From NCBI GenBank assembly GCA_031763025.1, contig JASSKH010000019.1, positions 9,836,250 through 9,900,249 of the forward strand: a stretch of 64,000 nt of DNA. The letters run 5' to 3'. The DNA is from Macrocystis pyrifera (taxonomy: Eukaryota; Sar; Phaeophyceae; Laminariales; Laminariaceae). The translations under genes were made by a program, and so were the position numbers. The notes under the pieces are model-generated. The model saw only the letters and a program-made list of their open reading frames with translations. It was not told the origin of the DNA and searched no databases. Below are positions 1-64,000 of this stretch, piece after piece. Position 1 is the first letter of the stretch, and each line of letters starts with the position of its first letter.

Positions 1-529
1 AACGCAGCCGGAGTATGTATCCAGCCCCCAAGTGTATCTAACGCCAGATCACTCCGATACAGCACAGACTGCAGTGCACTGAAGTTTTTTTTCTCAGTCG
101 AGTTGGAATGTTCGCTTCGAACGGCGTAATTAAATATTGGCCACGTTTCTTGGCATACATATTGACATGCAGTAATGGTGTTCCGTCCTTCATCCTAGTA
201 AATAGAGTTGATTGACATCTTCGACAAAATTGTTACAGCAGACTACAGTAGCAGTCGCGCTGTGTACGAGATGAAGGGACTCCTAACCCTAACCATTATG
301 CTAAACAATTTAATTTTATTAATCGGGTATGATCGGACTAATGATGGGGCTATACTCTCTGGGTAGGAGGTAGGTGCATTCGTATTATTAGTGTTGGATG
401 TGTAGAAAGTTGCCATACACATGCACATCGTAACGATGTGTTTTTCGTGCAGATACCGAATTATAGAATCCCCTTCAACATCCAATACTACTGCTGTAAG
501 CGGTAGGGTTCTCTATGCTGTAGATAAAC
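1..529. other. No gene recognised; short telomere-like tract
   Basis: No coding signal or known repeat is supported here. A short CCCTAACCCTAACC run lies near 283-296. It is the complement of TTAGGG-type telomere repeat but only about two units long. Confidence 0.4.
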
Positions 530-775
530 TTTGTTTTTGTTTTTGTTTTTTCTCTTTGTTTCGTTTTTGTTTCTCTAGGTCATGGAATGGGTATGTCGTG
601 CCTGTCGTACGCAGTATGAGGACATGGCATTGCATTGCATACGTGGCAACGTAGTATCATCTCTGTGGCGTAGCTTTGTGACCACAGAACGTGTACCTCT
701 CTAGGTTTGAAGAATCGGCACGGACACAGGTTGTGCTGGATGTCGACGGGTAGAAAGGACGGTTTAATGTGAAGA

Positions 776-810
<35 letters not shown>
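530..810 (+). mobile_element. LINE-A 3' end with (AAC)n tail
   Basis: This is the last ~280 bp of the LINE-A 3' UTR. It starts in a T-rich stretch, runs through the shared tail unit (hairpin arms CTGTGG/CCACAG, then the GTCGAC-containing block) and ends in about eleven AAC units. The same order of blocks occurs downstream of the reverse transcriptase ORF at 16114-18545, which is why I assign it to the LINE. The copy is 5'-truncated, as is usual for LINEs, and codes for nothing. Small open frames across it are artefacts of the UTR. Confidence 0.75.
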
Positions 811-1567
811 GATAAATACGTTTCTATGAATAACATAAAAACGGGATAACAAAACAGGTCCCTGCTTGGCTCTCCTGATCCCACCCGGGCCTGGTCCCAC
901 CCGGATCTGATCCCATTCGGCACCCTGCTCTCACCTAAAAGGTGCAGAAATATAATTAGCCCTCCTTAGGAACCGCCGGGGGCCGTGAGTGCGAAGCGCG
1001 AACCGTGAACGGTCAAATATGGTCGGGTGTAAAAACCCAAGTGTCAACCCGGCAATTGAACCCAGCATCAAATCATAGACCGCGCGGAGCTGTACCACCC
1101 TCCGCCCCACCACCTCCAACTTGTTTTTATTAAAATATTATTTACAGTCACAAACAGTTATTATTAATATTAATAGTAGTAGTATGTGTACGTACAAGCA
1201 TTTATAGAGCATAGGAAGATTCTTGGAAAAATATCTCATCTGCACAGTAGTGGTGAACCCAGCTCGCCTTTCAGTTTGTATCGTACACAATAATCTTCCA
1301 ACCATAGAAAAGAAATGGAGTGCCAGGTACAACAGTCATTATTAATAGTTTATCTCACTTCTTGGATTCACATTGACATCGACCAGAATATCATAAGACA
1401 CTCAGATATTAATTTGGACCGAGTGGGAAAACCACGTTTACAAACCCGCTCCGCCGAGCACAACACGCACTCACGAAATGTATCTCACTGCTATGTGCTG
1501 TAGTTTTCTGGCTTCTCCCATCTATTGTTTTCTTCGCGCTTCTTCTCTTTCAACTTGAGAATAATAG
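811..1567. other. No feature recognised
   Basis: I see no conserved coding frame, repeat shared with the rest of the window, or RNA gene in this stretch. Short open frames on both strands lack recognisable domains. Confidence 0.35.
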
Positions 1568-1725
1568 CAGTCTCGTTTGGGGACAAACTACTTGAGATTT
1601 GAGCGATCTGTCTCCAAAACGGGAATGCGGTTCTATTTTACAACCGCAGTCCCGTTTTGAGGAAAATTTACTTGAAATTAGACTGGCTTGCCCCCAAAAC
1701 GGGACTGCAGTCCTAAAAGGGTTAA
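1568..1725. mobile_element. TTAA-type MITE pair (CCCTTTTAGGACTGCAG family)
   Basis: Two adjacent copies of a small palindromic element. Each arm reads approximately CCTTTTAGGACTGCAGTCCC followed by GTTTTGGGGACAAA, with the inverse arm after a short AT-rich loop. The right end is AAAAGGGTTAA. CCCTTT-like termini next to TTAA are typical of piggyBac-type transposons, so I class these as piggyBac-like MITEs by inference. The left copy has lost part of its outer arm. Related copies lie at 13136-13345, 54841-54912 and 61098-61190. Confidence 0.6.
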
Positions 1726-1759
1726 GCCGACGATCAGATCAGGGGTCACAAAGCAAGCC

Positions 1760-1874
1760 CGTTCTTTACAATATACCGTTATTTCTACCTGCCGACATCC
1801 AGCACAACCAGCGTGTAAGTGCGTGTGTTCTTCACATTATTGGGTCATTATTTCTTCCCGTCGGCATCCAGCAC
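1760..1874 (-). mobile_element. Two LINE-A tail fragments (minus), second interrupted by a SINE
   Basis: Bases 1760-1808 and 1826-1874 are two partial copies of the LINE-A tail unit on the minus strand, one abutting the other. The second continues after the SINE at 2201-2265, so the SINE inserted into it. Confidence 0.65.
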
Positions 1875-2200
1875 GGCGTCCCCGGTGGCTTGGTAGGTGG
1901 TCCGCGTGCCTGTCAAGATCAATTTCGTGGGTTCAAGTCTGACCGAGTGCATGCTAATAGGGACTTTTTCTTGCATAAAAAATTGATAAGCGGAAAGCGC
2001 GAAAGCGTGAGTTGGCTACATTCGATGAAAATCGACGAGCAGTGGGAACCCTATGCGCGACAAAAAATACAGGCACGTACCGGGGGGGAGAAGGGACGAC
2101 ACCTGTGACCACGGCTTGTCCAGAAGATCGTCGAGGGTAAAACCTCCTACGAGTGGGCTGGAAAGTAAAGCGATGATGAAAAAAAAAAAAGTAAAAAAAA
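1875..2200 (+). mobile_element. tRNA-derived SINE, full length, 5-bp TSD
   Basis: The head carries a polymerase III A box (TGGCTTGGTAGG) and a B box-like TGGGTTCAAGTC, so it derives from a tRNA. The CAAG around the anticodon loop suggests a Leu-like source, but weakly. The body follows (GATAAGCGGAAAGCGCGAAA, then a CTCCCCCC/GGGGGGAG region) and the tail is A-rich. The flanks AGCAC (1870-1874 and 2201-2205) form a target site duplication inside a LINE-A tail. The element is non-coding and would depend on a LINE for mobility. About ten relatives occur in this window, on both strands. Confidence 0.85.
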
Positions 2201-2265
2201 AGCACAACCAGTGTCCGTGCCGATTCTTCAATCCTAGACGAGTTACAAGTTTTCAAGTTTTGTGG
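2201..2265 (-). mobile_element. LINE-A tail, continuation after SINE insertion
   Basis: This resumes the tail unit broken at 1874: the AGCACAACCAGTGTCCGTGC block and the hairpin side, then sequence decays. The repeated AGCAC marks the SINE insertion site. Confidence 0.6.
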
Positions 2266-2289
2266 TGATAAAGCACATATAGTACATTT

Positions 2290-2710
2290 TTTATTTTATT
2301 TTTTTCTGGCTCCTTCTTTTCAAGTGTCTGCCAGATCCCCTGCGAGGGGGTACGATGGTTTGTTGCTATACTGAAGTATATACATATACCAGGTATATTT
2401 TTGTTTCTTTTTTTTTTGTTTCTTTTCCCTTTCGAATTGTCTTTGTTTTTGTTTTTTTTTTCTCTTTGTTTCGTTTTTGTTTCTCTAGGTCATGGAATGG
2501 GTATGTCGTGCCTGTCGTATGCAGTATGATGACATGGCATTGCATTGCATACGTGGCAACGTAGTATCTCTGTGGCGTAGCTTTGTGACCACAGAACTTG
2601 TATCTCTCTAGGATTGAAGAATCGGCACGGACACTGGTTGTGCTGGATGTCGACGGGTAGAAAGAGCGGTTTAATGTGAAGAAAACAACAACAACAAAAA
2701 CAACTACATA
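2290..2710 (+). mobile_element. LINE-A 3' end with A/C-rich tail
   Basis: Contains the UTR marker TGTCTGCCAGATCCCCTGCG, the T-rich stretch, the GTCGTGCCTGTCGTATGCAG block and the complete tail unit, ending in AAC-rich sequence at about 2690-2705. It then meets an oppositely oriented LINE-A at once, making a tail-to-tail pair. Confidence 0.75.
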
Positions 2711-4531
2711 CGTTGTTATGTAATGGTAGCAGAGGAGTAGACAACGGGCAATGTCGTGTTTATCATACTGGATACGGTAGGCACGACAGGCACGACAGGC
2801 ATGAACATACACATTTTGTGAAAGAGAGACAACAAAAGGAGACAAACGAACAGCATCCGGTGTTATAATGTTTATATTAAACTAAAACCAAAAACAATAA
2901 ACAGAAAAAACAGAAAGCAAAGAAACAAATCGAAGAGAAAAGGAAAAGAAAAAAAAAAACAACATATGTCGTGCCTCCCCTCAGGAGATATGGCAGACAC
3001 TCAACAAGAACGAGCTGAAGAAACTGCACCATTACATACTACATGGGAACAGAGCTAGACTAAAAACCAAGGGAAATAAGAAGCAAACCGAAGAACAAGG
3101 TATCCTCCAGGTAGCCGCAGCAGTTCGTAGTACGAGTAGGACAGCCAGGTTCTCCCCATTAGGCTCTCTAGTACCTATCGTCTGCGTCCTGCGTGCGTCA
3201 AATATGTCCCACCCCCGGAGGGATGCGTCAGACAATAAGAAACCAGTACAAGCAGGCCCGTCATCCACCCACGCCACACGACTCCTTTCGTAAAGACAGG
3301 AAGAAAGAAAGATAGCGTAATATAATGAAAATCACGGAGGATCAAGCGCGAAATAAAAAAGAAGACAAAGGAAGACCACACGTTCGAACCATCTGCGGCA
3401 GTTGACGATAAGAGTAGCATGGACATGTTCTACTTACTCTTGCAGTCGGCCTGGTGCCTTGCTAATCTGTCTGCCCTCTCCTTCCGATTTTCGTCCACCG
3501 CGGTTTCCCTTCTACTCCTGTTGCCCCCCCCTCCCGCCATTTCCTTAGTTGGGTTTCCTTTCACTCCTGCTGTTGCCCCTCCTCCCTCCATTCCTTGGAC
3601 ACCACGCACGGCGGATTGCCGACGCTGTCTACTCAGCTGTGCCTCATCCTCGTGCCACCTCACTATTATCCGTTCGGCTGCTTCAAGGACCCCCCGGTAC
3701 GACTTCTCCGCATTTTATGCCGCAGTGGATCACAGTACAGTCTCAACTCCAAACAGAAAGGGTGCAAGTTCCGTTTACCCTTCGGTGGCTCGGAACTCCC
3801 TGAGGTCCTCGACTATGCATCAATGCCAAGTCTTGAACTTTCCGCCAGGTCTCGGGTTCTCCCCGTCAGTCATCGTGCTCAACATTTCCCGGCTGGGTAG
3901 TCGCTCCTCGCTTTGTCGTGCCATGCCCCCACGGAAAAAGAGCCGCCGTTTACGGATGGTCGTTTCGATGTTCTCGCAAAGTGTCATTGAGGGCCTTCGT
4001 GTGCGAGAGGGTGGCGTGGTCAGCGCAAGGTCGGCTCTGGAAGCCGATCGCTCGCAGGAAGACTTGGTGGTGAGCGGTTCGAAGCTTGGCATAGTGCTCC
4101 GCTCTGAGGGTCTACGTCACTCACCCGTACAGCAGCGCCTCGATCACCTCGGCCTTCAGCATTGGGACTTCCAGGCTAAGCGCGGTGGTCGTCTTATCAT
4201 ACAACTCCCGGCCGAGCCGTTTGAGGCATGCCCGCGTGAGACGGATCCGTCGGTCGACTTCGAGCGAGAGGTCAGCGTTTTCCTCGATATTGCCGACTAG
4301 GTATAATAGCTGGGACGTCTGTTTATACCTCTGCACTGCTTCTTCGATGACGAACGGTGGGGCGAGGGTTGTCTGGTCTGGTGTTGGTAGAAGCATTGTC
4401 CCCGGCTTCTTTTCCAATACCATCAGGGCCCGTTGTTCAATCCCAGACGGAGAGAAACACGCTCTGTAGTCACAAAAACTACGACACACAATTTCTACTT
4501 TATCATGAATAACGGAGTGTGTGTTCTTCAC
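2711..4531 (-). mobile_element. LINE-A, 5'-truncated, ORF2 C-terminus plus 3' UTR
   Basis: Reading on the minus strand, about 1.1 kb of decayed ORF2 C-terminal coding sequence (3430-4531) is followed by a ~700-bp 3' UTR. The UTR carries the same markers as other copies (GTGTGGCGTGGGTGGATGAC, the AGATCC/GAGGGG segment and the T-rich block). The terminal tail unit is missing where it meets the plus-strand copy at ~2710. 5' truncation before the RT core is the normal outcome of incomplete reverse transcription. Confidence 0.8.
3430..4531 (-). pseudogene. LINE-A ORF2 C-terminal fragment (decayed)
   Basis: The first part reads ...LPTPDQTTLAPPFVIEEAVQ, then RIRLTRACLKRLGRELYDKT and [13 protein letters not shown]. 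It aligns by eye with the C-terminal part of the longer RT ORF at 52987-54534, which shares [14 protein letters not shown] and LLYG. Downstream pieces, including [11 protein letters not shown] and NPRPGGKFKTWH, fall in other frames, so at least two frameshifts are present. This domain lies beyond the RT core in APE-type LINEs. No intact product is possible. The final codons (QAD) match other copies, but the usual stop is changed and a TAA follows shortly after. Confidence 0.75.
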
Positions 4532-5345
4532 ATTAAACCGTTATTTCTACCGGTCGACATCCACCACAAACAACCAGTGCCGATTCTTCAGTATTAGAGA
4601 GATGAAAGTTATGTGGGGATGTGGCAGACACTTCAATAAAACGAGCTCAACAACTAACACCACTATTTCTATACTGCTGTACATATAAACCGAGCAAGAC
4701 TAAGAACCAAGGAAAATATCAGCCTACAGGTACACCGGAGAACAACAAAAAAGTTACCCTCCAAGTATCCACAGCAGCTTGTGGAACGCGTAGTACAGCC
4801 AGGTTCTACCTATCAGCTGTAGTCGGCGTGGTACCTATTAATAACAGCAATACCCCCGGAGACGATGCGTCCGACAACACCAAACTAGCAAAGCAGGCAT
4901 GCCACAAAGATGCTATCAAAAGGGAAAAAAAATGACAGAAAGATGAAGGGCAAAAGTCAAGAATATCACGGAGGATCAAAGCGCAAAATGAAAAAAGAAA
5001 ACAAAGGATGACCACGTTCGAACCAGCCGCAGCAGCAGTTGGCGGCACGGACGGGTAGCGGAGACATGTTCTATTTACTACAGACAGCAATACCGTGCAT
5101 GCCATCGTACTGGACACGACGGGCAGGACATCCACATTCTGTAAAATAGAGAAAAGTCGCAAGAATTGGCGAGGAAAACTGTTAATAATAGACGGAAAGG
5201 AAAGCAAAAACGGGCCGTGCCCCCCGGGAGATGTTGCAGACAACTCAGTAAAAAGAAGGAAAAGAAAAATTACCATCATCACATGAAAACAGAGGAAGGC
5301 AACCCAAGGACAGAACAATGAAAACCGATGCACCATCAAAATGCG
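4509..5345 (-). mobile_element. LINE-A 3' UTR fragment, with internal repeat
   Basis: On the minus strand this is 3' UTR only, ending in the tail unit at 4509-4612. The TGTCTGCCA..CCCC marker appears at ~4620 and a second similar marker lies near 5220-5250. Either the UTR is internally duplicated or two tails are joined. No ORF2 sequence is present. Confidence 0.6.
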
Positions 5346-5469
5346 CCCTCTTTTGTACAGCGAGAGGACGTCGGGACTACGTTCCTCTTTCGTCGACTGG
5401 CGTCGAATATTGCACTACACCCCCCAGGCGTTTTCTAGAGTCGATAAGTTTTAAAATCTAGAACTCCAT

Positions 5470-5545
5470 GACAGGGCTCGAAACAGCAGTGAGGGGCTTT
5501 CGACCTTTTTCAGTTTCGAGGCCAACCACTAGACCACCGGGTCGA
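5470..5545 (-). tRNA. tRNA-like relic (A-box and B-box-like arms)
   Basis: On the minus strand GGTGGTCTAGTGGTTGG looks like a D-arm/A box, and TGTTTCGAGCCC about 55 nt later looks like a T-loop/B box. The acceptor ends do not pair convincingly, so this is more likely a tRNA pseudogene or the head of a SINE than a working tRNA. Confidence 0.3.
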
Positions 5546-5683
5546 CCTTCTACTGCTGTATATACAAGCAGTAGTAGTGGGTTTCCAAAGAAGTGACCCC
5601 GAGTGCCTCCTGGGTTGTCTAATTGTTTAGCTCTCGTATTTGGGGATATGCGAAGTACATTTATTATTTAAAATCGAGTCTCG

Positions 5684-5792
5684 TATTACGGGGGTCCATA
5701 GTTAACAGGACCAAATATTGTTAGCAAAAATACCTAAATATCTAGGTTTTTATGTATGCCATAGGTCCTGTTAACTATAGATCTCCCTAATA
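5684..5792. mobile_element. TA-flanked palindromic MITE, copy 1
   Basis: A 109-bp element whose arms are inverted copies: left TATTACGGGGGTCCATAG, then GTTAACAGGACC, and right GGTCCTGTTAACTATAG, ending CCCTAATA. The loop is AT-rich. The length equals copy 2 at 56610-56718, and a third copy lies at 61821-61925. A TA target and short size suggest a Stowaway/mariner-type MITE. The right arm has a few changes relative to copy 2. Confidence 0.75.
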
Positions 5793-6377
5793 GTGTACTT
5801 TCACATTATTGGCACTCATCTTGCGCAAACGAGAAAGTGACAGCAACAAACAGTAGTGGGAACGGAACAACCATCCATGCATTCTTACACCGTTGTACGT
5901 ACAGCAGTTGTGGGCGAGACCCGCGCCACGATGCTGGTGGCTGCGAAAGATTGAATACGTCAGCGGTCGGACCAGACATCATCTTTGGGGAGCGCCCATA
6001 CGACGGTGACAACGTCATCAGCACTGACTGTCTTCGCCTCAGTGCATTTTTTAGGGTCAAGATTCACGCATACGTTTCACCCTCAAGTCACCTATTACGG
6101 TAGGCTAGGAAGCAATATATTTTGGAGAAGAGACGGCTGTCGCCCTCGCCCTCGACCAAGTCGCATGAGTTTCGACGCCCGGAATCAGTCGCGGTTGGTT
6201 CTCGGTTGTTATTTTTGGTGCTGGAGTACCTCCAAGCGGGTGCACCAGCCAGTAGCTACCAGTATAGAATAACTGCTTTAAAAAAATGGAAATCGGGCGT
6301 TCCTGAGTGTTTGCCTTCTGCTGAATTTCCTTACTTTTATCCTAAATGATGGCCCTTGTGTAGTTGTTGTTTCTGTC

Positions 6378-6600
6378 AAGCATCACGTTTTTTCCAGCTC
6401 GACTCGCAGGATTGTTTCTCTCGGCGACCTTCTGGACAAGCGGTGTGGCCACAGGTACCGTCGCTACGTCCTCCCTCCACCCGGTACGTGCTTTAGTTTC
6501 TGTCGCACAGAGGGGTCTGGGCTTACCACTGCTCGTCGACGATGTGCGTCGAATTTTGACAATTCCCGTTCCCGCACGTTCGGCGACGTAAGCCGACTCA
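6378..6600 (-). mobile_element. Old, diverged copy of the SINE
   Basis: Aligns by eye with the minus-strand SINE body: TTCCAGCTCGACTCGCAGG, CCTTCTGGACAAGC, a CCCGGTACGTGCTTTA segment, and ACTGCTCGTCGACGATG. It carries many substitutions and no preserved tRNA head. It shows that the SINE family has a long history here as well as near-consensus copies. Confidence 0.6.
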
Positions 6601-8274
6601 GAAAAAAGTCCGATATATTATTACTGCTACTTCAACACCGTCAAGGGTGCGCGCGGATCTGAATCCCAGCGCAACGATCAGCGAAAATGACGGTCGACGG
6701 CCAAACATTTGTCAACACAGCATTAGAGCAGTATTAATAGTATTAATAGTCATAGCCAACCAACTGAGTGTACCCGTAAATTGAGTAGGATTGTTTTGCT
6801 GCTGTATATATAGTACTCTTGATATCAAAATGCCTTCAATTTTTAATTACACATCGCAAGCCACACAAGCGCGCCGAGTAGGATACATACACAGATAGAT
6901 CCGTAAACCAAAGCACGCAACCAGTCGCAGGACGGGGCCAGTTTTTAGCACAAGTGTTCGGTGGCATAATCAGCAGTCAACCCGCTTACAACCTCACAGC
7001 GGTCCCCATTTCGATAGAAAGGCCTTCTCGTTTTGTAGATGCTGCTGATTTAAAATTACCACAATGAAGAAACAAAGGCACTAATTCGCCCACTGCTTTT
7101 TTCCAACGATGCCGCCAATAGTATCGATAATTAGCTGTCTCGCATTTTCTGGCCTCTGTGGTATCGTTGAAAAAAAATCAGATGTTCGTTCGGTAGAGAC
7201 ATGAAAAACAGCCATTTTCATAATGGAAAATGCCGTGCACTCAGAATTCCATATTCTAAGCTCGGTATTGAAAAAAGCATGACAACCGACTGTAGTGAAA
7301 TGTCACGAGTTGCATCTGATTGGTCGAAAAGTGAACAACCAAGGAAACGTTTTAAAACCAAAACATCAAAGTCTACAAGAAGTCTTACAATATTTATTTT
7401 CCTATTTGTGTCCAAGAGCGGTAGGCCCAAAACTTTGTGCTGGTTGCCAGTCTTATTGGTTAAGGCTGGCGTTTCGGCCGCCCGGGTGTTTTATGGAAAA
7501 CGCCACCAAAACACGCGGCGGAGCCGTGTGACCGCTTCCGCTGACCTCGAGCCCCCCGAAGGATTTGGGTTCGGGTTTGGGCTCGGGTTCGGGTTAGATT
7601 CGGGTTAGGGTACTATCGGGAGCCTTCAAATCGGAGAGTTTTTCCAACTCGACATGGCATGTTTCATGAAATACAGGCAAGCCACGCAAACTCGAGCCTT
7701 TCGCCGACTGCTTCAGAGGCAAGATCCGTAATTCCCCATCGGAGTAGCCGCAGTGCGAGATCCGACGCCCCGCAGCACAGAGTAGACGATCCGCGGCGCC
7801 TCAAAAACCTATGTGACGGTCGCAAACCCAGTTTTTCATCCTTCTTTGCCTCCTAAAACCTCACGAGCACCGACCAGGTCACGGCATCGCACAGACGTTC
7901 GATGGCTGTATCCTCCTTGCTGCTGCCTGCGTGGGGCTTCGGAGCTGCGCCAGCCACCCAAGATATCCTAAGAGTCATATGGACTCTTGGGTCGTGCCAG
8001 AAGAAGAATTCAACCGCTGGCTGCGACGTCCCGGAGATGACGTGGGCCGTTGCTCGCCTCCTTGGCTGCCCTCGGGTGTTCGCAGACCCTTGTGCGTTCT
8101 TTGCCTTTTTCAACTAATACGTAATTCCTCGATAGGACTCAAAGTCATATTATTCACGAAATTATATTCCTATCGAATCGAATCGATAGCGAAACATATA
8201 GGTTCTTGTTGGTACCGTAGGTTTTCCCACGTAGTAGATGTTTCATCGGGACACAAAAAAACGTCGATATATTA
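6601..8274. other. No gene recognised; degenerate GGGTT(C/A) tract
   Basis: No domain-bearing frame is visible. Bases 7565-7610 are a degenerate GGGTTCGGGTTTGGG-like array ending in GGGTTAGGGTA, which may be a decayed telomere-type repeat. Open frames around 7201-7608 and 7853-8275 have no recognisable features. Confidence 0.4.
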
Positions 8275-8402
8275 ACACGCTGAGTTTAGACCTCCGGGTA
8301 GTTCGGGCTTGCCGGAGAACGACGGTGATTTGACAAAGGTTCATCGCAGCAACTTGTGTTTCTCGCGAGATTGATCTCCCGCAGGTTCTCAACAGCGGCC
8401 TA

Positions 8403-8764
8403 AATTATAAGACTTAGATCACATAGGCGATTAATTAACGTTTCACCAGTCAGTAGCCCAACGGACTGCAATAAGACTTACCATATATGGCGTCTGTCGC
8501 CAGGACATGGGCGGTTGGTCGTGAGTTCGAATCTCACGTCCACCATGAAAACGCTTTTTAATGAAAAGGTAATTTCCTCACGTAAAGAATGTGATAAAAA
8601 ACACTCCTACTGGGTCCCCAGAGATTGTGAAGAACTGCGGAGTAGGCACGTACGGCCCCATACAAAAATCTAAGACCTCGTCGTGCTGAAGGGGGGCGTG
8701 GGGTGCTATAAATCATAGATTGGGTAGGCGGTTGACCAACCTTTCATCAGTAGCCCGACATACT
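8403..8764. mobile_element. 362-bp insertion with direct repeats at its ends and a tRNA-like core
   Basis: Sits inside Repeat A, flanked by CCTA (8399-8402 and 8765-8768). Its two ends are ~60-bp diverged direct repeats (around 8403-8468 and 8706-8764), both containing ATAGGCG/GTAGGCG and CAGTAGCCC. Between them lies a good tRNA T-arm (GTGAGTTCGAATCTCAC). I cannot place it in a family. A tRNA-headed retroposon or a very short element with direct terminal repeats are both possible. Confidence 0.5.
8454..8542 (+). tRNA. tRNA-like sequence (probable pseudogene)
   Basis: TAGCCCAACGG fits an A box. GTGAGTTCGAATCTCAC is a perfect 5-bp T-stem with a canonical loop, followed by CGTCCACC. The expected complementary 5' acceptor strand is absent and the box spacing is long, so I do not call it functional. 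Confidence 0.35.
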
Positions 8765-9275
8765 CCTACACCTCGACTTGGAGACGCTGCAGTGGTCGAA
8801 ATTTGGGGTGCACAGAATGAGACAACAATAATTAATCAACCCCACAACTGAACGTTTGAACTTCAATGGCGCGGACAGCTTCAGCTCTTCACAGCAAACT
8901 ACAGCCCGCGAGATTGAGGATTGTTCTTGATGGGGCGTGTGAGGACGTCGGGTGCTTCAAACAGCAGTCGCAGGCAGCGACAACCGATTCGCGAGGTAAT
9001 TTTCGTGTATTCGAAGTTGCGAGCGAGTACAGTAGCAGCACAGAAAGCTCGAAAAAACGCCAAAACGTTTCATTTCACGAAAGGGAGCATTGCACAATGG
9101 CTACATCACCGGTGAAGAAATGACCGTCACCAAAAAGTGGCTGTTCTCCAGACGGATAGAAAATTTATTCGGTAGTCGTCGTCGAAGATGCCGCGGGAGG
9201 AAAAAATACGTTCCTAATATGATGGTAAGTAAGTTATTGAGCTCAAAACAAATGACGCAAAGAAGAGGTCGGGAT

Positions 9276-10914
9276 TGTTGTTTAATTGCATCAATTATTA
9301 TTCTACTACCTAAGTACGAAGCAGGGATCTCCGTTGCAAATTCCTTGCTCTAATTTCAAGCCGTGTGTAAGTATACATATATATATATAATATGATATTA
9401 GGTATGTGTTGCCGAGGCACTTAACGACGCATTCCTGAGGCTTCTAGCGCCGCCTTAACAAATTATGCTGATTGTAGCCCGCATACATAGGCGCGCACTG
9501 CGTGGTATCAATTATAAACACACTCAAGTGTAGCGCGCTTCGTGTTTGGTCAGGCACTCCACGCACTGGTGCACCTCTATCAACAGATACAGCGCCTCTT
9601 TAGTAGAGTTATTTATCCCTGTATATGGGATGACAGTCCAAAAGCGAAAGAGGTTCGCCACTGGTACATCAAATAGGGTGGTTAAGAACCTCACAATAAC
9701 AACATCGATATACTAGATTATGTTTAGAACAGGAGGAGTCGATCGGATATTATTGTGATTGAGCAAAAGAGGCGCCCATACGTTCTCAGTACACGTACAG
9801 AGTGATACTGCTGCAGGTATTGATGTCATAGGCATACCCTGAATCCAGGTGGTATATATGATACCTGTTGTTCTCAAGTCCGTGGTCAGACAAAGGCGCT
9901 GGAGCCCTAGGAAGATCGGGAAAACCACTGAAAAATATACACAAGACGAAGAAGGCGCACACAAAATGAAATTAATGTTGCGAACTGAACTGTTGTAATA
10001 CCCCGCGGAGCATTACGGTGCGTATTGGTCAGGTGTTCGGCCGAGCAGTGGCATGGTACATTCTTGGTATACGGGACTGCTGTTAACATTACAATCATTT
10101 CTGGTACCTGCACTACCTGCACACAAGACACGGGGGCATTGAATATCAACGCGTTGTGGCAGGGGCGTCCGTGAAAAAGACAGAGGTCGGAATGGAAAAC
10201 CGTTGCAACCGTTGTGATCGCATGATGAAATATGAAGAAGCTAAAAAAAAAAATCCCTTTTTTCGTTTTTTCACTTGGTTCTATTAATAGTAACCCCCCC
10301 ACTCTGTCTACCGAAAGAAACTATGTGACCGTTCACGTTGTTTTCGGGGCGCCCTTGGTTGTGGTGTTGCGATACCGCAATATTTGGTCGAAAGGGCCGT
10401 TTTCCTCAAACACTGGCCGCAGGCGATGTGAGGATCATCTCAACACGGCTTTTTGGCGCCGCAACTTCCTGACGCCGCAGTCGTCGTCATTGCCGCGGCG
10501 CCTGATTCGCTCAAGCTGGAGCCCATTTATGGGACCCTGACTTGTGGTCGCCGTGAGGGAAGAAATTGTTTTAGGCCCTGTTGCCCGTTCGCCGAAGGCA
10601 AAGTTTCGTTTTATGGGCACTTTTGTACTGATTGACGTACGAGTATTAATAGTATTATTATAATAGTAGGTGTTTTTCGTTCTTGGTATGATCGCTCCGT
10701 ACGTTTTACCTCTTTGCAGATTTCGATGAAATTTCTTGCAATTCTAACCCTCGGGAGAGCGAAGCACAACACACATCCTGACACTACTATTATAGCTTTC
10801 TCGAGGCTCGGGGAATCGCTATTACGAAACGTATAAAATACATTGTTGCTAAGTTCTGTTCAGGGGTATATTGACATATCCGTCGAACGGCAACATGGCG
10901 TGAGACAATTGACA
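9276..10914. other. No feature recognised
   Basis: No repeat shared with the rest of the window and no domain-bearing frame is visible. Short frames (for example around 9907-10540) lack codon-level or domain support. Confidence 0.35.
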
Positions 10915-11205
10915 TGGTATCACCCATGGCATACCATGGCATCGCCACCGCATCCCATGGCGATGTATAAAATTCCATGGGACGCCATGGCATGCCATGG
11001 ATGGTACCATGGCAACCCCCGTGGCAACCCCACGGCATGCCATGGCAACCCTCACGGCACCCCAATGTCAACGGCACCTTGGATTAGGGTTAGGGTTAGG
11101 TTAGGGTTGAGGTTCTACGACATGCCTTGGAGGTTTCGTGGAACGTTGCGTTGTATGCCGTGGAAGGTTTTGCCGCAGGTGGTGCCACGGCAATGTCACG
11201 GCATG
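10915..11205. repeat. CCATGG-rich palindromic minisatellite, with TTAGGG-like block
   Basis: Dense degenerate array of the palindrome CCATGG in contexts such as ATGCCATGGCA (10925-11045), decaying to CCACGGCAATGTCACGGCATG near 11200. A TTAGGGTTAGGGTTAGG-like tract interrupts it at about 11085-11108. Non-coding: open frames across it are repetitive by-products. Confidence 0.7.
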
Positions 11206-11949
11206 TCGCGAAAAATCACAACAATGTAATGTCAATCCGCAGTCAGTGTGGCCCCGACACCAGAAATTATAGGCACAGTTGCGAATACAATATACGGTGC
11301 CACCACGACTACTGCTGTTGCGCGGACTGGGATTATGGAAGATACGTATCATTTGGCTGCCTCGGCCCTGTAATCTCAATGGCACGAGGGCGTTGCAAAA
11401 AATCAGCAGCAGATTGGATAATATACAGCTTGTTACCATACGTAGTAATAGTATCGTGCCGAAACAAAAAAACGACGCCTCAACGTGTGGCTTTCTGCGA
11501 ATCGCCCGACAAATTATGTCTAACTACCCGATAAAATTACTGTACGTTTCGTGGGGAGCCATGCCACGTGCTAGAGCGTGTTCCTACCTGAAGAAGCGAT
11601 ATACACATACACAAGGTTCCACTTCGGGGTTGTGGTGTACTTGAAATCTTGAAATCTAGGAGGGAGGTGTCGCAAGTCGCAAGCTGTGAGAAGGGAGAAA
11701 ACAGCAGGCCTTCGTCCCTCGTGTCCGCTACACTCGTACGTAGCAATCGGGCAAGAGCGAAGAACGTGAAAAAAGTATCGTTTGTTGTATTCAGGCTTAA
11801 GGATAACAGAAGCCACCGGGCAAGTAACTGGGCACGTAACACCGACCAACCCAAACAAGTTTTTATACTTGTTATATATGCAGCAGTAGTGGTTCTCTCA
11901 CCCGAACACCGCCTTTTAATATTCTAATAGCTATATGTACATATTTATC
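11206..11949. other. No feature recognised
   Basis: Nothing beyond anonymous sequence. Overlapping open frames on both strands around 11100-11930 show no recognisable domain. Confidence 0.3.
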
Positions 11950-12290
11950 CCACGTCCATGCGAGACTCGAACCTTTGCTATGCCCGTATGTCGTGGACGA
12001 ATTTTGTAAATGGAAACTTCTCAGGCTGCTGACGATGATGTTTTAGCCAACGCAGATTTGCGTCGACAACGCTGAGCACTACTATCAATAGTACGTGAAC
12101 TTACCTGGTCGACCGTCCGGAGCGTCCTTCGTAGCCACAGCAGAGAGTATACACCAAGCAGGGGCTCCGGGATGATCAAAATTATTGCCGAGGGCAATTG
12201 CGTTTCGTGATACAAACGCAGAAGAAATGGCTGCTCTCCCTTGCGGATACAAGGGCCCCAACACCAGGTACCTCCTGGAGACCACAACGA
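11950..12290 (-). repeat. Repeat C, copy 1
   Basis: The reverse complement aligns with 61928-62225 over roughly 290 bp. Shared blocks include ATCACGAAACG, CTCTGCTGTGGC, GGACGCTCCGGACGGTC, GCGTTGTCG and CAGCAGCCTGAGA..TTTCCATTT. Both copies are diverged with small indels, and a frame containing LLWLRRTLRTV is preserved between them. The function is unknown. It may be a relic of an older transposon or a decayed host duplication. Confidence 0.55.
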
Positions 12291-13135
12291 ACACGCGATA
12301 CGTTGGTCGGGAGATGGTCTAAGGCCTACAACAGCAGTCAGCTACCCTGCACGTAACCCACAAGCCCCCCTCACACCACACGCGACCACCCAGAAAATAT
12401 AATAGATGAATAGCAGTAGCAGCAATGGAGCTATGACGTGTTCGGTATGGAGCCGTGATATGTATGTGGTTATTTGTACCAGAAATAAGGTATTGCTGTT
12501 GTAAAACACGAAACATCCGTTGTTCAAAAGACGTAAGCAAGTACGCACTCTATATTTTGTTTTGGCGTAAGGTGCCCCCTTTATTTAACAAATCATACGG
12601 CGAAAAACAACCTTTTTGATCATACTTCTGTTTATTCATATTGACTCGTTCGGGACGGCATTATTGCAGAAAACGCGGAGGCAACCAATAGATGGCGATC
12701 GCGGCGGTCACGATGTCGACCACAACTTGTGGTTGAAGAGAGGGGAGGGGGGCATGTCCGGACCACTCGTGAAAAGGGACTTCGACTTTCGGCTTCCACT
12801 CGCTACCTCGCACTGCCGCTGCGAGCTCACACTCCTCGAAGACACCTTAACGACACTGTGAAAACGCTAAATTGACAAGTTTTTGGAAATTTGGGGCTTC
12901 AAGTCTCGCTAAAATGTGGCCAAATGAAATGGCAAGTCCGAATTTCCATAAACTTACCAACGAAGGGCTTGAGGAATATCCATAACAAAGCTTGGCAAAA
13001 AACTTGCTAAATTGCCAAATCCAAAAATCCGAAAACTTGCCGTTTGGCAATATTTTTGCCAAAAATATGTGTCGTTAAAAACCACATGAGACGCAACTTG
13101 TCGCTGCTTCGGTCGCTGTCTCTGGATCCCACACG
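12291..13135. other. No feature recognised
   Basis: No shared repeat or recognisable coding domain. The AAATTGCCAAATCC-rich part near 12860-13070 is AT-rich with loose internal repetition only. Confidence 0.3.
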
Positions 13136-13345
13136 GGTTGAACCTTTCAGAACTACCTGGTAACTGCAGTCCCGTTTTGGGGAGTATCCACTCAAAATCC
13201 AAGTATTTTGTCTCCAAAACGGGACTGCAGTCCTAAAAGGGGTAAAAGGGGTTAAACCTTCCTAAAAGGGTCCTAAAAAAAAGGTTAAACCTTTCAGGAC
13301 TGCACTCCTGTATTGGGGAACTATTTCTCTGAATTTGAGTTTGAT
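13136..13345. mobile_element. TTAA-type MITE, one copy plus a partial copy
   Basis: Bases 13136-13255 hold both arms (ACTGCAGTCCCGTTTTGGGG and its inverse) and end AAAAGGGGTTAA. A second partial copy follows at ~13283-13345, beginning GGTTAAACCTTTCAGGACTGC. It belongs to the same family as 1568-1725. Confidence 0.6.
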
Positions 13346-14094
13346 CCAATACCTGGCAACAGCATGTTTTTTCCTGTACAGCAGAAGTGCGGTAATAAAA
13401 GAGTACTCCACAGAAGCAGTAGTTGCGCGTCACAGCAGTTAGTTGTGGAGTCCCGTTAGCCACACACACGGAAAAAAAACACAAAAACATGGTCCGAGAA
13501 AATACCCCGTACAGTGGCATATATAGCCAAAAATATTGTGGGTACAGATGAGCAGATGATTCGGGATTGATTGGTGCAGGGCAAACTCCAAACAGGGTTC
13601 AAGGCCAAACAGCGTTATAAAAATGGCCACGGTGACGCTGGTGTACGGGAACGCTGGAACGATGATTCGGGCGTGGAGAGTCCGTTGCAGATCATGCGTC
13701 GTCGACTACAGCAGTATACAGCAGTATAATAAGTACTGATGATTTGATGACATAATGTAAGACTCCATGAACAATGTATCTGATCATTTATGTGGTCGGT
13801 GTGTGCTATTAATAGTGCTCGTACATACCTCGTCGTATTCGTTTCGCGAACCTATCTCTTTTCAATAACCACATCACGCCGTACGACCGCGTGGTGCGAG
13901 GAACATTGCTATTATATGCGCCTGTCTCCTTTCGCGGTCAGTGATCACCTTAGTACGCCGTGAAGTCGAGGGACGATCAAGTTCTCGGCATGTCTGGTAG
14001 AACGCGACTTCTGTGTAGGGCTTATGAGCTGGATTGATTGTGGCGATGACCCATGGAGGAACGCCACAAATTTCAGGTTGGAGTAATCGCATAC

Positions 14095-14522
14095 TGGTGT
14101 GTGTGCCCTCCACATTAAACCGTTCTTTCTACCCGTCCACATCCAGCACAACAACCAGTGTCCGTGCTGATTCTTCAAACCTAGAGAAATACAAGTTCAT
14201 TTGGTCACAAAACTGTACGCCACAAAGATACCACATTGTTACGTATGAATGCCGTAAGCACAGCAGTAGTAGACAATGCAATGCCGTATCATCATACTGG
14301 ATATGACAAGACACGACAAACACATTCTATGAAAGAGAGAAAACGAACGGAAAACAACGAAAAACAAGAACAACGAAAAAAGAAAACAAATTGAAGGAGA
14401 AAAAAGAAAAAGGAAAAAAAAAAAAAAAACAACAAAAACAACAAAAAACTGTCGTGCCTCCCCGCAGAGGGATGTGACAGACACCTGAAAAAGCGTCCTA
14501 TTAATAGAGAAACAACAAAAAA
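14095..14522 (-). mobile_element. LINE-A 3' UTR and tail, interrupted by TIR element B
   Basis: Minus-strand tail unit (14095-14240), then the CATACTGGATATGAC block, the A-rich (T-rich on the sense strand) stretch and the GTCGTGCCTCCCC..GACAGACACCTG marker. Sequence homologous to the next part of the LINE UTR resumes at 15352, so element B inserted into this LINE. Confidence 0.75.
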
Positions 14523-15351
14523 GGGCAAATGCCAAAATCAGGTATATCTGATCCGTTGGAGCCAAAATTAGGTACATCCTAAAACCAAGTAAAAAACGCG
14601 CGCCACGAGCGGTGTAATGTCCATGACAATCCGAAAAAATAAGAATGCGCCTAAAGCAATAAGCGTGCCACATGGCCTCCAGAATCTGAGTTGTTTTGTT
14701 TCCTTCAGGGTGTAGGTACCACGGGCTCCACGTGGACCTGCAAAGAGTCACTATTAATATGCTTTGTTTGTTTCGCCACGGCGGGAGCGCCAAGAGTATT
14801 TACGGAACCGCCTGCTCGGCACGAAATTATCTTGCCGTACCAAACCTGGGACCACCTCGACGCGGGGTTGTGCAGACGAAACGCGAGTGTCCATGGTGCT
14901 GTAAAGACTGCTGTGAACATAAAAAACAACAGAGTACACACAACAACTAACTGAAGCACATCGCACACCCCAAAGGAGAAAAAGTGAAACCAGCGTACGC
15001 ATGTACCAGGTATATGCATTGTATATACGTGCTTTTACGTACGACGTACGAGTGCAGAGGTTATACGTCAATACAGAAGAATTTCAACCAAGGGAGGGCA
15101 GACGCCTACGGAGAGAAAACACAGCAGTGTACGTATGGCCTCTCTGATTGGTTCAAAGTTGGCCAAAATCAGTTGAAAGCTAGACAGAGTAGATAAAATC
15201 AGGTGTACCTTGGCATTTTCGTTCCAAAATCAGTTACAATGTCAGCTTGGCCAATAGCAGGGCTCCTGGTGTGTGTTTTGTACTTGATTTCAGTGTGCAA
15301 CTGTTTTTGGCACGAAAGTGGCCAGGTATACCTGATTTTGGCAAAAACCCC
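14523..15351 (-). mobile_element. TIR element B, complete copy (829 bp)
   Basis: The termini are inverted: AATGCCAAAATCAGGTATA at the left and TATACCTGATTTTGGCA at the right, with GGG/CCC just outside. A-rich 7-8 bp flanks within a LINE UTR look like an imperfect target duplication. The 48744-49639 copy is its reverse complement end to end, and 21091-22400 is a rearranged relative. No transposase ORF is present, so it is a non-autonomous DNA element. A 7-8 bp duplication would suit a hAT- or Mutator-type system. Confidence 0.7.
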
Positions 15352-15440
15352 AAAAAAACACAACTCTACAATACTTATAAACAGAGCGAGACTAAGAACC
15401 AAGGGAAGATAACAGGCAAACCTGGTACTACAGCATCCCG
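15352..15440 (-). mobile_element. LINE-A 3' UTR, continuation beyond element B
   Basis: TATAAACAGAGCGAGACTAA and GAACCAAGGGAAGATAACAG match the complement of the LINE-A UTR block seen at 17790-17815 and 42200-42235. Confidence 0.65.
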
Positions 15441-15639
15441 GTACCTGGTAAATATATGTTGTATTGTATATATCGTGGTATATCACAAGATATGATGTCA
15501 CGGCGGTTGTGTCCTTGGGTAGTTGTTTTAACAATCACCCTGACGTCTGCATGCAGTGAACTTTCTCGGAATTGATTGATATCTTAGGGCTGGTTGCTGC
15601 TGCTCAATCACTGCTGCCTTTTCCAATTTTTGTTGGAGT

Positions 15640-16110
15640 GTGTGTGTTTGTGTGTGTGTTCTTCACACTAAACCGTTCTTTCTACCCGTCGGCGTCCAGC
15701 AGAACCAGTGTGGGTGCCAATTCTTCGATCCTGGAAGAGATACAAGTTCTGTGGTCACAAAACTACACCACATAAATAAATACTACGTTGCCACAAATGC
15801 CATGCCATCATACAGCAGTGTGAGAGATCGGCGTGGAAAGAAATTACATTGGCCCCTTGAGTATGCGGCGACCGGCATCCGACACTAAAACATTTAGTTC
15901 CCGAATATTATATACACAGAAGAATTCATACTCCCGGGCGTACTCTCTCTATACATACGTATACGCGTGTGTGTGTGTTTCTACCCGTCGACATCCAGCA
16001 CAACAGTGTCCGTGCCGATTCTTCAATCCTAGCGAGATACAAGTTTTGTGATCTCAAAACTGCGCCGCAGAGATACCATTAATACTGCTGTACATTAGCA
16101 GTAAGCACAG
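15640..16110 (-). mobile_element. Two LINE-A tail units (minus)
   Basis: Tail units at 15640-15800 and 15969-16080, each with TTCTTCACA/TCTACCCGTCG, ACATCCAGCA, CCGTGCCGATTCTTC-like and hairpin blocks. A GT-rich run precedes each one, which on the LINE strand is the (AC)n tail. Confidence 0.7.
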
Positions 16111-16113
16111 GCT

Positions 16114-17373
16114 GTGTGTGTGCTATCACCGTTACTGTTCAACGTATTCTTCGCTGCTGCGTTACACGTCGTACAAGTACCCTTCAGCCTTGACGAAGCC
16201 ATCGTAAGGAATTTGGTCCAACTCGGTGATGCTGGAGTAGTCGGAATGGAGGAGCAGGAGCCGTTGGCGTGCGTGCGAAGGCTGTATGGGGCATGTTGTA
16301 CGCCGATGACGCAGGAATTGTCTCGAAGTCGGCTGAAGGGCTCGCGAAAATGATGACGGTCATCGTGACTGTCTTCGAAGCAGCAGGCCTCACGGTGTCG
16401 GAAAAGAAGACAGAGACGAGGCTTCTACAAACGCCAGACCAGAAAACCCTCGCACCACCGCTCGTCATCGAAGCAGCAGGCCAGAGGTATAAGCAGACGG
16501 ACCAGTTCTTATACCTAGGCGGCATTATCCACGAAAACGCTGACCTCTCGGTCGAAATTGACCGACGGATGGGTCCGTTTCATGCGAGCATGCCTCAAAC
16601 GGTTCGGCCCGGAGCTGTATGATAGAACGACCGCCCCCCTTAGCCTGAAAGTCCGAATGCCCAAGGCCGAGGTAATTGAGAGACCCTGCTGTACGGGTGT
16701 GTGTGTGACGTGGACCCTCAGAGCGGAACACTTTGCCAAGCTTCGAACGGCTCACCACCGAGTCCTGTTGCGAGCCATTGGCTTCCAGCGCCGACTTCGT
16801 ACTGACCATACCACCCTCTCGTACGCGAAGGCCCTCAAGATGACACGTTGCGAGAGTATCGAAACGACCATTCCCAAACGGCGACTCTTCTTCGCGGGGG
16901 GGGTGGCACGGCAAAGCACGGATCGATTACCCAGTCTGGTAAAGTTCGGGATGATGGCTGGTGGGGAGAACCCGAGACCTGGCGGACAGTTTAAGACTTG
17001 GCATAGATGCATAGTCGAAGATCTTAGGGAGTTCCGAGCCACCGAAGGGTCAACGGAACTTGCCCCCTTCGTGTTTGGAGTTGAGACCGCGCTGTGGTCC
17101 ATTGTTGCAAAAACGGCGGGGAAGTGGTACTGGGGAATCCTCGAAGCAGCCGAACGGTTCATGGTGAGGCACGAGGCTGAGGCTGAGCTGAGTAGGCAGC
17201 GCCGCGCATCCGCCGTGGGTGGTGCCCAAGGGAATGGGGGAGAGGGGGCAACAAGAAGAGTGACAGAAAACCCGACCATAGGACTGCGGAGAGGGGGGGG
17301 AACAGGAATAGAAGGGAAATTGCAGTGGACGAAAGTCGGAAGGAGATGGCAGACAGGGTACCAGGCAGACTAG
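16114..17373 (+). pseudogene. LINE-A reverse transcriptase, C-terminal half (frameshifted)
   Basis: Begins at RT motif B-like [16 protein letters not shown]. The catalytic motif [14 protein letters not shown], follows in the next frame at ~16290-16325, then [19 protein letters not shown] and [16 protein letters not shown] third frame (16558-17373) carries [34 protein letters not shown] and a basic, glycine-rich C-terminus ending YQAD. Two frameshifts prevent a continuous product. It matches the LINE-B ORF at 52987-54534 through most of its length but differs in the glycine-rich end. RT would act at chromosomal nicks in target-primed reverse transcription. Confidence 0.85.
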
Positions 17374-18054
17374 GAAGTACAACATGCTTATATTACTGGT
17401 GCAGCTGGTTCGAAAGTGATCTTCCTTTCTTTGTCTTCCTCTTGTTTTTTTATTGTTTTTTTTTTTGGTTCATTTTATTTTCTTCTTTTGGCGCTGACCC
17501 CATGTAATTTTCCTTTTATTTCTTTATCTTCCTTTCTCCGATTGATAAACCTTATTGAAGCAGTCGTCGTATGGCGTGGGTGGATGACGAGCCTGCTTTG
17601 CTTGTTTCGTACTGTCTGCCGCCTCCGTCCGTCCTGCGTTTGTCAACTATGCCCGGCCCCTCGGCGTCAGACAGGGTAGCAAGGTACCTGGGGGACTAGC
17701 AGGGAGACCCTGGCTGTGCTACTCGTACCATAAAGTGCTGCCGCTACCTGGAGGGTGCTTTGTGCTTTGGTTTGCCTGTTATTTTCCCTTGGTTCTTAGT
17801 CTTACTCTGTTGACGACGACTAGTGGTGTTTTTCTTCTTTTTCATTTTTTTTTCCAGCTCGTTCTTTTCAAGCATCTGCCAGATCCCCTGCGGGGGGGGG
17901 CACGATGGTTTTGTTTCTTAAGTTTGTCTTGTTTCTTTTCTTCTTTCGAATTGTCTTCTTTGTTTTCGTTTTTTTCTCTTTGTTTCGTTTCGTTTCTCTA
18001 CTTCATGGAATGTGTGTGTCGTGCCTGTCGTATGCAGTACGATGACATGGCATT

Positions 18055-18395
18055 TTTTATATTTATTTATTTATTTTTCATCATCACTTTTACTTTCCAG
18101 CCCACTCGAAGGAGGTTTTACCCTCGACGATCTTCTGGACAAGCCGTGGTCACAGGTGTCGTCCCTTCTCCCCCCCGGTACGTGCCTTCATTTTTATCGC
18201 GCATAGGGTTCAGCATTCCCACTACTCGTCGATTTTCATCGAATGTAGCTAACTCACGCTCTCGCGCTTTCCGCTTATCAATTTATTTTGTGCAAGAAAA
18301 AGCCCCTACGAGCATGCGCTCGGTGAGATTTGAACCCACGAAATTGATCTTGATAGGCACGCGGACCACCTACCAAGCCACCGTGGACGCCGGCA
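18055..18395 (-). mobile_element. tRNA-derived SINE, full length, 5-bp TSD
   Basis: Minus-strand SINE in the LINE-A 3' UTR. GCATT at 18050-18054 and 18396-18400 is the target duplication. The empty-site sequence, ACATGGCATTGCATTGCATA, is visible in LINE copies at 600-640 and 2530-2550. Its B box is slightly changed. Confidence 0.85.
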
Positions 18396-18653
18396 GCATT
18401 GCATACGTGGCAACGTAGTATCTCTGTTTCGTAGCTTTGTGACCACACACAGCACTTGGATTGAAGAATCGGCACGGACACTGGTTGTGCTGGATGTCGA
18501 CGGGTAGAAAGGACGGATTATTGTGAAGAAACAACAACAACAACAACAACAGCAGTAGTAGACAATGCGGTGCCATGTTCATCATAGCATAGCGGATATG
18601 ACAGACACGACATAGAACAAAGAAAAAGAAACAAAACAAATCGAAAGAGCGTA

Positions 18654-18994
18654 GCGTCGCCGGTGGCTTGGTAGGCGGTCCGCGTGCCTGTCAAGATCAA
18701 TTTCGTGGGTTCAAGTCTCACCGAGTGCATGCTCATAGGGACTTTTTCTTGCATAAAAAATTGATTAGCGGAAAGCGCGAGAGCGTGAGTTAGCTACATT
18801 CGATGAAAATCGACGAGCAGTGGGAATGCTGAACCCTATGCGCGACAAAAAATTAAGGCACGTACCGGGGGGGAGAAGGGACGACACCTGTGACCACGGC
18901 TTGTCCAGAAGATCGTCGAGGGTAAAACCTCCTACGAGTGGGCTGGAAAGTAAAAGTGATGATGAGCAAAAAAGAAAAAAAAGAAAAAAAAAAA
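18654..18994 (+). mobile_element. tRNA-derived SINE, full length
   Basis: tRNA-like head with A box TGGCTTGGTAGGCGG and B-box GGGTTCAAGTCTC, conserved body, and impure A-rich tail with G interruptions. It lies just after the LINE-A copy ending at ~18545. Confidence 0.8.
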
Positions 18995-19378
18995 GTGTCG
19001 AAACAATACGATACCTGTACCGATAGCATCTTTTTGTCGTCTACGCTATAGTTACCATAATAATACCTGTAGTCCATGCAGAACATTTTTTCCAGAAATT
19101 CGACATCCATCCACATGTTGAATTGTTTTGCGGTGGCCACTTGTGTTCGGAACACATGCAATATATTGCCGGAAAGCCCTGTTTAAGACGGATCGAACCA
19201 TCGTGTCCGATTTTTTGTTTTCGTCGCTGCGTCGGAGAAATTCGTTTTCCCGGCAAAACTTTGGTAAGATTTTGGAGGCCGACACAGCAGTTTTCGATTT
19301 TTTTTATTTCGACACCGGATTTGAACGTATCTCGTCCAGGGGCAAATTGCGTTGGATGGAGATTTTGGTTTTATCCTT

Positions 19379-19475
19379 TTGTTCTCCCCGAATCCGGAAA
19401 ATAAATAATTTTGTTCTCCCCGAATCCGGAAAATAAATAATTTTGTTCTCCCCGAATCCGGAAAATAAATAATCA
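19379..19475. repeat. 32-bp tandem repeat, three units
   Basis: Three near-perfect copies of a 32-bp unit containing TTCTCCCCGAATCCGG and AAAATAAATAA. It is likely replication slippage. No function is evident. Confidence 0.85.
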
Positions 19476-19681
19476 GGTACCAGGCATATCAGGTATCAAG
19501 CTTTGCTGGTGAAGTTACTCCTGCTCTTGCAGTGTGCGGGGATAGACGTAAGTGCCTGAGTACCTTCTACCTGGTACCAGTATAACATACTATACCTGGT
19601 ACATGGTACGAGGTACCACCATACTACTATACGTATTATATACAAAGTGCTGTGTTTGAGACTGTGGTGTATGTGTATAGC

Positions 19682-20024
19682 CGGCGTCCCCGGTGGCTTG
19701 GTAGGTGGTCCGCGAGCCTGTCAAGATCAATTTCGTGAGTTCGAGTCTCACCGAGTGCATGCTCATAGGGACTTTTTCTTGCATAAAAAATTGATAAGCG
19801 GAAAGCGCGAAAGCGTGAGTTGGCTACATTCGATGAAAATCGACGAGCAGTGGGAATGCTGAACCCTATGCGCGATAAAAAATAAAGGCACGTACCGGGG
19901 GGGAGAAGGGACGACACCTGTGACCACGGCTTGTCCAGAAGATCGTCGAGGGTAAAACCTCCTACGAGTGGGCTGGAAAGTAAAAGTGATGATTAATAAA
20001 AAAAAAAAAAAAAAAAAAAAAAAA
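19682..20024 (+). mobile_element. tRNA-derived SINE, full length, long A tail
   Basis: Complete head and body, with a pure A tail of nearly 30 bases (about 19997-20024). ATGTGT occurs on both flanks and may be the target duplication. The homogeneous tail suggests a recent insertion. Confidence 0.85.
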
Positions 20025-21090
20025 TGTGTGGGCGCAAGAAGTCCTCCTACGCACCAGTTCCCCAAACTAGTATAGTAACGATTACTACTGTACTCGTACG
20101 TCATCACCCGGCCTCGTTGACCTTTTCATTTTGAAGCGAGATACAAGAAAAACGCCACCTTTTTTTCCTGGTTCCAGCTGTGGAGATGTTAGCGCATAAA
20201 AAACTGGCACCATGGATGTCGAAAAAGTCCTCGGATTCGGATGAATTGGACCTAGACCCTCGATCACATTTTGTTTTTTCGAAAAAAACTCTGTGGGCCG
20301 AGTGAAAGCCTTTTCATGAATCTTAATCTTCATACATAGTGTATATGACGTAAAGTATATATTGTCGTGAATGGACAGATGCATCATTGTGGGTATACAT
20401 AAAATACTTTTTTTCACCTACGTCTCCTGTATACATACATGTATATATGTATAATGTGTCTTCTCAACAAAGCAAAAATTGGGCATCATCTCTATTTTAT
20501 TTTCGATTCGGATCATTTCGTTTTTTTTTGCAACATTTCGGGGTAATTTCGGGGTAATTTTTCCCATTTTTTTCCAAAAGTAGCCATTGCTCATGTTTTT
20601 TTTTTTTATGACCTGTTTTGGATTCTTCTCGGCCGCGCGATTCTGGAGCACTTTGCTTCACGTGTGTGTCAATTCTCAAAAATAACGGAGGAAAAAGTGT
20701 ACCCCCTTTGGAAACATTGTTCTGCCTGGACCATACAATTTCCAAACTGGCGAGTTCACACAAGCTCAGGCAGAGCGCTGGCGAGAGCCGGGGCGTATGA
20801 GTCCATCCTGAGATATCCACGGGTTGACTGCTGATGATGTGATGGCGTGCGGTTTCTTACCCAAACTGTAACTTTTATCCAACATGCAGACCTGAGAACA
20901 TCGCCGACTGCTGCTACTGCTGTGTGAGCATGTATCACACAGCACATTATGTTGCTCGGTTTCAGCGTTTACTCGTTGTGAGCTATATTTAAGCCGCATG
21001 CTCCGTCCAGATACATATTCACAGGTTGAATTTCCTGGTGGGTCATTATATTATTACCATGCATGGTGGTATTATTACTATTATTATTAT
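20025..21090. other. No feature recognised
   Basis: No shared repeat or coding domain seen. Short minus-strand frames at 20418-20999 are basic and low complexity without recognisable motifs. Confidence 0.3.
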
Positions 21091-22400
21091 GCGCAGATGT
21101 CAAAATCAGGTATACCTGATCCGTTTGAGGTAAAATCAGGTAAATTTTAAGGCCAAGTAAAAAACGCGCGACACGAGTGGTGTTGTGTCCAAAAAAATCC
21201 GGTAAAGAAAGAACGCGCCTAAATAAAGCAGCATTAAGCGTGCCACATGGCCTCCAAAATCTGATTTGCTTTATTTTCTTCAGGGTGTAGGTACCACGGG
21301 CTCCACTTTTGGACTTGCAGAGAGTCACTATTAATACGTATGCTTCGTTTGCTTCGCGACGGCGGACGCGCCAATAGTATTTACTCTGTCTGGTGCCCCC
21401 CCCCCCCGTTGACAGCTTTAAAGCTTCTACGTAGACCGTCCTCGCGGAACCGCCTGCTCCGCACGAATTATCTTGCTGCGGTACTATTAAACCTGAGACC
21501 ACCTCGACGCGGGCTGGTGCAGACAAAATACGTGTGACGTATAAACTCTGTACATGTACTCGTGCGTCGTACGTAAAAATACGTGTTATACATGCATACA
21601 CTGGTTTCACTTTTTCTAAGCTTGGTCTTCTTTCGTGTGTGCGATGTGTTTCAGTCATTTACAGTTGTTGTGATGTGTATTCTCGTAGGGGCTTTTTCTT
21701 GCATAAAAGAAATTGATTAGCAGAAAGCGCGAGAGCGTGAGTTAGCTACATTCGATGAAAATCGACGAGCAGTGGGAATGCTGAACCCTGTGCGCGATAA
21801 AAATAAAGGCACGTACCGGGGGGGAGAAGGGAAGACACCTGTGACCACGGCTTGTCCAGAAGGTCGTCGAGGGCAAAACCTCTTACGAATTAGGCTGGAA
21901 AGTGAAAGTGATGAGTTAAAAAAAAAAAAAAAAAAAAAAAAAAACTTGTTCTCTATAGTCACAGCAGTCTATACAGCACCATGGTCACACGACATTTCGT
22001 CGTCGAGGTGGTCTCAGGTTTAGTACGGCAGCAAGATAATTTCGTGCAGAGCAGGCGGTACCGCGAGGACGGTCTAGAAGCTTATTTAAAGCTGTCAACG
22101 GGGGGGGGGGGCACAGTAAATACTATTGGCGCTCCCGCCGTCGCGAAACAAACGAAGCATACGTACGTATTAATAGTGACTCTTTGCAGGTCCAAGTGGA
22201 GCCCGTGATACCTGAAGAAAACAAAACAAATCAGATTTTGGAGGCCGTGTAGCACCATGAATGCTCTATTTAGGCGCATTCATTTTTTACCGGATTTTCA
22301 TGGACATAACACCGCTCGTGTCCCGCGTTTTATACTTGGTTTTAGAATTACCTGATCTAGGCTCAAACGGATCACGTATACCTGATTTTGGCATTTTCCC
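21091..22400. mobile_element. TIR element B with two inverted long arms, holding a SINE fragment
   Basis: Left arm 21091-~21537 and right arm ~21955-22400 are inverted copies of the same ~440-bp piece of element B: GTCAAAATCAGGTATACCTG at the left, TACCTGATTTTGGCA at the right. The middle (21540-21680) runs in the right-arm orientation and matches 49020-49150. A truncated SINE interrupts it. Compared with the 829-896 bp copies, one end has been replaced by an inverted duplicate of the other. Confidence 0.65.
21682..21944 (+). mobile_element. SINE, 5'-truncated
   Basis: Starts within the body (GGGGCTTTTTCTTGCATAAA), lacks the tRNA head, and ends in a long pure A run. It lies inside TIR element B. 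5' truncation fits target-primed reverse transcription. Confidence 0.8.
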
Positions 22401-22769
22401 TATTTTTTATTATTAGTACTATTATTGTTTTTATCATGCTTGCCAGGTCATTATTAATTTATTTCCTGATCCGACAATGTGCAGAGCTTGTTCTCGTCAT
22501 ATGGTAACCATCCATCGACATAAAAAACGGTTATTATCATACATATTATTAATAACTTTACACCTGGAACGTGCATAACTGCTGTAACTAATGTTAGTAG
22601 GGCACTCCACGACGATCCGAGGTGACAAGGACAGAGACATGACGAGTGAGGAATGGAGTATCTCATTCGAACGTGCGGCAAACCGCAGCATCGATAGAAC
22701 AGCCTCTTCGGGCAGCAGTTTCGTTGCGCAAAATTCTTCCGATGTACGTGAGGGGCATTCGATTATTGC

Positions 22770-23100
22770 TCTGTCGTCTCCTATTTATTTATTTGGGATT
22801 ATTCTTCTTTTCTTTTTCGGTTTGGTTTCTTCGTTGCTTCTCTTTCTTTATGGTCATTGTATTGTGGTTGCTGGCGTATATATATGTATGCTGTATCGGC
22901 CGCACCTAGTGCGAAGACATGGTATTGCGTAGGCTAATATTAATAATGCATTACGATGTGTTATCTTTGTGTCGTAGTCTGTGACCACAGAGCTCGTATC
23001 TTTCTAGCGTGAAGAATCAGCACGGGCACTGGGTTTGCTGGATGTCGACGAGTAGAAGAACGTCTAAGAACGTTTTAATGTGAAGGACACACACATTACA
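22770..23100 (+). mobile_element. LINE-B 3' end
   Basis: Matches the complement of the LINE-B 3' UTR at 52395-52700: TTTATTTATTTGGGATT, TTTCGGTTTGG, CGGCCGCACCTAGTGCGAAG, then the tail unit with CTGTGTCGTAGTCTGTGACC and GTCGACGAGTAGAAG, ending ACACACAC. A small internal duplication (AACGTCTAAGAACG) is private to this copy. Confidence 0.75.
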
Positions 23101-23211
23101 TTAAATATGATAATAATAGGAGAACCATGGAGTAACACACAGATAGGTGTAGAGTCACGCTCGTCAGGGAGACAACAACACGAATTATTGAGAAACTTTC
23201 GTCAGGGAATG

Positions 23212-24030
23212 TATAACGGTGGATACTATACACCCCCGGAGATAGCTTTTGAGGCTGTAAACACCTTATCGCCCGGTGTGTTATACTCCGGGGGGGGTGA
23301 TGTACAGCGTACCCCAGTAATCAAGTAGGTGTACGTTTTTGGGATTAGATTATAGAAAGCGTATCACCGGGGGTGGTATGCTCTAGGGGGGGGGGGGTTA
23401 AATGGGTGTGATACCAACCAGACTGCAGCGTAGTGGTGGTTGCTATGCAATTTGTCTGCCACATTGCACGAAGGCGGCAGGGGGTTTGCTGGCACGGAGT
23501 GTGGTAGCAGTGGTTAGAAATTTTGCTGCTAAATTACACAGAGTGTTATTTGTTGCGGGGTGCTCAGCAGCAGACGCAACGCCTAGCTTGTCGACGGGCT
23601 CTGTTGTAAGAACCTCTTGGTGGCAGACGCTTGCGCTGGCTTGTCAGTGAACTGTGCACTGATTGGGGGATTTTGCAGCCGCAGGAGGCCCACCCAGGTG
23701 TGTTTGTTGCAAAACACATTAACATGTGATTGGGCCTTGGGTGCCGATAGCATCACGGACGCTTCAGAAGAATTTTACCCACGCACTCCCAACGCCTTTA
23801 CACCTCTCCTGGTCCCCATGATGCGCCGTGGTACGCTTGCACACCTGCGTCTACTACGTGCTTGCTCACGTCACGGTATATATCTTGGGGGGGTGATACT
23901 GATTATTGTGAGGCAATGCATCGAAGGGGTTTTGGTATAAAAAGTGCCCCGGTGATAAATTGAGACCTTGGTTAGGGATCTATTTAATTATATCACCCGA
24001 GTGATACACTCCGGGGGTGTGGTATACAAC
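23212..24030. repeat. Cluster of CCGGGGGTG / TATCACC motifs, possible small DNA element
   Basis: Short related motifs recur in both orientations: TATACACCCCCGGAG (23225), ATACTCCGGGGGGGGTGATG (23283), TATCACCGGGGGTGGTATG (23356) and ATACACTCCGGGGGTGTGG (24004). The outermost pair is inverted, which might mark a ~0.8-kb element, but no target duplication or transposase is evident. A frame at 23402-23650 has no recognised domain. Confidence 0.3.
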
Positions 24031-24117
24031 GTACAGGTACTCGGATCTGCTTGAACTACTAGCTGACTTTAGTTGGTGTCCATTGGCCGACTAAAGTCAT
24101 AGACGAGCGAAGCGAGC

Positions 24118-24200
24118 CAAGAATCCCCCCCCCCCCCGCCGAGGGGGGCCCGCTGGAGGCGCCCTCTCGGAGGGCCCGCATGAGGCGCCTCCGGATGACC
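24118..24200. other. GC-rich hairpin after a C run
   Basis: A run of about 13 C is followed by an inverted repeat: GGAGGCGCC at 24155-24163 pairs with GGCGCCTCC at 24184-24192. It is a sharp GC spike relative to its surroundings. Confidence 0.5.
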
Positions 24201-24848
24201 GCGCTGAAGGTGCCAGCATTGCGGTATCCGGTTTCTTTTTACGCAAGAAAATCGCTACAAAAGATGGGCTATTATTATTGTGGATTCTCGTACGTCTAAT
24301 CACAAAAACACGACCTCAGTTAGCGCAAGAAAAGCACAAAAACGATAAATTCTAAAATTAATTGTAGTTCTCTACCCCCGAATTAGAGACTAGAGGATCG
24401 TGACAGCAATCGATTCAGTCGCGACATTATACCTGACAGGGATAGGATCGAAACGGCCAACTCACCACCAAGCTGTATACATACATAATAAAGGCCTTGA
24501 CAGTTAGACGGCAGCGATAAAAATAAATGATTCCCACCAGAAGCTCGGCCCATCCCATTTGTTATCTCGGCCCTGCCCCCTCGTAGCCCAAGCTCAGATC
24601 AGGGTGACATGATAGGTATTTTTCTCCCCTCCCCACTACGGTGTGTGCCTTACAATCCTATAGCGAGGAGAGTTCAGCCCTTTCTTTCCTCGTCCACTCG
24701 CGTGGAACTGCGGCTATTCGCACGCTGTTGCAATACAGTAGGCGCGCTCGACAGTTGCTGTTACTGTAGTTGATAAATAAACAGTTCATCCGGAGAATGG
24801 AACCCCTGACACCAACCCTTGAAGTGTTCGAGGGAAACCTCTACAGTA
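24201..24848. other. No feature recognised
   Basis: Anonymous flank upstream of the hAT transposon. No repeat or coding signal seen. Confidence 0.3.
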
Positions 24849-24889
24849 CTATATACCTAGGTTGTGTTCGGTAAGGTACATACCGAGGC

Positions 24890-25240
24890 GTACCAGCGGT
24901 AGTATACCTCCGGTATACCGGTACCGAGAATATCGGTACGTTCGGTATGATGTTCGTACCCGTACCGAGGACTTCGGTATCTTCGGTACGATGTCCGTAC
25001 AGGTACCGAGATTTTAGGTACGTTCGGTACGATGTCCATACCGGTACCGGTGGTACCGGTACGATAATCCGTACAGGTACCGAGAAGTTCGGTACGTTCG
25101 GTACGATGTCCATACCGGTACCGAGGACTTCGGTACGTTCGGTACGATGTCTATACCGGTACCGAAACGTTTGGTACATTCGGTACGATGTTCACACCGG
25201 TACCGAGCGTATACCGGTACCGAGCATACCGGTACCGGGC
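24890..25240 (+). repeat. Left subterminal array of the hAT (41-bp units)
   Basis: About six units of ~41 bp, each with TTCGGTACGTTCGGTACGAT and a palindromic CCGGTACCG. One variant contains GGTACGATAATCCGTAC. Subterminal repeats bind transposase in hAT elements such as Ac, so that role is likely here. Tyr/Arg/Thr-rich frames across the array are an artefact. Confidence 0.8.
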
Positions 25241-25352
25241 TGATCGGGAAGGTAGGCATGGTATTCACCCGGTACCGCCACACACCCAGCACCACCAGCA
25301 CAGCAGTACCCTCTTCGCTCGGTACAGCTGGTGGTGCGTACCAGCCGCCCTC

Positions 25353-28300
25353 ATGAGCGCCGCATCAACCTCCTCCAACAACGATGCCCCCGCTGCTGGC
25401 GGGGGGTCCAACAACGAGGCCCCCGTCGCTGGCGACCAAAGCTCATCATCGCCAGCACCGGCGCCAGCACCTCCGGAGGCAGGAGTTGTTGTCGTGGATG
25501 GTGGAGGAGGCACGGGCGTGCCAGTGATAAGGCCTGCTCCCATCTACGACAGCGCAACGAACACAGAGAAAGAAGTGCCGGCGGAGACACTCAAAGCTAT
25601 CGATGAGTTTGTGGTGCCGGAGGGGTATCGGAGGGAAGGGACGCGTGAGGCCTCTTTCATGTCGTACTCGCTCGGTGTGCACGTTGAGCCGATAGATTCG
25701 AATAGCAAGGCCTGCCAGTACTACTGCTTGGCGAGCGCACCGTGCCGTTCGAAGAAACACATGGTACCCTGCGCAGGCCGCGACCGCGCCAACGTCAACA
25801 AGCACCTCAAGGAGGCCCACAACATGACAGGGAAAGCCTCCCAGACGAAAGCAGCCAACAAGAAGAATAAAGCAAACACCATCGAGCAGAGCTTAGCAGC
25901 GGGCAAGACCTCGGGCGCGGGCACGAACAGGTGCGCGTCGTGCGTGTGTGAGTTTTTTTTTTTTTTGTGTTTGTGTGCGTGTATTCGCCTCTCTAATTCT
26001 ATTTTTTTTTTTTTTTTTTTTTTATTTTTTACAGTGTGTGGAGACACGGATTTGATTTTGATTGTACCAAGTTCAATTTTACTTGTATTGTTTGAATTTG
26101 TCAATTGGTATTTGTTATTTGTATTCATCATTTAAATTTATGAAGGTATACGTATCATTTTGTTTCTGTCATTTAATTTTTTTGTGGTGTGCAACATAAT
26201 TTTAAATTTTAATTTTTAATTTAAATTTAATTTGTTACAAGATATATATATCTATCTATTACATACTCGTTCATTAGAGATGCCGCTGCCCTTTCTTGTT
26301 CCCTTGCTCCCTCAGAGTCCGCGAGCTCATGGCGGACAAGTATGAGGTTGAGATGTTCTTGCCGTTCAGCCACTTCGCGGCCAGCAGCATGTAGGACGAG
26401 ATGGTCGGGGTAATGGCTGGAAACGGCCCAACGTTCCCTGCGCTCCCTGCGCGAAAAGTCAAGCGCCTACTCGTGGAGCTGTACATCGCCGCGAAGAAGG
26501 TATGTTGTGGATAGGATGGACCAGTAAGAGTATGAAGCAGCCCGAGTACTACGCGGTAGTACCAGACTCCGGTTTAAATCACCAGCGTACTTGGAGTATT
26601 GAAAAAAATCTGTGTCATCCCCTGGCTTATTTCCGAGGAGCGTGGGGTACGGGTACTTGTTTTAGTTTTATGACCCTATAAAATGCCTATATAGATATAT
26701 TTATAAATTTAAATTAGATTGCGATAGTCGTCCGGTCTACGGCTGCCGTATCTCATCGGGAAAAAATGACGGTCGTTTCTTGACGCTCAACAGTTTCGAA
26801 CACACCTTGATACATATTGTTTATATTTTATAATTTTTTGGAATTTGAATGAAATGATTTTGATTTTATACTGCAGTATTCAAATGCTGTATTATATATA
26901 TATATATATATTTTTCCTAAGACACGTTGTACTTCTGCTGCTGCCCGACGAGTACATCCACCTCGACTTGCTGTAGATAAATCCCAAATCAAGTCACAAG
27001 TCACCTTGCGTGTTTCGATTTCCCAGGCGGTGGTCGGGAGCATGCGAGAGGACATGCAACAGGGTACGCTCCCCCTCATCCACTACCAGGTGGACCTATG
27101 GGCCTGCGAGGTGTCTGCACGTAAATTTCTCGGCGTTCACTTCTACTGGGTTACAAGCGAGTTCAAGCTCCGACACGCCCTTCTTGCTGTGAGTGAACGT
27201 TAACGTTTACATTCAGGCGGAGTATTGTGCAATTTGTAACTGTCTATCAAGTTTGCAAGTTTATGCAAAGATCTCGAGCTCAAGAAACGCCCAAAGCAGT
27301 CGTGAGCTAGGAGGAGGTTGGTATTGTTGTTTCACATGCATGCCTTGCTATTTGAGGAAGCACCCCGGCGGTGTGGTCGACTTCACGCGTGTTTTGTTAT
27401 GAAACTGAATTGGTGGTCGAAAGGGAGCCGAATGCATGTGCAGAATCGAGAATCGAGAGTCGTATTGCGCGCATGTTAATTCACGCAAATGCCCCCCCCA
27501 CCCCCTTACCTCCCCTTCCCTCCCCTCCTCGACCCTTGGATGCGCCCTCCCCTTCTGTTCTTGCATCACAGGTCAAGCCCTACGCCCCTTCGTCGGCAGT
27601 TAACGACACCCAAAGAGCGAGCGACATCCTCTTCACAATCTTCCGGGCGACGTTGGGCGAGTACGGCATCAAGGTCGCCGACCTCGCTGGTGGTACGACG
27701 GACAGTGCTCCCGACGTCAAGGCGATGGGCGTCAACACTCTTCTCGGCCTACACGACGTCTACTGTGACTAGTGCACCAGCCACGCTGCCACCAAGGCCG
27801 CCGAGCATGCCTTCGGCACCTCGGTGGACATTCAGAAGTCCAAGAACCTGGACGCCCACCGCATCATCAGCCTCGTCACCAAGACCGCGCAGAAGGTCAA
27901 CCAGTCTCCCCCCTTCAAGCAGAAGTTCGACGAGACTCAGATGGACATGCTCGAGGAGATCTTGAAGATCACGAAGCACGCGCCTCAGCGGTGGCTGGGC
28001 ATGATTCGCACGTTGGAGCGAATCATCCGGTTGTGGCACGTGTTCAGGGGGGTCTTCGCTGAAACGGGCGCCAGGTTTCCTCTTGACGATGCTGACAACA
28101 GGCGCGCAGTCCTTGAGCTCTACTCGCTACTGCAACCTCTTTCTGCGATAACGCGTGATGGCCAGTACGGTGGGGCACCGATGACCGCGGAGATCCATAT
28201 GGCCTTCGCCGCGCTGAAGAGGGACGCGCTCGACGAGACGAAGGACCTCAAGGTGTTCGACATTCCGCCCGCACCGGGCTCGCCGGAGGCGGAGCAGGAG

Positions 28301-29588
28301 CGGGGCAGAGTGCCCAAGGGAAAGAGGCCTCCACTGCCCCACAAGATGGTGTCTCCGGGCAACCTGCACCCCGTCACTGTCCGGACGAGGAAGGAGCTGA
28401 ACAAAGCGCTCCTTTCGCGGCTGTACGGGCGAGTTTGGGACGACAATGCCGCTGATCCTTCGCCGTTCCGCGATCTCGCCGTCGTTCTCACCCCGCCATT
28501 CAACACCGGCTTGTACCTTCAGAGCCTTCGCCTTTCCGTTGCGGACAAGGAGCATATGCCGACGGGGACAGAATACATGGCCCCGACGACAGAAGAAGAG
28601 GAGAAGGAGAAGCTCGCTGGAATTCGGCGTGTGGTCAAGGAAAGGGCGATGAAGGCCGCGCGGGAGGAGAAACTCCGCGCCGAGAAGCGGAACGAAGCCC
28701 CAGAGGTTCAGGCCCTGAAGCGCGCTCGAGTGGAACCCAGTCGCTCGAGTACCCCAGCCAGCGTGTTTTCGTCGTTCGGGCGGAGGGCGGCCGTTGGCGG
28801 CGACGGCAGCAGCGGTGTGGGTGGTGTGGAGCGCGACCCGGTGGCGGAAGCTGTGGAGAGTGACATTGTCCGGTACCAAGCGCACTTCATGACCCCGGAT
28901 GAGGTATGCGTAGTTGGATTTGGATTTGCGACAGGCGAAAGCGTACATGTATTGGCGAGCCGTGTTTTTTGCCAAAATGTGGTTTGCATGTGAGCCTTGC
29001 GTCTTCGTTTCAACAAAAACTTAAACTTAAACTTCAGCAGTACAAATAAAAATAAAAATCTACACTGCGAAAAAAAAAACCAATGCAACGCGGGTAGGAT
29101 TAAAGATTAAGATTATGATTACACTTTTCGCGCTCCTCTCCAATATGTTTGGCCCTCTACCGTTCCTCCCGTCTGCCTTCTTGTCAATACAGCTGCATCC
29201 GAAGGACGTGCTCGGTTGGTAGGCGACCAAGGGCAAGAACCACTTCCCCACCCTGGCGCCTGTCGCCCAGCAGGTGTTCGGGAACCAGGCCTCTGCTGCG
29301 CAAATCGAGCGCGATTTCAGTGGTTGCGGTAACCTCCTGACCGCGAATCGGAGCCGCATGGGCACGTACTGGGTGAAGATAGTGATGTTCCTCAAAGCAA
29401 ACTTCGATAGCATCCCCGCGTACGGTGCCATCCCCATGATCGCTCCTAATAATATCCGCTCGTGTCTTCCCGGGCGTTTTTCGGGGGGAGACAAGGACTC
29501 GTTGGAGACTGAAAGCACCTTCGACCTCCTCAACAACACGGAGGCGCCGACAGCCGATGGCATGTCCGCTGGCATGGAGGAGGAATAG
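25353..29588 (+). pseudogene. hAT transposase, five exons, three in-frame TAG codons
   Basis: Exons by GT-AG borders and phase: 25353-25930, 26316-26499, 27027-27188, 27572-28903, 29193-29588 (~880 codons). Exon 1 has a low-complexity N-terminus, then a BED-like zinc finger (C-x2-C..C..NVNKHLKEAH). Exon 2 ends KVKRLLVELYIAAKK. Exon 3 has VDLWACEVSARKFLGVHFYW, the hAT 'DGW.S....YLGV' region. Exon 4 holds the catalytic middle and a charged coiled-coil-like segment. Exon 5 carries the dimerisation motif (HFPTLAPVAQQVFGNQASAA, then ERDFSGCGNLLT..R). In-frame TAGs occur at 26392, 27770 and 29220, at least one where Trp is expected. All four introns join in frame. The start is the ATG before MSAASTSS; an earlier ATG lies in the subterminal array. 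Confidence 0.88.
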
Positions 29589-30116
29589 GATTCTTAGGCG
29601 GAATGATATCGAGAGACATCTGTTCTGACCCGATATATCTGGGCATTTTCCTGGTTACTGGTCGCGTGGGTGCACAAGTTCCAAGTGGTCCGTTCGGTAC
29701 TTGCACCTGTACTTCAGTTGGACTCAGGAGTAGTTTTAAGTTTTAGGATTTGTTGGCCGTTCCTGTTTTGATTTAGCAACAGGAAAATTCGTAGCTTGGA
29801 ATTGAAATTCAAAAATTCGTATCTTGAATTTTCGAACACAACCTTGGAAATTGAAATCGGTTGTCGTTTTTGTTTGAATTTGAATTTGCTGGTCTCTCCT
29901 GTGTTTGACTTTCAATGGGGAGAGTCTCGGATTTACTCCGTATAATACTATCATTAATATTAATAATTATTAGTAATATTAATTTTTTTTTTTTTGTTTG
30001 GTTTCGTTCAATGGTTTCATTATTGCACGCACACATACCAACATGTTTGTTTTTCCACGTGCATTTTGAAATTGACATTTTGGACGGGCAATATGAGAGA
30101 CGCTCCGCACACACAC

Positions 30117-30340
30117 CGCCGGTATCGCCGGTATCACCGGTACCGGTACCGGTATGGGCTTCCGTACCATACCGAGAAGCTTGGTGCGTTCGGTACGGTG
30201 TCTATACCGGTACCGAGAAGTTCGGTACGTTCGGTACGAAATTCGTACCGGTACCGGTGGTGCCGGTACGATAATCCGTACCGGTACCGAGAAGTTCGGT
30301 ACGTTCGGTACGATGTCCGTACCGGTACCGAGCATACCCG
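30117..30340 (+). repeat. Right subterminal array of the hAT
   Basis: Three to four units of the same 41-bp type, including the GGTACGATAATCCGTAC variant block. They run in the same direction as the left array, not inverted. Confidence 0.8.
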
Positions 30341-30370
30341 TGCCTTACCGAACACAACCTTGCTATATAC

Positions 30371-30984
30371 CAGTAGACCAAAAGGGGCGGGGATATTTCC
30401 ATGATGTTGTCAGACAGAAAAAATGACAGTCAAAGGGTAACGAATGCCGCAACCGTCACTGCGTGGATATTTAGAGGATTGATGGTCGAAATAGGTGTCC
30501 GAGTCACAATAAAAGGAGCAGTACGGCACGGCCGAAGCATGATATACATGACAATGTATGTACTGCTATTAATAGGCGCTTGCCGCTCGTTAGTTGGGTA
30601 GTTATCTCGGGGGCCCTTCATATCTCCCAGCCTTGCGCGAAACGCGCGCGTCGGTGACGGCTGCAAGTCGTCAACCACCTACTATATTATGTACCAGGCA
30701 TATAGTATCATACGAAAGACAAAGCGTTACGCCGTCGATACCGTCGAGGGAGATGGGCTGTCCCGCTATGTGTTTGTGTATACGCGTATGGATTTCCCGC
30801 CGCGCGCCGCAGTGTCACAGAGCATGATGAAGGCATATCCGTGGCCTGCGGCGATTCACGTTGAAAAGCCGTATCCCACATAAAAAAAGCCTTGCTACAA
30901 CGCAGAAACACACCAAGTCGGATAGTCGGCCCCTTCATTTCACGACCGACTGCTATTTTAATGGGTCTGACTAGAAGTACCAGG
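30371..30984. other. No feature recognised
   Basis: Flank of the hAT element. Short frames around 30400-30940 have no recognised domain. Confidence 0.3.
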
Positions 30985-31090
30985 TAGTCGGTTTCTTCTA
31001 CCCATCAACGTCCAGCATACCCAGTGTCCGTGCTGATTGTTCACCCAGGAGAGACACAAGCTCTGTGGTCACAAAATACGACACAGCAGT
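30985..31090 (-). mobile_element. LINE-B-like tail unit (minus)
   Basis: TTCTACCCATCAACGTCCAGC and CCCAGTGTCCGTGCTGATT, followed by the hairpin side (CTGTGGTCACAAAATACG), match the LINE-B tail with several changes. No further LINE sequence is attached. Confidence 0.6.
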
Positions 31091-31249
31091 GCTCGTGAGG
31101 TCGGACATAGCCGTTGGTTAAAGTCAAGTCAATGTCTGATGTTGATTGGCTGATCGGTGTGATTCTAGTCGCTGCAATCAACCTACGGAGATTACGGTGG
31201 TTCTTCCGATGGTCATATTTATATAGATAGGGTGATTGCTTGGGGTCTC

Positions 31250-31922
31250 AAGTACGGGGATTTCTTCCTCTTCCTTTGTTCTATTGAAAGGAGTCGTGTG
31301 GCGTGGGTGGATGACGAGCCTGCTTTGCTTGTTTCGTTTTGTCTGGCGCCGAGGGGTGTGGCATAGTTGACGAACGCAAGACGGAGACGGCAGACAGGAT
31401 AGCAAGGTCCCAGGCGGACTATATTAGGGAGAACCTGGCTGTGCTACTCGTACCACAAACTGCTGCGGCTACCTGGAGGGTGCTTTGTGCTTCGGTTTAC
31501 CTGTTATTTTCCCTTGGTTCTTAGTCTTAATCCTTTTATAATAAGTAGTTAGGGGTGTTTTCCTTTAGCTCGTTCTTAGCGAATGTCTTGCCACATCCCT
31601 TGCGGGGAGGCACGTCATTTTTTTTCCTTGTTTCCTTTTTCTCTTTCGATTTGTTCTCTTTGTTCTTGTTTTCTTTGTTTTCTTTCGTTTTCTCTCTTTC
31701 ATAGAATATGTATGCGGTGCCTGTCATAGCAAGTATGATGACATGTCATTGCATTGTCTACTACTGGACTTACTGCATACGTAACAATGTAGTATCTCTG
31801 GCGTAGTTTTGTGAAAACAAAACCTGTATCTCTCTACGATTGAAGAATATGCACGGACACTGGTTGTGCTGGATGTGGGCGGGCAGAACGAACGACTCAA
31901 TGTGAAGAACACACACATGCGA
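31250..31922 (+). mobile_element. LINE-A 3' UTR and tail
   Basis: Starts in the UTR (GGAGTCGTGTGGCGTGGG) and passes through ACTGCTGCGGCTACCTGGAGG, the TGTCTTGCCACATCCC marker, the T-rich block and the tail unit, ending ACACACAC. 5' truncated just downstream of where ORF2 would end. Confidence 0.8.
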
Positions 31923-32001
31923 GCCTGCCTTTCTCGCACTTAAATTCTTTGATAACTCCATTAATTCGTATATATATATATATATCGTTTTCTGCCAGCC
32001 T

Positions 32002-32403
32002 CATGGCCGTATCTCCGCTCACGGCTCCGGTTGAGCGGGGCAACGCGCCAAGAACCCGTGCACCTGGATGATCCAATGTACAAGTATAAAATCGATCAGG
32101 CTACCTCGTGCAAGAGGGTGGGCGCAATGATAATTGCAACGAGAGCTCGTGATTACGGAGACTCGGTGAGGAGTTTAGTTTTAGAAATGGGTTTCATGGT
32201 GAAAGATGACGCGCCAGAGCAATTATTGCGAAACAAGAATAGCGCGAAGGAAGGGCTGACATCCGGGTAGGGCATTGAACGGCTGGGGAATGGGGAATTT
32301 CAGAGGCTGCAACTGGAATCCATGCCGGCGACCACCACCACCACCACTACCAGCACTACAGTGTACTACCATTTCCACGACCAACAGCAGCAGCAACGAC
32401 ATT

Positions 32404-32441
<38 letters not shown>

Positions 32442-33601
32442 TGGCAGCAGCACCAGCAGCACTACCAGCAGCGGCAAGTCGGTGAGTTTGAAGCAGCAGC
32501 TGAGGCCACCACTGTCAAAGCTGAGGTGGATATTGCGCGCGCGAGCGGACGCGGCCTCGGTGAAGGCTGAGGCCACGGTTGCCAAACTCGGGCGAAAGGT
32601 GCCGATGCACACGCACAGATGAAAATTGACCAACTGCAACAGCGATGGGAGCAACAACATCGAGACACGGCCGACATCATCAGCACAGAAAAACGATTAT
32701 AGGTTAGAGCAGGTAAGAGAGGAGCATCAGCCAAAGAGGGCAGAGCCCAACTATCTAGCCGAACGCCCTTTGTTGCCCTTGCGTAGAACAAAAAAATCGT
32801 GGTTTTGTTACCTCAGCCGCTGAAGCCCATACAGACAGGTGGTCATTGGTCACGATGAGAAGGAGCGAACGGGGAAGCAGATGCTGGACGAAAGAAAAGG
32901 AGAGAAAACGGAAGAAGGAATTTTGGAGGAGGGCGACAGAGGTTTGGTGGGGCGTGTGGGGTATCCGAACATGGACGACGAACCGGAACACGACAAGGTG
33001 TCTGAGGAGCAGACGGTGACGGAAACGCAGGTGCCGCAACAACAGCAGCAACCCCTGTCGCCGACGGTGCCAGCACTGCTACCGCCGCCGCAGCCGTCGC
33101 CGGTGCCGCCGCCGCCGCTCATCCAGGATCAGCCGCAACGAACACGGCAGAGGGAGGTTGTAAGTGGGGAAGAGCGAGAGAGAGCGAAGGTCAGCCAAAC
33201 AACACGAGCGGATAAAAAACACCAGGAACAGCAAAAACCACTGCCACCGCCAACACCAAACGAGCCGGTACGCTAGAGGGCTGAGAGAGCGGTTAGGACA
33301 AGAACAAGGAGAACGATGGCTACTGGTGGAGGAGCGGGCATCGTGGGGTGAGGGGAAGAGCATGGACGAAAGCGCGGACGCTGTACTCTCCGGGAACGCC
33401 TTCGTGAGCGATCATCTCATCCTCAGCATTGACCAGCGATCTGCTACACTGCATGCTTTGATCGAGTATTCCTTGGATGAGGCCGTACATGCTCGTTGGA
33501 AATTGGCAAACGTGTTGAGCCCTTTTTCCTCGTCGTTTGCTATATATGCTTCTGACAAATTCCATCGCTCTGGAGTTTTCCTTCAAGAGGTACGGTACTA
33601 A
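32002..33601 (+). other. Unrecognised Gln/Pro-rich coding-like region
   Basis: Frame 32031-32270 (HLDDPMYKYKIDQATSCKRV..) is followed, after one TAG in the same frame, by a Gln-rich segment (32322-32570, from a CAG run at 32389-32440). A helical stretch KIDQLQQRWEQQHRDTADI lies in another frame at 32620-32700. Downstream, 32839-33276 is charged then Pro/Gln-rich, and 33164-33601 ends ..LHALIEYSLDEAVHARWKLA. GTAAG at 32713 could be a splice donor. Composition differs from the surrounding repeats, so this may be a decayed or spliced host gene. No family recognised. Confidence 0.35.
32389..32470 (+). repeat. CAG trinucleotide run
   Basis: Around a dozen CAG/CAA codons in a row with further CAGCAC units, encoding poly-Gln in the open frame. 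Confidence 0.8.
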
Positions 33602-33694
33602 ACGAAAGCATTTTTTCTGTTTTGACATATGATGCTCTGTGTTGTATCTTCGAGCGCCATGAGGAGCAGTAGGGTTTACAATCTGTTAGCCCGG

Positions 33695-33775
33695 ATATTT
33701 AGGGGTGTTTTTTACTTAAATATTGAGTAGCGCGGTCTGCACTTTGGAATCATCGTCCGCGATTGAGAAGTTTCC
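33695..33775 (+). repeat. 80-bp dispersed repeat D, copy 1
   Basis: Shares TAGGGGTGTTTTTTACTT, GTAGCGCGGTCTGCACTT and GGAATC.TCGTCCGC with 54720-54800. Identity is not known. In the second copy it abuts the broken 5' end of a LINE. Confidence 0.6.
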
Positions 33776-34809
33776 TGCTTCGATGCAAATGCGGCGCAGC
33801 CGCGTAGATGGCCAGTTTTAGCCCGGTTTGGCTGCGGTTTGGGGTTAGAGTCAGGGTTAGGGTTAGCGATTGGGTTGGGTATTCGTCGTACCTTCATCCC
33901 AACAAGAAGAAAAATACCCCAACAGCCTACCAACCTAAAGATCCGGGCTCATAAATTGTAAGAGGACCTCTCTTTGATACTGTCTCTTCCGTTTTGATAT
34001 TTTGCTCTGTGCTTTTCCTGGAGAGCTAAGACGTTCCCCCTCCCCGTCCGTAGTCTGTGTGTCGTAGCTCTATTAGTGATAGTAAGCTGGCACAGCAGTA
34101 CTCGTACCGGGTACGAGAAAGGCAATTTGCCTGCTTTCAAATACTAGGGTAGTTGTCCAGGAAACATTCGAGAATGTATTTTGGACTACTAAACACCTGT
34201 ACTTCACGTCTCGTCCACCTATCCGCTGTAAGGGGGCGCTATTATCAATAGTAGCACCCTTAGGAATGCATCGTAAAGTACCTGCGTGTAGGCGTTTCGG
34301 CAACATATACATGCGACTCGGAATCAGAGTAAGGTCTTTGCAATCAGGATCCGTATTTTGCGGTTTTGGAATGGTTGATGCAGGTACATGTGGTATGGCA
34401 TCGGGTTGTAAAAGTGGTTGTGATATAGCCCGTAGAATCACAGCCCTGAATACCGTAAGAGTATTTCCGGGCTCTGAAGTTCCCTTTACAGTACAATGGA
34501 TAGCATAGCCCATAGGAAAAGAGTAGACCAGCACCCGAGAAAAATTCCTCGGACGAATGTCTTTACCCGTGTAGCGGGTTAATGGAAGAAAAGCTGAGGG
34601 GTGCCTTGATTCAAGCCCCTATGAATCGAGTCACTATCACAACAGCTGCTCCCTCCTCTCATCATGAGGAATAACACGACAACAACACAACAACAAGAAG
34701 TCTCCTCAACAAGAGAAGTTGCCTTCCTAGCCAGTTCCGATAGTATCGGCATTCCATTTCCCTAACACGATACTCGGGTTATACTACACTTGGCGTCGTC
34801 GGCAGGACT
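33776..34809. other. No gene recognised; short TTAGGG-like tract
   Basis: AGGGTTAGGGTTAG at about 33852-33865 inside a GGTTTGG-rich stretch is telomere-like. The remainder shows no shared repeat or coding domain. Confidence 0.35.
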
Positions 34810-35465
34810 CCTGAGTTTTTCCTCGTTCTTGCCCTTTTTGCCTTGTTTTGGGCCCGATAACTTACTACTTACCATAGAAATGTAGTTTTACCTCAAACGG
34901 CACCTTCGGCTACGACTACTTACTACTAAAGAAAACCCATCCGCCTGGGAAACAGCAATATTGTAGTGAAGGTCATATCTTCATTATTAGGGATGTAGCC
35001 ATTCATGGTGGTATGCTCTCTTGCGTGAAGTCAAACATTTTAGACTTTTTGCGAGCTTTTTTTGCTGCGTGCTCGCAGCTTGGAGCGCACGAGAACACCT
35101 CGTGGGTCGTTTCTCGCTACCTGCGACTGTCGCCTGGCACACCCGACGCCCTCACACACTCCGTCAGGAGTCTCTCTCAATCTCGCGGGCTGTAGTTTCT
35201 TGTGAAGAGTTGTAGCTGTCGGCCAGTGAAGTGCAAACCTTCGGTCGGGGGTTACTTTTTGTCTCATTATGGGCACCCCAAAATTTCGACCAATTTCGAC
35301 CACTGCAGCACCTCTAAGTCGAGGTGTAGGCCTCTGTAGAGAACCTGCGCGAGATCAACCTCGACAGAAACACAAGCCGTTGCGTGATGAAATATATTTC
35401 GATTCGCGGTCGCTCTATCGGTACGCACAAACCAGCCGAAGTTCTAGACGCAGCGTGTTAACGTA
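34810..35465 (+). repeat. Repeat A, copy 2 (uninterrupted)
   Basis: The most continuous of three copies. Aligned blocks run from TTGTTTTGGGC (~34848) through ACTTACTACTTACCAT, GATGTAGCCATTCATG, CAATCTCGCGGGCTGTAG, TTTTTGTCTCATT and GTCGAGGTGTAGGCCTCTGT to AGCGTGTTAACG (~35463). No terminal repeats are obvious. Confidence 0.65.
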
Positions 35466-35607
35466 GCAAGGAAAAAAAAAAATCCGGTAAAACATCTAGA
35501 GATTAGAGTTACCGGAAACCCAGTGACCAGGAGACGCTTGGGTGCCAGCGTGGCCTTACCAGTATGGCATCAGATTTTTCAGCAGCATTTTGAAGCTGGT
35601 ATTTTGA

Positions 35608-35981
35608 GGTATCAGATTATTTGTAAGAAGGAACACCGAAGATGACGCGCAAGGTGGAGCTGCCGTTTTCCTGGCAAAGAAGCCGCGAACGCTATCTCTG
35701 TCCAAAAGGGACGAAATCATGAACGAATGGGCGCTCTATAAGTCGGAAGAGGTTGCAGAGGGTGCGGTGAAAGTCGCAGGCGGGCCCTTGGGCGGTGGCA
35801 AAAGGCCTTGCGCATCTATCCCCATACTGCCATGCCTGCCTGGAAGTACCTTGCGGTTCAAGCGTCATCTGCCGCATCCGAGCGCGTCTTTTCCGTAGGT
35901 GGACTTGTTACCAAGAAGCGCAATCGTCTGGGCGGGGATATAATTTTCCTTCGTGAAAGCGTGAAGCACAAACTCTGGTAG
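35608..35981 (+). pseudogene. hAT transposase C-terminus (dimerisation domain), second hAT
   Basis: Frame one reads ..KKPRTLSLSKRDEIMNEWAL. A +/-1 shift near 35785-35795 leads into RWQKALRIYPHTAMPAWKYL, then AVQASSAASERVFSVGG and TKKRNRLGGDIIFLRESV, ending KHKLW and TAG at 35979-35981. W..YP.L, ASSA.SERVFS.GG and the R..L block are the hallmark hAT C-terminal dimerisation motifs. Only the last ~120 codons survive. It is unlike the hAT at 24.8 kb (QASAAQIERDFSGCG), so it is a different lineage. Confidence 0.85.
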
Positions 35982-36449
35982 AAGGTTCTGCTGCTGTATT
36001 CTGAATGGACTGCTACCCATCACTCAGTCATTTGTAGGGTCCCGTTTGGCTACTGATTGCAACGCAGCGAAGGATGGCGGCAATCTCGCATGCATACTTT
36101 AGGAGATAGTATGGCGCCTTTCGTTGTATCGTAAGCACGCGAATAGTGGCATCATGCCAAGGGGGGGTACGTGTTATGAGGGGCTTTAGTGAGGCTTTGG
36201 TACTTCCGATGCTTTGCGTGCAGTGGAACAGAGCAGCAGATGTATTGCATAGAAGCTGCAGCCAGAATCTGTGAAAAATCGTTGAAAATGATCAATATAA
36301 TCAACAAACAATCCTGATTAAAAGCACATCATCGCCGGGTTGATTTCGTTGATCACAATCAACTGATAATCATGATTAAAATAACCCGATTTAGCCAAAC
36401 TAATCAACAATCAAATCAACTCCGAAAATAATTTAATGAACATCCCTAG
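35982..36449 (+). mobile_element. 3' end of the second hAT, with subterminal motifs and terminus
   Basis: Non-coding tail after the stop. It contains at least four AATCAAC motifs (36299-36420) and ends TTTAATGAACATCCCTAG at 36449. Read inward this is CTAGGGATGTTCATTAAA, typical of hAT termini. The left end was not found, so the element is 5'-deleted. Confidence 0.65.
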
Positions 36450-37360
36450 TTGGGATGAAGTTCTGACAAAGTTTCTGCAACCAGTTGCCAAGCGCACGAC
36501 AGCCGAGTTAGTGGGCTGCCACGCGGCTTGTCTGCTAACGACACGAGCATGTATGGGTAGGGTATGACCAAGGGATGCCTTCGCGAAAAAGCGCGAAATC
36601 GGGAAGTGGGTGCAGCGATGTTTTGTTAGAAATGAGTGCCATTGAACGTTCAACCGTCTGCCATCAAACAGCGATGGCCGATACACAGCATCCAGCTACG
36701 TTATGCGGCGGTTGAGTCATTCTGAAAAATTGTACCGCGTACGAACTCGACTCCGCTTCTACTGTTCGTTTTTTCTCTCGTCAGACCTCAACCTGCTGTT
36801 TTTTGTGTTGTTACGAAAAAGCGAAAATCTGTTCGTTTTCGTTTTTTCGTCTATTTCTCCTCGTTAGGACCGGCCCTGACAGGCAAATAAAAAAAAAAAA
36901 ACAAAAAGCTAAATCAACAACCAAAACAACCAGAAAACAAGGCAGCCCACAAACAAGACCCGATACCCGATGCAGCAGCCGGCATGGGTTTGGAATACAG
37001 CTGGAGGCGTTGCCACGCGGTCTGTCACCTCCTTACCTGAGAAACGCACGAGGCGAGGGAGACGCCACACGATAGAAACGTCGCGGGAGAAATCTGTAGG
37101 CGAAGACGAGGGAGGGATGTCGACCCTTCGTGCCTTCTTCGACAGCTTGTTTATTATTACTGCCCCCCCCCCGCCCCCCCCCCACTGGAGAAGATGCGTT
37201 AGGCAATACGAAACTGGAGGAGTGCAGATTTCGTGACGAGCATTGGCCAAGACAGTTTGAGTACCGCGAGTGGTCCACCAACCGAAAAAACAACTCTCGG
37301 TTTAGTTCGCAACTTTGACTTCGAGTGCCTGGGATTATTGGATGTATGTGTGTGTGCTTG
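36450..37360. other. No feature recognised
   Basis: No shared repeat or coding domain. Frames at 36803-37318 are low complexity. Confidence 0.3.
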
Positions 37361-37425
37361 GTGTGTGTGTGTGTTCTTCACAAATCGTTAAATCTTTCTA
37401 CCCGTCGACATCTAGCGCCACCACC
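37361..37425 (-). mobile_element. LINE tail fragment (minus)
   Basis: GTGTGTTCTTCACAAATCG, TTTCTACCCGTCGACATC. A partial tail unit that abuts the Copia remnant. Confidence 0.6.
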
Positions 37426-38348
37426 TGCTGATGTCTGGCCGGAGGTCGTTCTCCCGTGACGTCACTTGGGAACACCCGAGGAAACCGTTTGTGGGGTTAC
37501 TGCGTTCGGAGGAGGAGAGCTCCCCGCCGCCGCCGTCGCTGTCGCCACCGCCACCGGGGGCGCCGGAGCCTCTGAGGGGCCCCGGCGTATGGCCCGAGCC
37601 ACCGTCCCCATCTCCACTGCTGCCGCCACAGCCGCCGTCATCACCGCCGCCACCGCCGCCGCCGCCGTCGCCGTCGCCGCCGCCATCGCCGTCACCGTCG
37701 CCGTCGCTGCCGCCGTCATCGTCACCACCGCCGCTACAGCCGCCGTCACCGCCGTCGCCGTCGCCACCGCCGCCGCCGCCGCCGTTATCATCGCCGTCGC
37801 CGCCGCAGCAGTCACCGCAGCCACAGCTTTTGCAGCGTGCTGCCCGGGCACTGGGTTCTTATATCCCGGACCCGGAGGATGGCGATGTGCTGAGGGGGCG
37901 GACAAGGGGGGAGACTGCACGACACCAGGAGGGTGGTGGCGGTGTGCAGGGTGATCGGGCCAGGGGGGAAGCTGGGCGACACCCGGAAGGTGGAGATGTG
38001 CTGAGGGGGCGGACAAGAGGGGAGACTGCGCGGAACCGCGAGGCTATGGGGCGTGGGCTGCTGTCGTTGATGGCAGCGCGGGAAGGTATAGGCCATGTAC
38101 TTTTCCACCAAGCCCCACCGCGCGAGAACCCTCCCCTTCCCACACGCCCGGCGAGCGAGCTTTCGACGGCGAACTCGTATGCTGAAGCGTGTGCGGACGA
38201 GTATTCGGCCATCTGGAGACAGGCGATGGACAAGGAGTACCATGGGCTGGCGGACGCGGGGACGTTTGGAGCGACGTAGCAACCAGAGGGGCTCAACGTC
38301 ATCTCGGCGAAGTGGGTGTTCGCCTAGAAGTCCAAGGAGCATGGTGAC

Positions 38349-39692
38349 GTGGTGCGGGTGAAAGCAAGGCTGGTGGCACGAGGTTTCAAGCAACGTGAGG
38401 GTATTGATTTCTTTCAGACTTTTGCTCCGACGCCTGCAGCGTCTTGTTTCCGTTTGTTGGGTGCTATTGCGTGCGAGTTGGGTTTGGATTTGTGTCATTT
38501 TGATGCTGAGCAGGCGTTCGTGCAGTCGAGTTTGGATGAGGATGTATTCATGCGACTACCCCCCGGGTGCGGCGAAATGTCTGGTAAGGTAGTCAGGTGT
38601 AATCGCAGTCTCTACGGCTTGAAGCAAGCGTCGAGGTCGTGGCACAACCACCTTCTCACTCACATGAAGAGTCTAGGATTTGATCAGAGCCCCGCTGATG
38701 CGTGTGTCATGAGGTTGGTAGAGTCGGCCTCTGCCTCCATTGTAACTGTGGTTCATGTGGATGATATTTTTGCTGTAGGACTCAAGGCTAGATGCGATCA
38801 GTTCTGTGAAGACTTGAACAACCTTGTGCCGATCAACAATCTGGGCGAGTTACGGTGGTGTGCTGGTTGTTGTTTTTCGAGGGATTGGGATGCTGGTACT
38901 TTGACGATTTCGCAGCAGGCGCTCGCTGAAAATACCGCGGCGAGGTTTGGTGTTGGTTCTGGGAGGAATAACCCGCTTTCGACTGGTGTGAAGCTCGAGG
39001 AGTTTGACGAGAATGAACCCGTGGGTGATTGGCCTTTCCGCGAGTTAGTGGGGTGCTTGATGTGGCTTGCGAACCAAACACGACCGGATATTGCGAACGC
39101 GGTGAGGGCGATAGCGAGGTACACGAATAGGCCGAGGGAAGTACACTGGAAGACAGCAGTCGGTATTTTAGAGTATGTATTTTCTACGAGTGATTTCGGC
39201 ATTACGTTCCAGAAGGGTAGCGGGCTTCAGCTGGTAGCGTTTGCAGATGCAGACTATGCCAACAAAGCCACTGACAGGAGGTCAGTTTCCGGTGGGGCTA
39301 TCATGTGTGCTGGGGCGTATGTGTGCTGGTTTTCTAGGACGCAGAAATGCGTCACACTCTCAACCACTGAGGCCGAATATGTAGCACTGGCAGACACTAT
39401 CAAGGAGGCAATGTTCATGCGCTATGTATGGAGGGGTTTTTTTTTCCGGGGTTTGGGGAGAAGTGCATTTTTTGAGGATAACGAGGGGGCAAGGCACCTG
39501 GCACAAAATCCAGTGTGCACGTCGAATTCGAAGCACATCGACCTACGACACCACTTTTTGCGCGAGCTTATTTTTAAGGGGGAGTTTGTTATTACCCATG
39601 TAGAGTCGGAGAAACAGCATGCAGACTTCTTGACAAAGCCGCTCAACAACACGGTGTTTCGTTACCACCGGGATTTTCTGATGAATATTTGA
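38349..39692 (+). pseudogene. Copia pol part: reverse transcriptase and RNase H
   Basis: The RT region is recognisable from KARLVARGFKQREGIDF, LYGLKQASRSWH and the VHVDDIF box. The RNase H region is recognisable from FADADYAN, TEAEYVALAD and KHIDLRHHFLRE. The order and spacing are those of Copia, not Gypsy. In an active element it would copy the element's RNA inside a virus-like particle. It is treated here as part of a broken element, not a host gene. Confidence 0.9.
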
Positions 39693-40500
39693 CACGGTTT
39701 TTCCGAGGTGGAAGGTTTTATGTTATTTTTGAGTGAAGGATTTGTCTGAACTACGTATTACTCCGAAGATGCTGCCGTTTTTCCCTGGCTAATTCCGAGG
39801 ATGATACCATTTCGTTCCTGGTGATGGATGTCGAGAGTTTTTGGTGTTTTCGAGTAGTCCCAATGTCAAATAAATTCAAGTGAAGGAATGTATGCTATCT
39901 CGCATTACCGTCGCGATCTGTGTATCTGTGGCGGGAGTAGGGGACAAGGGGAGACTCTTGTCCGGGGGAACGAGGTTCCTTCCGATCTCTGGCATTTATT
40001 TTCTTGGCTTAATTTTTATTTCGATGAGTATGACTACTGTGATGTTTTATATTATTTGCATTAATTCCTCATGAAATAGAGGGAGAGGTTTTGGATAAGG
40101 TTAAAGAGAGACTATGAAGCGCCTGGGGGCGTGTGCGGTCCATAGAAAATGTTTTCTGAGTTGGAGGGTTTGGATAGTATTTTGGAAATTGAGAGTTTGA
40201 TTTTTGGTTCTGAGTGAAATTATGTTTCTGAATTTCATATGAGTTGGTCATAATATTGAGATGTTTCCACCCAGCGGAGTCGTACATTGTAGTGTACAGA
40301 GCTGGGGGTATATCACGGTATGGTCGTGTAAAATGAACAGGGGGGATATTGATTGTGCTCAGAAACACGCCGAAGATGTTACATCTAATATTGGGGAGTT
40401 CCATATACTGATTTAGGATTATAGGAGAGGGATATTTAGTCGGATATTCGGGGGTTAGTCGGATATTCGGGGGGATAAACGGGAGTTTATTCCCGCGTCA

Positions 40501-40642
40501 TGTTGGATAATAATCTGCATACGATGCATGAGCTGTCACTCGACAGCTCGGATATAATATAAGAGGAGTTCCGTGTTTCTGTCTGGAGTCAACCACGCGT
40601 TCCCGTGCCAGCTGCGCCTATACCTTTAGAGATCAATCAACA
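40501..40642 (+). repeat. Possible Copia terminal-repeat remnant
   Basis: Starts TGTTGGATAATAATC after a purine-rich stretch, contains TATAATATAAGAGG, and ends ..AATCAACA where LINE sequence begins. A TG..CA bounded short repeat would fit a Copia end, but no partner copy is in the window, so this is tentative. Confidence 0.3.
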
Positions 40643-41150
40643 CCAAGTCCTTTTCCGAGTCATTGGCTTCCAACGCCGACTTCGTACTGACCACGCCACC
40701 CTCTCCTACACGAAGGCCCTCAAGATGATGACACGTTGCGAGAGCATCGAAACGATCATCCGTAAACGGCGGCTCTTCTTCGCGGGGGGCGTGGCACGGC
40801 AAAGCAAGGAGCGATTACCCAGTCGGGTATTGTTCGGGACGATGGCTGCTGGGGAGAGCCCGAGGCCTGGCGGACAGCTTAAGGCTTGGCATAGATGCAT
40901 AGTCGAAGACCTCAGGGAGTTCCGAGCCACCGAAGGGTCAACGGAACTTGCCCCCTTGATGCTTGGAGTTGAGACCGCGCTGTGGTCCACTGCCGCCAAA
41001 AAGGCGGGGAAGTGATACCGAGGGGTCCTCGAAGCAGCCGAACGGTTCATGATGAGGTGGCACGAGGATGAGGCACAGCTGAGTAGGCAGCGCCGCGCAT
41101 CCACCGGGGGTGGTGTCCAAGCGAATGGGGGGAGGGGAGGGGGGCGGGGG
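40643..41150 (+). pseudogene. LINE-A ORF2 C-terminal fragment
   Basis: Carries [40 protein letters not shown] and TELAPLMLGVETALWSTAAK, colinear with 16780-17230. A stop follows KKAGK and the remainder (AAERFMMRWHEDEAQLSRQR) is in another frame. Ends are truncated on both sides. Sequence after 41150 is not LINE. Confidence 0.8.
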
Positions 41151-41155
41151 GTACT

Positions 41156-41640
41156 CATTATCATGCATGGCCGTAGTCGTATGACCATAGACCCTCGCAT
41201 CCCTAAAATACTGGGGCGGAGCGCGTCGGGTTTTCACCGACCAGGAAGACATTGCTTGCACCAAGCGCGAAGCGCCGTGAGGTGTCCGGCGAGTCGCATG
41301 AAGAGTGAGCTGCATCCTACTAAGAACCGCTTTAGAGGCGGATTTTCTTGCATATGGATGACAGCATCAATGAATTGATTTAATTTCTGGTGAGGCCACT
41401 TCCAGAGACAGCAATGGGTTCACTATGTAACTGCCCCGTGGGTGCCTCACCATATACAAACTGCGTGATACGATCATCCCCCTTGTGTAGAGTAAAGGTT
41501 CTTTTAGCACGAAAATGATCTAACTTGACCGCCAGCCGTGGGGACCGCAAAAAAAAAGGTACTACCCTGGCTGTCTAGCTCACGCAGTGAGAGGCGTGTT
41601 TTTACGGCGTCGTCGCCAACCGACGCCAACCCAACCTATA
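41156..41640. other. No feature recognised
   Basis: Anonymous spacer between two LINE-A fragments. Confidence 0.3.
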
Positions 41641-41644
41641 TATA

Positions 41645-42622
41645 CCAGGTATATAATATAGCGGGGGGGGGGGGGGTAACAAGAGGAGGAAGGAGTGGAA
41701 GGAACCCAACCAAGGAAATGGGGGGAAGGGGGGCAACAGGAGGGGTAGAAGGGAAACCGCGCTGGACGGATTTCGTAAGTAGGAAGGAGATGGCAGACAC
41801 GGTAACAAGGCACCAGGCCGACTAGGAAGTAGAAGATGCCTATGCTACTCGTGCCGCCAACGGCTGCAGCTGGTTCGAACGTGGTCTTCCTTTGTCTCCT
41901 TTTTTCCTTTTATTTTGCTCTTGATCCTCCGTGATTTTCGTTTTACATATTTCTCGTTCTTTCTTCTGTTAATGAGTCTTGCTAAGACAGGAGTCGTGTG
42001 GCGTGGGTGGGTGATGAACATGCTTTCTTTGCTTGTTCCGTATTGTCTTATGCCGAGGGGCGGGGCATAGTTGACGAACGCAGGACGGAGACGGCAGACA
42101 GGCTAGCAAGGTCCAAAGCGGACTAGTAGGGAGACCCTGGCTGTGCTACTCGTACCACGATGTGGCCACCTGGAGGGTGCTTCGTGCTTGGGTTTGTCCG
42201 TTATTTTCCGATGGTTCTTAGTCTCACTCTGTTTATAAGTGTTTTTAAGTAGAGAGTGAGTGGTGTTTTTTGTTTCTTTAGCTCGCTTTTTGCAAGTGTC
42301 TGCCACATCTCCTGAGGGGGGGCACGACAGTTGGTTTTTTTTTTTTTTTTCTCTTCTCTTCCCATTTGTTTTCTTTTTTTCCTTGCTTTTGTTTTATTTG
42401 TTTTCTTTCGTTCTCTCTTTCATAGAATATGTATGTCGTGCCTGTAATACCCACTATGATGACATGGGATTGATTGTGTTGTCTACTGCTGTGCTTGTTA
42501 CAGCATACGCAACAATGTCGTATCTATGTGGCGCAGTTTTGTGGCCACAGAACTTGTATCTCTCGGGTTGAAGAATCCGCACGGACACTGGTTGTGCTGG
42601 ATGTCGACGGGTAGAAAAACAC
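41645..42622 (+). mobile_element. LINE-A: last ~60 codons, 3' UTR and tail
   Basis: Begins with a G run and the glycine-rich C-terminus ([20 protein letters not shown]), ending with TAG after QAD (~41825). It continues with the standard UTR blocks and the tail unit to an AC-rich end at 42622. The complete 3' UTR makes this a good reference for the family. Confidence 0.8.
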
Positions 42623-42654
42623 AAACACACAAGTATAAGGACCCTGTAGGGAGA

Positions 42655-43150
42655 AAGTGTCGCCCCCCCCCGTACCAGTACGAAGGGGTATGTGTATTCT
42701 GTCCTTTCTGCCCGTCGACATCATCAACCAGTGTCCGTGCCGATTCTTCAATCCTAGAGAGATAAAAGTTATGCGGTCACAAAACTACGCCACAGAGATA
42801 CTACATTATTTTCATTGTTGCTACGTATGAAGTAAGCGCGGTAGACAATGCAGTGGCATGTTCATCCATCATACTGGATATGAGAGGCACGACATACATA
42901 TTCTATCACAGAGAGAAAACGGAAGAAAACAAAGAAAAACAGAAACAAAAACAAAAGAAAAATATATAACAAATCGAAAGAGAGAAAGGGGATACAACAC
43001 TCCAGAACAAGCGACAAGCTATACTGCTGTAAAATAAACAATACCGCTATTAATACTACGAGTACGTACTTATAGACGGAGTAAAACTACTGCGTGTACG
43101 AGTTAGAACCAAGGGAATTTTCAAAAGCAAGCAAACGAAGCGCATAAAAA
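42655..43150 (-). mobile_element. LINE-A 3' UTR and tail (minus)
   Basis: Tail unit at 42690-42810, then CATACTGGATATGAGAGG, the A-rich block and AGAACCAAGGGAATTTTC. It forms a tail-to-tail pair with the plus copy ending at 42622. It carries several extra short TA-bounded insertions around 43020-43110. Confidence 0.7.
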
Positions 43151-43790
43151 GATTTTATTGGCACACATCTACGGCGGTCCACCAGACATCTTTGAGTCTA
43201 TCTTCAAGTACGTGGCTAATCTGTGCGCAGGTAAGTATCACCTATCGCCTGTCTCTGCACTCTGTACGAGTAGCTGAAGCAAACAGATGCCAACATGTGG
43301 CTTGTGACTCACTCGTATATCATGTGTACATATGATATACGACGACGTATCATGTGTACGTATGTGGTATTGCTCTTATTCTAATACGTAGCCGGTGGCC
43401 TATGGTGGTGTAGTCGTGCGCACGTGCTTACGTACCCTCGAAAGCTTGTATTATATTAATATTAATAGAAGTTGATTTCGGATTTCGGATTCCCACGGCG
43501 GTGGCGAGAAATTCTTCATTTTCAACAAATACAAACAGCAAAAGGAATCAACAGCTGAGAGCGCGTACGTATCGTGAATAGGCGCAACTCGGCGCGGAAA
43601 TTCTCGCGATAAAAACGAAGGCACGAACCGCCGCGTGCTGGCTACTGGGTGCTGGATGCTCGGGAGGGGGAAGGAGAGCCCACTACTCTGTGTGACCCGA
43701 GATCTGAGCTACAAAGGGAGGGAGAAAGGAGGGTGAAGACAATAAATGAGAGAAAAAAAAAAGAAAAAAAAAAATACCTGGTACGCACTG
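43151..43790. other. No gene; short perfect hairpin
   Basis: CGTATATCAT at 43311-43320 pairs with ATGATATACG at 43327-43342, making a 10-bp stem. No coding or shared repeat signal otherwise. Confidence 0.35.
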
Positions 43791-43794
43791 CTGT

Positions 43795-44213
43795 GTGTGT
43801 GTGTGTTCTTCACATTAAACCGTTCTTCTACTCGTCGACATCCAGCAAGCCCAGTGTCCGTGCTGATTCTTCACCCTAGGAAGATACGAGCTCTGTGGTC
43901 ACAGACTACGACACAGAGATAACACACCGTAATGCATTAATAGCCTACGCAATACCATGCCTTCGCACTAGGTGCGGCCGACACAACATACGTACATACG
44001 CCAGCAACCAAGACACACCATGAAGAAAGAGGAGCAACGAAGCAACCAAACCGAAAAAGAACAAGAAAAAGAAAAAGAAAAGGAGAAGAATCCCAAATAA
44101 ATAAATAAAATGAGAAGCCAAAGCTCAGACACACATACATACTTACCCCGAGCATGAGCCAAAAGGGACGTGCAAGGGGAAATATACGAGAAGGAAAAAG
44201 GGGACTATGCACT
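43795..44213 (-). mobile_element. LINE-B 3' UTR and tail (minus)
   Basis: (GT)n, then the tail unit with CTACTCGTCGACATCCAGCA, CGCACTAGGTGCGGCCG and the A-rich block, up to GGGGACTATGCA. Nearly identical to 50335-50750 and 52395-52810. 5' truncated inside the UTR. Confidence 0.8.
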
Positions 44214-44226
44214 GCTATACATCCAC

Positions 44227-44563
44227 GGCGTCCCCGGTGGCTTGGTAGGTGGTCCGCGAGCCTATCAAGATCAATTTCGTGGGTTCAAGTCCCACCGAGT
44301 ACATGCTCATAGGGACTTTTTCTTGCATAAAAAAATTGATAAGCGGAAAGCGCGAAAGCGTGAGTTGGCTACATTCGATGAAAATCGACGAGAAGTGGGA
44401 ATGCTGAACCCTATGCGCGATAAAAAATAAAGGCACGTACCGGGGGGGAGAAGGGACGACACCTGTGACCACGGCTTGTCCAGAAGATCGTCGAGGGTAA
44501 AACCTCCTACGAGTGTGAGCTGGAAAGTAAAAGTGATGATGAAAAAAAAAAAAAAAAAAAAAA
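44227..44563 (+). mobile_element. tRNA-derived SINE, full length
   Basis: Complete head with a B box GGGTTCAAGTCCCACC whose T-stem pairs perfectly, conserved body with one 3-bp insertion (GAGTGTGAGC), and ~22 A tail. Lies 14 bp after a LINE-B fragment. Confidence 0.85.
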
Positions 44564-46018
44564 CGCTCGTATTACTATAATAGTGCTATATTATTTATTT
44601 ATTTATTTTTATTTATTTATTTTTTTTTATTATTTTTTTTTTATTATTTTTTAAATAGTGCTATATTATTTTATAAAAAAAATTTGAAATACGTCAGCTG
44701 TGAGTTCGACTGATTAAATAGTTGATACTCAACTTGCAAGCTGCGTAATACGCCTCGTCTATGTTCCATTTTTACCAAATTTTACAAGTATTGTGATTAT
44801 TATAATACGTACCTCCCTTTTATCGTGAAGTGAATGTTGTCGTTGAGAAGATTCGCTGGGCTCAGAAGTATTCTTGCGAAGACGCCGACACTCTGGACAA
44901 CTGCCCGGGACAGCAAAATTTCAACACAAAACGCAGTATTCTAGGTATAATACGATTTGCAGTGGGGAACGCGCCTCGTGCCAGTCCACAAATACCACTA
45001 TTGTTCTTGCTCGTAGTTCCGTTTAAGAGCGATTTGGACGTTTCTCGGGGTAGAAGGGGCGAACGAACCATCTCTTTCTTCTTGTCTGCTTGTGTCCGCA
45101 GTCCGCGGAAGCATTATTTATCTCTGCTCGAAGAGCGCAAAAGCTTTTTGAGGCGTCAAAAAAAATCGGACGGAACCTGATTATTATCCTTGCCATATTC
45201 GACTTGAAAGCGAAGTGAATTCCAGGCCCTATACAACGGCATATGGCTTGCATGAGTCACGATTGTATTGCATCGAGCTGGGGACGTAAGTCAGATATCG
45301 GGGGGGAGCAACACCAACATTAAAACAAACTCTGCGTCCGCTCACACGCCAGCAAAACATCCAGAATCCGTGCCGATTCGAAATTATTTTTACTTCCTCC
45401 GTGGAAGCAGGCTCCTCTCTAAAACGATATTACTGCAACGTGAATGATCAGAAAGAAAACAAAACCATCTAACTGGTGGAATTCGTCCGTGCTGCACCCA
45501 TGGCGGCAACTGCGTCTGTGCATGGCATGTAAATATGAAGGTTGGGGAGCTTGCAGTGTGTTGCGCTTGAGCTCGCATCGCTCACCGGCTGCGCGGGGCA
45601 TGTTGCAGACCGTTGTTGAGAGAGCGATTGCCCGGGTTCGTTCGTATATTTTCGGGGTATCCCCACCGTTGTCCGTCACATATATACGAACGGACGAGAA
45701 CAAGCCAAAACGCTCTTTTCATTTCTATCTCTGATCTGTACTATTTCGGTGTCAAACCGAAAAGAACGCCCCTGACTCCGTATGAAGCTCTTAAGTCGGG
45801 TACCCCACTGCTGTATATGTATATCTACGTACGTAATCGTGTTCGTATACCAGGTTTCACGAAAGCCACACACATCCACACATACCAGTACCAGATATAG
45901 CAGTGCGCCGAGTACACACTGCACTGGAAGCTGCGCAACCCGTAAGGTGAGACCATTGGCTAGAAAACGACACCGACGACGAGGAAGCGCCGTGCATGGC
46001 AACCTGCAGCCGTGTTGC
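44564..46018. other. AT-rich spacer, no gene recognised
   Basis: TTTATTTATTTATTT-type simple sequence at 44595-44660, with GTGCTATATTATTT repeated on each side (44583 and 44658). Frames at 44830-45180 and 45419-46155 have no recognisable domain. Confidence 0.35.
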
Positions 46019-46425
46019 TGGAACGATGTCGTTGCCCCTTGCTTTTGTGTTTTCGGTCCCAGAGACTGATGCCGCCCCAAAATGCGTCTGTCTCGTAGTA
46101 TTACTATATTCCAGGTATACAGATACTCGTGAAATGCTCGGTCGGTCTTCCGCACAACTAATTCCTGGAACCCTCGTTATCCGTAGTGAAAGCTCATCCT
46201 GTCCACTGCTTGAAGAGCTGCCAGATCGATGTCGTTGTCACGTCCCTTGTTAGGGTCCCCGAGCCTGATGCCGCTGCAACATGCATCTATCTGCGTAAAC
46301 AACAATTTGTATAAACATTAATTCGCGAAATTCTCGGTCTTCCGCGCTATGATACCAAATCCCGGCCTCCTGTCATCCGTGACAAACGCTCATCGTGTGC
46401 ACTCCTCGAATCGTCGAACAAGCAA
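46019..46425. repeat. Diverged tandem duplication, ~200-bp unit
   Basis: Units 46019-46222 and 46223-46425 share CGATGTCGTTG, CTGATGCCGC, GAAAT.CTCGGT and CTTCCGC. AAGCTCATC.TGT matches AACGCTCATCGTGT. The units are strongly diverged. Function unknown. Confidence 0.5.
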
Positions 46426-46802
46426 CGGTGAATTTAACGCGCCAAATCTTGAACGGCAGCAAGCAGCATCTCGCCCGTGATTGCTCGTCCAGTGCTCTCT
46501 ATAGGACACCGCGTAGGCCTATAGCCGTACTGTTACAGTAATATTAATGGTGGTTTTAAGAGCAGGCTCCGTCGCAGCCGTGGCGCACTTGCTCCGGATG
46601 CAGGGCAACACGGCAGAACAGAAAGCGACACCACACTCACTCCCCCCCTCCATCGTGTCAGATTAAATTTATACAAACCAATGGCTTGATAATTGTGGAG
46701 TGGTTCTTTCTTTTGTTTTCTTGGTTTCATGCATGTTCTTTCTTCTCTTTCACTCTTCATCTCTTTCATTAATAATTGTATAATACAGCAGTCGTATATG
46801 TA

Positions 46803-47116
46803 CCGGCGTCCCCGGTGGCTTGGTAGGTGGTCCGCGTGCCTGTCAAGATCAATTTCGTGGGTTCAAGTCCCACCGAGTGCACATGCTCATAGGGACTTTT
46901 TCTTGCATAAAAAATTGATAAGCGGAAAGCGCGAAAGCGTGAGTTGGCTACATTCGATGAAAATCGACGAGCAGTGGGAATGCTGAACCCTATGCGCGAC
47001 AAAAATAAAAGGCACGTACCGGGGGGGAGAAGGGACGACACCTGTGACCACGGCTTGTCCAGAAGATCGTCGAGGGTAAAACCTCCTACGAGTGGGCTGG
47101 GAAGTAAAAGTGATGG

Positions 47117-47149
<33 letters not shown>
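46803..47149 (+). mobile_element. SINE, first of a head-to-tail pair
   Basis: Full-length SINE ending in ~30 A. Shares with the next copy a private variant (GGGAAGTAAAAGTGATGGAT) not seen in other copies, and both are preceded by TATATG. Confidence 0.85.
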
Positions 47150-47153
<4 letters not shown>

Positions 47154-47161
47154 TGATGAGC

Positions 47162-47473
47162 CGGCGTCCCCGGTGGCTTGGTAGGTGGTCCGCGTGCTTG
47201 TCAAGATCAATTTCGTGGGTTCAAGTCCCACCGAGTACATGCTCATAGGGACTTTTTCTTGCATAAAAAAATTGATAAGCGGAAAGCGCGAAAGCGTGAG
47301 TTGGCTACATTCGATGAAAATCGACGAGCAGTGGGAATGCTGAACCCTATGCGCAACAAAAAATAAAGGCACGTACCGGGGGGGAGAAGGGACGACACCT
47401 GTGACCACGGCTTGTCCAGAAGATCGTCGAGGGTAAAACCTCCTACGAGTGGGCTGGGAAGTAAAAGTGATGG

Positions 47474-47506
<33 letters not shown>
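47162..47506 (+). mobile_element. SINE, second of the pair, with (TA)n tail
   Basis: Full length, but the A tail is replaced by GATAAATATATATATA, a (TA)n run to 47506. Twelve bases separate it from the first copy. The pair looks like a tandem duplication rather than two independent insertions. Confidence 0.85.
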
Positions 47507-47507
<1 letters not shown>

Positions 47508-47579
47508 CTGTAGAGCGGTTGCTGTTATTTAATAGTAGCTCTTATCATTGGCATAGCATTGGTCATCTATTGTCCTGTG

Positions 47580-48300
47580 CATGTCAACGTGGTGTCAACC
47601 GGTGATCGTGGCAACGTAGTGGCGTGGCTTCGTGACCACAGATTCTGAACTTGTATCTCTTCTACTGCTGCTGTAGGATTGAAGAATCGGTACGGACACC
47701 GGTTGCTGTGCTGGATGTCGACGGGTAGAAAGAACGGTTTAATGCGAAGAACAGACACAGCGATGATCTCCTCACGAAGGACTGCTGCTGTGCATTGCGA
47801 TGTAATAACTCCGTCTCATAATATATGAGCACGGAACTTGCATCTACTGCTGTATCTCTCTCAACATACAAGAAGAATTAGCACGGGCAACAGGTGTATA
47901 TACAGTAGTACACAGAGTACTGCATTTTTCTGGGTTCTTGTCTTCTTTTGTTTTCTTTCGTTTTCTCTCATAGATTGTGTACGTGGCTGTCATATCCAGT
48001 ACTTGTAACTATTGTGATGTCATGACATGGCATTGCATTGTGAACGGCTGCTGCTGTGATTATGCATACGTAACAATGTAGTATTAATATCTCTGTGGCG
48101 AAGTTTTGTAACCACAGAACGAACTGTACGAATCTCCCGAGGGATTGAAGAATCGGCACGGCTGACGGACAGACTGGTTGGGAATGTTCTGGATGTCGAC
48201 GGTAAAAAGAACGGTTTAATGTGAAGAACACACAGACATCGACGGGTATAAGGAACGGTTTGTTTTCCATGTGAAGAACACGCAACCTTCTCAGGTTTGC
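47580..48300 (+). mobile_element. Three LINE-A tail fragments in a row
   Basis: Tail units at ~47600-47757, a decayed one at ~47820-47890, and 47935-48240 with a duplicated end (GACATCGACGGGTATAAGG at 48237). Each contains short insertions bounded by TA relative to the consensus at 2566-2690. Confidence 0.65.
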
Positions 48301-48620
48301 TCTTCTTCAGCTGTCAGGCGGAAGTAAAACGCGCTTTCGCTTCATTCAGCTCGTTTTTTAGCAGCAACAGCAGCTGCCGCAGTACTCTTTTTAGAGTCTT
48401 TTTACGTACCACTCTGACCCAACATATAAGGTACGTTTGGATTTAATAATTGTATGCTACCGGTCCTTATATTTCGGGTCAGAGTGGTATCACTTTCGTA
48501 CTTTAGACATCAATTATGTATCTCTTATTTTGGCTCAGGCGACCCGGTTATTGTGACGTCAACGTTAAGCTCGGGCGATTATGTACCTGGCAGGTAGGAT
48601 TTAGAGTGGCGGCCTTGATT
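48301..48620. other. No feature recognised
   Basis: Contains ACCACTCTGACCC (48410) and its complement GGGTCAGAGTGGT (48476) as the arms of a loose inverted repeat about 80 bp across. No more is seen. Confidence 0.35.
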
Positions 48621-49841
48621 TTCCATCACTTTTACTTCCCAGCCCACTCGTAGGAGGTTTTACCCTCGACGATCTTCTGGACAAGCCGTGGTGACAGGTG
48701 GCGTCCCTTCTCCCCCCCGGTACGCCCGCGCGTGCCTTCATTTGGTTTTTTGCCCAAATCAGGTATACCTGGCCACTTTCGTGCCAAAAACAGTTACATA
48801 CTGAAATCAAGTATAAAACACACACCAGGAGCCCTGCTATTGGCCAAGCTGACATTGTTACTGATTTTGGCACGAAAAAGGCCAAGGTACACCTGATTTT
48901 TTCTACTCTGTCTAGATTTCAACTGATTTTGGCTAACTTTGAACCAATCAGAGAGGCCATACGTACACTGTGTTTTATCTCCGGATGCGTCTGCCCTCCC
49001 TCGGTTGAAATTCTTCTGTGCAGTGTAGTGACGTATACACTCTGTACTCGTACGTCGTACGTAAAAGCACGTATATACATGCATACATGCGTACGCTGGT
49101 TTCACTTTTTCTCTTTTCTTTGAAGTGTGCCATGTGCTTCAGTTACGAGTAGTTGTCGTGTGTACGTACTGATCTGCTGTTTTCTATGTTCACAGCAGTC
49201 TTTACAGCACCATGGACACTCGGCGTTTTTTGTCTGCACCACCCCGCATCGAGGTGATCTCAGGTTTGGTACGGCAAGATAGTTTCGTGCCGAGCAGGCG
49301 GTTCCGCGAGGACGGTCTGGAAACTTTAAAGCTGTCAACGGGGGGGGGCGCCAGAGTAAATACTGTTCGCGCTCCCATGGCGAAACAAACGAAGCATATT
49401 AAGATTAATAGTGACTCTCTGCACGTCCAAGTGGAGTCTGTGGTACCTACACCCTGAAGAACACAAGACAATTCAGATTTTAGAGGCCATGTGGCACGCT
49501 TAATGCTTTAGGCGTATTCTTTTTTTTCCGGATTGTCATGGACATCACACCGCTCGTGGCGCGCGTTTTTTACTTGGTTTTAGTATGTAATTGATTTTGG
49601 CTCAAACGGATCAGGTATACCTGATTTTGGCATTTTCCCTTTATTTTTTGTCGCGCATAGGGTTCAGCATTCCCACTGCTCGTCGATTTCCATCGAATGT
49701 AGCCAACTCACGCTTTCGCGCTTTCCGCTTATCAATTTTTTATGCAAGAAAAAGTCCCTATGAGCATGCACTCGGTGGGACTTGAACCCACGTAATTGAT
49801 CTTGACAGGTACGCGGACCACCTACCAAGCCACCGGGGACG
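48621..49841 (-). mobile_element. SINE split by TIR element B
   Basis: Minus-strand SINE: 3' part 48621-48743, 5' part with tRNA head 49647-49841. The halves join cleanly across element B at the TGCCTT(C/T)ATTTTTTGTCGC position seen in other copies. Confidence 0.85.
48744..49639 (+). mobile_element. TIR element B, complete copy (896 bp) inside a SINE
   Basis: Left end GGTTTTTTGCCCAAATCAGG, right end CTGATTTTGGCATTTTCCC. Reverse complement of the 14523-15351 copy throughout. Flanks TTCATTT / TTTATTT form a probable 7-bp target duplication with one mismatch. No transposase. It is 67 bp longer than the 14.5-kb copy, partly through short TA-bounded insertions. Confidence 0.75.
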
Positions 49842-50324
49842 AGTACAAATAAATGCTCAGCTAGCTGTATTACATGAAAGCCCAGCCTGAAATTCTAGAA
49901 TAATACCTATTACCCTGGTATTAATATGGATTCCACCTACTCACGTATTTTTTGTAGGAGTAATCAGTACCATCTACTACTACTGTAGTAACAGGAGTCG
50001 CTATTGCATAACACAGACAGGGTAACCTCAGGTTGTATTTGTTGTCCTCACATTAACAAACTCTTGAATCAAAGAATCCGTGGTCACACAAAAATGCAAA
50101 GATGATGGAGCCCTGTAGGCACAACGTGCTACACAGCAATGTACCTGGTAGGCATTTAGTACTGCTCAATCAAGTATTATTACATTGATTGGTACACCCC
50201 CTGTCTAGGTTTCTGACAGATAGTGAATCTATCATGAGCACGTACGCACGAGGTATTTCGTATCTGTATTTCGTTTCGAAAGTATCGGTAGCAGGTGCTG
50301 CGTACGCACTAAGCAAAAAGCTGT
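49842..50324. other. No feature recognised
   Basis: Anonymous spacer with scattered short TA-bounded motifs. Confidence 0.3.
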
Positions 50325-51740
50325 AAGTGTGTGTGTGTGTGTTCTTCACATTAAACCGTTCTTCTACTCGTCGACATCCAGCAAGCCCAGTGTCCGTGCT
50401 GATTCTTCACCCTAGAAAGATACGAGCTCTGTGGTCACAGACTACGACACAGAGATAACACACCGTAATGCATTAATAGCCTACGTAATACCATGCCTTC
50501 GCACTAGGTGCGGCCGACACAACATACATACATACGCCAGCAACCAAAATACACCATAAAGAAAGAGAAGCAACGAAAAAAAACCAAACCGAAAAAGAAC
50601 AAGAAAAAGAAAAAGAAAAGGAGAAGAATCCCAAATAAATAAATAAAATGGGAAGCCAAAGCTCAGACACATACATACTTACCCCGAGCATGAGCCAAAA
50701 GGGACGTGCAAGGGGAAAGATACGAGAAGGAAAAAGGGGACTATGCATCCCGGTGAACACTTAACTAAGTAAAAAGAGCAATAGTGAGTGGGCCAAAATA
50801 CGCTCGTCACCCACCCACTATGTAGTACTTCTTTCATAAGGATAAGAAGGGAAAAAAAAAAAATGCATACCGAACGGCCGCAGCAGTTGGCGGTACGAGT
50901 AGCAAAGAAACGTCCAACCTATTAGTCGGCCTGGTACCTTGCTACCCTATCTGCGGTCTCTCTGCTACTCTCTTCTACCGCGGTTTCCCTTCTACTCCTC
51001 CTGTTCCCCCCCCTGCCCCTATACACTTGTACGGTATTCCCTCTACCCCTCCTGCTGTTACCCCTCCCCCCATTCCCTCTAACACTACCTGCAGCGGATG
51101 CACGGCGCTGTACGCACTCGTCATGCCCGTACCCGTTCTTCCCCTTTACGGCCAGGGTACGCACATTGTAGGTCGCTACCACCACAAGTGCCGCCTTCCG
51201 CCTCTTACGAGCCTCGCGTGCTGCTTTTTTTTTTTGCCAGCCGACGAGAGGCTCGTCCCCTCCTCCTTTTTTGCTTTTTTTGTCTCTTCTTTTTCTCTAT
51301 GATAATATTGGCTCTCCGGTTTGTAGCTCGGTTCGCGCCTTGGTTTCCGTTGGTTGGGTGCAGCCGTCCCAGCCAACTTCGACACCCCCATCCTTCCTGT
51401 CGCGCTTGCGTACCCACGCGGTGGCCAGCCTCTCCTCTCCCCAGGTTACCCACGCAGCGCTCTCTGCTGTGGTGATGTACCCGTCCTGCCTCGGGGATGA
51501 ACTCCTCGGCATCCGGGTTAAAAATAAAACTCATCACCACCACCCCGCGCGGTCCTTAGAGTGAACAATTCACTCGCCAGACGGCGCGAGGTTCCCTCTC
51601 TACCCAGCCCGAGGCTCGATGCCCGTGTGGCTGCTGCTAGACCGCTGTAAGTCCTTGCGGGCTTCCTCGGCCCACCCCAAGGACGGGGCAGGCCGGAGAG
51701 GCTGGTAGTGGAGTAGCTTCGTACTTGCCAGCAGCACAGG
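50325..51740 (-). mobile_element. LINE-B with large internal deletion (5' region joined to 3' end)
   Basis: Minus strand: a 5' region (51190-51740) with a GAGTGAA/TTCACTC hairpin, the start of the ORF and the first residues of the endonuclease. It joins directly to the last ~65 codons of ORF2, the 3' UTR and tail. Endonuclease body and RT are missing. The 3' part is nearly identical to 52395-53180. It shows what the LINE-B 5' end looks like, which no other copy here preserves. Confidence 0.8.
50922..51534 (-). pseudogene. LINE-B ORF: N-terminus, endonuclease start, fused to C-terminus
   Basis: The ATG at 51532-51534 opens MSFIFNPDAEEFIPEAG, a PAM2-like motif. The coding trace then changes frame and continues with a Lys/Arg/Glu-rich stretch interrupted by one stop. 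In one frame it runs ARKRRKAALVVVATYNVRTL, AVKGKNGYGH: the beginning of an APE-type endonuclease (ATxNVRT). After ~20 endonuclease residues it fuses in frame at ACAGCGCCG to [20 protein letters not shown] and ends ARYQAD. The junction shows short microhomology (GAGT). Confidence 0.7.
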
Positions 51741-52194
51741 GAAATAAACCAGTTGTTACATTATTTTTACACTTGTAATAGTTGTTTTTTTTCGGGCTCC
51801 CATCCCCTGCTCTCTCTTTTCCGTAATTTCGGTACCGACAACATTCAAATTAAGCCACGTACAGATGAACTGCATACATATACCTATAATGTAGTTGGTG
51901 GAATGAGGATGTATGTAGGGAAATGTAGACTAAAAATGTTACGTAACAAACGCTACATGAATTTAAGTCTTGTAAACTCGATTTCCACCACATTCTCCCT
52001 CACTAAACCTGACTTATCTCTCCTCGCGAGTAAGTCAGGAACACCCGATGAGACTCTTGAGTATCCAAGTTTTACCTCCGACTTTTCGGTACCGGACTCA
52101 GTATGCAATGATCGCATTGCTCTCATCGTTCCTTCCTAGGTGTTTTCTAAGCGAATGAGTTTTACAGGTTCTTGAACATGAGATATTCCCCTTT
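51741..52194. other. No gene; first unit of an ~80-bp direct repeat
   Basis: GTAGGGAAATGTAGACTAAA..AACTCGATTTCCACCACA at 51916-51993 recurs at 52286-52366. Between them CCTGACTTA (52008) and TAAGTCAGG (52031) form a perfect 9-bp inverted repeat. Confidence 0.5.
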
Positions 52195-52285
52195 TTTTTT
52201 TTTTTTTTTTTCGGGGGACGAAGGCGAGAATCGAACCACGGACCTCGCTCTTCAAAATCTCACGCCCTGTCTGCGACGCCATTGT
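52195..52285 (-). mobile_element. tRNA-derived retroposon with A tail
   Basis: On the minus strand GGCGTCGCAGACAGGGCG (A-box-like) and GTGGTTCGATTCTCGCC (B box) are followed at once by CCCCCG and ~20 A. The arrangement of a tRNA body plus poly(A) suggests a retroposed tRNA or minimal SINE, unrelated to the main SINE family. Confidence 0.45.
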
Positions 52286-52389
52286 AGGGAAATGTAGACT
52301 AAAAATGTTACCTAACAAACGCTACATGATGAATTTAAGGATTATAAACTCGATTTCCACCACAAGGAGGAGTAGGTTTTGCGATCAGG

Positions 52390-54725
52390 GGGTGTGTGTG
52401 TGTGTGTTCTTCACATTAAACCGTTCTTCTACTCGTCGACATCCAGCAAGCCCAGTGTCCGTGCTGATTTTTCACCCTAGAAAGATACGAGCTCTGTGGT
52501 CACAGACTACGACACAGAGATAACACACCGTAATGCATTAATAGCCTACGTAATACCATGCCTTCGCACTAGGTGCGGCCGACACAACATACATACATAC
52601 GCCAGCAACCAAAATACACATAAAGAAAGAGAAGCAACGAAAAAACCAAACCGAAAAAGAACAAGAAAAAGAAAAAGAAAAGGAGAAGAATCCCAAATAA
52701 ATAAATAAAATGGGAAGCCAAAGCTCAGACACATACATACTTACCCCCCGAGCATGAGCCAAAAGGGACGTGCAAGGGGAAAGATACGAGAAGGAAAAAG
52801 GGGACTATGCATCCCGGTGAACACTTAACTAAGTAAAAAGAGCAATAGTGAGTGGGCCAAAATACGCTCGTCACCCACCCACTATGTAGTACTTCTTTCA
52901 TAAGGATAAGAAGGGAAAAAAATCAAAATGCATACCGAACGGCCGCAGCAGTTAGCGGTACGAGTAGCAAAGAAACGTCCAACCTATTAGTCGGCCTGGT
53001 ACCTTGCTACCCTATCTGCGGTCTCTCTGCTACTCTCTTCTACCGCGGTTTCCCTTCTACTCCTCCTGTTCCCCCCCCTGCCCCTATACACTTGTACGGT
53101 ATTCCCTCTACCCCTCCTGCTGTTACCCCTCCCCCCATTCCCTCTAACACTACCTGCAGCGGATGCACGGCGCTGTCTACTCAGCTTTGCCTCAGCCTCG
53201 TGCCACCTGCCCATGAACTGTTCAGCTGCTTCGAGGATTCCCCGGTACCACTTTCCCGTCTGTTTTGCTGCAGTGGGCCACAGTGCGGTCCCAACTCCAA
53301 AGACTAAGGGGGAGTCTTCCGTTGATCCCTCTGAGGCTTTGAACACTCTAAGGTCCTCAGCAATTGCCCTAGGCCAAGTCTTAGGCTGCCCGCCTGGTTT
53401 CGGGCTCCCCCCACCAGCGATCGTCCCGAACATCAACCGACTGGGCAATCGCCCCTCGTGTTGCCGCACCACAGCCCCCGCAAAGAAGAGTCGCCGTTTA
53501 CGGATGGTCGTTTCGATACTTTCGCATCGTGTTATCCTGAGCGCCTTCGCATACGAGAGGGTGGTGTGGTCGGTGCGTAGTCGGCGCTGGAAACCAATGA
53601 CTCGCAGAAGGACTTCGTGGTGGGCTGATCGAAGCTTGGCGAAGTGGTCCGCATTGAGGGTCCACGTCACGCAACCGTACAGCAAGGTCTCAATCACCTC
53701 GGCCTTCAGCATCCGGACTTTCAGACTAAGCGGTGCGTTCGTCCTATCGTACAGTTCCGGACCATACCGTTTGAGGCATGCCCGCATCAGACGGATTCGT
53801 CGCTCGATTTCGAAGGAGAGGTCAGCGTTCTCGTGGATAATGCCTCCTAGGTACAAAAACTGGGTCGTCTGTTTATACTTTTGGCCTGCAGCTTCGATCG
53901 CGAGCGGTGAGGTGGTAAACGTCTGATCCGGTGTTCGTAGGAGCATCGTCTCTGTCTTCTTCTCGGATACCGTGAGACCTACTGCTTCGAAGACAGTCAC
54001 GATGACTGTCATCATTCTCGCAAGGCCTTCCGCCGACTTCGAGACTATTCCTGCATCGTCTGCATACAACATGCCCCACACAGCCCTTTGCACGCATGCC
54101 AACGGTTCCTCTTTTCCGACAACCCTGTCCTCTTCGAGATGAACCAAATCCCTTACGATGCATTCGTCTTTGCTGAAGCGTACCAGCACGATGTGTATCG
54201 CAGCGGCGAAGAACACGTTGAATAGTAACGGCGATAGTACGCAGCCTTGCCGCAGTCCCTGGGTTACATTGAACCAGTCCGAGTGTTCACCGTCATCCGC
54301 ACGCACGCGAGCCCGCATGCCTTCGTGAAAATTGCGAATGATTGTGAGCATCTTGGTTGGTACACCAAGGCGTGTGAGTACTCCCACAACAGTTCTCGGT
54401 CGACAGAGTCGTACGCTTTCTGCAAGTCGATGAAGCACATGTACAGGGGGATTTTCTTCTGCCGCCCGAGCTGCTGCAACCGGCGCACGACAAACAGCAT
54501 ATCGACTGTTGACCGTGCGGGGCGGAAGCCACACTGTTCTTCAGGGAGTATATGCTCGGTCTCGCAGTAGCTGCTTAGACGGTACGCAACGATTTTCAGC
54601 AACACCTTGCCTGCGTGAGCAACAAGCGAAATACCTCTGTAGTTGTTGCAATCAGTTCTATCCTTCTTTTTATGAAGCGTTTTTATGATCGCATCTTTCC
54701 ATTGTAGGATCTTTTGTTTATAGGG
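52390..54725 (-). mobile_element. LINE-B, 5'-truncated, longest RT copy
   Basis: Minus strand: RT from just upstream of the first RT block to the C-terminus, then a ~590-bp 3' UTR, tail unit and (AC)n end at ~52395. The 5' break at ~54720 abuts repeat D. The 3' UTR is almost identical to the 50.3-kb copy, indicating recent activity. Confidence 0.88.
52987..54725 (-). pseudogene. LINE-B ORF2 reverse transcriptase (RT core and C-terminus)
   Basis: The upstream frame reads [59 protein letters not shown] and motif [19 protein letters not shown]. One frameshift near 54400 leads to the 515-residue frame 54534-52987, real from about its residue 49 ([14 protein letters not shown]). That frame holds [18 protein letters not shown] (motif B), YADD at residues 157-160 (motif C) and [16 protein letters not shown] ~300-residue C-terminal region follows with a conserved LLYGCVTW and a Gly/Arg-rich end. 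The block order is that of APE-type non-LTR retrotransposons (RTE/Jockey-like; clade not resolved). The catalytic Asp pair is intact. Confidence 0.88.
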
Positions 54726-54800
54726 GTGTTTTTTACTTGAAAATTGCGTAGCGCGGTCTGCACTTCGGAATCGTCGTCCGCAATTGAAAAATTTCCTAGG
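54720..54800 (+). repeat. 80-bp dispersed repeat D, copy 2
   Basis: TAGGGGTGTTTTTTACTTG..GCGCGGTCTGCACTTCGGAAT, as at 33695-33775. It starts where the LINE-B 5' end stops. Confidence 0.6.
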
Positions 54801-54840
54801 GTGGCAGACGCCTATCTATATGATGAGGTCAAGCTTTCGG

Positions 54841-54912
54841 AACTGCAGTCAGTCCCCTTTCAGGACAAAACACTCCAATTCTAATTAATTCGTCCCCAAA
54901 ACGGGACTGCAG
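54841..54912. mobile_element. TTAA-type MITE, partial
   Basis: AACTGCAGTCAGTCCCCTTT and GTCCCCAAAACGGGACTGCA are the two arms, with the outer ends eroded. Confidence 0.5.
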
Positions 54913-55368
54913 GATGTGCTACTGCTGTAGAAGCATTAGGCTCGTACTGCGTTGACGGTATCATGGTTCTATTAATTATTAATAGTTGGCGGTTCTTGTG
55001 TGTCAGCACCAACTCTGTCTCGGGATCGTACAAGTATTCACTATTATGAAGCACTGCGCGTCAGCGAAGAACCTTGTATGGTGGCTGGGTGGGTATGGAT
55101 AGGTACGTGCGTGGGGGTTGGTGGGTAGGTTGGCGGCTACCTGCGTGCGCTGGTTGATACGTGGGCTTGCTGGTCCCACCATCACCCACACTTTCCACCC
55201 CCAACATTCCGATGCTAAGCGATGCGCGTCAGCGCAAAATCCTTGATGGATGGGTTGGCGGGGGGGGGGGGGCGGCGTCTACCGGCAATATCAAATAACA
55301 ATGTCTTATTATCCACATCACACATTACAGTAGTCAGCCTTTGGATCGTGTTCGTATTCACTAATACA
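54913..55368. other. No feature recognised
   Basis: ATGCGCGTCAGCG-containing sequence at ~55058 and ~55220 and GGTGGGTA-rich stretches give loose internal repetition. No gene. Confidence 0.3.
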
Positions 55369-55700
55369 CTTTTTTTTTTTTTTTTTTTTTTCATCACTTT
55401 TACTTTCCAGCCCACTCGCAGGAGGTTTTACCCTCGACGATCTTCTGGACAAGCCGTGGTCACAGGTGTCGTCCCTTCTCCCCCCCGGTACGTGCCTTTA
55501 GTTTTTATCGCGCATAGGGTTCAGCATTCCCACTGCTCGTCGATTTTCATCGAATGTACAGCTAACTCACGCTCTCGCGCTTTCCGCTAATCAATTTTAT
55601 GCAAGAAAAAGTCCCTATGAGCATGCACTCGGTGAGACTCGAACTCACGAAATTGATCTTGATAGGCTCGCGGACCACCTACCAAGCCACCGGGGACGCT
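55369..55700 (-). mobile_element. tRNA-derived SINE, full length
   Basis: Minus-strand copy with a ~23-base tail (T run at 55369-55391), complete body and tRNA head ending CCACCGGGGACGC at 55698. The B-box side reads GAGACTCGAACTC. Confidence 0.85.
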
Positions 55701-55819
55701 ACGAGAGTATAGACGTCAGCAAAAAACATTGTATGGTGGCTGGGCAGATATGGGGGTATGGGGGGGTCAGCGAAGAACATTGATTGTATTGTGGTGACTG
55801 GGCGGGTATGGGGTATGGG

Positions 55820-56235
55820 GGGTCACACACACTTCGCCGTCGTTTCTGGCTGCCGAAGACGGCTGTCTGGCGCATCCAACGCCTTCACGAACCCCGTAAA
55901 TAAGGAGCGTGCTTCAATTTCGCGAGCTGTGGTTGCTTCTTTTAGCTGTCCGCAAGATAATAGGTGAGGTGCAAGCTTTCGGTTGGAGGCTGTTTTTTGT
56001 CTCATTTTTGTGTGCATACAACAACTGCACTTCAAAATCGACCCAAAATTCGACCATTCACTGCATGCAGCACTTCAAAGTCGAGGTGTAGGCCTCTGTT
56101 GAGAAAACGCGGATGGCCAATCTGAAGGCAATCGCATGCTAGTTGCTTTGGATGAAACAGTAAGTAAGCTAAAATACACCCGCTCTCTGCTAGGACACGA
56201 ACCAGCCGAAGGTCCGAACGCACTGTGTAAAAATA
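55820..56235 (+). repeat. Repeat A, copy 3 (partial)
   Basis: Aligned with 35110-35463: CTGTCTGGCGCATCC, TTCGCGAGCTGTGG, TTTTTTGTCTCATTTT, AAGTCGAGGTGTAGGCCTCT and GAACCAGCCGAAGGTC. More diverged than the other two copies, and missing the left third. Confidence 0.6.
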
Positions 56236-56609
56236 GCGATGGAATAACAAGCGCGATATAATACATATATTATATTGCAATGTTCTCCTTCGGGATGTAG
56301 GTCACATGAAATCCCGGGGGCGTCGCAAAGCGAAAAGGGGGTCACATTTAACACACGTACGTATAGCTAACTGTTCTCGGCGGAGACGTGAGGCATGGGT
56401 TAGGTAGGGTATTGGTCGAAGGAAAGAGCAATCATAGTAGTCGGCAGGAACTGAGTGCTACTCTTTCTGTATGAATACTACACTACTACAAACACGCGGT
56501 ACTGGGTGGACTACTATATTCTGTTGCTATCAATATACACCACTACCACCACCACGCAGATGTAATACAGACAGGTATTAATAGAAGGAACATGCACTCT
56601 ACAAAATAC
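56236..56609. other. No feature recognised
   Basis: Anonymous. AC(T/C)AC-rich simple sequence begins near 56465. Confidence 0.3.
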
Positions 56610-56718
56610 TATTACGGGGGTCCATAGTTAACGGGACCAAATATTGTTAGTAAAAATTGGTAAATATATAGGTTTTTATATATACCATAGGTCCTATTAA
56701 CTATGGACCCCCGTAATA
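56610..56718. mobile_element. TA-flanked palindromic MITE, copy 2 (best preserved)
   Basis: 109 bp, with ends TATTACGGGGGTCCATAG and CTATGGACCCCCGTAATA perfectly inverted. The inner arms (GTTAACGGGACC / GGTCCTATTAAC) have a couple of mismatches. The intact termini make this the reference copy. Confidence 0.85.
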
Positions 56719-58204
56719 CCTGGTACACTATACTGCTACGACTACTAACTATACTAATACCAAGTACTACTGCTAAAGCATACCAATCGCACGTACACTA
56801 CAGACAACCCCATGGTAAACAGAGAGGTCACGTAACCACGCGGTACCATGGGTTGGGGCATGACTACTATACTGCTGTTACACTATTCACCACTGCCAGT
56901 ATTACGTAGGTCAGATGCAGTACAGGTAGAAGCACCATGAATAAATAATACAGTACTACCTACTACGAGTGCTATTACTAGTCCTGTTAATATACTAGTA
57001 CCAGGTACTAACTTTCATACAACGGCAACGCACCATGCAAGCGGTACCATGGGTTGGGGGCATGACTACTATACTGCTGCTACTCTTAATATACACCACT
57101 ATGATACCACTATTACGCAGATAGGTGTACTGCTACATTAAAGGCAGAAGCAGCATGCACGCTACAAAATACTATATTACTGTACTATTATTGTGCTTGC
57201 CTTCCGACAATATAGCGTAGATTCCGTTCCTATAAACTACTATAAGTACAACTACTATATTTATTAAGATTTTGTAAATGTACAGGCTACATATTTTATA
57301 CGGTGGAGGGCATCTACTGCTATTGGCCAGGCAGGATGCAGGCGGCAACAACAGCAATAACAGACACCACAACGACTACGACTATTATCGCTACTACTTA
57401 TAGTACAGGTACTACTACTGCTATTATTGGACAGGCATTAATAGAAGCAGCAGGCACTCGGTACCATGGGCTACTATTAGTATGAATACCACTACAACTA
57501 TTATATACTTATACTAACTACAACAAATAGCACTTCAGAATTATATACCTGCGTGCCAAAAACAGCATCAGTAATACAGAAAGGCTTAAGAACCAAAAAC
57601 ATATCACTTTTGATATTAGTTGGAAGCAGTATTTCTGTATGTATTTCTTGTACAGGTGTACGTACGGTTGGGGCACGATGAAAAAGTTATCTGCATCAAT
57701 TTTTCATAGAAAAAATATATTGACTGTCGGATGCGTACTCACGCCAACAGCAGTTGACTCGTGGCAACAGCAGTAGAACTCTAACATCACTATTATCGTC
57801 ATTAGGCAGCAACCGGTCTACATACGATTGAGGACATCATGAAAAAAAATATACATTTGTCATTAAATGTTTCTCTCTGCGTTAAAATTACTGACTGTCA
57901 AAAGGAGCACAATGTACTCATGGTTACAGCAGCACACTCGCGGCAACAACAGCACTTAGTACTACAGTACTACTATACCTAATATTACCACTACTGCTAC
58001 TGCTGCTACTACTGCTACTATTATATTACTACTGCCACTACTACTCCAACTATACTTCTACTGCTAATACTACTATCAATGCTACTGCTGCTTCTGCTAC
58101 TATTAAATGCTACTATTATACGTACTACTACTAAGTAGTAGTACTACTATACTACTACTGTATGTACTACTACCACTACTATACTATTACAACTACTACT
58201 ATGC
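56719..58204. repeat. Trinucleotide-rich region (ACT/AGT, CTG/CAG)
   Basis: Degenerate tracts such as TACTACTGCTAC and CTACTATTAT dominate 57360-57450 and 57950-58200. GCGGTACCATGGGTTGGGG-CATGACTACTATACTGCTG recurs near 56840 and 57045, implying a ~200-bp duplication. No coding domain. Confidence 0.5.
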
Positions 58205-59005
58205 CAGATGCACACCGAGACAGGGGGGGTAGAGGGAGACGGGCGGAATGAGCCTGGCTCTGTGGCTCTTGCCCGCGGGGGCAATTACCTGCTGCTGAGA
58301 GCGTGCGATTGGACAACTCGCTATTGTAGGTATGATACCTACATATACAGTAGATATCTGCCGACAATTTCCCCCAGGTAGACGGACCGAGGGAGGCAGT
58401 TTTGTGGTCACGTACGTGCTCGGTGTAAGGTCTGTGGTGTACGTCAAAGGGCTAGGTGAAACATATATGACTCTCGACACTCGACAGACGTGTTCTTGTG
58501 CTGCTGTACCTGCTGCTGGTGCTGAGGTTGATAAACAATCAAACAGGAAAAAGGCGGGGCATTTCAAAATCATTTAGATTTGAGATTTTCAACGCAGAGA
58601 AAATTATCAGAGAAAATTCTTCTTTTTTGGAAGTGCACACAGCTCGTCGGATCGGCAGTCGGGCAGTGTGGGCTGTACGCGGTGCCGCACCGAGACAGGG
58701 GGCAGTACGACGAGACGGGAGGCAGTTTGGGCCTGACCCTGTGGCTCTTGCCCGTTGCGATTACCTGCTGCTGAGAGCGTGCGACTGGACACCTAACACC
58801 AACACCTAGATACCTGGTGCCAATGTCTCCCAGGTATAGGCGGACGGAGGGAGGCAGTTTTGTGGTCACGAACGTGCTCGATGTTCGGTGTACACCACCC
58901 GTCAAAGGGCTTGGTGCAACAGATACGACGATCGACAGATGTGTACTGCTGTTGCTGCTTCTACTTGTTCTGCTGAGGTTGAAAACATATGTACAGCAGA
59001 GGGGG
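58205..59005. repeat. Diverged tandem duplication (~480-bp period)
   Basis: 58205-58560 and 58685-59005 share GCACACCGAGACAGGGGG-like, GTGGCTCTTGCCCG, ATTACCTGCTGCTGAGAGCG, GAGGGAGGCAGTTTTGTGG and GTCAAAGGGCT.GGTG. A short plus-strand frame is partly conserved (RRTEGGSFVVT.VL.VR, VKGLG.T). It could be a relic of a duplicated gene or simple non-coding duplication. Confidence 0.55.
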
Positions 59006-59850
59006 CTCAAAAAAGTGTTCGAGCGTGGCGGGCTATGTACTCATGAAAAACAAAAGTGGGGTTTTCCATGTCACCTACTCAACTCGGCGAGGCGGAAAGC
59101 AATCCCTTGTTTTTTTGAGCCAGCTCAGCGACGTTCAATGCCCCGAGCACCGCCACGGTGCTCGACCGGGATCCCGATATGCGTCGTAATGTACCCACGG
59201 CCCCCTTGCTTGCCCCGCTGCCGAAAGTGGGAGAAAGAACCCTCGGCCGCTGGAGAGCAGCATGACAAAAAAAAACAAAAGTGCTTCTTATACATACACA
59301 TAATAGACACTACACGTACTACTGTAGACTCGCCCGAAAACCGGGGATGATAGGATCCTCTGCGCTGCAACTAGCGGACTCGGTGCTGGATCGGCAATGT
59401 TTGCGAGCTAAAACTCGTAAGTCGAGGCGGAGGAAATGAAAAAACAATTTTAGTCACAGGCAGTAATAATAATAGTCCACAAAAGCGTTTTTGTTACTAC
59501 TGTAACAAAGACGCGATACCTCTGGCATCGAACCATGGATGGATTGGTAGTTCTCTTCTTTTTTCTTTTTAGCAGGCACCTTTGTCGTCATTAATGGTAA
59601 TTCCAGATTCATGAGCACAACAAAACTCTAATATATACCAGGTAAATTATATACGTCCACTACTGTTGTGTCATATCTGGTATCTGTCAATGGAAATGGT
59701 CGTAGTTAACAGCACATATCTGATATGATACTACTCATCAGCAGCGAAAAGGTGTATGATATGATATTCGTAGCTGTAGCAGGGCCACTCGGAGCAGTTT
59801 TCTTCGACACCTCACGTCAAACTACAGGAGGTCAGAATGAAAACAAACCG
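59006..59850. other. No feature recognised
   Basis: No domain-bearing frame or shared repeat. CATGGTTCGATGCC (minus, ~59530) looks like an isolated B box without a supporting T-stem. Confidence 0.3.
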
Positions 59851-59854
59851 GAGC

Positions 59855-60160
59855 TGTGAAGGTGTCACCTACTGAGCTATAGGTGGGTAACAGATCGATC
59901 GATTACCCAGCCCAGGGTAAGCTTATAACATTTTCCCCCCCATCTGAACGGCGGGATCTTTGGGGCGTCGGTATCGTGTAAGGCCGTACGCTGACCTACC
60001 CGCTTCGTTCCAATACCTGGGGAACCAGCGAGATATGTTTTGAGGGACGCACGTACAAGCGCTTCTATAAACGAAACGCTCGAAGTGAGATTCGAACCCC
60101 GTGTCCTCGACGACGTCAAATGTGAAGGTGATACCTACTGAGCTATAGGGGTAAAATATC
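59855..60160 (-). tRNA. tRNA-like relics (one with A and B boxes)
   Basis: On the minus strand CCCTATAGCTCAGTAGG (~60143) is a good A box and ACGGGGTTCGAATCTCAC (~60085) a B box, but the T-stem does not pair. A second copy of the A-box half, CACCTATAGCTCAGTAGGTG, lies at ~59875. Likely pseudogenes or retroposon heads. Confidence 0.35.
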
Positions 60161-61097
60161 GACCGACTACCAGGATCCCTATAAGAGCGCTATCATCACC
60201 GGACGATTTTCGCAAAAAACGCTTTTTGACTTTTTATTCGGAATGAATCTGGATCACTTGGTTTCAGAAACCCGCGCCAAGGCCCGGCTAGAGATCTCCG
60301 TGATCGAAGGATTTTTCACCTGCCCCTTCTTCGCCGCAACCAGCTGCCGTCGCTCCCCACTGTCCACCCCACCCCCCGCCCCCACTGTCTAGAGGGACGG
60401 GGGTCTCTAAAACCAAGTAATTCAAACTTGGAAGAAACAAGAAAGATGTCGTAAATCGTCCTTTGATCACAGCGCTCTGGTTTGTTTTTCATTATGACCT
60501 TGTGTATATGAGGTTTCGGCAAAGGACTGGTCCGGGCGCCCCTGGCAGTAGACCTCCGTGAACAAGCGCGCTGTCCTGGTGTGTCGCTTTATTGCTGAAG
60601 GCACAGCATGCTGGAGTACAGTACTCGTAAAGCTCTATCTCAAGGAGAGTATATGCAGCAGCTTGGGGTCAGGGTTATAGGGTACACGTTCGGTTGGGTT
60701 GGGTCCACACCCGTACCGGGATCCCACCATGACAATTGAATGCTTCCTAGCCCGCAAAGCAATCCAATATGTGGACAACGTTCTTCCCTAGACGTCCGTG
60801 CTATCGGATTGTAATAGGAGGTCAGCTGCAATGATCACCTGCTACTCGACGATGTCCGTGCTGATTCACCACGCTTCCACTCGTTCAACGGCAACCGAGC
60901 GGTCTAGTAGCGGTGGGGGTGACGTCTCTACCGCCGTGAAGCTCCCGCCGTAGTGAGCCGGGATCGTACCACAGGTCCCAGTGTGATATGAGGTCAATGC
61001 CCGGGCGAACGCTGGATGAAAAAAAGGTAGGTTGGTGGTCTAAGTTAGTACTCGTCAACGATTTTTTAGGCGAGATTCTGCCGTTCCGTTTATAACT
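60161..61097. other. No feature recognised
   Basis: No shared repeat or recognisable frame. Confidence 0.3.
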
Positions 61098-61190
61098 TCA
61101 ACCCTTTCAGGACTGCAGTCCCGTTTTGAGGACAAACTACTTGAAATTTTAATAGTTGGTGCCCAAAACGAGGTTGCAGTCTCAAAAAGA
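61098..61190. mobile_element. TTAA-type MITE
   Basis: Left arm AACCCTTTCAGGACTGCAGT and right arm GCCCAAAACGAGGTTGCAGT. The right arm is decayed. Confidence 0.6.
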
Positions 61191-61820
61191 AAGACAGCCA
61201 TGTTGGCTTCGTGTGGCCAATGCTGTAATACAGAGGAGTCGCAAACATGTCAGGAGACGAGTAACCGTCAAGCATTAAGTCAAGGACGCCCGTTAAGGCA
61301 TTTCCATCCGTCTAGACGAAGTTTGCCCTATCCCCGGAAGAAAAAACCTCATTACTTGTGTGGAAACTCGTTTGGTATTGTACCTAATATGTGTGACTTC
61401 GACCTACCAAGTACGAGATAGCAGTTGTTTCGATGCGTGCATACATACGTAGGGTGCTGTTCATAGCTCTTATATATATATATATATATATTGCGTGCGT
61501 CCGCGCGGCATGCTGCACAAAGCGGAATTGTTTTAGTGAAATATTATCAGCCAAACAAAGAGATTACCATTTTTTTTTATTTGACAGCCGTTTTCCATGA
61601 AACGGGGATTTTTACTCTCCCTGGATTATCCTGTCGAGACACATCTGTCAAGGAACGTATCTTGACGCCGTCCGTCAAGGGGCCCTTTCGGTCAACACCA
61701 AAAAGAGTACTTGAGCCGTTTGCGCTATATCATGACTCCTTACCGAACACGGCATAGCTCCAGTTCCGATGCTCAGACCATCTCTCCACCAGCGCATAGC
61801 TTGTTCGATAGGATCTCTAC
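61191..61820. other. No gene; (TA)n microsatellite
   Basis: About ten TA units at 61471-61491. Short frames on the plus strand lack recognisable domains. Confidence 0.35.
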
Positions 61821-61925
61821 TACCGGCGACCATAGTAAATAGGACCAAAAATTGTTAGTAAAATATAAAAATATATAGGTTTTTGTGTGTATTTAGGTCA
61901 TATTTACCATTGGCCCCCGTATTAG
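61821..61925. mobile_element. TA-flanked MITE, copy 3 (diverged)
   Basis: CCATAGTAAATAGGACCAAA at the left and TTTACCATTGGCCCCCGTAT at the right, around the same TTGTTAGTAAAAT..ATATAGGTTTTT centre as the other two copies. The left end is eroded. Confidence 0.65.
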
Positions 61926-61927
61926 GA

Positions 61928-62225
61928 GGAGGTGTTGGGGACCTTGGGTCTTCAAGGCAAGCCAGGCGTTGCTGTGTCTGCATCACGAAACGAAACTGCT
62001 CGGCAGCAGGAATTTTAGTATTTCCGGAGCTCCTGTTGGGTATTTTCACTCTGCTGTGGCCGCGTAGGACGCTACGGACGGTCAATCTAGAGGCCCAGGT
62101 GGGTTCGGCTACTACTGTAGTTCCCGGCGTTGTCGTCGAAATGCTGACCTAAAACGGTATCAGCAGCCTGAGAGTTTCCATTTTTCAAGTTCATCTACAT
62201 GGATAGCATAGGTACGAGGAATTGT
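61928..62225 (+). repeat. Repeat C, copy 2
   Basis: Homologous to the reverse complement of 11950-12290. Lies immediately after MITE copy 3. Confidence 0.55.
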
Positions 62226-62529
62226 TTTTTAGGATGATGCACTTTTCGTGATGGAATAGGCGTTGAATGGGTCCGCCGCGTGACACCAAACGATTGCCTA
62301 TGACCTACGCTCTCTAAAACTGCCGACAGGAATATGGTATTATCGGTTTGTAGAACTGAGTATCTATTTGGGAAATTGCCGATCTTTCTGTCTATCCGCA
62401 TCCCTTATATTTTCGAATTTATATTACAGTAGTGCGTTCCAATGATCGATATATAAGGCCGATACAGATGATATACATACGACGTATTCGACTCTTCCAG
62501 GCTTTATATTCTGAAACATACCATACCAC

Positions 62530-63180
62530 TAGGCAATATTTGCCATATAATGTATCCACCACACCGTACCATCATACCATACCACCAACATGCCATATCA
62601 CATACTGTGATTTTTCATTTTCGTATATCTACCAAATCGTATCAACATACCATACCAATATACGATATCACATATACTGTGCCACTCCACACACCATGCC
62701 ATACCGTACTGTACCATGCCATACCACACGATACCCATATATGTACCAACACCACTCGGGGGGCTGCGGAAAGCAAGCACTGCGATAAGCAAGCGCTCGT
62801 TGCTGCAACAAGCGCTGCTGCAAGTAGCCGCTGCTTCAAGCGAGAGAGAGCCGCTTCGAGCAAGCGCTGCTGCAAACTCTCTATTGCAAGCGCCGCTGCT
62901 GCTTGTGGCTGCTGCTACTGCTGCTGCAAACGCGTGCACCCTAGCCGCCACACTTAGTCTTCGCCGCCACGACCCCTTCTCGGGCGGAGGGGACCACGAA
63001 GGAGGGTGATCTTCTCGATGTGACGGCGTTGCATGCATATCGAGTGTCGAGGAACGCAGGAAGGACCGCTCTTCCTCCTGTTGGTGCTTGCTGCTGCCTA
63101 CTGCTTCTTCTGCTCGCTGCTGCTGCTGCTGCTTGCACGACTACTGCTCGTACTGCCCGTACTGCAAGTGACGTGCTGCC
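62530..63180. repeat. (CATAC)n-like then GCTGCTGCAA-rich simple sequence
   Basis: 62530-62745 is degenerate CATACCATACC sequence. 62790-63180 is dominated by GCTGCT, GCTGCAA and CTTGCTGCTG units. Alanine/serine-rich frames on both strands are by-products of the repeat. Confidence 0.65.
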
Positions 63181-63365
63181 GCTGCTGCTTATGTTTTTTC
63201 AGCTAGGTTATAGTATCTTATCGTTTTTTCGTCTCTAGTTATTCGCATGCCAGGGGATTCTCAATTATGACATTATTTCCGACGGAAATCCTTGGTAAAC
63301 GAAAATATTATGCGCAGACATCCTACTATTGCTTAGTTGTGAAATAAGTCTGTCGTTTACTTTGT

Positions 63366-63514
63366 ACCCAACGAAAATGGACGAGCAAGGGGAATTGCTG
63401 AACCCTCTGCGTTAAAAAAATAAAAAGGCGTACCCGGTGGGGAGATAGGACTATACACCTGTCCTGTGACCACGGCTTGTCCAGTTTCTAGAAGCTGGAC
63501 AGTAAAAGTGAGAT
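63366..63514 (+). mobile_element. Old, diverged SINE 3' part
   Basis: GAAAATGGACGAGCAAGGGG, TGCTGAACCCTCTGCG, then CCTGTGACCACGGCTTGTCC and GGACAGTAAAAGTGA follow the SINE order, with substitutions and indels. The head is missing. Confidence 0.65.
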
Positions 63515-63550
63515 AGAAGCATCTCATAGCATAGTTGTGCAGCCAAATTT

Positions 63551-64000
63551 TTGAGCTCCTCGCATGAGGCGCCCGAAACAGTACTTCGAAGAAATTCGTT
63601 CACGCAACCCAAAGGGACCTAACACGCTCGTCGCGTGACTGCTCTCTTGTTTAGCCGCAGCCTGAAGAAAACGATTACCTGGTATCCTTTTTTTCCCCGT
63701 ATGATTGTTATAATTGTTTCCTCCGTCATGGCACATGGCCCGAGCTACGTACACAGGCCATAATTCCAACGCCCGACCCAACCAAAAAATCGACTGGTGG
63801 GTAGTAAGAGCTCACGAGGTGGCGATCCGCCCAGTAAACTCTGCGGCCCCAGAAGCCTGACACGCTTGTCGCTTGACTACTTTTTTGCTCAGCCTGCAGC
63901 CTGAAGAATGCGATTGCGTACCTGGTATATTTTTTTTTTCCGGCATGATTATTATTGTTGATTTATCCGCCATGGCACATGGGCCGAGCTACGTACTGCG
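63551..64000. repeat. Tandem duplication, ~240-bp unit, running off the window
   Basis: ACACGCT(C/T)GTCGC, GCAGCCTGAAGAA, TACCTGGTAT and ATGGCACATGG..CGAGCTACGTAC occur at 63612-63755 and again at 63857-63997. Confidence 0.65.

What the first reader, a model, noticed from the sequence alone, without database searches (positions are those of the whole stretch)
14523..49639. Tiny TA-core-TA insertions litter repeat copies, like excision scars of TA-targeting transposons
Comparing copies of the same repeat inside this window shows small extra pieces bounded by TA. Element B: CAGTTA[CGAGTA]GTTG at 49146-49151 versus CAGTTAGTTG in the 14.9-kb copy; CATGTA[CCAGGTATA]TGCAT at 15006-15014 versus CATGTATGCAT at 49.08 kb; GCATA(CGTA)nTTAATAG with n = 0 (14.75 kb), 1 (21.33 kb) and 2 (22.16 kb). 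LINE-A tails: GTAGTA[TTAATA]TCTC at 48081-48090; CTA[CTGCTGCTGTA]GGATT at ~47662-47675; a CTGCTG version at ~47843. The same words (TATTAATA, TACCAGGTA, TACGAGTA, TACAGCAGTA) recur dozens of times in anonymous DNA. Tc1/mariner excision leaves TA, a few terminal bases, TA. If these are footprints, they record a very large amount of cut-and-paste activity by short elements. Slippage or another repair process is the alternative, and the repeated CTG/CAG cores are less well explained by footprints.
Basis: partly seen in the sequence, partly recalled or inferred. Interest (0 to 1): 0.78.

Follow-up and report, generated by a model that had tools for sequence, protein, structure and literature searches.

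The report
Transposon excision scars litter kelp genome
The tiny TA-bounded extra pieces are real and recur across this giant-kelp genome, and are best read as scars left where short jumping elements were cut out of TA sites, so the DNA keeps a dense fossil record of that jumping.

Summary
Observation confirmed. Assembly statistics match giant kelp, Macrocystis pyrifera. In 159 kb of repeat-masked sample, TACCAGGTA occurs at 56 sites (Markov-3 expectation 1.7), TACAGCAGTA at 39 (1.4), TATTAATA at 53 (5.8); TA is the boundary with the clearest excess. Three genome-wide "trap" searches at one TA in a MITE, a SINE and a LINE tail gave 374, 116 and 115 matches, reversed controls 0. Their leading cores differ: CC(A/T)GG, CTCG/CGAG, TTAA. 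Copies sharing a core are generally no closer to each other than to copies without it, so events recur. Two intact donor candidates exist: a 79-bp hairpin TA[CCACTCTG...CAGAGTGG]TA (window 48407-48489; 20 of 21 copies read have TA on both sides), whose ends predict CCAGG, and a ~105-bp MITE TA[TTACGGGGG...CCCCCGTAA]TA, predicting TTAA. Best explanation: footprints of Tc1/mariner- or Stowaway-like cut-and-paste elements with a 3-nt stagger, repaired by end joining. Unexplained: CAGCAG cores, donors for CGA/TGA/CAG cores, and the transposase. Slippage is not the main source.

The parts
15006..15014 (+). CCAGGTATA: footprint CCAGGTA plus a further TA, in element B copy 14512-15353
49146..49151 (+). 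CGAGTA footprint (core CGAG) in element B copy 48741-49651
48084..48089 (+). TTAATA footprint (core TTAA) in a LINE tail
   Evidence: read against the other LINE tails
47665..47675 (+). CTGCTGCTGTA insertion at the LINE-tail TA used as a trap; the same TA holds TTAA, CAGCAG, CAG in other copies
   Evidence: this site is row C199:9883909-9883937
47845..47854 (-). TACAGCAGTA (reads TACTGCTGTA on +)
48407..48489 (.). TA-flanked 79-bp hairpin element, ends CCACTCTGACCC / GGGTCAGAGTGG; donor candidate for CCAGG/CCTGG/CCATGG cores
56610..56718 (.). TTAC-MITE, TA[TTACGGGGGTCC...GGACCCCCGTAA]TA; donor candidate for TTAA cores; abutted by TACCTGGTA
5684..5792 (.). second TTAC-MITE copy, right end decayed
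14512..15353 (+). Element B copy (MITE-like, TIR TGCCAAAATCAGGTATACCTGAT), host of small insertions
48741..49651 (-). Element B copy used for comparison
13707..13726 (+). two TACAGCAGTA words in tandem in anonymous DNA

Best explanation
The insertions are excision footprints. Short non-autonomous inverted-repeat elements insert at TA and duplicate it (shown for the 79-bp family; for the TTAC-MITE shown for most ends). A transposase acting in trans cuts them out with a staggered cut about 3 nt inside each end, leaving the first three bases S as 3' overhangs next to TA (inferred, from Sleeping Beauty and mariner). End joining pairs the two S overhangs with whatever overlap fits and fills in (inferred): CCA with 1-nt overlap gives CC(A/T)GG and with none CCATGG; TTA with 2-nt overlap gives TTAA; CGA would give CGAG (overlap 2) or CG(A/T)CG (overlap 1). 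The scars outlive the elements, some are hit again (nested words), and for six cores together they stand about 1.2 per kb above expectation in the unmasked sample.
For: TA is the boundary with the clearest excess, mainly for cores with complementary first and last base (length 4, 2.20 vs 1.27; length 5, 1.85 vs 1.07). 79-bp element: the 39 scored matches other than itself start at query 1-12 and end at 92-95, the TAs being at 10-11 and 91-92; the window copy and the 20 best-scoring others are all 79 bp, 20 of 21 have TA on both sides, flanks differ. One of them (L082) lies at the TA of the TTAC-MITE arm (its arm reads GTTGATA, one base off the pattern) where the trap finds 30,949 exact empty sites and 374 with 2-32-nt inserts. 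Of the first 100 inserts listed, 40 are CC(A/T)GG, 4 CCGG, 3 CCATGG, 3 CCAG, 3 CCCTGG, 2 CCCGG. Of the combinations of that element's end bases tabulated in anonymous DNA, CCAGG/CCTGG (56 vs 1.7) and CCGG (28 vs 5.2) stand out strongly, CG (216 vs 83.9) and CCAG (21 vs 9.6) mildly. Independence: the 20 fetched CC(A/T)GG sites have different outer flanks; nearest neighbour in own group for 1 of 12 CTCG SINEs; 17 TTAA LINE tails are no closer to each other (0.82) than to other tails (0.822). Nested case TATTATTAATAATA. Sleeping Beauty/mariner 3-nt overhangs and overhang-derived footprints: PMC7827188, passages; Stowaway footprints of TA plus 1-4 terminal bases: PMC1925063, passages.
Against: No Tc1 (PF13358) match in the genome; PF01359 gave none either, but no control genome rang, so that is uninformative. 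Pogo-type DDE_1 matches exist (39), but around the one followed over 8 kb the best TA-flanked inverted pairs were only pieces of separate TTAC-MITEs at the two ends of the stretch. The 79-bp family's first-look count is 719 (a lower bound) against 0.35 TACCAGGTA per kb of sample, so CCA-type scars would exceed intact 79-bp copies by about two orders of magnitude. CCATGG, the plain filled-in product, is 0 in anonymous DNA (expected 0.5) though present at the trap. CAGCAG does not fit the overhang rule. Donors for CGA, TGA and CAG were not found; one CGA candidate was rejected because homology runs past the TA. CGAG SINEs: nearest neighbour in own group 2 of 4, so some of those may be shared by descent. 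The intended trap at a non-TA dinucleotide did not complete, so TA specificity rests; AT..AT also shows a mild excess.
Confidence: 0.87

Rival explanations
1. Replication slippage or tandem duplication of microsatellite-like words makes the extra pieces.
For: Some small insertions in the same copies are exact tandem duplications (ATC, CAG, TGAT, GAGGGAG), and the traps also catch GA, GG, AA and GTAAA classes. CTG/CAG units are slippage-prone.
Against: The main inserts are not copies of the neighbouring bases: CCAGG in TWAATAGGACC, TTAA in TTCTAGGATTG, CTCG in CATAGGGAC; the same cores recur at unrelated sites, and two of them follow the ends of real elements.
Confidence: 0.05
2. The words are preferred target sites, not scars: TA elements simply favour TATTAATA-like palindromes.
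For: The TTAC-MITE is flanked so that TAT-TA-ATA could be its target; 4 of 20 fetched 79-bp copies lie inside TTAC-MITEs (read by eye).
Against: The trap and alignment comparisons show the words arising at a plain TA in repeat copies that otherwise lack them.
Confidence: 0.04
3. Another end-joining process at TA breaks (for example abortive integration by the same transposase, or another TA-cutting nuclease) adds the cores without an element ever having sat there.
For: CCA-type scars far outnumber the 79-bp copies counted; CAGCAG has no donor; no Tc1 transposase was detected.
Against: Cores equal the terminal bases of real TA elements, and the same trap site holds an intact element in another copy (L082).
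Confidence: 0.06

Closest known systems
Sleeping Beauty / mariner excision footprints (Tc1/mariner superfamily)
   Same: TA target and duplication; staggered cut 3 nt inside the ends; footprint made of terminal bases between two TAs (PMC7827188, passages). The central-mismatch form TAC(A/T)GTA is recalled, not from a call.
   Different: Here several core types of 2-6 nt occur at genome scale, the most enriched being 5 nt (CC(A/T)GG); no Tc1/mariner transposase found.
Stowaway MITEs of grasses
   Same: Short TA elements; footprints of TA plus 1-4 bases of the ends; repeated gain and loss at one site (PMC1925063, passages; PMC4561436, passages).
   Different: End sequences differ (CCACTCTG, TTACGGGG); the grass study describes five distinct footprints in one intron, here 374 inserts of 2-32 nt were counted at one trap site.
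pogo-like elements (DDE_1)
   Same: TA target (recalled); DDE_1 frames exist in this genome.
   Different: No link found between those frames and the 79-bp or TTAC ends.

Membership tests
Tc1/mariner-type (Stowaway-like) MITE: the 79-bp element | TA target-site duplication | tested here: met
   20 of 21 copies read TA..TA, one CA..TA, flanks differ; empty TA in TTAC-MITE context for L082
Tc1/mariner-type (Stowaway-like) MITE: the 79-bp element | Terminal inverted repeats, short, non-coding, many copies | tested here: met
   79 bp, inverted ends CCACTCTG; 719 first-look candidates, 40 scored, all 40 covering the element
Tc1/mariner-type (Stowaway-like) MITE: the 79-bp element | Footprint of terminal bases between TAs | tested here: inconclusive
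   The predicted cores CC(A/T)GG, CCATGG, CCGG are found at one site, but that this element left them is inferred; excision was not observed
Tc1/mariner-type (Stowaway-like) MITE: the 79-bp element | Shares ends with an autonomous element encoding a Tc1/mariner DD(E/D) transposase | tested here: inconclusive
   PF13358 0 matches, PF01359 0 but control silent, PF03184 39 matches, 8 loci read, no matching ends
TA-type MITE: the TTAC element | TA duplication and inverted repeats | tested here: met
   27 of 33 ends preceded by TA, upstream diverse; ~105 bp, 18 of 18 terminal bases inverted in four copies; 11 of 12 right ends followed by TA
PIF/Harbinger (Tourist) MITE, considered for the TTAC element | 3-bp target duplication | tested here: not met
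   Left flank-end reads TATTAC, right GTAATA; the shared duplication that fits is TA
PIF/Harbinger (Tourist) MITE, considered for the TTAC element | Precise excision | tested here: inconclusive
   TTAATA scars at LINE-tail TAs argue against it, if this element left them

The most novel reading that the evidence does not exclude
In this kelp, cut-and-paste excision at TA is a leading source of short insertions genome-wide: several element families, each with its own scar, have left of the order of a hundred thousand scars for each of the commonest cores (extrapolated from the sample), the CCA type outnumbering counted intact 79-bp copies by about two orders of magnitude, through a transposase that the Tc1 Pfam model does not see. 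The (CAG)n scars would come from a further element or a distinct repair route.
Probability: 0.4. Interest if true: 0.78.

Novelty: new member of a known kind. Interest (0 to 1): 0.62.

Why it matters
Excision footprints are usually studied one site at a time (as in the papers seen). Here the scars are dense enough (0.35 TACCAGGTA per kb of unmasked sample, 95% 0.27-0.47) to be counted and assigned to element families from one assembly. That gives a readable history of cut-and-paste activity in a brown alga, a natural assay of how kelp cells join transposon-made breaks, and a warning that word enrichments and short insertions in kelp genomes can have a mobile-element origin. If scars exceed surviving copies by two orders of magnitude, copy number badly understates DNA transposon activity.

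Tried and rejected
Considered and rejected. (1) L056 2889-3117, a TA..TA hairpin with CGATAGAGG ends, as the CGA donor: it is a real family (4296 first-look candidates) but homology in most of the 40 scored matches runs past the TAs (query 10-253), so its ends are elsewhere. (2) Pogo-like frames as source of the 79-bp or TTAC ends: no CCACTCTG or TTACGGGG in L061-L068; in the 8-kb stretch L089 the only TA-flanked pairs among the 25 best listed are pieces of TTAC-MITEs at the two ends of the stretch, which by their orientation I read as two separate copies. (3) A gap of 70-100 nt in the TTAC trap to count intact elements: 326 matches, but the listed ones come from the MITE's own or neighbouring copies; I saw no 79-bp element in the 100 listed. 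(4) Pfam PF13358: 0 matches; PF01359: 0 with a silent control. (5) TA[CGTA] in SINEs as independent scars: rejected; the four copies examined are at least 99.1% identical to each other against 97% to others, so the 47 CG rows were not counted as events (43 of the 47 were not examined themselves). (6) In the LINE trap, 29 of the 100 listed rows were set aside as LINE variants or unrelated left anchors before tallying. (8) Rfam: no match in the window. (9) Literature: searches listed no genome-scale footprint study of a kelp or brown alga, but listings were capped (12 of 79, 10 of 238, 10 of 14). Other searches: assembly; Sleeping Beauty.
Full report
WHAT THE WINDOW IS. The window lies at C199:9836250-9900249 of a 537,376,219-bp assembly in 223 contigs; the largest contig met here is 26.5 Mb. 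A published giant-kelp assembly has 537 Mb, 223 contigs and a largest contig of 26 Mb (PMC10498591, passages). I take it as Macrocystis pyrifera; this rests on assembly statistics, not on a marker gene.

OBSERVATION. Aligning 33 element-B copies, 46 SINEs and 28 LINE tails shows further cases of TA to TA-core-TA: cores TCA, TTGA, CTCG, CCTGG and CGAA in element B and CCGG in a LINE tail, besides tandem duplications and ill-defined insertions. Of 26 distinct insertions of 5-9 nt, 9 have a TA direct repeat, 5 are tandem, 10 have a repeat of 0-1 nt, 2 have another repeat.

EXCESS IN ANONYMOUS DNA. I masked the known repeats and duplicate copies in the window plus 58 loci (273,119 bp), leaving 159,033 bp. 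Asking for every dinucleotide which words NN-X-NN exceed the product of their halves (z above 4, period 1-3 words dropped), TA gives 17 words with a summed excess of 408, led by TATTAATA, TACCGGTA, TACCAGGTA, TACAGCAGTA and TACGAGTA. AA and TT give 11 each (244, A- or T-rich words), CC and GG 7 each (113), CG and GC 5 each (45 and 61), AC, AG, CT and GT 1 each, among them shifted readings of the TA words, and AT, CA, GA, TC, TG none. With a Markov-2 expectation, TA-X-TA is in excess mainly when the first and last base of X are complementary (lengths 3-6: 1.86, 2.20, 1.85, 1.66, against 1.07-1.27); at length 7 the two classes are alike (1.41, 1.39), and AT shows a milder excess (1.16-1.43 for complementary cores). 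The sample is biased towards the surroundings of SINE and element-B copies. Densities per kb with locus bootstrap: CCAGG 0.352 (0.272-0.474), TTAA 0.333, CAGCAG 0.245, CGAG 0.189, TGAA 0.145, CCGG 0.088.

DONORS. Scanning for TA-flanked inverted repeats found two families with sharp TA boundaries. (a) A 79-bp hairpin at 48407-48489. A genome search gave 719 first-look candidates; the 40 that were scored (one is the window's) all cover the element. The 20 best-scoring others plus the window's are all 79 bp; 20 of 21 have TA on both sides and one has CA and TA; by eye 4 of the 20 sit inside TTAC-MITE copies. (b) A MITE of about 105 bp with ends TTACGGGGG(T/A)CC; 27 of 33 such ends are preceded by TA, and a 20-nt arm motif occurs 30,949 times exactly.

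TRAPS. One TA in three abundant repeats was used as a natural trap, with patterns allowing 2-32 nt between two copies of the TA; reversed-pattern controls gave 0 each time. TTAC-MITE arm: 374 matches, against 30,949 exact empty arms, about 1.2%. The first 100 listed hold CCTGG 25, CCAGG 15, CCGG 4, CCATGG 3, CCAG 3, CCCTGG 3, CCCGG 2, several single variants, CTCG 2, CAG/CTG 2 and slippage-like classes such as AA 6 and GTAAA 3. SINE: 116 matches; of 100 listed, CG 47 (read as an inherited subfamily), CTCG 12, GA 10, GG 8, CGAG 4, CGACG 3, CGTCG 2, TCG 2, TTAA 1 and ten single others. LINE tail: 115 matches; of 100 listed, 29 set aside; of the other 71, TTAA 17, TTA/TAA 6, CAGCAG 3, CAG/CTG 3, TCAA/TTGA 3, and nested or longer forms; 39 of 46 cores of 3-7 nt have complementary ends. 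Only the first 100 of each set are printed by the tool, in contig order.

INDEPENDENCE. Twenty fetched CC(A/T)GG sites have different outer flanks. SINEs with CTCG are no closer to each other (0.876) than to copies without it (0.918), nearest neighbour in own group 1 of 12; CGAG 2 of 4 (0.938 within, 0.939 to others); the CGACG/CGTCG group 1 of 4. Seventeen LINE tails with TTAA: 0.82 within, 0.822 to others; three with CAGCAG: 0.743 within, 0.791 to others. So the same core has arisen repeatedly at the same TA, with the possible exception of some CGAG copies.

MECHANISM. Shown: repeated insertion of specific untemplated cores at TA; intact TA elements whose end bases give two of the cores; empty, scarred and occupied states at one homologous TA (L082). 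Inferred: excision, the 3-nt stagger and overhang pairing. The rule that S, the first three bases, pairs with itself by overlap o and leaves 6-o bases accounts for CC(A/T)GG (CCA, o=1), CCATGG (o=0) and TTAA (TTA, o=2), and would account for CGAG and CG(A/T)CG (CGA), TGA and TGAA (TGA), CAG (CAG). It is not strongly testable on short cores, since any 3- or 4-nt core with complementary ends can be written this way; the sharper test is the 79-bp element, where of the tabulated end combinations CCAGG and CCGG are strongly enriched, CG and CCAG mildly, and CCATGG is 0 against 0.5 expected. CAGCAG does not fit. That Sleeping Beauty and mariner cut 3 nt inside and leave overhang-derived footprints is in PMC7827188 (passages).

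KNOWN OR NEW. Footprints of this kind are known from Tc1/mariner elements and Stowaway MITEs (PMC7827188, PMC1925063, PMC4561436; passages). What I did not find in print, in five searches of an open-access library with capped listings, is a genome-scale account of such scars in a kelp or brown alga, or the excess of scars over intact copies. Whether the two element families are already in a repeat library was not tested. The transposase is not identified: PF13358 gave no match, PF01359 was uninformative, and the pogo-like frames (PF03184, 39 matches, 8 loci read) carry no matching ends. I file the 79-bp element as Tc1/mariner/Stowaway-like by behaviour; membership by transposase is open.

Noticed in passing
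window 56610-56718, 5684-5792; genome-wide: TTAC-MITE is very abundant: 30,949 exact copies of a 20-nt arm motif, often nested or in neighbouring copies.
   Followed up: partly
L076, L082, L084, L086: 4 of 20 fetched 79-bp elements are inserted inside TTAC-MITE copies, apparently far above the share of the genome those copies fill, which suggests a target preference (by eye).
   Followed up: partly
L048, L049, L052, L059: SINE copies at least 99.1% identical carry TA[CGTA] at the trap site, apparently a scar that was then copied by retrotransposition; L048 and L049 also share flanks.
   Followed up: partly
L056 2880-3123: A family of about 240 bp with inverted CTACGATAGAGG near its ends (4296 first-look candidates), target duplication not determined.
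   Followed up: partly
L062-L068 and other PF03184 places on small contigs: Pogo-like DDE_1 frames, many on small contigs, seven of the eight read lying in long stretches about 98-99% alike, like segmental or contig-end duplicates.
   Followed up: partly
window 14512-15353, 48741-49651: Element B: about 870 bp with inverted ends containing GCCAAAATCAGGTATACCTGAT, 2,702 first-look candidates, boundary and target duplication not settled; L012's copy has TACCAGGTA close to both ends.
   Followed up: partly
window 38328-39692 and 52987-54540: Open frames that look like a Copia-type reverse transcriptase/RNase H end and a LINE reverse transcriptase (read by eye).
   Followed up: no
window 46803-47478: Two SINE copies in direct tandem, period 357, 97% matches.
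   Followed up: no
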